From assembly GCA_001510455.1 (NCBI GenBank), contig LFFH01000001.1, positions 1 through 36,074 on the forward strand: 36,074 nucleotides of DNA. The letters run 5' to 3'. The number at the start of each line of letters is the position of its first letter. Position 1 is the first letter of the stretch. A model generated the notes under the pieces. It worked only from the letters and a program-made list of their open reading frames with translations, did no database searches and was not told the origin of the DNA. Source of the stretch: Actinobacteria bacterium casp-actino8 (GTDB lineage Bacteria; Actinomycetota; Acidimicrobiia; Acidimicrobiales; Ilumatobacteraceae). Positions 1-36,074 of the stretch are shown here, one piece after another. Both the position numbers and the translations under genes were made by a program.

Positions 1-286
1 GTTCTTCGGGTCGCGCCGTGCCCGAGGGCGGCGTGTCGAGACGATCCTTGATCACGCGCAACGGAAGGAAGTTCTCTTTTTGTTCCCGAAGGATGAACTT
101 CAGACGTTCGACGTCGTCGTCGTAGAACTTTCGATATCCCGACGGTGTGCGTTCGGGGACGATGAGGCCCTGGCTCTCGAGAAAGCGGATCTTGGAGATG
201 GTGATGTCGGGAAACTCCTCGAGCAGGAGACCGAGAACCTCTCCGATCGACAAGTACGGACGTTCGGCGGTCGATCGCTGGCTCAC
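1..286 (-). CDS. MerR-family transcriptional regulator, N-terminal part (3' end outside window)
   Basis: About 95 codons are visible, from a GTG at 284-286 whose first bases overlap the stop of the upstream FHA gene (GTGA, 283-286). The protein has a MerR winged-helix start: YLSIGEVL, then ITISKIRFLESQGLI, ERTPSGYRKFYDDDVERL and a helix running into VIKDRL. These correspond to the helix-turn-helix and wing of MerR regulators. The order gcvH - FHA (GarA/OdhI) - merR is the standard actinobacterial arrangement (Rv1826-Rv1827-Rv1828 in M. tuberculosis), so this is probably the Rv1828-type regulator. The C-terminal effector or dimerisation part lies outside the window, so the ligand cannot be judged. 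It is probably co-translated with the FHA gene. Confidence 0.9.
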   Translation of the reverse strand, partial: MSQRSTAERPYLSIGEVLGLLLEEFPDITISKIRFLESQGLIVPERTPSGYRKFYDDDVERLKFILREQKENFLPLRVIKDRLDTPPSGTARPEE

Positions 287-747
287 GCCAACTCCGACGA
301 CGCGATGAAGAGGAGACGGAAACGACCGATCAGGATCTCGTCACCTTGCTGAAGCACCACCGAATCGACGCGGCGTTGATTGACGTACGTGCCGTTCAAC
401 GAACCGACGTCCCGCAACACGTATTCGTCGGTGTCACGTCGTATCTCGGCATGTCGGCGGGACACGGAGATGTCGTCGAGGCTGATGTCGCTGTCGGGGT
501 GGCGACCGAGACGTGTGATCGGGTCCTGGAGCGAGAACCTCTCACCGGCCTGCGGTCCCGAACGCACCATCAGCGATGCCGTGCCGGTCCGGACGGCGGT
601 GCCACCGTCACCGAACACCGGCTCGTGGGCCACTCGGGACAACACTTGGGTGCGCTCGGGATCGGCCATCGAAGTGCCGCACGACGGACAAGCCGCGGAG
701 TCACCGCTCACACGGCTTCCGCAGGACGGACAGAACACTTTGCTCAC
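283..747 (-). CDS. FHA-domain signalling protein, GarA/OdhI type, with N-terminal zinc ribbon
   Basis: 154 aa. The GTG start at 747 overlaps the gcvH stop as GTGA (744-747). The ATG further upstream at 831 would lie inside gcvH and was rejected. Residues 6-23 hold two CxxC pairs (C6, C9, C20, C23), a predicted zinc ribbon. A segment ERTQVL (31-36) follows, then an FHA domain at about 58-150 with GRHPDSDI, SVSRRHAEI and GSLNGTYV, the phosphothreonine-binding signature. The FHA part closely resembles mycobacterial GarA and corynebacterial OdhI, which inhibit or redirect 2-oxoglutarate dehydrogenase and glutamate metabolism according to Ser/Thr-kinase phosphorylation. ERTQVL aligns with the ETTSVF phospho-motif of GarA, but only the second threonine (T33 here) is kept. 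The gene sits between gcvH and a merR gene, as in other actinobacteria. Confidence 0.92.
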   Translation of the reverse strand: MSKVFCPSCGSRVSGDSAACPSCGTSMADPERTQVLSRVAHEPVFGDGGTAVRTGTASLMVRSGPQAGERFSLQDPITRLGRHPDSDISLDDISVSRRHAEIRRDTDEYVLRDVGSLNGTYVNQRRVDSVVLQQGDEILIGRFRLLFIASSELA

Positions 748-1124
748 GATTGGCCGATCAGGTCCCGATAGGCGGCTGGTGACATCAGTTGGCTCACATC
801 GGTCGACGACATCGTGATCTCGCAGAGCCAACCGTCTCCGTACGGGTCGGAGTTGACCAGACCTGGTTCGCCGTCGAGCCGTTCGTTGACGGACGAGACC
901 ACTCCACCGACTGGTGCGTAGATGTCGGAGACGGACTTCGTGGACTCGACCTCACTGAACGAATCACCCGAACTCACCGAGGTGCCGACCGACGGGGCCT
1001 GGACGAACACGACGTCGCCGAGTGCGTCCTGCGCGTAGTCGGTGATTCCGACGCGGGCCACGGATCCATCGACTCGCACCCATTCGTGATCGGACGAATA
1101 GAGCAGGTCGTCGGGCACGTGCAT
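744..1124 (-). CDS. gcvH: Glycine cleavage system H protein (lipoyl carrier)
   Basis: 126 aa from the ATG at 1124, close to the usual GcvH length. It carries the lipoyl-domain signature: YSSDHEWVRV near the start, GITDYAQDALGDVVFV, then EVESTKSVSDIYAPVGG with the lipoylated lysine at K63. GcvH shuttles the aminomethyl group between the P, T and L proteins of glycine cleavage, and can also act in lipoate relay. No gcvP, gcvT or lpd is nearby. It heads a cluster with a GarA-like FHA protein and a MerR regulator, as is common in Actinobacteria. A TAGAAT hexamer ends 7 nt before the ATG, which supports this start and suggests a leaderless transcript. Confidence 0.96.
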   Translation of the reverse strand: MHVPDDLLYSSDHEWVRVDGSVARVGITDYAQDALGDVVFVQAPSVGTSVSSGDSFSEVESTKSVSDIYAPVGGVVSSVNERLDGEPGLVNSDPYGDGWLCEITMSSTDVSQLMSPAAYRDLIGQS

Positions 1125-1131
1125 GGGCGGA

Positions 1132-1137
1132 ATTCTA
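1132..1137 (-). promoter_or_regulatory. -10 box of gcvH, leaderless geometry
   Basis: TAGAAT on the minus strand, separated by 7 nt from the gcvH ATG (1124). Initiation about 7 nt after a -10 box would put the transcript start on the A of ATG. No convincing -35 is visible. Confidence 0.6.
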
Positions 1138-1156
1138 GTGGAAACGACGGTGCGTT

Positions 1157-1750
1157 TCAGCGGGTGAGACTCCGTCGGATGACGGGCACGTACTGAATTG
1201 CAGTGACGTAGCTGAGCGTGAGACCGATCGGCCCGATGATCCAGGCGGCAACGGTGAAGGCGTCGGCGACGGCGAGCGAGCTCTCCCCCATCACGAATCC
1301 GGGGAAGGTGAACATGAGGATGAAGGTGGCCCACTTGCCGAGATAGGTGACGTCGAAACGTTCCATCCCCGCCAACAGGGTCAACAGGGCGACCGTCCCA
1401 CCGAACACGACCTCTCGCACCAGCACTGCGAGGCAGAACCAGAGAGGTGCCGAGCCGTCGATCATGATCGCAACGATGGCCACCACGAAGAGGAGCCGGT
1501 CGGCCGTCGGATCGAAGATCTTCCCGAATTCACTCACCTGGTCGAAACGGCGCGCCACCCAGCCATCGATCCAATCGGTTGCACCGAGTGCTCCGAGGAG
1601 CCAGGCGGCATAGGCCCGATCGTCCCGACCGAGCAGCAGCCAGAGAAAGAGCGGAAGGCACGACAGTCGAACGAGAGTGATGAAGTTCGGCCAGGTCCAG
1701 ACGTTCCACGGTGGACGATGCGCGTCCGGGACCGACTCCTGTGACTCCAC
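1157..1750 (-). CDS. CDP-alcohol phosphatidyltransferase (PgsA-like)
   Basis: 197 aa integral-membrane enzyme. It carries the full CDP-alcohol phosphatidyltransferase signature D59-x2-D62-G-x2-A-R-x8-G76-x3-D80-x3-D84, seen as DWIDGWVARRF then GKIFDPTAD, with several hydrophobic segments around it. Family members transfer a phosphatidyl group from CDP-diacylglycerol to an alcohol such as glycerol-3-phosphate or inositol. The exact substrate is not clear from sequence; phosphatidylglycerophosphate synthase-like is the most likely reading. The GTG at 1750 was chosen because a TACTCT hexamer sits 6 nt upstream and the longer frame would run into the divergent SDR gene. It shares a 63-bp divergent intergenic region with that gene. 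Confidence 0.9.
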   Translation of the reverse strand: MESQESVPDAHRPPWNVWTWPNFITLVRLSCLPLFLWLLLGRDDRAYAAWLLGALGATDWIDGWVARRFDQVSEFGKIFDPTADRLLFVVAIVAIMIDGSAPLWFCLAVLVREVVFGGTVALLTLLAGMERFDVTYLGKWATFILMFTFPGFVMGESSLAVADAFTVAAWIIGPIGLTLSYVTAIQYVPVIRRSLTR

Positions 1751-1756
1751 ACGACG

Positions 1757-1762
1757 AGAGTA
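1757..1762 (-). promoter_or_regulatory. -10 box of the CDP-alcohol phosphatidyltransferase gene, leaderless geometry
   Basis: TACTCT on the minus strand with exactly 6 nt (CGTCGT) to the GTG start at 1750. No clear -35. Confidence 0.55.
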
Positions 1763-1801
1763 GACCGTGGTCGTCGGTGATCGTCGTCCAGAGAAGCCGT
1801 C

Positions 1802-1807
1802 TAGGGT
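1802..1807 (+). promoter_or_regulatory. -10 box of the SDR gene, leaderless geometry
   Basis: TAGGGT with exactly 6 nt (TCGCTC) to the ATG at 1814. It faces the divergent -10 box at 1757-1762, so the two promoters share about 40 bp. Confidence 0.5.
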
Positions 1808-1813
1808 TCGCTC

Positions 1814-2626
1814 ATGCGGAGCGGTCTTCTGGACGGTCGAGTCGTGGTGGTGACCGGGGGTGGTTCCGGCCTCGGGGAAGCATGTGCCGTTCGCTTGGCC
1901 GAAGACGGTGCCCATGTCGTGGTGGGCGACATCGATGAGGCGGCCGCCGGTCGAGTGGCATCATCGGTCGGGGGTGAAGCCGCGGTGTTCGACGTGGCCG
2001 ACTCGGCGGCTGTCGATGCAGCCGTCGACCGGATCGTGGCTCACCACGGTCGTATCGACGTGATGATCAACAATGCGGGGATCGCTCCCCCATCGTCGCC
2101 CGAGAGAACCCAGATCTCGATCGCCAATCAGATGAAGCGGATGGAAGGTCGGCATCACGAACAGGTCCCCACCGACGCAACGGTCGGTTTGTCGGATGCC
2201 GACTGGGATCGCATGATCCGCGTCCACCTGTACGGAGTGTTCCACGGAACGAGAGCCGCGCTCCGCCACATGACACCAGCGCGATCAGGCTCGGTGATCA
2301 ACCTGTCGTCCATCCTCGGACTTCGCCCGATGGCCGGCGCACCTCATTACGCGGCGGCCAAGGCGGCCATCATCGCATTGTCGAAATCGGTCGCCCAGGA
2401 AGTGGCGGCGTTCGGCGTTCGCGTGAACACCGTGTGTCCCGGTTGGATCGACACACCACTTTTGTCGCCCATGGATCCTCTCGTTCTCGACGCGATTCGC
2501 ATGCAGATCCCGGCTGGGCGCATGGGAGCCCCCCACGAGATCGCCGAAGTCGTTCGCTTCCTTGCCGGACCCGAGTCCTCGTACTGTGTCGGAGAGGTGT
2601 TCGCCGCGTCAGGAGGTTGGGTCTGA
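1814..2626 (+). CDS. Short-chain dehydrogenase/reductase (SDR)
   Basis: 270 aa. Classical SDR: nucleotide-binding TGGGSGLG (14-21), NNAG (86-89), and a catalytic serine in NLSS (about 166) with Y179 and K183 in YAAAK, followed by CPGWIDTPLL and a C-terminal ASGGWV. A roughly 30-residue insertion (about 92-125, with QMKRMEGRHHEQVP) follows NNAG, where most SDRs run straight into the next helix. D39 at the end of beta-2 (VVGDIDE) suggests preference for NAD(H). The substrate cannot be read from sequence. It is followed by a HIT protein with a 1-bp TGATG overlap, so the two are probably co-translated. Confidence 0.9.
   Translation: MRSGLLDGRVVVVTGGGSGLGEACAVRLAEDGAHVVVGDIDEAAAGRVASSVGGEAAVFDVADSAAVDAAVDRIVAHHGRIDVMINNAGIAPPSSPERTQISIANQMKRMEGRHHEQVPTDATVGLSDADWDRMIRVHLYGVFHGTRAALRHMTPARSGSVINLSSILGLRPMAGAPHYAAAKAAIIALSKSVAQEVAAFGVRVNTVCPGWIDTPLLSPMDPLVLDAIRMQIPAGRMGAPHEIAEVVRFLAGPESSYCVGEVFAASGGWV
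2611..2616 (+). promoter_or_regulatory. Shine-Dalgarno of the HIT gene
   Basis: AGGAGG inside the last SDR codons, 9 nt before the ATG at 2626. It supports that start over an ATG further upstream in the same frame. Confidence 0.75.
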
Positions 2627-3045
2627 TGCCCACGGTCTTCACACGAATCATCGACGGGGAGATTCCCGGCACGTTCGTCTGGAAGGACGACCAAGTGGTG
2701 GCCTTCTTGTCGATCAACCCGATCGCGCCCGGACACGTGCTGGTGGTTCCCCGAGCCGAGATCGATCATTGGATCGAGTGCTCACCCGCGCTCTCGCGTC
2801 GGATCTTCGAAGTGGCACACGTCATCGGAAGTGCGCAGCAGGCGGCGTTCGACTGCGAACGCGTCGGACTCGTGATCGCTGGTTACGAGGTTCCGCACAC
2901 GCACGTTCACGTCATCCCGACCGAGGGGATGCATCATCTCTCGTTCGCCAACGCGGCCACCACGGTTTCGCGTGACGACTTGGATTCGTGGGCCGAACGG
3001 ATCAGGGCGGCCTTGCGGGCCGCGGGGCGCTCCGAGGTCGTCTGA
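2626..3045 (+). CDS. HIT-family nucleotide hydrolase/transferase
   Basis: 139 aa. Opens with FTRIIDGEIPGTFVWKDDQ and has PIAPGHVLVVPRAEIDHW, typical of HINT-branch HIT proteins, and the histidine triad H91-T-H93-V-H95-V as HTHVHVIP, where the middle histidine is the nucleophile. Such proteins hydrolyse nucleoside phosphoramidates or dinucleotides, releasing AMP or GMP; the physiological substrate is usually unknown. The ATG at 2626 overlaps the TGA of the SDR gene by one base and has a strong Shine-Dalgarno. It is convergent with the SRAP gene. Confidence 0.93.
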   Translation: MPTVFTRIIDGEIPGTFVWKDDQVVAFLSINPIAPGHVLVVPRAEIDHWIECSPALSRRIFEVAHVIGSAQQAAFDCERVGLVIAGYEVPHTHVHVIPTEGMHHLSFANAATTVSRDDLDSWAERIRAALRAAGRSEVV

Positions 3046-3063
3046 CCGGCACGAGCCGTTTCA

Positions 3064-3078
3064 GGTCGTCAATCGACC
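3064..3078. terminator. Short inverted repeat at the HIT/SRAP convergent junction
   Basis: GGTCG-TCAAT-CGACC, a 5-bp stem with a 5-nt loop that includes the SRAP stop codon (3069-3071). No T-tract follows on either strand. It is a weak candidate on its own; it is listed because every convergent junction in the window has such a hairpin. Confidence 0.25.
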
Positions 3079-3773
3079 GGATCGAGCAAGGATGGGTCGT
3101 TGTTGCGCACGGAATTGACCCGAGTGCTCACGGGACGAAGGGTGATCGAGGTGGGCGGAGCCGAGATCATGAGCGCGGTGAGTTCGGCTCGATCCGAGAT
3201 CGATGGGTCGAGCCATGTCGACCAGTCTCTCTCGTCGAGGATGACGGGCATCCGATCGTGAACCGGAGCGATCAGTTCGTTCGCCTCGGTCGTGAGGACA
3301 CAACACGTGTGGAGCCAGGGTGAGTCGACATCGGATCGCCACGACGACCACAGTCCGGCCACCGCGAGCGGACGGCCATCACGACGAGTGACGTAGACCG
3401 GTTCCTTCGGAGCCTTCGTCGGACGCGGAGCGTCGTAGACGGTCCGCCATTCGTAGAAGCCGTCCATGGGAACGATGCATCGGCGCGACGGGACGAGGTG
3501 GCGGAAAGACGGCTTCTCGAAGACGGTCTCCGATCGGGCGTTCACGAGACGAGCCGATCCGGACGAATCCTTGGCCCACGACGGCACGAGGCCCCACTGG
3601 AAACGGCCGAGGCGCCGGCGCCCTTCTCGATCGACGGCCACCGCCAGAACCTTCGTGGTAGGAGCCACGTTGTGATTGGGGTGGAAGTCGGCGACCTCGT
3701 CAGAGGGCGTCTCGGTTCCGAACAACTGAGCCAGCTCGGCCGGTGGCGTGAGTGAGGTGAAGCGACCGCACAC
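3069..3773 (-). CDS. SRAP-family protein (YedK/HMCES), abasic-site DNA-protein crosslink protein
   Basis: 234 aa. The GTG at 3773 makes the N-terminus (M)CGRFTS, placing the catalytic cysteine at residue 2 as the family requires after Met removal. Other conserved residues are visible: N78 in LVNARSET, E108 in DGFYEW and H172 in PVHDRMPVIL. SRAP proteins form a thiazolidine crosslink with abasic sites in single-stranded DNA, shielding them from strand breakage, and are often linked to the SOS response. An in-frame ATG upstream would bury the cysteine internally and was rejected. A TACGTT hexamer 6 nt before the GTG agrees with this start. I see no clear LexA box. Confidence 0.95.
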   Translation of the reverse strand: MCGRFTSLTPPAELAQLFGTETPSDEVADFHPNHNVAPTTKVLAVAVDREGRRRLGRFQWGLVPSWAKDSSGSARLVNARSETVFEKPSFRHLVPSRRCIVPMDGFYEWRTVYDAPRPTKAPKEPVYVTRRDGRPLAVAGLWSSWRSDVDSPWLHTCCVLTTEANELIAPVHDRMPVILDERDWSTWLDPSISDRAELTALMISAPPTSITLRPVSTRVNSVRNNDPSLLDPVD

Positions 3774-3779
3774 GCTCGC

Positions 3780-3785
3780 AACGTA
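3780..3785 (-). promoter_or_regulatory. -10 box of the SRAP gene, leaderless geometry
   Basis: TACGTT on the minus strand with 6 nt (GCGAGC) to the GTG at 3773. The start codon is independently fixed by the catalytic Cys2, so this is one of the best-anchored examples of the spacing rule. Confidence 0.6.
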
Positions 3786-3799
3786 CAGGGTCGGGGGGC

Positions 3800-3805
3800 T
3801 ACCGT
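3800..3805 (+). promoter_or_regulatory. Possible -10 box of the amidohydrolase pair
   Basis: TACCGT, 23 nt before the ATG at 3829. This would give a short leader containing the Shine-Dalgarno at 3818-3824, unlike the leaderless units nearby. Low certainty: no -35 is visible. Confidence 0.3.
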
Positions 3806-3817
3806 CGGAGTCGATCG

Positions 3818-3824
3818 AAGGAGG
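3818..3824 (+). promoter_or_regulatory. Shine-Dalgarno of the first amidohydrolase gene
   Basis: AAGGAGG, 4 nt before the ATG at 3829, with the purine run continuing one more base. It decides the start against an ATG at 3748 that would overlap the divergent SRAP gene. Confidence 0.75.
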
Positions 3825-3828
3825 GCTC

Positions 3829-5034
3829 ATGTCCACGACCACGTCCGTCACTCCCCATCCCGACCTCGGTTTCGCGGCTTTCGATGCCGACAATCACTAC
3901 TACGAGGCCGAGGACGCGTTCATTCGACACATCCCGGCCGACATGGCGTCGCGATGCATGCAGTGGGCCGAGATCAAGGGCAAGCGTCGCCTGCTCGTCG
4001 GAGGTCGCGTCAATCGCTTCATTCCCAATCCGACCTTCGATCCGGTGTCGAAGCCCGGTGCCCTCGACGACTACTTCCGCGGTCGCGTTTCGGGTGAAGA
4101 CATGCGCAAACTCTTCGGAGAACTCGATCCGATCAGCCCGGCCTACCGGAACCGCGATGCCCGTCTCGCCATCATGGACGAACAAGGTGTCGAGGCCGCC
4201 ATGTTCTTTCCCACGCTCGCCGTCGGGATGGAAGAGTCTTTGAAACACGACGTCCCAGCGCTGTGTGCAGCGTTCCGAGCCTTCAATCGCTGGGTCGACG
4301 AAGACTGGGGTGTGCACTACCAAGATCGCATCTTCGCGGCGCCGTACATCACGCTCGCCGATCCGCAGTGGGCGATCGACGAAGCCGACTGGGCCATCGC
4401 CCACGGCGCACGAGTCGTCGTGATGCGCACGTCGCCGGCGCCGGTTGCCAGTGGTGCGACCCGGTCTCCCGGTGATCCGATCTTCGATCCGTACTGGGCC
4501 CGCCTCGCCGAGGCCGGTGTTTCGGTTGCGTTCCACTCCGGGGACGCCGGATACGGGAGATACATCGACGACTGGGAGCCGACGGGTGAGTTCGAAGCCT
4601 TCCGTCAGTCGCCGATGCGACTCATGACGAGTGACCGAGCACCTTTCGACATGTTCGCAGTGCTGGTCACCCATGGCGTGCTGTCCCGCCACCCGAAACT
4701 CCGTCTGGCGTCGATCGAGGCCGGAGCCGACTGGGTGCCGAATCTCGTGAAGAAGTTCAAGAAGGCGTATTCGGCCCAGCCCTTCCAGTTCGCCAAGGAT
4801 CCGGTCGAACAGTTCCGTGAGCAGGTGTGGGTTGCTCCCTTCTACGAGGACGATCTACGCCTCTTGGCCGACACCATCGGCGTCGAGCGACTCCTCTTCG
4901 GTAGTGACTTCCCTCATGCCGAGGGCCTCGCCGTTCCGACGTCGTTCAAGAACGATCTGGTCGGATTCGCCGACCATGAGATCAAGATGGTCATGCGCGA
5001 CAACGGTTTCGCTTTCCTGGGGGCCACTTCGTGA
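3829..5034 (+). CDS. Amidohydrolase-2 family (ACMSD-like) metal-dependent hydrolase
   Basis: 401 aa. TIM-barrel amidohydrolase-2 features: FDADNHYYE at the N-terminus, where the classical HxH metal motif is reduced to DNH; VAFHSGDAGYG with a barrel histidine; ASIEAGADWVPNLVKKFKKA; and LLFGSDFPHAEGL near the C-terminus with the conserved aspartate. The family includes decarboxylases and hydrolases acting on aromatic or ring-cleavage carboxylates, and such proteins are abundant in Actinobacteria. The substrate is unknown. The next gene, a relative, overlaps by GTGA (5031-5034), which suggests coupled translation and possibly a two-subunit enzyme. Confidence 0.88.
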   Translation: MSTTTSVTPHPDLGFAAFDADNHYYEAEDAFIRHIPADMASRCMQWAEIKGKRRLLVGGRVNRFIPNPTFDPVSKPGALDDYFRGRVSGEDMRKLFGELDPISPAYRNRDARLAIMDEQGVEAAMFFPTLAVGMEESLKHDVPALCAAFRAFNRWVDEDWGVHYQDRIFAAPYITLADPQWAIDEADWAIAHGARVVVMRTSPAPVASGATRSPGDPIFDPYWARLAEAGVSVAFHSGDAGYGRYIDDWEPTGEFEAFRQSPMRLMTSDRAPFDMFAVLVTHGVLSRHPKLRLASIEAGADWVPNLVKKFKKAYSAQPFQFAKDPVEQFREQVWVAPFYEDDLRLLADTIGVERLLFGSDFPHAEGLAVPTSFKNDLVGFADHEIKMVMRDNGFAFLGATS

Positions 5035-5918
5035 CACGAGACGACTCGTCGAACCGGGATTTCTCGTCAATTGGCATCATCGAGACGATGATGGGCTTTC
5101 CCGATCCGGACCCACGACGGCTGTACGAGTTCTTCCGCGGCAACATCAAGGAGCCGTCGAGCAAGGAAACGATGTTCCCCGTCGAGTACTTGTTCAAACA
5201 CAACGTTCCCGGAGCGCTCGAACAGGATCTCGACCCGGTCGAAGTCGCCCTGTCGACCATGGATCACTTCGGAATCGAACGATCGATGATCGGAGTGGAG
5301 GGTGAACCCGGATCACGAGCGATTCGTGAGTTTCCTGATCGATTCATCGCTTCGTGCAGTGCCGACGCCAACAACGGCGTCGATGAGGTCCGAAAGATTC
5401 GGCGACTCCATGAAGAGGTGGGCCTTCGTGCGGTCGGGACCTTTCCGGCCGGTTGTACCCCTCAGGTGCCGATCGATCACGCCAGGTGGTACCCGATCTA
5501 TTCGGTGTGCGCCGAGCTCGGTGTTCCGATCTTCATCTGTGCCGGCATCCCGGGCCCTCGCGTGCCGAGCATGTGTCAGCACGTCGAGATGCTCGACATC
5601 GTGTGCTACGACTTTCCCGAGCTCACCATCGTCACTCGTCACGGATGTCAACCCTGGACCGAACTGGCCGTCAAGTTGATGCTCAAGTGGCCGAACTTGC
5701 ACTATTCGACTTCGGCCTTCGCTCCGAAGCACTACGACCCGCGGATCATCGACTACGCGAATTCACGTGGTGCCGACCGCATCATCTACGCCGGTTACTG
5801 GCCGATGGGCCTGACCTACGAACGCATCTTCGGCGACCTGCCTCACGTGCCCTTCAAGGACGACGTCTGGCCGAAGTTCCTGCGCGAGAACGCTCTACGG
5901 GTTCTCGGACTGAACTGA
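5031..5918 (+). CDS. Amidohydrolase-family protein lacking the canonical metal-site aspartate
   Basis: 295 aa from the GTG at 5031, overlapping the preceding stop by 4 bp. Barrel-like segments resemble amidohydrolase-2 proteins: EVGLRAVGTFPAG, GVPIFICAGIPGPRVP, LTIVTRHGCQPW, LMLKWPNLHYSTSAF. Where relatives carry a GSDxPH loop with the catalytic aspartate, this protein has IIYAGYWPMGLTYERIF, with no Asp. The N-terminus also lacks an HxH or DxH motif. I recall YAGYxPMG loops in an actinobacterial subfamily of unknown function, so this is not obviously a decayed gene. It may be a non-catalytic partner of the upstream enzyme or use a different chemistry. The function is not known. Confidence 0.8.
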   Translation: MTRDDSSNRDFSSIGIIETMMGFPDPDPRRLYEFFRGNIKEPSSKETMFPVEYLFKHNVPGALEQDLDPVEVALSTMDHFGIERSMIGVEGEPGSRAIREFPDRFIASCSADANNGVDEVRKIRRLHEEVGLRAVGTFPAGCTPQVPIDHARWYPIYSVCAELGVPIFICAGIPGPRVPSMCQHVEMLDIVCYDFPELTIVTRHGCQPWTELAVKLMLKWPNLHYSTSAFAPKHYDPRIIDYANSRGADRIIYAGYWPMGLTYERIFGDLPHVPFKDDVWPKFLRENALRVLGLN

Positions 5919-5923
5919 GGGTG

Positions 5924-5941
5924 TCACGAACCGCTTCGTGA
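5924..5941. terminator. Hairpin at the amidohydrolase/thioesterase convergent junction
   Basis: TCACGAA-CCGC-TTCGTGA, a perfect 7-bp stem with a tetraloop, 5 bp after the plus-strand stop and overlapping the minus-strand thioesterase stop (5924-5926). There is no T-tract on either side. Being symmetric, it could act on both transcripts. Confidence 0.4.
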
Positions 5942-6400
5942 TCGAACGAGGAAGTAGGTCAGCGATGCGCTGGCGATCGTCTTCCCCGTGCTCGCTCCGA
6001 CGATTTCGGCCTCGCAGAACACCAGTGATCGTCCCCGTTTGACGACCCAACCCTCGGCGATGGCTGTCTCTCCGACGAGCGCAGAGAGATATCGAACGTG
6101 CATGTCGACCGTGGAGTATCCGGCTTCGGGTTCGAGGCCGGTTCCGATCGCCGGAACCAAGACCACGTCGAGCAGAGTCGCAATGGCCCCACCGTGCACG
6201 ATGCCCATCGGTTGTTCGAGTTCGGGCCGGAACGGCATCGACATGCGGCAGTAGTCCTGTCGAACCTCGTCGACGACGATTCCGACGAGCTGTGGGAAGT
6301 AGACCCGATCCCATTTGCCGAACTTCATCCATCGCTCGCGTGTGGTGGCATCGACGGGAGCGAACAGTCGAGAACGATCGGTTTCCTGCGTGGGGTCCAT
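5924..6400 (-). CDS. PaaI-like hotdog-fold acyl-CoA thioesterase
   Basis: 158 aa from the ATG at 6400. The hotdog thioesterase signature MGIVHGGAIATLLD (about 65-78) is followed by YSTVDMHVRYLS, TAIAEGWVVKRGRSLVFCEAEI and a strand ending in ASASLTYFLV, the pattern of the PaaI/YbgC-type 4HBT superfamily. These enzymes hydrolyse acyl- or aryl-CoA thioesters; the specific substrate cannot be inferred. The neighbouring divergent desaturase is only weak context for a lipid role. Unlike most unit-heading genes here, it has no TANNNT box 6-8 nt upstream; only a weak GAGAG precedes it. The frame stays open upstream, but the similarity begins only here. Confidence 0.88.
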   Translation of the reverse strand: MDPTQETDRSRLFAPVDATTRERWMKFGKWDRVYFPQLVGIVVDEVRQDYCRMSMPFRPELEQPMGIVHGGAIATLLDVVLVPAIGTGLEPEAGYSTVDMHVRYLSALVGETAIAEGWVVKRGRSLVFCEAEIVGASTGKTIASASLTYFLVRSRSGS

Positions 6401-6439
6401 GGCGTACTCTCGCACATTCGGCGATTCGGACCACCGTGC

Positions 6440-6445
6440 TAGTTT
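6440..6445 (+). promoter_or_regulatory. -10 box of the desaturase gene, leaderless geometry
   Basis: TAGTTT with exactly 6 nt (TCGATC) to the ATG at 6452. It lies in the 51-bp divergent gap to the thioesterase gene. Confidence 0.55.
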
Positions 6446-6451
6446 TCGATC

Positions 6452-7180
6452 ATGGTGTCGATCATCACTGCAGTCGTCGCCGGTTTCGCGACCACGATGC
6501 TGGCGAATCTGATCACGACCGTGTACCTGCACCGGAGTCTCTCGCACCGCGCGCTCGTTCTCGCGAGTCCCGTTCGTGGCGTGTGCCGTGCGCTGGTGTG
6601 GATCGCGACGGGAATTCGTCCTCGGCAATGGGTCGCCGTGCACCGGAAGCATCACGCTTACACCGATGTCGACGGTGATCCTCACTCCCCCGTCCTGCTC
6701 GGATGGTGGCGGGTCCAGTGGACCAACGTCGCGTTGTACCGACGAGCCGCTCGTGAACCGGGTCTCGTCGCGAAGTACGCGCGGGATCTCCCGGCCGATC
6801 GCTGGGACCGTTGGTTCTTCGATCGATCCCTCGTGGGTCTGGCCATCGGCGTCGCCCTGTTGATCGCGACGATCGGACCCTGGGCTGGCCTGGCAGCGGC
6901 GGTGATTCACACCAGTCTGTATCTCGCCACCTCGGCCGCGGTGAACGGTATGGGACATCACTTCGGCCGTCGCCCCTATCCGAACGGTGCCGGCAACCTG
7001 CAGTGGCTGGCATTCCTGACCGCTGGTGAAGGTCTGCACAACAATCACCATGCCGCACCGACGTCGGCGCGACTCTCGCACCGGTGGTTCGAGATCGACT
7101 TCGGTTGGTGGGCGATTCGCCTTCTCGCGTGGTTCCGCCTGGCTCGGGTCCGGCTGGTCGGTCGAACGTCCCGAGTCTGA
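6452..7180 (+). CDS. Membrane fatty-acid desaturase (delta-9 acyl-CoA/acyl-lipid type)
   Basis: 242 aa. It has the three histidine boxes of membrane di-iron desaturases: HRSLSH (27-32), HRKHH (64-68) and HNNHH (196-200), plus GMGHHFG (about 167-172) where delta-9 enzymes usually have a conserved NSxxH. Hydrophobic segments lie at about 4-24, 125-160 and 215-230. The enzyme introduces a double bond into saturated acyl chains using O2 and an electron donor. At 242 aa it is compact compared with the roughly 300 or more residues of many relatives, lacking long terminal extensions and any fused cytochrome b5. A small unknown protein follows after 11 nt and may share its transcript. Confidence 0.92.
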   Translation: MVSIITAVVAGFATTMLANLITTVYLHRSLSHRALVLASPVRGVCRALVWIATGIRPRQWVAVHRKHHAYTDVDGDPHSPVLLGWWRVQWTNVALYRRAAREPGLVAKYARDLPADRWDRWFFDRSLVGLAIGVALLIATIGPWAGLAAAVIHTSLYLATSAAVNGMGHHFGRRPYPNGAGNLQWLAFLTAGEGLHNNHHAAPTSARLSHRWFEIDFGWWAIRLLAWFRLARVRLVGRTSRV

Positions 7181-7191
7181 TCGGCACCCAC

Positions 7192-7587
7192 ATGCAGATC
7201 GTTTCCGCGCTCTTCGTCGAGAACTTCCAATTGCGTCAAGCGCCGGGGCCGAGCACCCGACTCGACATCACCGGCGCCATGTTCTCCATGGCTGCTCCGA
7301 GCCCGGCGCCCGTCACGATCGACCCACATCTCGTCGCTCTCGTTCACTGTCCGCCCGACGATGCTGGTTCCGGAGTTTTCGAAGTGGTGTTCCGACGAGG
7401 ACTCGACGAAGAAAGCGAGCAGGTGGCGCGAAACGTGAGTCCCTTCACGGTCGAACCGGGGAAGTTCACCTATCGACTGGTCAAGGGTGAACTGTCGTTC
7501 GACGAGTACGGAACCGTGTACGCCCATTGCCGGGTCGACCGCGGTCCGTGGACCATCGTCCCGTTCACTCTTTTGCCACCGGCGTGA
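7192..7587 (+). CDS. Small conserved-type protein, possibly DUF6941
   Basis: 131 aa from the ATG at 7192. The N-terminus MQIVSALFVENFQLR, then RLDITGAMF and a later mixed segment PGKFTYRLVKGELSFDEYG ending in WTIVPFTLLPP, look like the small beta-rich DUF6941 type as I remember it, but the match is from memory. There are no signal peptide, membrane segment or catalytic motifs. It begins 11 nt after the desaturase stop, with no Shine-Dalgarno and no nearby -10 box, so it is probably translated from the desaturase mRNA. The function is unknown. Confidence 0.7.
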   Translation: MQIVSALFVENFQLRQAPGPSTRLDITGAMFSMAAPSPAPVTIDPHLVALVHCPPDDAGSGVFEVVFRRGLDEESEQVARNVSPFTVEPGKFTYRLVKGELSFDEYGTVYAHCRVDRGPWTIVPFTLLPPA

Positions 7588-7612
7588 AACGGTTCGGCCG
7601 CGGCCGACGAAG

Positions 7613-7618
7613 TACAGT
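7613..7618 (+). promoter_or_regulatory. -10 box of the transketolase gene, leaderless geometry
   Basis: TACAGT with 7 nt to the GTG at 7626. It supports the GTG as the true start; an upstream in-frame ATG lies inside the previous gene. Confidence 0.55.
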
Positions 7619-7625
7619 CGAAATC

Positions 7626-9590
7626 GTGACCGACCTGCCCCGCCTCTCCCCGGAGATCGATCGGGCCGCCGTCTCGCTCATTCGTGGTCTGGCCATGGAT
7701 GCTCCCCTCGCGGCCAAGAGCGGCCACCAGGGAACGGCGATGGCGCTCGCTCCACTTGGCCACGTTCTGTTCTCGCGTGTCCTGAAGGCCGATCCGGCCG
7801 ATCCCGAATGGTTCGACCGCGACCGATTCGTTCTGTCGGCCGGGCATGCCTCGATCCTCCAGTACGCGCTTCTTTTCCTGCAGGGTTCGGGCGTCGAAAT
7901 GGACGACCTCCGATCGTTCCGCCAGTGGGGCTCCCGGACACCTGGTCACCCCGAACGAGGTCACACGCCCGGAGTCGAAGTGACGACGGGCCCACTCGGT
8001 CAAGGGTTGGCCAACGCCGTCGGACTCGCATTGGCCGAACGTCATTTGCGCGCTCGCCTCGGGGCCGAACTCGTCGACCACCACACGTGGGTGATCGCCG
8101 GTGACGGGTGTCTGATGGAAGGTGTCAGTCATGAAGCGGCGTCGCTCGCCGGCCACCAGCGGCTCGGCCGTCTGGTGGTGATCTTCGACGACAACCACAT
8201 CACCATCGACGGTCGCACCGATCTCACGTGTTCCGACGACGTGGCGGCTCGCTTCGCGTCGTATGGCTGGTCGGTCATGCGCCTCGGCGAGATCGCCGAC
8301 GATCTCGATGCTCTCGAATCGGCTCTCGTCACCGCTCGTGACGCCGCCGACGATCGTCCGAAGCTCTTGATCTTGCGGACTCGGGTCGGTAGCCCCTCCC
8401 CTGACTGGACCGACCGACACGAGGCGCACGGCAATCCGTTCACTGCCGATCACGTCGCGCGCACCAAGGCGACCATGGGGATTCCCGACGAACCGTTCTG
8501 GGCACCGAACGACGTGGTCGACGCGTGTCGTTCGCAGGCTCGATCCGGATCCGCTCGTCGTTCCGCTTGGCAGTCTCGCTACGAACGCTCCGAACGAAAG
8601 GCTCTGTTCGATCGCCTGCTCGATTCCCGAGACGCAGTGGCGAACGCTCAGCTTCCGTCGTTCGACGCGGGTGAACAGGTGGCCACACGTGTGGCGGTCC
8701 AGAAGGTGTTCGATTCCCTGCTCGAGGTGTGTCCCGAACTGGTCGCCGGAGCCGCCGACCTCACCGGAAACACCGGCGCGAAGTTGACCGGTCAGGACGG
8801 TATGTCGGCCGAAACCCCCGAGGGTCGACAGCTGTACTACGGCGTTCGCGAGCACGCGATGGGCTCGATCATGGTCGGCCTGGCCTCACATGGTGGTGTG
8901 CTTCCCGTTGGTGGGACGTTCTTCGTCTTCTTCGATTACATGAAGCCTCCGGTTCGCTTGGCGGCTCTCTCGGGAGTCAGATGCATCTTCGTGTTCAGTC
9001 ACGATTCGGTCGGGGTCGGTGAGGACGGCCCGACTCACCAGCCCATCGAGCATCTCGCGGCACTGCGGGCGATCCCCGACCTCCAGGTGATCCGTCCGGC
9101 CGATGCGAACGAGACCGCGGCCGCCGTGCGGGCCGCAGTTCTCCATGACGGGCCGACCGCTCTCGTTCTCAGTCGCCAGAACCTCCCGGTCGTGAGCGAC
9201 GGTACGGCGGTCGATCGGGGTGCCGGAATCGTGCGCGACGGCCACGATGTCGTCGTCGTGGCAACGGGAAGTGAAGTGGCCGTGGCCCTCGAAGCCGCTG
9301 AACTGCTGGCCAATGAGGGAATCTCGTGTCGGGTGGTATCGATGCCCTCCTGGGACCGGTTCGAAGCATTCCGCCACCGTGACCGGGCAGGGGCCGAACT
9401 CGTCCTTCCGCCGAGTGTCCCCACGGTGTCGATCGAGGCCGGTTCGACTCTCGGTTGGGCCAAATACGCCGATGTCACTCTCGGAATCGATCGTTTCGGG
9501 GCCAGCGCGCCGGGTGGCGTCGCCTTGCGAGAGTTGGGAATGACCTCGGATGCCGTGGTGGCGGCCGCACGTGAGCTGATCGGTGGCTGA
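7626..9590 (+). CDS. tkt: Transketolase
   Basis: 654 aa from the GTG at 7626, the usual transketolase length. Thiamine-diphosphate motif GDG (159-161) running to DDNHITIDG with N190; TPGHPERGHTPGVEVTTGPLGQG (about 105-127) in the active site; catalytic glutamate E409 in YGVREHAMGSI; and GVGEDGPTHQPIEHLAALR in the pyrimidine domain. It transfers two-carbon ketol units between sugar phosphates in the pentose phosphate pathway. The transaldolase gene follows with an 8-bp overlap, so both non-oxidative enzymes are made together. No zwf, opcA or gnd is adjacent. Confidence 0.97.
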   Translation: MTDLPRLSPEIDRAAVSLIRGLAMDAPLAAKSGHQGTAMALAPLGHVLFSRVLKADPADPEWFDRDRFVLSAGHASILQYALLFLQGSGVEMDDLRSFRQWGSRTPGHPERGHTPGVEVTTGPLGQGLANAVGLALAERHLRARLGAELVDHHTWVIAGDGCLMEGVSHEAASLAGHQRLGRLVVIFDDNHITIDGRTDLTCSDDVAARFASYGWSVMRLGEIADDLDALESALVTARDAADDRPKLLILRTRVGSPSPDWTDRHEAHGNPFTADHVARTKATMGIPDEPFWAPNDVVDACRSQARSGSARRSAWQSRYERSERKALFDRLLDSRDAVANAQLPSFDAGEQVATRVAVQKVFDSLLEVCPELVAGAADLTGNTGAKLTGQDGMSAETPEGRQLYYGVREHAMGSIMVGLASHGGVLPVGGTFFVFFDYMKPPVRLAALSGVRCIFVFSHDSVGVGEDGPTHQPIEHLAALRAIPDLQVIRPADANETAAAVRAAVLHDGPTALVLSRQNLPVVSDGTAVDRGAGIVRDGHDVVVVATGSEVAVALEAAELLANEGISCRVVSMPSWDRFEAFRHRDRAGAELVLPPSVPTVSIEAGSTLGWAKYADVTLGIDRFGASAPGGVALRELGMTSDAVVAAARELIGG

Positions 9591-10701
9591 CGTCGTGTCC
9601 CGACGACTGACACAGCTCTTCGACGAATGTGGCCAGAGTCCGTGGCTCGACAACCTGAAGCGAGACCTCCTGGAGTCGGGAGAACTCGCCCGCCTCCGAG
9701 ATTCCGGAGTCCGTGGGCTCACGTCCAACCCGACGATCTTCCAGAAGGCCATCCAGGGCTCGGACTCCTACGACTCACAACTGCGCGAACTGCTGCGCGT
9801 CGGGTCGTCGATCGACGAGTGTTACTGGCGTCTCGTCCTCACCGACATTCTCGGCGCGCTCGACGTGTTCGAACCTCTTCATGTGGCGAGCCGAGGACTC
9901 GATGGTTACGTGAGCCTCGAGGTCGACCCGCATCTCTCGGGAGATGCCGACGCCACGTTGGCGAGCGCCGAACGAATCTGGAACGACGTCGGGCGCTCCA
10001 ACTTGATGGTCAAGATTCCCGGAACGAAGGCTGGACTACCGGCCGTTCGAGCGGCCATCGCCCGCGGGGTGAACGTGAACGTCACTCTGATCTTCGGACT
10101 CGATCGTTATCAGGCCGTGATGGAGTCCTACATCTCCGGACTCGAGGATCGGTTGGCCGCCGGATCTCCCATCGACTCCATCGCCAGCGTGGCATCTTTC
10201 TTCGTGAGCCGTGTCGACACCGAGATCGACGCCCGTCTGGTGGCGATCGGAACACCGGAAGCCCTCGACCTCCAAGGTCGTTCGGCCGTGGCTCAGGCGC
10301 AGCTGGCCTACGACGCCTTTCGCCGAACTTTCGCCGGTGATCGCTGGCAGCGATTGGCCGATGCAGGAGCCGCAGTACAACGCCCACTGTGGGCGTCGAC
10401 GAGCACCAAGAATCCGTCGTATCCCGACACCTTGTACGTCGACAGTCTCATCGGCCCCGACACCGTGAACACCTTGCCCGACGCGACCCTCGAGGCCTTC
10501 GCCGACCACGGGACACCGACGCGAACTGTCGACAGTGATGTCGCGCTGGCTCATCGAGTCTGGACGGGTCTCCGTGAGGTCGGTGTCGACGTCGATGACG
10601 TGGCACTCAAACTCGAGAGCGAGGGTCTCGCATCGTTCGTCGCCAGCCACGACGACCTACTCGACGCCTTGCGACGCAAGGCCGAGTCCTGGTCGATCTG
10701 A
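9583..10701 (+). CDS. tal: Transaldolase
   Basis: 372 aa, the length of the actinobacterial transaldolase type. Conserved LTSNPTIFQKAI (46-57), Schiff-base lysine K144 in LMVKIPGTKAG, NVNVTLIFGLDRY, SVASFFVSRVD, and ASTSTKNPSYPDTLYV. It transfers a dihydroxyacetone unit between sedoheptulose-7-phosphate and glyceraldehyde-3-phosphate. The GTG start at 9583 overlaps the end of tkt by 8 bp. The gene ends one base before the stop of the convergent 69-aa gene, so the two genes abut. Confidence 0.97.
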   Translation: MADVVSRRLTQLFDECGQSPWLDNLKRDLLESGELARLRDSGVRGLTSNPTIFQKAIQGSDSYDSQLRELLRVGSSIDECYWRLVLTDILGALDVFEPLHVASRGLDGYVSLEVDPHLSGDADATLASAERIWNDVGRSNLMVKIPGTKAGLPAVRAAIARGVNVNVTLIFGLDRYQAVMESYISGLEDRLAAGSPIDSIASVASFFVSRVDTEIDARLVAIGTPEALDLQGRSAVAQAQLAYDAFRRTFAGDRWQRLADAGAAVQRPLWASTSTKNPSYPDTLYVDSLIGPDTVNTLPDATLEAFADHGTPTRTVDSDVALAHRVWTGLREVGVDVDDVALKLESEGLASFVASHDDLLDALRRKAESWSI

Positions 10702-10911
10702 TCAGTCCGGTTGTGGACCGCCGGCGAGTAGTCGACTCGCTTTCTCGAGAGCCCGTCGAGCCTGGGTGATGGCTTTGTCGACCGCCGGTCGAGCTTCTCC
10801 GTTCCGTTGAGCTTCCCGGAGGACGTCGAACGAGATCTCGTCGAGTGTTTCGCTGAGTCGATCGATGTCGGACGCGATCTCGGCGAGTCGTTCACGTGTC
10901 GAGTCGTTCAT
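10702..10911 (-). CDS. Small helical (coiled-coil-like) protein downstream of glcF
   Basis: 69 aa. The ATG at 10911 overlaps the glcF stop as ATGA (10908-10911). The sequence is almost entirely amphipathic helix: RLAEIASDIDRLSETLDE with heptad-like hydrophobic spacing, then VDKAITQARRALEKASRLL and a short GGPQPD tail. It has no cysteines, signal peptide or known motif. The strict overlap and its position in the glcF unit suggest it is real and translated. I do not recognise the family. A role as a small partner or assembly factor is conceivable but not shown. Confidence 0.65.
   Translation of the reverse strand: MNDSTRERLAEIASDIDRLSETLDEISFDVLREAQRNGEARPAVDKAITQARRALEKASRLLAGGPQPD
10724..10744 (+). 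terminator. Candidate terminator of tkt-tal
   Basis: GCGAGT-AGTCG-ACTCGC, a 6-bp stem with a 5-nt loop followed by TTTC, about 22 nt after the tal stop. It lies inside the opposing 69-aa gene. It is the only convergent-junction hairpin here with a short T-run. Confidence 0.4.
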
Positions 10912-12068
10912 CGGTTCTCCTGTCGTCGGGCCGCAGCCAGCAGCTGGATCGGATGCACGACCGAGAGGCCGGCCGCGGCCAAGTGTTGTGCACAGCCGGG
11001 GTTGGCCGAGGCGACCACGAGAGAGTGATCCGGGTCGACGCGACCGATCATCTCCAGTTTCCGCTGACGGATCTCGCCGGCCAGATCGGGTTGCAGAAGC
11101 GAGTAAGCACCACCGGCACCACAGCACAGTCCATCATCGTCGATCTCGACGATCTCGACCACGTGTTCGAGACACCGACGCACCGACTGATGGACTCGCT
11201 GGACGTGCCGAAGATGGCAGGGGTCCTGGAGAATCACTCGTCGAGTTCTCGTTCGATCGAGGTCGAGTGCGTCGAGGTGATCCTCGAGCCATTCGTGCAC
11301 GTCGACGACACGGGCCGCGAATCGTCGGGCCTCGTCGGTTCCGATCAGGTTCCCGTACTCCTTCAGCGCCGCTCCGCAACCGGCCGAATCGACGATCACG
11401 GGGCGGTCACCCGGAAACGACGCCATGGTGTGGACGGCTCGTTGGACCGCTCCCTCATGCCAACCGGTGTGCGCATGGAGTGCTCCGCAGCAATGACCAG
11501 CGGTCGCAACTCCGAAGCCGAGTCCGAGAGATTCGATCAGGTCGGCGAGGGCGCGATGAACGGGTCGGAACCAGGTGTCCATGACGCAGCCGGTGAAGAT
11601 CCAGACATCGGGTTCCGACGACGTCGAGCGAAGACGGCGACCGAGACGACTCGGCACCGGGCCGATTCGTCGGGTCGTGATGTGCGAGAGCCCCGGAACG
11701 GCGGCCACTCGAGTAGCGGCGGCCAGGAGACGACGGCGGGTCAACAGGCGCAGGCCGAGGCGTAACCACCACGGAACGGGCCGTTCGGTGCGACGTCGTC
11801 GGTTGGTCGCTTCCAGCAGTTCGGAATACGGGACTCCGCTCGGGCACGCCGGCTCACAGCCCCGACATTGCACACAGGTATCGAGGGCTTCGACCACCTC
11901 GTCGTCGAAGTCGAGACGATCGTCGTGCAACCCGCGCATGATCTCGATACGGCCCCGTGGGGACTTGCTCTCCTCGCCGGTCACGCGAAATGTCGGACAA
12001 TGCGGCAGGCACAAACCGCATCCCACACAACTGGCCAATGCGTGGTCGCTCACGTCGAGTCGAGGCAC
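10908..12068 (-). CDS. glcF: Glycolate oxidase iron-sulfur subunit
   Basis: 386 aa. Two 4Fe-4S clusters at the N-terminus: CVGCGLCLPHCP (C14, C17, C20, C24) and CVQCRGCEPACP (C65, C68, C71, C75), then two cysteine-rich CCG domains with GHCCGALHAHTG and LCCGAGGAYSLLQPD. This is the GlcF/heterodisulfide-reductase-D architecture; GlcF passes electrons from the flavoprotein subunits GlcD/GlcE to the respiratory chain at the membrane. The GTG at 12068 was chosen because TACCTT lies exactly 6 nt upstream; a GTG at 12053 is the alternative. Its partners glcD and glcE lie about 0.8 kb upstream, beyond one oppositely oriented gene. Confidence 0.92.
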   Translation of the reverse strand: MPRLDVSDHALASCVGCGLCLPHCPTFRVTGEESKSPRGRIEIMRGLHDDRLDFDDEVVEALDTCVQCRGCEPACPSGVPYSELLEATNRRRRTERPVPWWLRLGLRLLTRRRLLAAATRVAAVPGLSHITTRRIGPVPSRLGRRLRSTSSEPDVWIFTGCVMDTWFRPVHRALADLIESLGLGFGVATAGHCCGALHAHTGWHEGAVQRAVHTMASFPGDRPVIVDSAGCGAALKEYGNLIGTDEARRFAARVVDVHEWLEDHLDALDLDRTRTRRVILQDPCHLRHVQRVHQSVRRCLEHVVEIVEIDDDGLCCGAGGAYSLLQPDLAGEIRQRKLEMIGRVDPDHSLVVASANPGCAQHLAAAGLSVVHPIQLLAAARRQENR

Positions 12069-12074
12069 TCCTCC

Positions 12075-12080
12075 AAGGTA
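12075..12080 (-). promoter_or_regulatory. -10 box of glcF, leaderless geometry
   Basis: TACCTT with 6 nt (GGAGGA) to the GTG at 12068. The spacer resembles a Shine-Dalgarno but directly abuts the GTG, too close to act as one for that codon. It would be about 15 nt from the alternative GTG at 12053. Confidence 0.5.
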
Positions 12081-12116
12081 CTCGCCTCGTCCCGCTCCCC
12101 GTCGCCTGGCTCGTCC

Positions 12117-12122
12117 TACACT
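12117..12122 (+). promoter_or_regulatory. -10 box of the MDMPI-family gene, leaderless geometry
   Basis: TACACT with 6 nt (TCGGAC) to the ATG at 12129. It is divergent from the glcF promoter, 36 bp away. Confidence 0.55.
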
Positions 12123-12128
12123 TCGGAC

Positions 12129-12884
12129 ATGAGTGAAACCGATCGCCGGCCCGGGTCGGAAACATTGTCGGATCCCGTCGGATCGTTCGCCCGTGTCGCC
12201 GACGAATTGATCGCATCGTTCGACTCCGATCTCTCGGCAGCGGTTCCGGACTGTCCGGGTTGGACGACGAGAGACCTGCTGGTGCACACCGGCCGTGTCT
12301 ACGCCGCTGTCACGGCCGTCGTGGTGGCTCGGGCCACCGAACCGGTTCGACCCTCCCCCGACGTCTTGTTGGCCGATGACGCGACGAACGATCAAGCTCT
12401 CGAATGGTTCGTCGAACGACGACGAGCGGTCGAGGACGCGCTACGCGATCTTGATCCCGCAACTGCGGTCTGGACGTGGTCGAGCGATCGAACCGGAGCG
12501 TTCTACCGGCGCCGCATGGTGCACGAAACGGCCGTTCATCTGGCCGATGTCCAGCGTGCGCTCGGTCTGCCGACGCGGATCGATCGTGACGTGTGCGTCG
12601 ATGGAATCGACGAGTACTTCGACGTGATGGTGCCCCGTGTGATCGGCTCGAAGGCGATTCCCTCGGGATCCCTTCATCTCCACTGCACCGACGGTTCCGG
12701 AGAATGGTTGGCCGTTCCCGGCGACTCCACGATCCAGGTGACGCGCGAGCACGCCAAAGGAGCAGTTGCCTGGCGTGGCGCGGCTCAATCTCTGTTACTG
12801 GCGGTTTGGGGCCGTGTCGACGGAGACCTCGACATCATCGGGGACGACTCCGTATCGTCCGAGTGGCTCGCCCTGGCCCCCTGA
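12129..12884 (+). CDS. Maleylpyruvate isomerase family protein (DinB-like, mycothiol-dependent type)
   Basis: 251 aa from the ATG at 12129. The N-terminal DinB-like four-helix bundle has VPDCPGWTTRDLLVHTG (H53) and RRMVHETAVHLADVQRALG (H132, H137), the metal-binding histidine pattern of the mycothiol-dependent maleylpyruvate isomerase (MDMPI_N) family. A C-terminal domain contains GSLHLHCTDGSGEW and GAAQSLLLAVWGR. Members use mycothiol as cofactor or serve as mycothiol S-transferases; the substrate of this one is unknown. The gene lies on the opposite strand between glcE and glcF, converging on glcE and diverging from glcF. Confidence 0.85.
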   Translation: MSETDRRPGSETLSDPVGSFARVADELIASFDSDLSAAVPDCPGWTTRDLLVHTGRVYAAVTAVVVARATEPVRPSPDVLLADDATNDQALEWFVERRRAVEDALRDLDPATAVWTWSSDRTGAFYRRRMVHETAVHLADVQRALGLPTRIDRDVCVDGIDEYFDVMVPRVIGSKAIPSGSLHLHCTDGSGEWLAVPGDSTIQVTREHAKGAVAWRGAAQSLLLAVWGRVDGDLDIIGDDSVSSEWLALAP

Positions 12885-12902
12885 CCTCGATCCGCCGACG
12901 GT

Positions 12903-12918
12903 TTCAGCGTTCGCTGAA
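12903..12918. terminator. Palindromic hairpin at the MDMPI/glcE convergent junction
   Basis: TTCAGCGTTCGCTGAA, a 6-bp stem with a GTTC loop (7 bp with TT if fully paired), 18 nt after the plus-strand stop and overlapping the glcE stop (12904-12906). On the plus strand it is followed by TCGTTTG, a poor T-tract. Confidence 0.4.
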
Positions 12919-13821
12919 TCGTTTGACCTGAGGGTTCAGGAGTCGATGAGGGTCGAATTCGGTTTCGAGACGTCGATGAACTTCGGGTGCCGTCACACGA
13001 CGACTCGGTGCCGGTCGACGTCGGTGCACGAGTCCCACACCGACCTCGACGACATCACCTTCCTCGCCGACGACTTCGAGAGCGTCGTCGGGAGGCAACG
13101 ACCAGCGATGAGGAGCAAGAGCGGGCGGACTGTCGGATCGAGCACCCCATCGTTGCAACTGTTCGTCGATGTCCTGCGGATGACCGTCCAGATGGATCCA
13201 CAATCGGCCGCCGTCCCACAGGAGACTGGTCGGTCGGTAGAGATGGCGCCTCACCTCGTCGAGGCGTCGACGGTCGACGCCGTCGATGACCGACCATCGT
13301 GATTCGAGAGGAAGCGGACGGGTTCGGACGGTGACCTCGCCGAGAACTCCGAGAGTTCCGAGTGATCCGACGAGAACCCTCGCCAGATCGAAGCCGGTCA
13401 CGTTCTTCACGGTCGGACCACCCACCCGGATCGTCGTACCTCGATGATCGACGAGAAGGGTCTCGAGCAGGACATCGCGAATGGGTCCCCGCCCGAGACG
13501 GTGCACATCCGACCACCCTCGGGCCAGAGCCCCACCGATCGTCCCACTCCCCCCGATGTTGACGTCTTGACCGGCGGAACGAAGGACGGCGCGAAGCTCG
13601 TCGAGGGGTGTTCCGGCCCCGCATCGAACGATCATCTCGTCGGGCTGGAAGTCGAGGACACCGCTCGGTGCCGAAACGAAGTGGCGCGCGACGTCCGTGG
13701 TGGATTCGTTCTCGAGAAGTGGACGAGTTCCGAGACCGATGACAGCGGTCGTCTCGCGGGCTGCCGCTGCATCACGAAGACGTTCGGACAGGGAGACGAG
13801 ATGATCGGGAACGTCTGTCAT
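12904..13821 (-). CDS. glcE: Glycolate oxidase FAD-binding subunit
   Basis: 305 aa. The short FAD_binding_4 fold lacks the large C-terminal domain of GlcD: LDFQPDEMIVRCGAGTPLDEL, NIGGSGTIGGALARGWSDV, a glycine-rich FAD stretch, then GGPTVKNVTGFDLARVLVGSLG and GVLGEVTVRTRPLP, ending in RLLNPQVKRF. This is the GlcE type of glycolate oxidase subunit. The ATG at 13821 follows the glcD stop by 6 nt, with no Shine-Dalgarno, so translation is probably coupled. It is the last gene of the long minus-strand run and converges on the MDMPI-family gene. Confidence 0.9.
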   Translation of the reverse strand: MTDVPDHLVSLSERLRDAAAARETTAVIGLGTRPLLENESTTDVARHFVSAPSGVLDFQPDEMIVRCGAGTPLDELRAVLRSAGQDVNIGGSGTIGGALARGWSDVHRLGRGPIRDVLLETLLVDHRGTTIRVGGPTVKNVTGFDLARVLVGSLGTLGVLGEVTVRTRPLPLESRWSVIDGVDRRRLDEVRRHLYRPTSLLWDGGRLWIHLDGHPQDIDEQLQRWGARSDSPPALAPHRWSLPPDDALEVVGEEGDVVEVGVGLVHRRRPAPSRRVTAPEVHRRLETEFDPHRLLNPQVKRFSER

Positions 13822-13827
13822 GTCGGC

Positions 13828-15261
13828 TCAGATCCAGACGCCATCGTCGATCGTCGCCGCATCACCACATCCGCTCGGTGACGGAAGAACCTTGGCGGGA
13901 TTGGCCAGACCGAAGGGATCGAACGCTCGGCGAAGTCCGGCCTGGGCCGCCAGATCGTCGTCGTCGAACATGAGGGGCATGTAGTCGCGCTTCTCGAGTC
14001 CGATGCCGTGTTCTCCCGACAGCACACCGCCCGCAGCGACACTCGTTTCGACGATGCGGCGACCCGCTTCGTGCACCCTCTCGAGTACTCCGGGTTCACG
14101 CTTGTCGAAGACGATGAGGGGGTGAAGATTTCCGTCACCGGCATGGAAGACGTTGAGGACGAGCAGATCGAGATCGGCAACGATTCGGTAGATCTCTTGC
14201 AGGACGTCGGGTAGGTGACGACGTGGAACGACGGTGTCGTGCAGGTAGTAGTTGGGCTTGATGCGAGCCACGGCCCCGAAAGCCGTCTTGCGACCTTTCC
14301 AGAGAAGGGCTCGCTCTTCCTCGGAGTGGGCATGTCGCACCGATCGGCAGCCGTTCGCTCGGGCGATGGCGACGATTCGTTCGGTGTCGTGTTCGACCTG
14401 ATGTCGCAGGCCGCTCACCTCGACGAGGAGTACTGCTCCGGCGTCGGTGGGTAGACCCGCGTGCACGTAGTCCTCGACCGCACGAATACAGAGTTGATCC
14501 ATCATCTCGAGTGCATCGGGGACCATTCCGGCGGCGATCACGGCACTGACGGTTTCGGCTCCCTTGGCGACATCGACGTAGTCGAAGAGCATCGTGCGGA
14601 CGTGCGGAGGGTCGGGTGTCAGGCGTACGCAGACCCTCGTCACCACTCCGAACATTCCCTCGCTGCCGACCACCGCCCCGCGCAGGTCGAGTCCCGGTGG
14701 CTCGGGCTCCTCGCCTCCGACCACGTGAACCGAACCGTCCGAGAGAACGATCTCGAGCGCGAGGACATGGCTCGAGGTCACACCTTCGGCGAGACAGTGC
14801 GGACCGCCGGAGTTGTTGGCGACGTTGCCTCCGATCGTGCAACTCTGCTGGCTACTCGGGTCAGGGGCGAAATGAAGTCCGAAGACGGGATCGAGATCGG
14901 ACACAGTACGACTCAGGTCGAGGTTCAACATGCCGGGGCCGACCCACGCCGTACGGTTCACGACGTCGACCGTGTCCACGCTGTTCATGCGGATGGTGCT
15001 GATCACACAAGCGTCGTCGAGAGGTGTCGCACCTCCGGCCAGACCGGTTCCCGCTCCTCGCACGACGAACGGACGGTGGTGCTCGTGACACGCTCGCAGT
15101 ACCGAGACCACATCGGATGTCGACTCGGGAAAACAGACCACCCCTGCCGCTCCGACCATGTTGGAGGCGTCATGGGAGTAAAGAGCGATGTCGACTCGGC
15201 CGTCCTTGACGTTGTCGGGTCCGAGCTCACGGCGGAGTCGAGTCAAGAAGGCATCGATCAT
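13828..15261 (-). CDS. glcD: Glycolate oxidase subunit D (FAD-linked oxidase)
   Basis: 477 aa. FAD_binding_4 domain with VVRGAGTGLAGGATP, GGNVANNSGGPHCL and GAVVGSEGMFGVVTRV, followed by the FAD-oxidase C-terminal domain with NVFHAGDGNLHP, GGVLSGEHGIG and AFDPFGLANPAKVLP. These are hallmarks of GlcD, which oxidises glycolate (or D-lactate) to the keto acid and feeds electrons through GlcF. A D-lactate dehydrogenase specificity cannot be excluded, but glcE next door favours glycolate. The ATG at 15261 overlaps the upstream DUF6167-like gene as ATGA, so it is translationally tied to the aminoacyl-tRNA synthetase operon rather than to glcF. Confidence 0.92.
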   Translation of the reverse strand: MIDAFLTRLRRELGPDNVKDGRVDIALYSHDASNMVGAAGVVCFPESTSDVVSVLRACHEHHRPFVVRGAGTGLAGGATPLDDACVISTIRMNSVDTVDVVNRTAWVGPGMLNLDLSRTVSDLDPVFGLHFAPDPSSQQSCTIGGNVANNSGGPHCLAEGVTSSHVLALEIVLSDGSVHVVGGEEPEPPGLDLRGAVVGSEGMFGVVTRVCVRLTPDPPHVRTMLFDYVDVAKGAETVSAVIAAGMVPDALEMMDQLCIRAVEDYVHAGLPTDAGAVLLVEVSGLRHQVEHDTERIVAIARANGCRSVRHAHSEEERALLWKGRKTAFGAVARIKPNYYLHDTVVPRRHLPDVLQEIYRIVADLDLLVLNVFHAGDGNLHPLIVFDKREPGVLERVHEAGRRIVETSVAAGGVLSGEHGIGLEKRDYMPLMFDDDDLAAQAGLRRAFDPFGLANPAKVLPSPSGCGDAATIDDGVWI

Positions 15262-15659
15262 CGGCGAGATCGACGACGATGTGTCGACCCCGAGGACGAA
15301 TCGTCGACGAATCCGGGATCGATCTGTCGAAGGACGACGACTCGACCTGGTTCAACCGGTTCGCCGTCGACGAGAACGGCATCGTCACGTCCGACCGACG
15401 AGTCGAGACTCTCGGCGCGGCCATCGAGCCGAGCCTTCAGTTCGGCCTCCTTGGTTCGCATGGCGTCACGACCGTCGCGCAGTGCGTCACCGACGTCGTT
15501 GACCGTTCGGCGAACCGAATCGCTCGCTCCTCGTACGACCTTGACCGGAGCGAGCTCGGTCACTCGTGCGACCTGCTTCTTCACCCGCCGACGGGTGGCG
15601 GTCACGGCGAGAGCACCGGTGATACCTCCGGTGACGAACCAGACGAAACGTTTGATCAT
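15258..15659 (-). CDS. Small membrane-anchored protein, DUF6167-like
   Basis: 133 aa. One N-terminal membrane segment (about 2-21, RFVWFVTGGITGALAVTAT), then a basic patch RRRVKKQVARV and a charged helical tail ending in HRRRSRR. A small one-pass protein following a DUF948 protein and rarA is a recurring actinobacterial neighbourhood, usually annotated DUF6167. It has 4-bp ATGA overlaps at both ends (15258-15261 and 15656-15659). The function is unknown. In other actinobacteria alaS normally follows; here glcD does. Confidence 0.75.
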   Translation of the reverse strand: MIKRFVWFVTGGITGALAVTATRRRVKKQVARVTELAPVKVVRGASDSVRRTVNDVGDALRDGRDAMRTKEAELKARLDGRAESLDSSVGRDDAVLVDGEPVEPGRVVVLRQIDPGFVDDSSSGSTHRRRSRR

Positions 15660-16093
15660 GACGACTTCCTCCGTCGCATCGGAGTGACGTTACCCTGGGC
15701 TTCCCGTCGGGCCCGCCGCTCACGTCGACTGAGTCGACGAACGGCGCGAGAGGTACCGGTGGCGATCGCTGCCGTCTTGATCACCGGCGCTGACAGGGCG
15801 GTGCGAGTGACACGGCCGGTTCCGGACACTGCTCCACTGATGGCTTCGGCCGAACCGAGCACACGATCGAAACGGTCGAGGTCTCGTCGAGCGTCCTCCA
15901 CTGCATCACGCGCGTCGAGGGTCGACTCTTTCATGTCGGCCAACAGGAGCTCGGTCCGTTCGCTCCAGACGCGGAGTTCGCGACGTAGTTCCTTCAATGT
16001 CTGCAACACTCGGTACAGCACGACGACGAGGGCGGCGAAGGCCACGACGCACAGGAGAACACCCAGCAGCAGAGCGAATTCGGTGGCACTCAT
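15656..16093 (-). CDS. DUF948 membrane protein
   Basis: 145 aa from the ATG at 16093. N-terminal membrane segment LLLGVLLCVVAFAALVVVLY (about 8-27), then a long coiled-coil stretch (TLKELRRELRVWSERTELLLADMKES and further, to about residue 80) and a basic C-terminus. This is the DUF948 layout (general stress/membrane-anchored family). A good Shine-Dalgarno precedes the ATG, and the start also overlaps the rarA stop as ATGA. The function is unknown; the position downstream of rarA matches other actinobacteria. Confidence 0.85.
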   Translation of the reverse strand: MSATEFALLLGVLLCVVAFAALVVVLYRVLQTLKELRRELRVWSERTELLLADMKESTLDARDAVEDARRDLDRFDRVLGSAEAISGAVSGTGRVTRTALSAPVIKTAAIATGTSRAVRRLSRRERRARREAQGNVTPMRRRKSS

Positions 16094-17394
16094 GATTCGC
16101 TCCTTTCGCTGGTGTCGTCGTCGGGCGACTGGCTGCTTCGTCTCCCTATTGTGTCTCGTGGGGAGGGCTCGAACCACACACGTCCGACCAGCGCGTCGGG
16201 TAGGTGTTGTTGGTCGACCCAGGCGCCGGGATGGTCGTGAGGATAGAGGTAGCCGGTGCCGTGGCCGAGTGAGGCGGCTCCCTGGTAGTGGGCATCCCGG
16301 AGGTGCGCCGGAACCTCCCCCGACACTCCGTTGCGTACGTCGGCCCGGGCACTCCAGATGGCGGTGGCCGTGGAATTGCTCTTCGGGGCGAGTGCGAGGT
16401 GCAGAGCCGCCTGAGCCAGATTGAGTTCGGCCTCGGGAAGTCCGACGTGCTCGAGAGCGTGGGCGGCCGATACGGCGACCCCGAGAGCCGTCGGATCGGC
16501 CAGGCCGACGTCTTCGGACGCGAAGATGATCATGCGACGGGCCACGAATCGAGGATCCTCACCAGCTTCGAGCATTCGAGCCAGATAATGGACCGTGGCC
16601 TGCGGATCGGAGCCTCGCATGCTCTTGATGAAGGCACTCACCACGTCGTAGTGGTCGTCGCGTCCGTAACGAAGGGCCGAGGTCCCGAGGGCGCTCTCGA
16701 CGTGTTCGATTCGGATGACACCCGGATGGGCCAGAACCGAGGCCACGTCGAGGGAGGTGAGGATTCGACGCCCGTCACCGGCCGAACGTTCGACCAGAAG
16801 CCGCTTGGCATCCTTGTCGATCGTGGTGGCGAGAGCATCGACGCCTCGGTCGACGAGCCGTTCGAGCGCTGCCTCAGCGAGTGGCTCGAGTCGAAAGAGA
16901 GTGCTCCGTGACCGTAGCGGGGCGTTGACTTCGAAGTACGGATTCTCTGTCGTCGCCCCGATGAGCGTGAGTGTGCCGTTCTCGACTGCGGGAAGAAGTG
17001 CGTCCTGTTGCGACCGCGAGAAGCGATGGATCTCATCGAGAAACAGAATCGTTCCTCGGTCGTGAAGGCCCCGACGTTCGACGGCTCGGTCGACGACCTC
17101 ACGAACATCGCGAACTCCAGCGGTGACGGCCGATAGTTGTTCGAAGGCCCTCTCGGTGGTGCCGGCCACGGCGAGAGCAAGGGTGGTCTTGCCGGTTCCG
17201 GGGGGTCCCCAGAAAATGGTGCTCGAGAGACGATCGGATTCGACGAGCACGCGCAGCGGTCGGCCGGGGCCGACCAGATGCTCCTGGCCGACGACGTCGT
17301 CGAGTGATCGAGGTCGGAGTCGGGCGGCCAACGGCGCGCGCTCACGAAGCCTCTCCTCGGCGGCTGCCGTGAAGAGGTCGGGGGCGTCGGTCAC
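16090..17394 (-). CDS. rarA: Replication-associated recombination ATPase RarA (MgsA)
   Basis: 434 aa from the GTG at 17394, which overlaps the Nudix stop as GTGA. AAA+ ATPase related to clamp loaders and RuvB: LRPRSLDDVVGQEHLVG, Walker A GPPGTGKT (63-70), Walker B ILFLDEIHRF, sensor IGATTENPYFEVN, and the MgsA tetramerisation domain with FIKSMRGSDPQATVHYLARM, SEDVGLADP and GAASLGHGTGYLYPHDHPG. RarA acts at stalled replication forks. Its place after aspS and before DUF948 is the usual actinobacterial order. Confidence 0.95.
   Translation of the reverse strand: MTDAPDLFTAAAEERLRERAPLAARLRPRSLDDVVGQEHLVGPGRPLRVLVESDRLSSTIFWGPPGTGKTTLALAVAGTTERAFEQLSAVTAGVRDVREVVDRAVERRGLHDRGTILFLDEIHRFSRSQQDALLPAVENGTLTLIGATTENPYFEVNAPLRSRSTLFRLEPLAEAALERLVDRGVDALATTIDKDAKRLLVERSAGDGRRILTSLDVASVLAHPGVIRIEHVESALGTSALRYGRDDHYDVVSAFIKSMRGSDPQATVHYLARMLEAGEDPRFVARRMIIFASEDVGLADPTALGVAVSAAHALEHVGLPEAELNLAQAALHLALAPKSNSTATAIWSARADVRNGVSGEVPAHLRDAHYQGAASLGHGTGYLYPHDHPGAWVDQQHLPDALVGRVWFEPSPRDTIGRRSSQSPDDDTSERSES
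16100..16106 (-). promoter_or_regulatory. Shine-Dalgarno of the DUF948 gene
   Basis: AAAGGAG on the minus strand, 6 nt before the ATG at 16093, inside the 3' end of rarA. Confidence 0.7.
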
Positions 17395-17843
17395 GGCAGA
17401 AGTCGCGAAAAGGCGCGCTGGTACGCCTCTCGCCGCCAGGAGATGACGGTCTCGATCAGTTGATGGGGATCCATCCAGGTCCAATCACGGAACTCGCGAC
17501 CGTCGACGGTCGGCACGAAGGCGTCGTCGACGACGCCGAAGAGGAACCACCTCTGGACCTGTCCTCGCACCGCCTTCCCGAACTTGGCGACATCGAGTCC
17601 GTCGGGCCATTCGTAAGCGATCCACTCCGGCAATTCGCTGACCAGTCGCACCGCCGTCGATGAGAGGCCGGTTTCTTCCTCGAGCTCGCGCCACGCGGCG
17701 TCGAGAGGACTTTCGCCTGCGTCGAGACCACCCTGTGGTAGTTGCCACGAACCGGGGGTATCGACGCGTTCACCGGCCAGCACTCGTCCGTCCTCGCGTC
17801 GCACGATCATCACGACACCGGCTCGGAACGACTGGGTGGCCAT
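17391..17843 (-). CDS. Nudix hydrolase, RppH-like RNA pyrophosphohydrolase
   Basis: 150 aa. Complete Nudix box G38-x5-E44-x7-REUxEExGU, seen as GGLDAGESPLDAAWRELEEE then TGL. Outside the box it follows the RppH pattern: FRAGVVMIV at the start, SWQLPQGGLDAGE, EWIAYEWPDGL, RGQVQRWFLFG, FRDWTWMDPHQLI and a C-terminal SWRREAYQRAF. RppH removes pyrophosphate from the 5' end of mRNA and starts decay; plant and bacterial relatives cleave dinucleoside polyphosphates. The start at 17843 is 3 nt after the aspS stop. A role in Ap4A removal beside aminoacyl-tRNA synthetases is an alternative. Confidence 0.88.
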   Translation of the reverse strand: MATQSFRAGVVMIVRREDGRVLAGERVDTPGSWQLPQGGLDAGESPLDAAWRELEEETGLSSTAVRLVSELPEWIAYEWPDGLDVAKFGKAVRGQVQRWFLFGVVDDAFVPTVDGREFRDWTWMDPHQLIETVISWRREAYQRAFSRLLP

Positions 17844-17846
17844 CGA

Positions 17847-19610
17847 TCAGCCTGCGACCACCGGTGGGAGGACGCGGATGCCGAGTTCTTCGAGTTGCCG
17901 AGGCTCGGCCGGGTTGGGAGCGTCGGTCATGGGATCCTGACCGCTCTGCGTCTTCGGAAAAGCGATCACCTCGCGGATGTTGTCCTCGCCGGCCAAGATG
18001 GCGACCAGGCGATCGAGACCGAATGCGAAACCGCCGTGCGGAGGCGCACCGTACGTGAAGGGTTTGAGGAAGAAACCGAATTTGCGGTTGGCTTCCTCCT
18101 CGCTGATGCCGAGAGCCGTGAACACCTGACGTTGGAGTTCGGGTTCATGGATTCGAATCGATCCGGAGCCGAGTTCCCAACCGTTCAGCACGAGGTCGTA
18201 GGCAAGAGCGCGCACCGACAGTGGATCGGTCGAGAGACGATCGAGATCATCGGGGTGCGGCATGCAGAAGGGATGATGACCGGGCTTGGGTCGACCCGAC
18301 TCCTTGTCGACCCCGACGAACAGCGGAAACTCAACGACCCACACGTAACGGTACGGCCCTTCGTGGACGGGCGGACGACCGAGATCGTTGCGGAGCTGAC
18401 CGAGAACTTCGCACGTGGTCATCCACTCGTCGGCCACGACCAAAAGGAGGTCACCGGGTCGGGCGGAAAGAGCGGCGACGAGGGCGGCCGATTCGTCAGG
18501 TGAGAGGAATTTGGCCACCGGGCTCTCGAGTGAGCCGTCGGCACCCACCTTCAACCACACGAGACCCTTCGCCCCGAGTTTCTTGGCTCGATCGGTGAGA
18601 CCATCGAGTTTGTTCCGGCCGAACTCTTCGGCGCGCCCCGGCACGTTGATGCCCTTGATGGATGAGACGCCCTGGAAGGCCTTGAACTCGGTCGACACGA
18701 ACACGTTCGTGAGTTCGACGAGTTCCATACCGAAGCGCAGGTCGGGCTTGTCGACTCCGAAACGGTCCATGGCCTCCCGCCACGTGATGCGCTCGATGGC
18801 TTCGGGACGGACGCCGGTGACGGCCTCGGCGGCGGCGATGACTGCCGAACCGATGGCCTCCAAGACGTCGTCTTGAGTGACGAAACTCATCTCGGCATCG
18901 AGTTGCATGAATTCGTACTGGCGATCGGCACGAAGGTCCTCGTCACGCAGACAACGGGCGATCTGGTAGTAGCGATCGACACCGGCGACCATGAGGAGTT
19001 GCTTGAAGAGCTGAGGACTCTGTGGGAGGGCGTAGAAGGAGCCGGGCTCCTTACGAGACGGAACCAGGAATTCGCGCGCTCCTTCCGGTGTGGACGGAAC
19101 GAGCATCGGTGTCTCGACTTCGACGAACCCCTGGGCTTCCATGCTCCGTCGCACTGCCGAATTGACCGCTGCCCGGACGCGAAGGTTCTTCTGCATACGC
19201 TCACGACGAAGGTCGAGATAGCGATACTGAAGGCGAACGTTCTCGTCGACGTCGTCGGCTCGGGCATCGATCGGAAACGGCGGCGTCTCGGCGGACCGCA
19301 GTACTTCGACCCGGCACTCCCCGACTTCCACTTGTCCGGTCGCCAGGTTGTCGTTGACGGTTCCCTCGGGGCGGGCCCGAACCACGCCGGTGACCCGGAC
19401 GACGTACTCACTGCGGACGTCGACTCCATCGTCGATCACGCACTGTATGACGCCGCTGTGGTCTCGGACGTCGACGAAGGCGAGCTTGTCGCCGTGCTCT
19501 CGGCGTTTGGCCACCCAGCCGCACAACGAAACGGTCTGGCCGACATGAGACGGACGCACTTCACCGCACATCATCGTGCGTAGGGAGGTGCGGGACGGGT
19601 CGACACTCAT
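17847..19610 (-). CDS. aspS: Aspartyl-tRNA synthetase, probably non-discriminating
   Basis: 587 aa bacterial-type AspRS. Anticodon-binding OB fold at the N-terminus (LCGWVAKRREHGDKLAFVDVRD), motif 2 region RCLRDEDLRADRQYEF, the bacterial insertion domain with GINVPGRAEEF, and motif 3 GGFAFGLDRLVAIL. Residues that separate discriminating from non-discriminating bacterial AspRS are H39 (in REHG) and G83 (in RPEGT), both of the non-discriminating type. The enzyme would then also make Asp-tRNA(Asn), to be amidated by GatCAB. The ATG overlaps the hisS stop as ATGA (19607-19610). Confidence 0.97.
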   Translation of the reverse strand: MSVDPSRTSLRTMMCGEVRPSHVGQTVSLCGWVAKRREHGDKLAFVDVRDHSGVIQCVIDDGVDVRSEYVVRVTGVVRARPEGTVNDNLATGQVEVGECRVEVLRSAETPPFPIDARADDVDENVRLQYRYLDLRRERMQKNLRVRAAVNSAVRRSMEAQGFVEVETPMLVPSTPEGAREFLVPSRKEPGSFYALPQSPQLFKQLLMVAGVDRYYQIARCLRDEDLRADRQYEFMQLDAEMSFVTQDDVLEAIGSAVIAAAEAVTGVRPEAIERITWREAMDRFGVDKPDLRFGMELVELTNVFVSTEFKAFQGVSSIKGINVPGRAEEFGRNKLDGLTDRAKKLGAKGLVWLKVGADGSLESPVAKFLSPDESAALVAALSARPGDLLLVVADEWMTTCEVLGQLRNDLGRPPVHEGPYRYVWVVEFPLFVGVDKESGRPKPGHHPFCMPHPDDLDRLSTDPLSVRALAYDLVLNGWELGSGSIRIHEPELQRQVFTALGISEEEANRKFGFFLKPFTYGAPPHGGFAFGLDRLVAILAGEDNIREVIAFPKTQSGQDPMTDAPNPAEPRQLEELGIRVLPPVVAG

Positions 19611-20884
19611 GGTTGATCCTTTGATCGAGGGGAGGAAAGTCGATCGAGAAGGTGACGATCGACATCGGGACGGGGAACGAGGACTTGCTCGGAGTCGTGA
19701 CGAAGATCGCGAACGAGGACGACGGCGTTCGCGATCTCATCGGCACCGACGATGACGGCGAAACGGGCGCCGCTTCGGTCGGCGGCTTTCATCTGGCTCT
19801 TCATACTGCGACCTTCGAAGGCACGATCGGCCGAGAGCCCCGAACGTCGGAGTGAGTCGGTGATCATCAAGGCCTCGCGTCCCCCGGTGGTGTCGACAAC
19901 GAAGGCATCGAGTTGAGTGGGAACGGCCGAGAACACTTGTTCGTCGTCGCAGGCGATCAAGGTTCGATCCAGTCCGAGCGCGAAGCCGATTCCGGGTGTG
20001 GGCGGTCCACCCAGGTCCTCGACGAGTCCGTCGTAGCGCCCGCCGCCGCCGAGAGCGTTCTGAGCCGAATCGAGAGTTCCACCGGCGTATTCGAAGGTGG
20101 TGTGTCGGTAGTAGTCGAGACCACGGACGAGACGTTCGTCGCGAACGAACGGAACACCGAGAGCGTCGAGGCCGGCCTGCACTCGTTCGAAGTGTGAAGC
20201 GGCGACATCACTGTAGAAGTCGTCGATACGTGGAGCGGCGGCAATGATCGGTCCGTCTTCGGTTCGCTTCGAGTCGAGGACACGTAGAGGGTTTCGGGAG
20301 AGAGTGTTGCGTGCCTCGTCGGACAGCTCGGTCCGATGGGCTTCGAAATGAAGAGCCAGAGCCTCGGTGTAGCGAAGTCGATCGGCCGGTTCACCAAGGC
20401 TGTTCAGTTTCACCTCGACACGTTTCAGGCCGAGAGCCACGAAGAATTCCCAACCCAAGGCGATCACTTCGACGTCGAGATCGGGATCGTTGACGCCGAG
20501 CACCTCGATTCCGACTTGATCGAATTGCCGGTAACGGCCCCGCTGCGGCTTCTCGTAGCGGAAATTGGGCCCGGTGTACCAGGTCTTCCAGGGCAGAGTC
20601 GGCCGGTGTTGGACGAAGGCTCGGCAGACACTGGCGGTCTGTTCGGGACGGAGGGCGACGTGGCGCTCTCCCTTGTCGACGAAGTCGTACATCTCCTTGG
20701 TGACCACGTCGGTCGCCTCTCCGACCCGCGTGAAGACACCGATGTCCTCGAGAAGTGGCGGAATGATCTGGCCGTAACCAGCCGCTTCGACGGTCTCGGC
20801 GAAGACCTGAACGAATCGGCGCCAACGGCCCGACTCGGGCGCCATCACGTCGCGCATACCTGGGCTGGTCTGGAACTCCGGCAC
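19607..20884 (-). CDS. hisS: Histidyl-tRNA synthetase
   Basis: 425 aa. Class II core: FQTSPGMRDVMAPES at the N-terminus, EMYDFVDKGERHVALRPEQTA (motif 2 entry), GPNFRYEKPQRGRYRQFDQ, the HisA motif LVRGLDYYRHTTFEY, and GGGGRYDGLVEDLGG with GIGFALGLDR (motif 3), then the anticodon-binding domain. The GTG at 20884 is preferred over a TTG at 20893, because the TTG would overlap a TAGCCT -10 box ending 8 nt before the GTG. It heads the hisS-aspS-rppH-rarA-DUF948-DUF6167-glcD-glcE unit. Confidence 0.96.
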   Translation of the reverse strand: MPEFQTSPGMRDVMAPESGRWRRFVQVFAETVEAAGYGQIIPPLLEDIGVFTRVGEATDVVTKEMYDFVDKGERHVALRPEQTASVCRAFVQHRPTLPWKTWYTGPNFRYEKPQRGRYRQFDQVGIEVLGVNDPDLDVEVIALGWEFFVALGLKRVEVKLNSLGEPADRLRYTEALALHFEAHRTELSDEARNTLSRNPLRVLDSKRTEDGPIIAAAPRIDDFYSDVAASHFERVQAGLDALGVPFVRDERLVRGLDYYRHTTFEYAGGTLDSAQNALGGGGRYDGLVEDLGGPPTPGIGFALGLDRTLIACDDEQVFSAVPTQLDAFVVDTTGGREALMITDSLRRSGLSADRAFEGRSMKSQMKAADRSGARFAVIVGADEIANAVVLVRDLRHDSEQVLVPRPDVDRHLLDRLSSPRSKDQP

Positions 20885-20892
20885 GATGGGCA

Positions 20893-20898
20893 AGGCTA
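20893..20898 (-). promoter_or_regulatory. Possible -10 box of hisS
   Basis: TAGCCT with 8 nt to the GTG at 20884, giving a 5' leader of 0-2 nt. The spacing is slightly longer than in the other cases, so confidence is lower. Confidence 0.4.
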
Positions 20899-20945
20899 CC
20901 CGAGTGACTCGGTTCGGTCGGTCGCTGGTTCGGCTGGGATTCGGG

Positions 20946-23147
20946 TCAATTCAGGATTCGGGAGGCGTCGTAGACGCCATCGATCCGCTTGATGGTTCGG
21001 ATAACACTCTCGAGATGGCCGGCGTCGGCCAGCTCGAACTCGAACCGCATCTTGGCGATTCGATCGTTTCCGGTGTGTGTACTGCAGGCGACGATGTTCA
21101 CGTGTTGTTCCGAGAGGGCGTTGGCGACATCGCGCAAGAGTCGCGAGCGATCGAGGGCCATGACTTCGACCGCGGCACGAAAGACCGTTTCGGCCGAAGA
21201 TCCGTCCCATTCGACGTCGACGATTCGGGCCGCTTGATCAGCGGCCAATGATTCGGCATTCGAACAGTCGGATCGGTGAACACTGACACCACGACCCCGT
21301 GTGAGAAAGCCGATGATCTCGTCTCCGGGTACCGGGGTGCAACACTTGGAGAGTCGAACCACCGTGTCGTCGAAACCTTCGACATGGACGCCGTTGCGAG
21401 AACCGGAACGGTGGAGCTCGTTCGGATGCAGGACGGACATCGTCATGGCGGAATCCGGATCGGTCCGGAAGCGAACGGCGATCTTCTGGGCGATGGTGCT
21501 CGCTCCGAGATGACCTTCTCCGATGGCGGCGAACAACGCTTCGGCGTCGACCAGACCACTCGCCAACGCTTCGTCGACCACGTGCCGACTGGCGAGCACC
21601 TGGTTGGCGGGAAGGCGGTTGGTTCGTAGCTCGCGGGTCAACTCCTCGCGGCCGTTCTCGATCGCGTCCTCTTGCCGCTCTCGCGAGAACCACTGTTTGA
21701 TCTTGTTGCGGGCGCGTGGTGTCGCCACGAAATCGACCCACTCCTTCGACGGGCTCGCGGTGTCGACCTTGGACGTGAAGATCTCGCAGGTGTCGCCGGA
21801 CCGCAGGCGATGGTCGAGAGGAACGAGACGGCCGTTGACGCGAGCACCGATGCAGGCGTTACCGATCTCGGTGTGGACCGAGTAAGCGAAATCGACGGGA
21901 CAGGACTCGGGGGGAAGGGCGATGACTCGGCCCTTCGGAGTGAAAACGAAGATCTCGTCCTGATCGAGGTCGGTCTTCAGGTTTTCCATGAACTGAGTCG
22001 GATCGGCCACATCGCTCTGCCAGTCGATGATTCGGTTCAGCCAGTCGATGTCCGGTGTCTCGCCCCCCGCCTTGTACGCCCAATGGGCGGCCACTCCCCA
22101 CTCGGCTCGCTGGTGCATCTCACGAGTCCGGATCTGGATCTCGAGCGGTTTGCCGTCGGGTCCGATCACGGTGGTGTGGAGACTCTGGTAGAGATTGAAC
22201 TTCGGCATGGCCACGTAGTCCTTGAATCGACCCACGACGGGACGCCAATGACCATGGATGCATCCGAGAGCGGCGTAACAGTCCTTGACGGAGTCGACGA
22301 CGACTCTGACCGCCACGAGGTCGAAGATCTCGTCGAAGTCCTTACCGCGCTGGATCATCTTCTCGTAGATGCTCCAGAGGTGTTTGCCGCGGCCGGTGAC
22401 ATCGGCCGAGATGTTGAGATCGGCCAGCTTCGATCGCACGTCGGCCATGGCTCGCGCGAGGTAGAGGTCCCGTTCCGGGCTTCGACTCGTCACGAGATGA
22501 TCGAGTTCGGCGTAGCGCTTCGGGTAGAGCGACGCGAACGACAGATCCTCGAGCTGTTGCTTGAGGCCCTGCATGCCGAGACGGTGAGCAAGGGGCGCGT
22601 AGATCTCGAGTGTCTCGTTGGCGATACGGCGCTGCTTGTCGACCGGCATGGCCGCAATGGTGCGCATGTTGTGGAGTCGGTCGGCCAACTTGATGATCAG
22701 GACTCGCAGGTCCTTGGCCATGGCCACGAGCATCTTGCGCATGGTTGCGGCCTGTTGGGCCTCCTTGGAGTCGAATTGAATTCGCTCGAGTTTGGTGACT
22801 CCATCGACGATCGCTGCGACTTCGGCTCCGAACTCTCGCTCGACGTCGGCAATGGTGATCTCGGTGTCTTCGACGGCGTCGTGAAGGAGAGCAGCGACGA
22901 TCGTCGTCTCGTCGAGGCCGATGTCGGCCACGATCTTGGCCACGGCGATCGGGTGACTGATGTAGCTCTCCCCGCTCCGACGGGTCTGGTCGGCGTGCGC
23001 GAGACGGGCGACGTCGAACGCCTTGACCATCGCACTGCCGGATTCCTTCGGGTGCCGACGGCGATACGACGTGAGGATCGGTGTCACATGGTCGTCGATC
23101 GGCCCGTGTTGCCGACGCCAGGGAATGAGTCGGGTGACGGTGGACAT
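20946..23147 (-). CDS. rel: Bifunctional (p)ppGpp synthetase/hydrolase Rel
   Basis: 733 aa from the ATG at 23147. HD hydrolase domain with H65 (SYISHPIAVAK) and LLHDAVEDTE (H89, D90, E93, D94), an intact HDxxED. Synthetase domain with GRGKHLWSIYEKMIQRGKD, GRFKDYVAMPKFNLYQSLHTT and EIQIRTREMHQRAEWGVAAHWAYK. The RxKD motif is RGKD (267-270), the charge pattern of bifunctional Rel rather than synthetase-only RelA (ExDD). TGS domain at about 385-445 (EIFVFTPKGRVIALP), a zinc-finger-like region with LSKCCTPVPGDEIIGF, and a C-terminal ACT domain. It controls the stringent response. It starts 2 nt after the apt stop. Confidence 0.97.
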   Translation of the reverse strand: MSTVTRLIPWRRQHGPIDDHVTPILTSYRRRHPKESGSAMVKAFDVARLAHADQTRRSGESYISHPIAVAKIVADIGLDETTIVAALLHDAVEDTEITIADVEREFGAEVAAIVDGVTKLERIQFDSKEAQQAATMRKMLVAMAKDLRVLIIKLADRLHNMRTIAAMPVDKQRRIANETLEIYAPLAHRLGMQGLKQQLEDLSFASLYPKRYAELDHLVTSRSPERDLYLARAMADVRSKLADLNISADVTGRGKHLWSIYEKMIQRGKDFDEIFDLVAVRVVVDSVKDCYAALGCIHGHWRPVVGRFKDYVAMPKFNLYQSLHTTVIGPDGKPLEIQIRTREMHQRAEWGVAAHWAYKAGGETPDIDWLNRIIDWQSDVADPTQFMENLKTDLDQDEIFVFTPKGRVIALPPESCPVDFAYSVHTEIGNACIGARVNGRLVPLDHRLRSGDTCEIFTSKVDTASPSKEWVDFVATPRARNKIKQWFSRERQEDAIENGREELTRELRTNRLPANQVLASRHVVDEALASGLVDAEALFAAIGEGHLGASTIAQKIAVRFRTDPDSAMTMSVLHPNELHRSGSRNGVHVEGFDDTVVRLSKCCTPVPGDEIIGFLTRGRGVSVHRSDCSNAESLAADQAARIVDVEWDGSSAETVFRAAVEVMALDRSRLLRDVANALSEQHVNIVACSTHTGNDRIAKMRFEFELADAGHLESVIRTIKRIDGVYDASRILN

Positions 23148-23149
23148 GG

Positions 23150-23671
23150 TCAGTACGTCAGAAGGGATTCGATCCGATGGGAGCCGAGACGGGCTCGACC
23201 ACCCAGGGCGTTCAGTTCGAGAAGGACGCCGATGCCCACCACATCGCCGCCGAGAGTTTCGACAAGACGACAGGTCGCCGCCGCAGTGCCGCCGGTGGCC
23301 AGGACGTCGTCGACGACGAGGATGCGTTCCCCCGGGTGAATCGCGTCCCGATGAACTTCGAGTTTGTCGGTGCCGTATTCGAGCTCGTATTCCTCGCGCA
23401 CCACGGCCCACGGGAGTTTGCCGGCCTTTCGCACCGGCACGAATCCGGCCGAGAGAGACACGGCGATCGGTGCTCCGAGGATGAAGCCACGTGCTTCGAT
23501 GCCGATCACTCGATCGATGTGGACGTCGGAGAAGCGCTCGGTCAGCGACGCGGTGGCGAGAGCAAGCGCTCCCCCATCTCCGAGAAGCGGTGTGATGTCA
23601 CGAAACGTGACTCCCGGCTTCGGGTAGTCGGGAATCGCCCGAATGAAATTCGGCAACGATTCGACGCTCAT
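23150..23671 (-). CDS. apt: Adenine phosphoribosyltransferase
   Basis: 173 aa. FRDITPLLGDG near the N-terminus, IGIEARGFILGAPIA, PVRKAGKLPW, and the PRPP-binding motif ILVVDDVLATGGTAAA (117-132). It salvages adenine to AMP using PRPP. It forms a tight pair with rel (2-nt gap), as in many actinobacteria. Its own -10 box overlaps the secF stop codon 6 nt upstream, so it probably starts a new transcript. Confidence 0.96.
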   Translation of the reverse strand: MSVESLPNFIRAIPDYPKPGVTFRDITPLLGDGGALALATASLTERFSDVHIDRVIGIEARGFILGAPIAVSLSAGFVPVRKAGKLPWAVVREEYELEYGTDKLEVHRDAIHPGERILVVDDVLATGGTAAATCRLVETLGGDVVGIGVLLELNALGGRARLGSHRIESLLTY

Positions 23672-23677
23672 GAGACC

Positions 23678-23683
23678 AGACTA
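23678..23683 (-). promoter_or_regulatory. -10 box of apt-rel, overlapping the secF stop codon
   Basis: TAGTCT with 6 nt (GGTCTC) to the apt ATG at 23671. Its first three bases are the TAG stop codon of secF (23681-23683), so one trinucleotide would serve as both stop codon and promoter core. Confidence 0.5.
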
Positions 23684-24811
23684 CCGACGTCGCTTCTTGC
23701 GTGGCCGAGGAGGATGAGTCAGGACGGCCGACGCCGTCTCGGACCGCCCGGCAATGGGGACGCCCTCGGTTGCCTCGACTCGCCGGGCCGCTCTTGCCCC
23801 TGTGGGAAGTCCGGAGACGACCATCGCCCGCAGTGCCTCGCCGGTGCTGTGAGCTCCGTCGAGTGATGCGAATTTGGCTTCGCGTCGCTTCAAGAGGGCC
23901 ACGAGCGGGGTAGCGACGATGAGCGACGAATAGGCGCCCGTGAGCATTCCGACCAACAGAGCGATGGCGAACTCGCGAAGGGTGACCGCTCCGAAGACTC
24001 CGGAACCGAGAATGAGGAGGGAAAGAACCGGCAACAACGAGGAGACACTGGTGTTGATGGAACGCATCAGCACCTGATTGGTGGAGACGTTCACGATGTC
24101 GGCGATCGGGACTCGAGTTCCGGAGAAGTGCTTGACGTTGTCCTGGACCTTGTCGAACACCACGATCGTGTCGTAGAGCGAATACCCGAGGATGGTGAGG
24201 AATGCGACGACGGTGGCCGGGGTGACTTCGAACTGAAGGACCGAATACACACCGACACTGATGACCACGTCGTGTGCCATGGCCGCGATGGCTGCGACGG
24301 CCATTCTCCATTCGAAGCGCCACGAGATGTAGATCGTGACGAGAACGAGAAAGATCACGAGCGCTCGGATGGCCTTCTCGGTGATCGCCCGTCCCCATGA
24401 CGAACTGACGGACGTGACCGACACGTCTTCCGATTCGACACCAGCGGTGCTCGAGAGAGCATTCTGGACCGCCTCGGTCACATCGGCTGGCTGATCGGCC
24501 ACCTGGATTCGAATGGTCTCCTCACTCGCGTTGGAGAGTTTTTGAATCTTGGCGTTGGCGGGGTCGAGGCCGTTCTCACTGAGTACCTCGCGAGCGATGT
24601 CGACGTCCATGGTCGCGGTTGCGGGCACCTGCCATGCCACACCACCTTCGAAGTCGAGGCCGAGGTCGAGGCCGCGGGCGAACAGTGAAACCACCGACAG
24701 GACGAGTAGCACCAAGGACAGGGTGAAACCACGTCGACGACGTCCGTAGAAATCGACGGCTGTCTCACCATGGAACAGGCGACCGAGCGACGAGCGATCG
24801 TTCGTGGTCAT
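23681..24811 (-). CDS. secF: Protein translocase subunit SecF
   Basis: 376 aa from the ATG at 24811, which overlaps the secD stop as ATGA. An N-terminal membrane segment (LSLVLLVLSVVSLFARG) and DLGLDFEGGVAWQV, the SecF form of the D(L/F)xGG signature, precede a periplasmic domain. The C-terminal SecD/SecF membrane block follows, with RFEWRMAVAAIAAMAHDVVISVG, TILGYSLYDTIVVFDKVQDN and NVSTNQVLMRSINTS. With SecD and YajC it pulls preproteins through SecYEG using the proton-motive force. The tail is basic (RPRKKRRR). Confidence 0.96.
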   Translation of the reverse strand: MTTNDRSSLGRLFHGETAVDFYGRRRRGFTLSLVLLVLSVVSLFARGLDLGLDFEGGVAWQVPATATMDVDIAREVLSENGLDPANAKIQKLSNASEETIRIQVADQPADVTEAVQNALSSTAGVESEDVSVTSVSSSWGRAITEKAIRALVIFLVLVTIYISWRFEWRMAVAAIAAMAHDVVISVGVYSVLQFEVTPATVVAFLTILGYSLYDTIVVFDKVQDNVKHFSGTRVPIADIVNVSTNQVLMRSINTSVSSLLPVLSLLILGSGVFGAVTLREFAIALLVGMLTGAYSSLIVATPLVALLKRREAKFASLDGAHSTGEALRAMVVSGLPTGARAARRVEATEGVPIAGRSETASAVLTHPPRPRKKRRR

Positions 24812-26424
24812 GACGTACCTCCGGCCGGAGTCTTGATGCCGAACGCTCCCCGCTGTCCGATACGACTGCTCCGAGCCACGAGCATCATGGCGGGGCGAGT
24901 GAAGAACCAGGCGACGACCAAGTCGGTCAGTGTGGCGAGACCGAGGAAGAAGGCGAAGCCTCGGACGGAACCGACGGTCAGGTACCAGAGGGTGAACGCC
25001 GCCAGCAAGGACACCGTGTCGGCAGCGACGATCGTTCTCCATGTCGACTTGAAACCGCGCTCGGCCGAATTCCGCAAGGTGCGACCGGCCTTGACTTCGT
25101 CCTTCAGCTTCTCGAAGAAGACGACGTAGGAGTCGATCGTGATGCCGACCGACACGATGATTCCGGCTGCCCCAGCCAGGCTGAGGGCGAGACCACTCGT
25201 CGCCGACAGGAACGTGATGACGTTCCAGAGAATTCCGGCCGAGACGAGAAGGCCGCCCACCACGATGACGGCGAGGGTTCGGTAGTAGAGAATCATGAAG
25301 AGCAGCACGAGGGCGATACCGATCAGACCGGCGACGACCGTGGCTCGGAGCGAGTCCTCACCCAACGTGGGAGACACGGTCTGGACGGCTTGCACTTCGA
25401 GTCGGACCGGGAGCGCTCCGCTCTTCAGCACCCGAGCGAGATCTTTGGCCTCCGACTCCTTGAAATTGCCGGTGATGTCGACTCCACCACTGAATGACGG
25501 CTGGTTGACGGTGGGGGCCGACTGGACGACTCCGTCGAGAACGATGGCCATGCGTCTCGTCGGACACGAGCCGGTTCCGCTGAAACACTGCGAGGCACCG
25601 ATGTTCCACAGGTCTTCACCGGACGAACCACGCTTCAGAGTGACCCGTACTCCCCAACCACCCTGGATGATGTCGGCCGTGGCGTCGCTGTTGAAGACCT
25701 CGCCGGTCGCGAAGGCTGGACCCAGTTGGTAGATCTCGGTTCCGTCGATGTTCTGAACGATGACGGCGGCCGTCGGGTCGTTGGGATCGCCCGAAATGGG
25801 TTGGGCGGCCACGTCGGCGAATTCGGAGGCCGGGTCGGGAACCACGGGCTCGGCATCGGCGGGTGGCGCCCCGTCGGTGTCCGGCGAGTCAGCGACGGTT
25901 GTCTCGGGGGTCGTCGTCTCCGATGACTCGTCAGGGGTCGCCCCTTCTGACGGCTCAGATGTCGTGTCGGGAGTCGTGGCACGTGGGACGGAGCGCGACG
26001 GGCCAGGAGCGGCGGTCGTCTCGGGAGACGTGTCATCCACTTCTGGTTGCGGGTTGAGGTCGGTTCCCGGGGCGATGGGGCTCGCGCTCAGAACCGGACG
26101 AAGCAGGACGGCACCGGTGACCTGGACGAGACGGATCGCCTCGTCCTGATTGTCGACGCCCGGGAGATTCACCACCACGGCTTCTCCCTGGCGGATGATC
26201 TCGGGTTCGGACACACCGAGTGCATCGACTCGCTCGCGAATTCGTTCGACGGCCACGTCGAGACTCTCGGAGTTGTAGTCCCCGACCGGTTCCTGAGTGA
26301 CCGACACTCCACCTTGCAGATCGAGACCGAGTGCGATCTCGTTACCCGCCGTCACGTTGCCCAGGAGGGCCAGCAAGACGACGACCACCAGGCCGATCAC
26401 GGATCCGGCGAGACGACGAGTCAT
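24808..26424 (-). CDS. secD: Protein translocase subunit SecD
   Basis: 538 aa. N-terminal membrane anchor (VIGLVVVVLLALLG), ALGLDLQGGVSVT signature, first periplasmic domain with RIRERVDALGVSEPEI and VVVNLPGV, then a low-complexity Thr/Ser/Pro/Glu segment at about 120-200, and the C-terminal SecD/F membrane block with ILYYRTLAVIVVGGLLVSAGI, GIIVSVGITIDSYVVFFEKL and GFKSTWRTIVAADTVSLLAA. It works with SecF in protein export. The low-complexity stretch is longer than in E. coli SecD; actinobacterial SecD proteins often have Pro/Thr-rich insertions here. It overlaps yajC and secF by 4 bp on each side. Confidence 0.96.
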   Translation of the reverse strand: MTRRLAGSVIGLVVVVLLALLGNVTAGNEIALGLDLQGGVSVTQEPVGDYNSESLDVAVERIRERVDALGVSEPEIIRQGEAVVVNLPGVDNQDEAIRLVQVTGAVLLRPVLSASPIAPGTDLNPQPEVDDTSPETTAAPGPSRSVPRATTPDTTSEPSEGATPDESSETTTPETTVADSPDTDGAPPADAEPVVPDPASEFADVAAQPISGDPNDPTAAVIVQNIDGTEIYQLGPAFATGEVFNSDATADIIQGGWGVRVTLKRGSSGEDLWNIGASQCFSGTGSCPTRRMAIVLDGVVQSAPTVNQPSFSGGVDITGNFKESEAKDLARVLKSGALPVRLEVQAVQTVSPTLGEDSLRATVVAGLIGIALVLLFMILYYRTLAVIVVGGLLVSAGILWNVITFLSATSGLALSLAGAAGIIVSVGITIDSYVVFFEKLKDEVKAGRTLRNSAERGFKSTWRTIVAADTVSLLAAFTLWYLTVGSVRGFAFFLGLATLTDLVVAWFFTRPAMMLVARSSRIGQRGAFGIKTPAGGTS

Positions 26425-26795
26425 GACGAGGAGTTGCCGTCACTCTCGTCGGGGACATCGGCTTCCGACGAAGTTTCGACCACCTTGCGGGCGACAGCAG
26501 CCCGAGAGATGCGAATCTCGACGTCATCGGCGATCGAGAGCCACACCGTGTCGCCATCGATGGCAGTGACGAACCCGTACATTCCCGATGTCGTCAGGAT
26601 CTCGTCCCCTTCGGTGATGGAACGCTGGAGATCGGCGGTCTGCCGCATGCGACGACGCTGTGGTCGGATCATGAGGAAATACATCGCGGCGCCGATGAGG
26701 CCGAAGAACACCAGGGTGAAGACGAAGCTGCCACCAGCGTTGTCGTTGGTCTCGGCGGCCGAACGTACGAGGTTGGAGACGAGGGGTGAAGGCAT
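26421..26795 (-). CDS. yajC: Preprotein translocase subunit YajC
   Basis: 124 aa. One membrane segment (about 24-43, FVFTLVFFGLIGAAMYFLMI) followed by the YajC motif RPQRRRMRQ, then ITEGDEILTTSGMYGFVTAIDGDTVWL and an acidic Ser-rich tail. It associates with SecDF. The ATG at 26795 has no Shine-Dalgarno and no -10 box at leaderless distance; a TAGCAT lies 38 nt upstream within a hairpin. The order tgt-yajC-secD-secF is conserved across distant bacteria. Confidence 0.93.
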   Translation of the reverse strand: MPSPLVSNLVRSAAETNDNAGGSFVFTLVFFGLIGAAMYFLMIRPQRRRMRQTADLQRSITEGDEILTTSGMYGFVTAIDGDTVWLSIADDVEIRISRAAVARKVVETSSEADVPDESDGNSSS

Positions 26796-26823
26796 GAGTG
26801 AGACGGAACTTTCTCGGATCTGG

Positions 26824-26852
26824 GACCGTCGGAATGCTAGTGCCGAACGGTC
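26824..26852. other. Hairpin in the tgt-yajC intergenic region
   Basis: GACCGTCGG pairs with CCG-A-ACGGTC (9 bp with one bulged A) around a 10-nt loop. It sits between the tgt stop (26883) and the yajC start (26795). No T-run follows, so it is not a classical terminator. On the minus strand the loop contains TAGCAT (26834-26839), a possible -10 box. It may be an mRNA-processing or stability element, or a promoter with dyad symmetry. Confidence 0.4.
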
Positions 26853-26882
26853 GAGTTCGGGTGGTCTTCGACGGACCGCTGG

Positions 26883-27980
26883 TCAGCCCCACACCTCGAG
26901 AACCGCCTGGCGGAACGCAGCGAAACGACCTTCGGAGATCGCCGAGCGCATTCCGTCGACGAGATGGAAGGTCCAGGCGATGTTGTGCCACGACACGAGC
27001 CGAGAGGCCGATGGTTCGTTGACCTGGAAGAGGTGTCGGAGATAGCCGATGCTGTGGCGGGAACAGACGTCGCACGGACACGCCGCGTCGAGCGGAGCCT
27101 CCGACAGGGCGTGGCGGGCGTTCTTGACGTGGACGCGCCCGGTGGACGTGAGGGCTGTTCCGTGACGACCGAGACGCGTCTGCATCACACAGTCGAACTG
27201 ATCGACACCGAGGCCGACCGCCTCGACGAGAGACGCCGGATCACCGACTCCCATGAGGTACCGAGGCCGATCGGTCGGGAGATTCTCGAGCGCCGCAGCC
27301 AGCGCCGGAACCATCTGTTCCCGGGTCTCCCCGACCGAGAGCCCCCCGATTCCGTAGCCGTCGAAATCGAGATCACTCACGATTCGCGCGCTCTCTCGTC
27401 GTCTCGACGGATCGATTCCTCCTTGGACGATGCCGAACAGGGACTGATCGGACCGGGTATGGATGGCCCGACCGCGTCTCGCCCAGGCATGGGTGCGCCG
27501 CAGGGCCTCGTCGATCACGTCGTCGGTCGAGGGCAACGGGGGGCACACATCGAGAATCATCTGGATGTCGGCTCCCAACTTCTGCTGGACGTCCACGGCG
27601 AGTTCGGGAGTGAAACGATGTGAGCTTCCGTCGTACGTGCTCTTGAAGGTCACGCCGTCGTCGTCGACCTTCGGTTCGAGAGAGAAGATCTGGAACCCGC
27701 CCGAATCGGTGAGGGTGAGACCGCGCCAGCCCGCGAAGCGACCGAGACCGCCGAAATGGGCGATGGTGTCGGCACCCGGTCGCAACATCAGGTGGTACGT
27801 GTTCCCGAGGACGATCTGTGCTCCGAGTGCTTCGTAGTCGGCAGCGCTGAGGTATTTGATCGCCCCTCGGGTTCCGACCGGCATGAAACACGGTGTGACG
27901 TAGGTGCCGCGCGCGGTGGTGGCCACACCGGTGCGAGCGGGACCGTCGGTGGCGATGGTGTCGAAGCGAACCGGAAACAT
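26883..27980 (-). CDS. tgt: tRNA-guanine transglycosylase
   Basis: 365 aa from the ATG at 27980, which shares one base with the queA stop (TGATG). TPCFMPVGTRGAIKYLS, VLGNTYHLMLRPG, LTDSGGFQIFSL (substrate pocket), GIVQGGID, GIGGLSVGE, YLMGVGDPASLVEAV, nucleophile aspartate in GVDQFDCVMQTRLGRHG, and the zinc site CPCDVC...H (before IGYLRHLFQVNE). It exchanges guanine-34 of GUN-anticodon tRNAs for preQ1 on the way to queuosine. Paired with queA. Confidence 0.97.
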   Translation of the reverse strand: MFPVRFDTIATDGPARTGVATTARGTYVTPCFMPVGTRGAIKYLSAADYEALGAQIVLGNTYHLMLRPGADTIAHFGGLGRFAGWRGLTLTDSGGFQIFSLEPKVDDDGVTFKSTYDGSSHRFTPELAVDVQQKLGADIQMILDVCPPLPSTDDVIDEALRRTHAWARRGRAIHTRSDQSLFGIVQGGIDPSRRRESARIVSDLDFDGYGIGGLSVGETREQMVPALAAALENLPTDRPRYLMGVGDPASLVEAVGLGVDQFDCVMQTRLGRHGTALTSTGRVHVKNARHALSEAPLDAACPCDVCSRHSIGYLRHLFQVNEPSASRLVSWHNIAWTFHLVDGMRSAISEGRFAAFRQAVLEVWG

Positions 27981-28999
27981 CAGTCGGCGTGCCGATCGAG
28001 GAGCATTGCGTCTCCGAACGACAGGAATCGATAATGGGAATCGAGGGCGACTTGGTACAGATCTCGCCAGCGACTCCCGATGAAGGCGTCGATCATGAGC
28101 AGCAAAGTGGTTCGGGGCAGATGGAAGTTGGTCATCATGACGTCGACTCTCTTCCATTCGTATCCACGGTGGACGAAGAGGTCGGTTCGACCCGACAGAC
28201 GGCCAGTGGTGAGAGCCGTCTCGATCGTACGCACACTCGTGGTCCCGACGGCAACGACTCTCTCGGCAGCCAGGATCCTTTCCATGGTGGGTTCGTCCAC
28301 GCGAAAGGTCTCCGTGTGGATGACGTGATCACGCGGATCGTCGACCGTCACGGGCTTGAACGTGTCGAGACCGACCACCAATTCGACGCGAGCGACGTCG
28401 ATGGACGATTCGTGCAAGCGAGTGAGCAGTTCCGGTGTGATGTGCAGGCCGGCCGTCGGTGCAGCCGATGAGGCCGGACGTCGGGAGTAGACGGTCTGGT
28501 AGCGGTCGGGGCGCTCGACGGCCGCCGTGATGTACGGGGGAAGGGGCATCTCGCCCAGGCGATCGAGCACGGACGGAACCGGTTCAAGCCCGAAGAAATC
28601 CACGATGAAGACATCGGACTCGTCGCTTCGCCCGATGAATCGAACGATCTCGTGACCGTCTCGATCGACGAGAACCTCGCCCGCCTTCAGTCGACCCCCC
28701 GGCCGCACCAGAGCCGTCCACTGGCGATCGAGGAGAGGATCGAGAACCAGGACTTCGGCGCGACCGCCGCTTCGACGGGCGAGGTGCAGACGGGCCGGCA
28801 ACACACGTGTGTCGTTCACGACCAACAGATCGCCGGCCCGAAGAAGTCCGGGCAGGTCGTGAACATGACGATGTTCGACGGCGACTCGCCCCGCCGACGT
28901 TCCCCGATCGACCAGGAGACGTGCGGCATCACGCGGCTCGCACGGTGTCTGGGCGATGCGCTCCTCGGGCAGGTCGTAGTCGAAGTCGGACGTCCGCAC
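27980..28999 (-). CDS. queA: S-adenosylmethionine:tRNA ribosyltransferase-isomerase
   Basis: 339 aa from the GTG at 28999. FDYDLPEERIAQTPCEPRD at the N-terminus, LLVVNDTRVLPARL, GEMPLPPYI, RYQTVYSRRPASSAAPTAGLHIT, GLDTFKPV and TNFHLPRTTLLLMIDAFIG are QueA hallmarks. It adds the cyclopentene ring (as epoxyqueuosine) to preQ1-tRNA using SAM. It begins 3 nt after ruvB and overlaps tgt by one base. Confidence 0.97.
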   Translation of the reverse strand: MRTSDFDYDLPEERIAQTPCEPRDAARLLVDRGTSAGRVAVEHRHVHDLPGLLRAGDLLVVNDTRVLPARLHLARRSGGRAEVLVLDPLLDRQWTALVRPGGRLKAGEVLVDRDGHEIVRFIGRSDESDVFIVDFFGLEPVPSVLDRLGEMPLPPYITAAVERPDRYQTVYSRRPASSAAPTAGLHITPELLTRLHESSIDVARVELVVGLDTFKPVTVDDPRDHVIHTETFRVDEPTMERILAAERVVAVGTTSVRTIETALTTGRLSGRTDLFVHRGYEWKRVDVMMTNFHLPRTTLLLMIDAFIGSRWRDLYQVALDSHYRFLSFGDAMLLDRHAD

Positions 29000-29002
29000 G
29001 AT

Positions 29003-30016
29003 TCAGAGAAGGCGAGGCTGCTCGGTCGGAACCGGCAAGCCGAGATGTTGCCACGCGCTCGCCATCGCGACGCGTCCCCGCGGTGTGCGAGCCAAGAGGC
29101 CTCGTTGGATGAGGAACGGTTCGTAGACGTCCTCGACGGTCTCGGGTTGCTCGCCGATCGCGATGGCAAGCGTCGAGAGCCCGACGGGTCCGCCGGAGAA
29201 CTGTTGGCACACGGTGCTCAGGATGTGTCGATCGACCTTGTCGAGTCCCGCCCCATCGACTCCGAAGACGGCCAGACCGCGATCGGCGACGCCGCCGTCG
29301 ACGAGGGCGTGCCCGTCGACCTCGGCAAAATCCCGGACCCGACGCAGGAGGCGGTTGGCAATTCGCGGCGTCCCTCGACTTCGTCGAGCGATCTCGTGGG
29401 CCCCTTCGGCAGTGATCGGCACCTGGAGTATTTCGGAGGCTCGTGAGACGATCGAGGTGAGCTCGGTGTCGTCGTAGTACTCGAGTCGGGCGACCAGGCC
29501 GAAACGGTCTCGCAACGGTCCGGTGATCATGCCGGTCCGTGTGGTGGCTCCGACCAACGTGAAACGGGGCAACGTGAGGCGAATACTGGAAGCCGCCGGA
29601 CCCTTGCCGACCACGATGTCGATCTGGAAGTCCTCCATGGCCGGGTAGAGGATCTCTTCGACCGTCCGGCTCAGTCGGTGGATCTCGTCGATGAAGAGAA
29701 CGTCGCCTTCCTCGAGGGACGTGAGGATCGCCGCCAGATCTCCGGCTCGTTCGAGCGCGGGACCCGACGTGACGTGAAGCCGTGTCCCCATCTCGGCCGC
29801 GATGATGACCGACAGAGTTGTCTTGCCGAGTCCGGGTGGGCCGGCGAACAGCAAGTGGTCGACGGCTTCGTTGCGACGACGGGCTGCTTCGAGGACGATC
29901 GACAACTTCTCGCGTAATTCGGACTGACCGACGAATTCGTCGAGTCGACGTGGCCGAAGGCCGACTTCGTCGTTCTCGTCGGGTGTGGAGCGCGGGTCGA
30001 GGAATTCGTCACGCAC
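29003..30016 (-). CDS. ruvB: Holliday junction branch-migration ATPase RuvB
   Basis: 337 aa. [19 protein letters not shown], Walker [10 protein letters not shown], Walker [17 protein letters not shown], sensor [19 protein letters not shown], arginine finger and sensor-2 region with [20 protein letters not shown], and a winged-helix C-terminus ([17 protein letters not shown]). It drives branch migration with RuvA. The GTG at 30016 overlaps the ruvA end by 8 bp. Confidence 0.97.
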
Positions 30017-30599
30017 GACGGGCCGCCAACTGGCTCAGAGAGTGACGGAGCATCTCCTCGGTCGTTCGGGATCTTCGAACGTCATCGGGCATGTCGCGAA
30101 TCACGTCGCGGATCTCGGTTTCGGAGTAGCCGAGTCCGAGCAGCGCTTCACGAAGGTCGGAGAGTGCTCCGGATTCGACGGTCGTCTCGACGCTCGCTCC
30201 GACGAGGCGTCCCTTCAGTTCGACGAGCAATCGTTCGGCCGTCTTCTTGCCCACACCGGGAACGGCCGTCAGCGCGGTCACGTCACCGTTCGCGACGACA
30301 TCGACGAGAGCCGACGGAGAGTGCGTGGCGAGAATCGACATCGCCAACGATGGCCCGACCCCGTGGGCTGCGATCAGATTCTGGAAAGTGGCCCGCTCGT
30401 CGCGTGTGAGAAAGCCGTAGAGGGTCTGGTCGTCCTCGCGGATGTGATGATGGACGTGGAGAAAGGCTGCCGACGTCGGCTCGAGTTCGGCGAGTGTGCG
30501 CGGTGAGACGTGGACGACGTACCCGACCCCGGCCACTTCGAGGAGTGCGTGTCCGTCGGGTGAACGCTCGAGGACCGTGCCTCGCAGTGAACCGATCAC
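30009..30599 (-). CDS. ruvA: Holliday junction DNA helicase subunit RuvA
   Basis: 196 aa from the GTG at 30599, which overlaps the ruvC stop as GTGA. Starts (M)[10 protein letters not shown] with an OB fold containing [16 protein letters not shown], then helix-hairpin-helix motifs ([19 protein letters not shown] and [19 protein letters not shown]), and domain III with [15 protein letters not shown]. RuvA binds four-way junctions and loads RuvB. An ATG further upstream in the frame lies inside ruvC and is not used. Confidence 0.96.
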
Positions 30600-31120
30600 G
30601 AGCCGACCACCGAATTGCGAACACGAGCTGCCAACGGGGACATGGCCAGATGGCACAGAGCGATGGCTGCCGCATCGGCAGCGTCGGCCGGAGACGGTGG
30701 TCGGGGAAGACGCAGCCGCATCTGGACCATTTTTTGGATCTGAACCTTCGATGCCGAGCCGTCACCGGCGACCGAGGATTTCACTTGGGTCGGGGTGTAC
30801 ATGGCGACATCGAGTCCGCGTCGAGCTGCGCTGGCGAGAACCACGCCACTGGCCTGACCGACGCTCATCGCCGTTCGCACGTTGGCCTGGAAGAAGACCC
30901 GCTCGACGGCGACCGAAGTCGGCGCGAAGTCGTCGATCAAGGCCTCGATGTCGTCCTGGAGCGCTCCGAGACGCCGGGCGAGATCGTCACCCACCGGGGT
31001 GCGGATCACGCCGAGTGACACGATCTCGTCGCGACCACCAGGACCCCGGGCCAGCACGGCGTAACCACAGCGGGTCAAACCAGGATCGACACCGAGGACA
31101 CGCTCGGACTGATCGAACAT
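30596..31120 (-). CDS. ruvC: Crossover junction endodeoxyribonuclease RuvC
   Basis: 174 aa. Catalytic acidic residues are visible as VLGVDPGLTRCGYAV (D12), VAVERVFF (Glu) and the C-terminal PADAADAAAIALCH (Asp pair), with TAMSVGQASGVVL and YTPTQVKSSVAGDGSASK between. It resolves Holliday junctions. It heads ruvC-ruvA-ruvB and probably queA-tgt. A TAGAAT box lies 7 nt before its ATG. Confidence 0.97.
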   Translation of the reverse strand: MFDQSERVLGVDPGLTRCGYAVLARGPGGRDEIVSLGVIRTPVGDDLARRLGALQDDIEALIDDFAPTSVAVERVFFQANVRTAMSVGQASGVVLASAARRGLDVAMYTPTQVKSSVAGDGSASKVQIQKMVQMRLRLPRPPSPADAADAAAIALCHLAMSPLAARVRNSVVGS

Positions 31121-31127
31121 GCGTACG

Positions 31128-31133
31128 ATTCTA
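31128..31133 (-). promoter_or_regulatory. -10 box of ruvC, leaderless geometry
   Basis: TAGAAT with 7 nt (CGTACGC) to the ATG at 31120. It is the same hexamer and spacing as for gcvH. No LexA-like palindrome overlaps it that I can recognise. Confidence 0.6.
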
Positions 31134-31157
31134 CCCGACCCTGGGGCCGGGTCGGGC

Positions 31158-31610
31158 TCATTCGATCCGACGGAGTGCGTCGGCGAGCTCGTCGACCGAG
31201 CGGTAGGTCAGACCCGCCAAGGCCCGGTGGACGTACCGAACGACTCCTTCGGTGTCGACGATGACGACGCTTCGACGCACGAACCCGAGGGGGCCGAGTA
31301 CCCCGAACGCTGCCCCCACCTTCTTGTCGACGTCAGCGAGCAACGGGAACGCGAATCCGTGATGCTCCGAGAACTTCTCGTGACTGTCGACGTCCTGGGC
31401 CGAGATCCCCAGAACCACGGCGTCGAGTTCGGCGAAACGACCGAGTTCGTCGTTGTAGGCGTTGAGTTGTCGTGTGCACACGGGCGTTTCGTCTCCCGGA
31501 TAGAAGACGAGAACGACGTTCCGTCCACGGTGCTCCGACAAGCGGTGCGAACGACCACCGGTTCCGGGGAGTTCGAAGTCGGGAGCGATGTCCCCCACCG
31601 AGAGCGCCAT
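31158..31610 (-). CDS. Peroxiredoxin, Bcp/PrxQ-like, single cysteine
   Basis: 150 aa thioredoxin-fold peroxiredoxin: [14 protein letters not shown] at the N-terminus, [18 protein letters not shown] with the peroxidatic cysteine C45, then [27 protein letters not shown] and [18 protein letters not shown]. Bcp/PrxQ proteins usually carry a resolving cysteine five residues after the first; here the sequence is CTRQLNAY, and C45 is the only cysteine in the protein. It should therefore act as a 1-Cys enzyme using an external thiol, plausibly mycothiol, mycoredoxin or thioredoxin. It overlaps the yebC stop by one base. Confidence 0.93.
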
Positions 31611-32359
31611 CAGACGGCCGCCGCTTCCAGGAGTTCGTCACTGATGTCGAAGTTCGCGAAGACGTCCTGGACGTCGTCGTTGTCCTCGAGAGCCTCCATG
31701 ATCCGAAGGATCTTCTTGGCAGTGTCGGCGTCGGACACCTCGATGGTCGTGGACGAGACCATGGTGGAGTCGGCCGAGATGACGACGAGACCGGCCGACT
31801 CGAGGGCCGACTTCACATCGAAGACGATGCTCGGTTCGCACATGACGCGCCAGGCGTCTCCGTCGGCGACAACATCGTCGGCCCCGGCTTCCAGGGCCGA
31901 GAGCATGACCTCGTCCTCGGCGGCACCACTCGCGATCATGAGGACTCCACGGCGAGAGAACTGCCAGCCCACTGCGCCGGGCTCGGCCATCGAACCACCG
32001 AGTTTCGAAAAGATGTTCCGAATGTCGGCGCCGGTTCGATTGCGATTGTCGGTGAGGGTGTCGACCATGAGGGCGACCCCACCCGGGGCGTAACCCTCGT
32101 ACATGATCGACTCGTAGGAGTCGCCGTCGAGTTGCCCCGATCCCCTCTTGATGGCCCGATCGATCGCGTCGTTGGTCATCTGAGCGGCCTTGGCCTTTTG
32201 TACCACCGTGCGAAGGGTCGCGTTCGTCGACGGGTCACCACCACCTTCGCGTGATGCGACTTCCAGTTGGCGGGCGATCTTGGCGAAGAGCTTGCCGCGT
32301 GCCTTGTCGGCGGCTCCCTTCTTGTGCTTGATGGTCGCCCATTTGGAATGGCCGGACAT
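31610..32359 (-). CDS. YebC/PmpR-family DNA-binding or translation-associated regulator
   Basis: 249 aa, the standard family length. Begins [20 protein letters not shown], then [54 protein letters not shown] and an acidic C-terminal half, all typical of YebC. The family was long annotated as transcriptional regulators; recent work assigns some members a role in translating proline-rich stretches. Its position ahead of ruvC is widely conserved. A GAGGTGA Shine-Dalgarno containing the pdxT stop precedes its ATG. Confidence 0.95.
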
Positions 32360-32362
32360 GGT

Positions 32363-32369
32363 TCACCTC
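32363..32369 (-). promoter_or_regulatory. Shine-Dalgarno of the yebC-family gene
   Basis: GAGGTGA on the minus strand, 3 nt before the ATG at 32359. It includes part of the pdxT stop codon (32368-32370). Confidence 0.6.
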
Positions 32370-32988
32370 ATCGAGTGGGAAGGGACGTGGAAGAAGTATC
32401 GCGAACGTGTGATCGAGTCTGCGACAGCAGTTCGACGAAAAGACGATGGACCCGAGTGTCGCCGGTCAACTCGGGATGGAAGGAACACGCGAGTCGATTC
32501 CGATGGCGAACCAGAACCGGATGATCGCCGAAGCGAGCGAGAACGGCGACTTCGGGGTCGACAGAGACGATCATCGGGGCACGTATGAACACGGCGTGGA
32601 ACGGATCGGAGGATCCGACGATGTCGAGATCGGTCTCGAAGGAATCGATCTGACGTCCGTAGGCGTTTCGACGCACCGTCATGGGCAGGGCGTTCAGATG
32701 GATCTGATCGTCACGGCCGTCTTCGATGGCCGATGCCATGAGGATCATCCCGGCGCAGGTGCCAAAGACACCGAGTCCGGAATCGAGAGCCGAACGCAAA
32801 GGCGCGACGAGACCGGAGGACTGGAGGAGATTACTCATCGTGGTGCTTTCCCCACCGGGAATGACCAAACCGTCGAGATCGTCGAGCTCGTCGGGGCGAC
32901 GAACGAGAACCGGCTCGACGTCGCAGAGACTCAGTGCCTCACGATGAGAGGCGAAGGCCCCTTGAAGAGCGAGAACTCCGACTCGCAC
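32368..32988 (-). CDS. pdxT: Pyridoxal 5'-phosphate synthase glutaminase subunit PdxT
   Basis: 206 aa from the GTG at 32988. Class I glutaminase: VGVLALQGAFASH, VIPGGESTTM (oxyanion strand), nucleophile C78 in GVFGTCAGMIL, and the His/Glu pair H171 and E173 in CSFHPELTGD. It releases ammonia from glutamine and channels it to PdxS. It follows pdxS by 21 nt. The C-terminal tail (about 190-206) extends slightly beyond the catalytic fold. Confidence 0.96.
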   Translation of the reverse strand: MRVGVLALQGAFASHREALSLCDVEPVLVRRPDELDDLDGLVIPGGESTTMSNLLQSSGLVAPLRSALDSGLGVFGTCAGMILMASAIEDGRDDQIHLNALPMTVRRNAYGRQIDSFETDLDIVGSSDPFHAVFIRAPMIVSVDPEVAVLARFGDHPVLVRHRNRLACSFHPELTGDTRVHRLFVELLSQTRSHVRDTSSTSLPTR

Positions 32989-33009
32989 CTGGCGGCCTCC
33001 CGGACGAAA

Positions 33010-33894
33010 TCACCAACCACGCTCCGCGTACTTCTGGTTGATCTCGTCCATCCCGATTCCGGTCATGGGCGCACCCAGATCCCGACTCACCTTGACGAGG
33101 ATGTCGGGATTCTCGAAGTGAGTGGTGGCCTCGACGATGGCGCGGGCTCTCTTGGACGGATTGTCGCTCTTGAAGATCCCCGAACCGACGAACACCGCTT
33201 CGGCGCCGAGTTGCATCGCGAGTGCCGCATCGGCTGGCGTTGCCAGACCTCCGGCACAAAAGATCGGGACGGGAAGACGGCCGGTTTCGGCGACCTCCTG
33301 CACGAGGGGAAGCGGAGCCTGCAACTTCTTGGCCCAGTCGAAGAGTTCGGCGGAGTCGGCGGTTCCGATCCGACGGATGTCGCCGAGGATCGATCGAAGA
33401 TGACGAACAGCCTCCACGACGTTGCCGGTACCGGCTTCACCCTTCGAACGAATCATCGCTGCACCCTCGGACACGCGACGCAATGCCTCGCCGAGATTCG
33501 TCGCACCGCAGACGAACGGGACCGTGAAACCGAACTTGTCGATGTGGTGGGCTTCATCGGCCGGAGTGAGCACTTCGCTCTCGTCGATGAAATCGACGCC
33601 GAGCGCCTGGAGAATCTGTGCCTCGACGAAGTGACCGATACGCGCTTTGGCCATCACCGGGATCGAAACGGCTCGTTGGATCCCCTCGATCATGTCGGGG
33701 TCGCTCATGCGAGCGACTCCCCCGTCGCGTCGGATGTCGGCCGGAACTCGTTCGAGGGCCATCACGGCGCAGGCCCCGGCGTCTTCGGCGATCTTGGCCT
33801 GTTCGGGGGTGACGACGTCCATGATCACCCCGCCTTTCAGCATCTCGGCGAGACCGCGCTTGACCGGGAACGAACCCGTCGAGGAGGAAGTCAT
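33010..33894 (-). CDS. pdxS: Pyridoxal 5'-phosphate synthase subunit PdxS
   Basis: 294 aa from the ATG at 33894. The highly conserved PdxS sequence is evident: [50 protein letters not shown] with the Schiff-base lysine K83, [32 protein letters not shown] and FVGSGIFKS. It condenses ribose-5-phosphate, glyceraldehyde-3-phosphate and ammonia to PLP. An upstream ATG in the frame (33930) was rejected because a TAGCAT box lies 7 nt before 33894 and family similarity begins near this point. Confidence 0.97.
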
Positions 33895-33901
33895 GAGCTG
33901 A

Positions 33902-33907
33902 ATGCTA
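33902..33907 (-). promoter_or_regulatory. -10 box of pdxS, leaderless geometry
   Basis: TAGCAT with 7 nt (TCAGCTC) to the ATG at 33894, in the 19-bp gap after the DUF3048 gene. Confidence 0.55.
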
Positions 33908-33913
33908 CGAGGA

Positions 33914-35014
33914 TCAGGGCCACGGCACATCGTCGACCGATGTGTCCGACGGTACGGTCACCGATTGGCCGGAACGAATCAATTCGACCCATGTGCGGCC
34001 CGGTTGCAGTGCAATCGGCTCCCCGTCGAGGGAGGTCAGCGTCCAGGGCGATTTCTCGTCGGCTCGGGACCACGTGCCTTCGATCATGCGTCCGGCGGCG
34101 TAAACCCACGCCGGTCCGGACCCGGTGGTCTGGGCCTCGGGACTCCGACTGTCAGCCACGCTGGTTCGGTACTCGCATTCCAGGACGACGACGTTGTGGG
34201 TCGATATTCGGGAACCGTCGGAGAGAACGTGTGGATCGTCGTCCCGAGATCGAAGAAAGGTTCCACTCGATCCGTCGTATTGCCAGGACGCCCGCATGCC
34301 ACCGTCCATTCGCAACTTCACACCGGTCACCGCCTCGCCGCTCTCGCCGAGCGAACCATGGCTGAACTGAGCTGGAGGCCGGCCTCCCCTCCCCTCGTCG
34401 AGGGCCCAGATGCTCGACGTCCGAGTGAAAAGGTTGTGGGGAGCCCGTTTGTCGGAGGATCGAAAGTAGCCCCCGTTCGGGCCGGCCGCCGACACGCTCA
34501 TGTTGATCAGTTCCGAGCGATTGATCAGTCGAGTCGTCGTGGCGTTGCCACCGCTCCACACGAGAAGGGGTCGGTCGAGACTCGTCCCGAGGCTGATGTC
34601 CTGGGTGCGTCCGGAGCGAATGGGGCCGATCGGGTCGGAACCCTGCGAGTGAAAGATCGCCGCCATGCGCGTCCAGCCTTCGACGTTCTCCTCGTACACG
34701 ATGTCGGCTTGATTCAGCCCGGTCTGGGGCCAGGCGCCGGGAGCGTTGTCGATCTTCACGAGGAGGGCCGGACGATCGAGGATCGACGGATCGTCGATGG
34801 GAAGGCCCGTGAGTGGCGCAACCGGTACGGGTACGGCTTCGGTCGTGGTGGTCGAGGCCGGAGCCTCCGAGGTGGTGCTGACGATGGTGGGCTCGGTGCT
34901 GGTCGTCGGGGCTTCGGTTGCCGCGACGACGGGTGCCGTGGAGGTTTTCTCCGCTCCTCCGCACGCGACCACGAGCCCCGATATGCCGAGAAGGACGGGA
35001 ATCAGGCGTTTCAT
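33914..35014 (-). CDS. DUF3048 (YerB-like) lipoprotein
   Basis: 366 aa. Signal peptide [18 protein letters not shown] with a lipobox VVAC and lipidated C18, then a Thr/Ser/Glu-rich linker (about 20-63). The DUF3048 core follows: [64 protein letters not shown], then a second half with [15 protein letters not shown] and [17 protein letters not shown]3048/YerB proteins are secreted lipoproteins without a settled function. A strong Shine-Dalgarno precedes the ATG, and the gene begins 1 nt after the htpX stop. Confidence 0.9.
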
Positions 35015-35015
35015 G

Positions 35016-35921
35016 TCAGAGCTCCTTCAGAAGGGCAATGCGATCGTCGAGGGGTGGATGGGTGTCGAACATCCGATGGAACCAACCGAGACGTCCTTCG
35101 TCGCGAACTCCTGACAACGGCTGTTCGATCCACATGTGGGCGGTCGCCATCGAGGCCGAGTGAGTCGTGGTGGTGTCGTCTCGCAGCTTCTCGAGGGCTC
35201 CGATCAATCCAGGTGGATAACGGGTGAGCTGACAGGCCGAGACGTCCGCCAAGGTCTCGCGGCGACGACTGATGGTCGCTTGCATCGCCTTGGCGACGAT
35301 CGGTGCGACGATCAGCAGAGCGAAGCCGAGGAGAGCCAACGGATTCGAGCCGTTCGAGTGATCACCCTGTCGGCGTACCCGACCACCGTTCCACCACATG
35401 AGGCGAATTCCGATGTCGGTCAGAACGGCAACTGCACCCACCATCGTCACGGCCAAAGTACTGACGAGGATGTCGTAGTTGCGAATGTGAGAGAGCTCGT
35501 GAGCCACGACACCTTCCAGCTCGACACGATTCATCTTCTCGAGGAGTCCGGTGGTCACCGCAATGGCCGCGTGACGAGGATTGCGGCCGGTTGCGAAGGC
35601 GTTCGGTGCCGGATCATCGATCACGTAGACCGCAGGTTTCGGCAGCCCACCAGCGATGCAGAGACCCTCCACGAGATTGTGCAAGCGAGCGTACGTCTCG
35701 GAATCGGCGGGATGAGCTCGACTCACGCGCAAGGCGATCGAGTCCGACTTCCAGTACGACGTGAAGGCGATGACACCGGCGATCAGGACCGAGACGACGA
35801 GTGTCGTCGGGCCACCCCCTACCAGAAAACCGACGGCAGCCCCGACGGCCACGACGAATACGACGAAGCCTGCGACGAGCGCCGTGCTGCGCCGTTTGTT
35901 GGAACGAATCTCGTTGAACAC
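35016..35921 (-). CDS. htpX: M48-family membrane metalloprotease HtpX
   Basis: 301 aa from the GTG at 35921. Two N-terminal membrane segments (about 13-35 and 39-56), then APNAFATGRNPRHAAIAVTTGLL, the zinc motif HELSH (141-145), further membrane segments around 155-175 and 195-215, and RRRETLADVSACQLT with the third zinc ligand Glu, ending in FDTHPPLDDRI. It degrades misfolded membrane proteins. It follows lemA after 6 nt, a very common pairing. Confidence 0.95.
   Translation of the reverse strand: MFNEIRSNKRRSTALVAGFVVFVVAVGAAVGFLVGGGPTTLVVSVLIAGVIAFTSYWKSDSIALRVSRAHPADSETYARLHNLVEGLCIAGGLPKPAVYVIDDPAPNAFATGRNPRHAAIAVTTGLLEKMNRVELEGVVAHELSHIRNYDILVSTLAVTMVGAVAVLTDIGIRLMWWNGGRVRRQGDHSNGSNPLALLGFALLIVAPIVAKAMQATISRRRETLADVSACQLTRYPPGLIGALEKLRDDTTTTHSASMATAHMWIEQPLSGVRDEGRLGWFHRMFDTHPPLDDRIALLKEL
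35022..35027 (-). promoter_or_regulatory. Shine-Dalgarno of the DUF3048 gene
   Basis: AAGGAG on the minus strand, 7 nt before the ATG at 35014, inside the last codons of htpX. Confidence 0.7.
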
Positions 35922-35927
35922 GGAACC

Positions 35928-36074
35928 TCAGAAGGAAACCGACGGCGGGTTCTGCGCCTCGGGTTCGGCCTCGAAGAATTCTCGACGTGGGAACGAGCCG
36001 ATCTTGGCGACCAGCACCGTGGGAAAGGTGTCGAGCTTGTTGTGGAACGTGAGGACCGAGTCGTTGTAGAACTG
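35928..36074 (-). CDS. lemA: LemA family protein, C-terminal end (5' part outside window)
   Basis: Only the last 48 codons are present, ending with TGA at 35928-35930. The visible sequence QFYNDSVLTFHNKLDTFP, then VAKIGSFPRREFFEA, is the conserved C-terminus of LemA proteins (RFYN...FP...F..REYFE). LemA is a small membrane-anchored helical protein. It stands directly upstream of htpX, the usual partner, which supports the call despite the short fragment. Confidence 0.88.
   Translation of the reverse strand, partial: QFYNDSVLTFHNKLDTFPTVLVAKIGSFPRREFFEAEPEAQNPPSVSF

Follow-up and report, generated by a model that had tools for sequence, protein, structure and literature searches.

TANNNT boxes at a fixed distance from start codons in an Ilumatobacteraceae contig: putative leaderless promoters

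The first 36,074 nucleotides of contig LFFH01000001.1 of Actinobacteria bacterium casp-actino8 (hereafter the window) raise the question of why so many of its genes carry a TANNNT hexamer at a nearly constant, short distance from the start codon. A sequence-only reading had listed twelve such boxes, separated from the start codon by a spacer of 6 to 8 nt, and had taken them for promoter elements giving rise to leaderless mRNAs. Re-reading at the base level confirmed all twelve at these spacings (Table 1). Position 3, said to be always G or C, is so in 12/12 window boxes, but in relatives this is a preference (80/89, 45/49, 33/41 and 39/51, or 76-92% across samples). In nine of the twelve boxed genes (the exceptions are SDR, MDMPI and apt) the best Pfam match opens no later than residue 20 of the protein read from the stated start; in the case of SRAP it opens at residue 1.

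We consider it very probable that each box is the -10 element of a promoter which is served by the housekeeping sigma factor and initiates at the start codon. TANNNT would be recognised by RNA polymerase, with no detectable -35 element, and transcription would begin about 7 nt past the box, at the first base of ATG or GTG, a purine, and usually beside a pyrimidine at -1. The mRNA would thus be leaderless, the ribosome entering at its 5'-terminal ATG or GTG. The remaining unit heads and the internal genes more often have Shine-Dalgarno (SD) cores or overlap with the preceding gene. The leaderless-promoter reading draws its support from the position of the boxes, their specificity for the hexamer and for ATG/GTG, their preference for unit heads, the rarity of SD cores beside them and their conservation at orthologues.

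Table 1. Putative -10 boxes of the window, each re-read at the base level, and the palindrome at ruvC
Feature	Coordinates	Strand	Start codon and spacer (nt)	Remark
gcvH, TAGAAT	1132..1137	-	start 1124, spacer 7
CDP-alcohol phosphatidyltransferase (pgsA-like), TACTCT	1757..1762	-	GTG 1750, spacer 6
SDR, TAGGGT	1802..1807	+	ATG 1814, spacer 6
SRAP peptidase, TACGTT	3780..3785	-	GTG 3773, spacer 6
Fatty-acid desaturase, TAGTTT	6440..6445	+	ATG 6452, spacer 6
Transketolase (tkt), TACAGT	7613..7618	+	GTG 7626, spacer 7
glcF-like gene, TACCTT	12075..12080	-	GTG 12068, spacer 6
MDMPI-domain gene, TACACT	12117..12122	+	ATG 12129, spacer 6
hisS, TAGCCT	20893..20898	-	GTG 20884, spacer 8
apt, TAGTCT	23678..23683	-	ATG 23671, spacer 6
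ruvC, TAGAAT	31128..31133	-	ATG 31120, spacer 7
pdxS, TAGCAT	33902..33907	-	ATG 33894, spacer 7
LexA/SOS-like palindrome over the ruvC start codon	31113..31128	-		1 mismatch to TCGAACNNNNGTTCGA

Unit heads in the window and in relatives

Heads were defined by geometry (a divergent neighbour or a gap of at least 20 nt) and boxes were counted at -12 to -14 upstream of curated starts; htpX, an unboxed gene at the window's edge, was set aside. Ten of the 14 heads are boxed, against 2 of 25 internal genes (Fisher p = 8e-5), so that the earlier tally of 12 among about 15 heads was a loose one. The two boxed internal genes are apt (gap 9 nt) and pdxS (gap 19 nt), which were kept as internal because calling them heads for having a promoter would be circular. 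The unboxed heads first listed, namely the first amidohydrolase, the thioesterase and yajC, stand, but pdxT (gap 21 nt, SD-like core) has to be added; the thioesterase start has neither box nor SD core. Chance occurrence was first estimated at about 2%, but the background counted in the window falls below this: only 2 of 2248 non-start ATG/GTG triplets carry a box, and one of these overlaps the SRAP start.

This concentration at heads bears on a quite different reading, in which TANNNT is a non-Shine-Dalgarno signal recruiting ribosomes within a leader and not a promoter. Such a signal would explain why the box keeps a fixed distance to the start codon, and why box and SD core rarely occur together, but it should serve internal genes too, and the 10/14 versus 2/25 distribution therefore counts against it. 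So do the sharp cut-off at spacer 6, the association with a pyrimidine at -1, and the identity of the box with the mapped -10 consensus reported for M. tuberculosis (PMC3898074). We regard a ribosome signal as very improbable.

The genome-wide check that had been proposed was run on stretches of relatives, with starts from a promoter-blind gene caller, which uses no upstream signal; genes at stretch ends, or lacking ATG/GTG near the called start, were left out of the head counts. The claim withstood it, with a sharp peak at -12/-13. Over 400 kb of a close relative, G004, 88 of 217 heads are boxed (control 7.5), 7 of them at -14, 34 at -13, 47 at -12 and none at -11. Fresh samples gave 49/173 (control 5.9; a second G004 sample), 41/113 (5.5) and 51/112 (6.2), with -11, or spacer 5, again nearly empty (0/173, 0/113 and 1/112), and E. 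coli showed no excess (5/54, control 7.8). When any start is allowed, the box excess in G004 is 0.37 of heads versus 0.11 of internal genes. Overall, 28-46% of heads are boxed in three relatives (26-42% after controls), which makes the expression "consistent rule" too strong. This share is probably an underestimate, since in the window itself the starts of the blind caller yield a box at only 7 of 16 heads, compared to 10/14 with curated starts; the caller misplaced the starts of the phosphatidyltransferase, SDR and desaturase/thioesterase genes, which is why curated starts were chosen there.

For the first 400 kb of G004, a count independent of gene calls gave an excess of 98 +- 11, versus -13 +- 14 in E. 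coli. Across three relatives this excess amounts to 16-29% of called genes, the second G004 sample being weaker than the first (16% versus 26%). The gene-free count was -3 +- 5 sites in G058, where the head excess was not borne out, and 21 +- 5 in G051, higher than the head excess. The gene caller also puts some starts wrong.

That the pattern might be an artefact of start choice, arising because TAG stops happen to lie in frame close to the called starts or because starts were fitted to the boxes, is scarcely credible. A spacer-6 TAG is indeed in frame and would close the open frame, and apt and pdxS had been named heads despite their short gaps. Yet TAC-type boxes are raised as well (20 versus 0.8 expected), whereas the stop-codon control TGANNT (1 versus 1.6) and the hexamer TAGNNG (0 versus 1.0) are not; besides, the blind starts, the gene-call-free count and E. 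coli all speak against an artefact.

Specificity of the box and of the start codon

At blind starts TANNNT occurs 58 times versus 3.0 expected. DNA upstream of heads is likely to be more A/T-rich than coding DNA, and chance or base composition might therefore be invoked; hexamers of the same composition, however, have no comparable peak (ATNNNT 4 versus 5.4, TTNNNA 7 versus 3.6, TNANNT 6 versus 4.2), and we give this explanation practically no weight. Hexamers one letter off do not rise comparably at blind starts either, and the peak stays when TAC boxes alone, or spacer-7 sites alone, are counted. The codon after the box, counted with -12 to -14 pooled only, is ATG (37 versus 2.9) or GTG (47 versus 4.0), not CTG (0 versus 2.5) and hardly TTG (2 versus 1.0), the latter being somewhat raised in low-GC relatives (7 versus 1.7).

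SD cores are rare at box-led heads: 1/88 versus 40/129 other heads in G004, and 3/49, 2/41 and 0/51 in the fresh samples. A pyrimidine occupies -1 at 77/88 led heads versus 76/129 others in G004, a difference that is smaller in the fresh samples (37/49 versus 82/124, 29/41 versus 43/72, 38/51 versus 33/61). The -1 base matters for a variant of the promoter reading in which the promoter is real but spacers 7 and 8 leave a leader of 1-5 nt, only spacer 6 being strictly leaderless. Variation of the spacer from 6 to 8 even among orthologues, as at hisS, is in its favour. Transcription starts, however, are reported to prefer purines beside pyrimidines (PMC3898074), and in G004 C or T precedes ATG/GTG in 28 of 34 spacer-7 cases, so that the codon's own purine would be the better start. 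We hold such short leaders to be unlikely.

A conserved -35 element was rejected: TTGACA-like sequences (at least 4 of 6) precede 14/89 led heads versus 10.3% in shuffles, and 3/52 and 5/58, below shuffles, in two other sets. Scanning bases 1-20000 with a generic sigma-70 model gave 2 promoters versus 2.0 expected; the scan sees one box only, because it demands a -35. The window holds no Rfam family at the gathering threshold and no tRNA. Leaderless upstream ORFs were discarded as a general class (2/129 non-led heads versus 2.0 by control); one coupled case is present in the window.

Conservation at orthologues, and two overlaps

Orthologues were dropped when their alignment started after residue 30 or their start regions were identical, as was one pdxS locus without upstream DNA. 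The box is present in 72/72 hisS orthologues with distinct start regions (2 identical ones dropped), which refutes chance, and in 43/43 for ruvC. For gcvH, TANNNT lies at -12..-14 of the nearest start in 17/25 (16/17 among G001-G020). The box is found in 14/22 SRAP orthologues, all 22 aligned from residue 1 (missing in G004, G016, G017 and G019), in 19/25 for pdxS and in 2/2 for the desaturase. Counts at the nearest start rise when any start is allowed for the phosphatidyltransferase (from 11/17 to 15/17, within 15 codons), SDR (5/10 to 8/10) and tkt (18/29 to 20/29). At -15..-10 of the nearest start, a box occurs in 5/6 glcF-like orthologues and in 27/47 of apt (absent in 20), and at the nearest start in 2/8 of MDMPI, where the start is uncertain in most. 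These alignments suggest that leaderless starts are kept gene by gene across relatives, which could serve in practice as a guide when start codons are to be corrected or promoters located in genomes of this kind.

Two boxes overlap other signals. The apt box shares its TAG with secF, whose stop codon it forms (23681-23683), and TAG stops that at the same time supply half of the following gene's -10 box are enriched in fresh data (p = 0.003). At ruvC, a palindrome resembling TCGAAC-N4-GTTCGA sits on the start codon in the same register in 43/43 orthologues; the best match within 120 nt has 1-3 mismatches of 12 in all 43, versus 4-6 in 38/42 at a control 300 nt upstream. The odds seem only slightly in favour of the view that, in Ilumatobacteraceae-type Acidimicrobiia, the TAG stop is selected as half of the next -10 (gaps 9-11 nt), and that at ruvC some 25 bp hold the -10 box, a LexA operator and the start codon fused together, an arrangement kept family-wide. 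Apparent operons would then contain many hidden internal leaderless promoters. The stop/-10 overlap also suggests that the next gene's promoter can drive stop-codon choice, and that operon calls made from distance alone overlook internal promoters.

Comparison with known systems

Zheng et al. (2011, PMC3160421) described leaderless genes of Actinobacteria and Deinococcus-Thermus led by a TA-type signal, a TANNNT some 12 bp upstream of the start codon that was read as a -10 box; such genes average 19.2% of genes in Actinobacteria (range 2.3-29.8%). The gene-call-free excess in our relatives falls inside this range. The string "Acidimicrob" is absent from the main text of that paper, and a survey of the openly available literature, judged mainly by titles, turned up no RNA 5'-end mapping for this class. 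In Deinococcus, TANNNT adjoining an ORF drives leaderless expression, according to the abstract of an experimental study (PMC12340547); this is another phylum, with the box beside the ORF as the common trait. The main text of that study never uses the term "stop codon", and a box/stop overlap is not discussed under that name.

LexA of Streptomyces venezuelae binds tCGAAC-N4-GNNCGa and counts ruvC among its targets (PMC9380542), and M. tuberculosis lexA is itself a leaderless SOS gene (PMC2897130). The ruvC operator of S. venezuelae has its first base 23 bp upstream of the predicted start, whereas here the palindrome lies on the start codon.

In M. tuberculosis and M. smegmatis about a quarter of transcripts are reported to be leaderless, with TANNNT and no conserved -35, a purine start, C commonest at -1, and 5' ATG or GTG, not TTG or CTG (PMC3898074, PMC4633059, PMC6448022). 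The preference for ATG/GTG after the box matches mycobacterial reporters (PMC4633059), although TTG is weakly raised in our low-GC relatives, unlike in mycobacteria. Leaderless starts were mapped on RNA in M. tuberculosis and M. smegmatis and are read here from DNA. The boxes are best read as leaderless promoters of the mycobacterial type, which would carry a habit well described in mycobacteria over to a group that is represented here almost entirely by metagenome assemblies, with the stop/-10 overlap and the ruvC palindrome as less ordinary additions.

Boxes at the start codons of the window

The 36,074 bases of the window (63% GC) hold 40 curated genes; 20 of these were searched with Pfam, and the others are named by family resemblance. 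The sequence-only reading had listed 12 genes in which a TA(G/C)NNT hexamer, a putative -10 element (the box), lies 6-8 nt before the start codon, and base-level re-reading of the window recovered all 12 as described. They had been counted as 12 of about 15 genes heading a transcription unit; by geometry (a divergent neighbour or a gap of at least 20 nt) ten belong to heads, the other two, apt and pdxS, being internal. With one edge gene set aside, the box is found at 10/14 heads versus these 2/25 internal genes (curated starts; Fisher p = 7.9e-5). It marks starts, and not ATG/GTG generally, since only 2 of the 2248 non-start ATG or GTG triplets on both strands are preceded by it. One of these two sites shares two bases with the SRAP start, and the other opens a 7-codon ORF. 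This ORF resembles the small leaderless ORFs described as "coupled" in mycobacteria (PMC4633059, in excerpt); ORFs of its type showed no general excess in G004, a relative whose RelA is 80% identical.

Features of the window with their positions
Feature	Position	Strand	Basis
ruvC start codon within a LexA/SOS-like palindrome that immediately follows the -10 box	31113-31133	-	sequence
secF TAG stop doubling as the first three bases of the apt -10 box	23678-23683	-	curated window genes
TAACGT box, then 7-codon ORF (ATG at 15679) ending in a TGA that shares bases with the orf15258 ATG (ATGA)	15656-15692	-	
Thioesterase start, divergent from the desaturase: no TANNNT within 60 nt, no Shine-Dalgarno core	6400-6451		

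Enrichment and specificity in relatives

The enrichment of TANNNT before starts was checked on relatives with a home-made, promoter-blind gene caller, which relies on codon statistics, the type of start codon and overlaps but on no upstream signal. At heads, every ATG/GTG lying no more than 30 codons from the called start was accepted, and expectations came from ten control distances. The excess is sharp. The first G004 sample (400 kb) shows TANNNT at -12 to -14 in 88 of 217 heads, versus 7.5 expected, the profile being 7 at -14, 34 at -13, 47 at -12, 0 at -11 and 2 at -10. Fresh stretches gave 49/173 (G004), 41/113 (G009) and 51/112 (G006), with controls of 5.5-6.2, and E. coli no excess (5/54 versus 7.8 expected). 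Gene-call-free counting put the excess at 98 +- 11 sites for the first G004 sample (26% of called genes), 58 in the second (16%), 41 in G009 (23%) and 56 in G006 (29%). Twelve further genomes, selected because their contigs are long, contributed 100 kb each: G016, which came from the family loci, and eleven of 60 drawn from the phylum. The excess fraction of heads was 0.29 in G036, 0.27 in G016, 0.16 in G058, 0.14 in G028 and 0.12 in G051, and between -0.04 and 0.06 in G043, G071, G061, G073, G047, G031 and G032. Single 100-kb samples are rough, as call-free excesses of 21 +- 5 (G051), -3 +- 5 (G058) and -13 +- 14 (E. coli) indicate. Judging from these excesses, the level of the box is high in this group and the habit patchy across the phylum as sampled.

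At the blind starts alone, TANNNT occurs 58 times versus 3.0 expected, and there is no comparable rise in hexamers that match its composition or differ from it by one letter. An in-frame stop codon as the source of the box is rejected, because TAG (32 versus 1.4) and TAC (20 versus 0.8) are both raised at these starts while TGANNT (1 versus 1.6) is not. What follows the box in G004 is ATG (37 versus 2.9 expected) or GTG (47 versus 4.0); TTG gave 2 versus 1.0 and CTG 0 versus 2.5, four other triplets lie at or below background, and TTG is somewhat raised in low-GC relatives (7 versus 1.7). Position 3, said to be always G or C, is so in 12/12 window boxes but in 80/89, 45/49, 33/41 and 39/51 of those in relatives: it is a preference, not a rule, and one above composition (p = 5e-7 in G004, assuming 67% G+C).

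Orthologues are not independent of each other, so their counts are descriptive only. All 72 hisS orthologues with distinct start regions, from loci spanning 48% to 72% GC, have the box, with spacers of 6, 7 or 8. It was found in 17/25 gcvH, 19/25 pdxS, 14/22 SRAP, 27/47 apt, 5/6 glcF and 2/8 MDMPI orthologues, and in 18/29 for tkt (20 counting any nearby start), 11/17 for the phosphatidyltransferase (15) and 5/10 for SDR (8). Most gcvH, tkt and pdxS misses, and 4/8 of the SRAP ones, fall in the six more distant genomes included or in paralogues or pieces. The pdxS of G020 lies in two abutting pieces (L264, L265; residues 4-176 and 178-294), perhaps through a frameshift in assembly or gene. Six MAG records titled Bifidobacterium breve (L010, L053, L060, L068, L073, L080) are probably mistitled, since their RelA is 65-78% identical to the window's.

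Overlaps with a stop codon and a palindrome

TAG ends secF alone among the 40 window genes; the other 39 end in TGA. At gaps of 9-11 nt, the first G004 sample has TAG stops in 4/11 cases versus 14/171 at other gaps (-30 to 60; p = 0.0145), and the fresh stretches have them in 7/23 versus 29/352 (p = 0.0033), five of these seven cases again coming from G004. The sixth base in the fresh stretches is T after 7/9 TAG/TAA versus 0/14 TGA stops (p = 1.5e-4). The small part of the literature inspected held no prior account of such an overlap, which does not show its absence from print.

All 43 ruvC orthologues have the box 12-14 nt before the start and the start codon within a LexA-like palindrome, in the same register (1-3 mismatches of 12); in 38/42, the closest match 300 nt upstream shows 4-6 mismatches. 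The weight rests on this conservation because such palindromes are common in the window (14 with at most 2 mismatches versus 5.3 expected).

Start point and comparison with known leaderless genes

Spacer 5 is nearly absent (0/217 heads in the first G004 sample; 0/173, 0/113 and 1/112 in fresh ones), which is what one would expect if transcription begins 7 nt past the box and must avoid starting within the codon. C or T stands just before the start at 77/88 box-led heads of G004 versus 76/129 others (p = 4e-6), with the same, weaker direction in fresh samples. Shine-Dalgarno-like cores were found at 1/88 led heads, 40/129 other heads and 55/127 other internal genes of G004. No -35 element was found in the relatives, a feature shared with M. 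tuberculosis, whose starts, in the portion of PMC3898074 at hand, prefer a purine, have C most often at -1 and lack a -35 motif.

On the leaderless reading RNA would begin at the start codon; every start site here is predicted from sequence, those of the relatives with our own caller. By title, and within the open literature, no prior work appeared on leaderless genes in Acidimicrobiia, on transcription starts in Ilumatobacter, or on promoters and Shine-Dalgarno sequences in Acidimicrobiia. The ATG/GTG preference in relatives matches the leaderless rule obtained with mycobacterial reporters (PMC4633059, in excerpt). TANNNT-marked leaderless genes are known in Actinobacteria and Deinococcus-Thermus (PMC3160421; PMC12340547, both in extract), with a share of genes as high as about 60% in Deinococcus deserti (PMC9031893, likewise), and the putative leaderless genes described here belong, by their sequence, to this known class in Actinobacteria.
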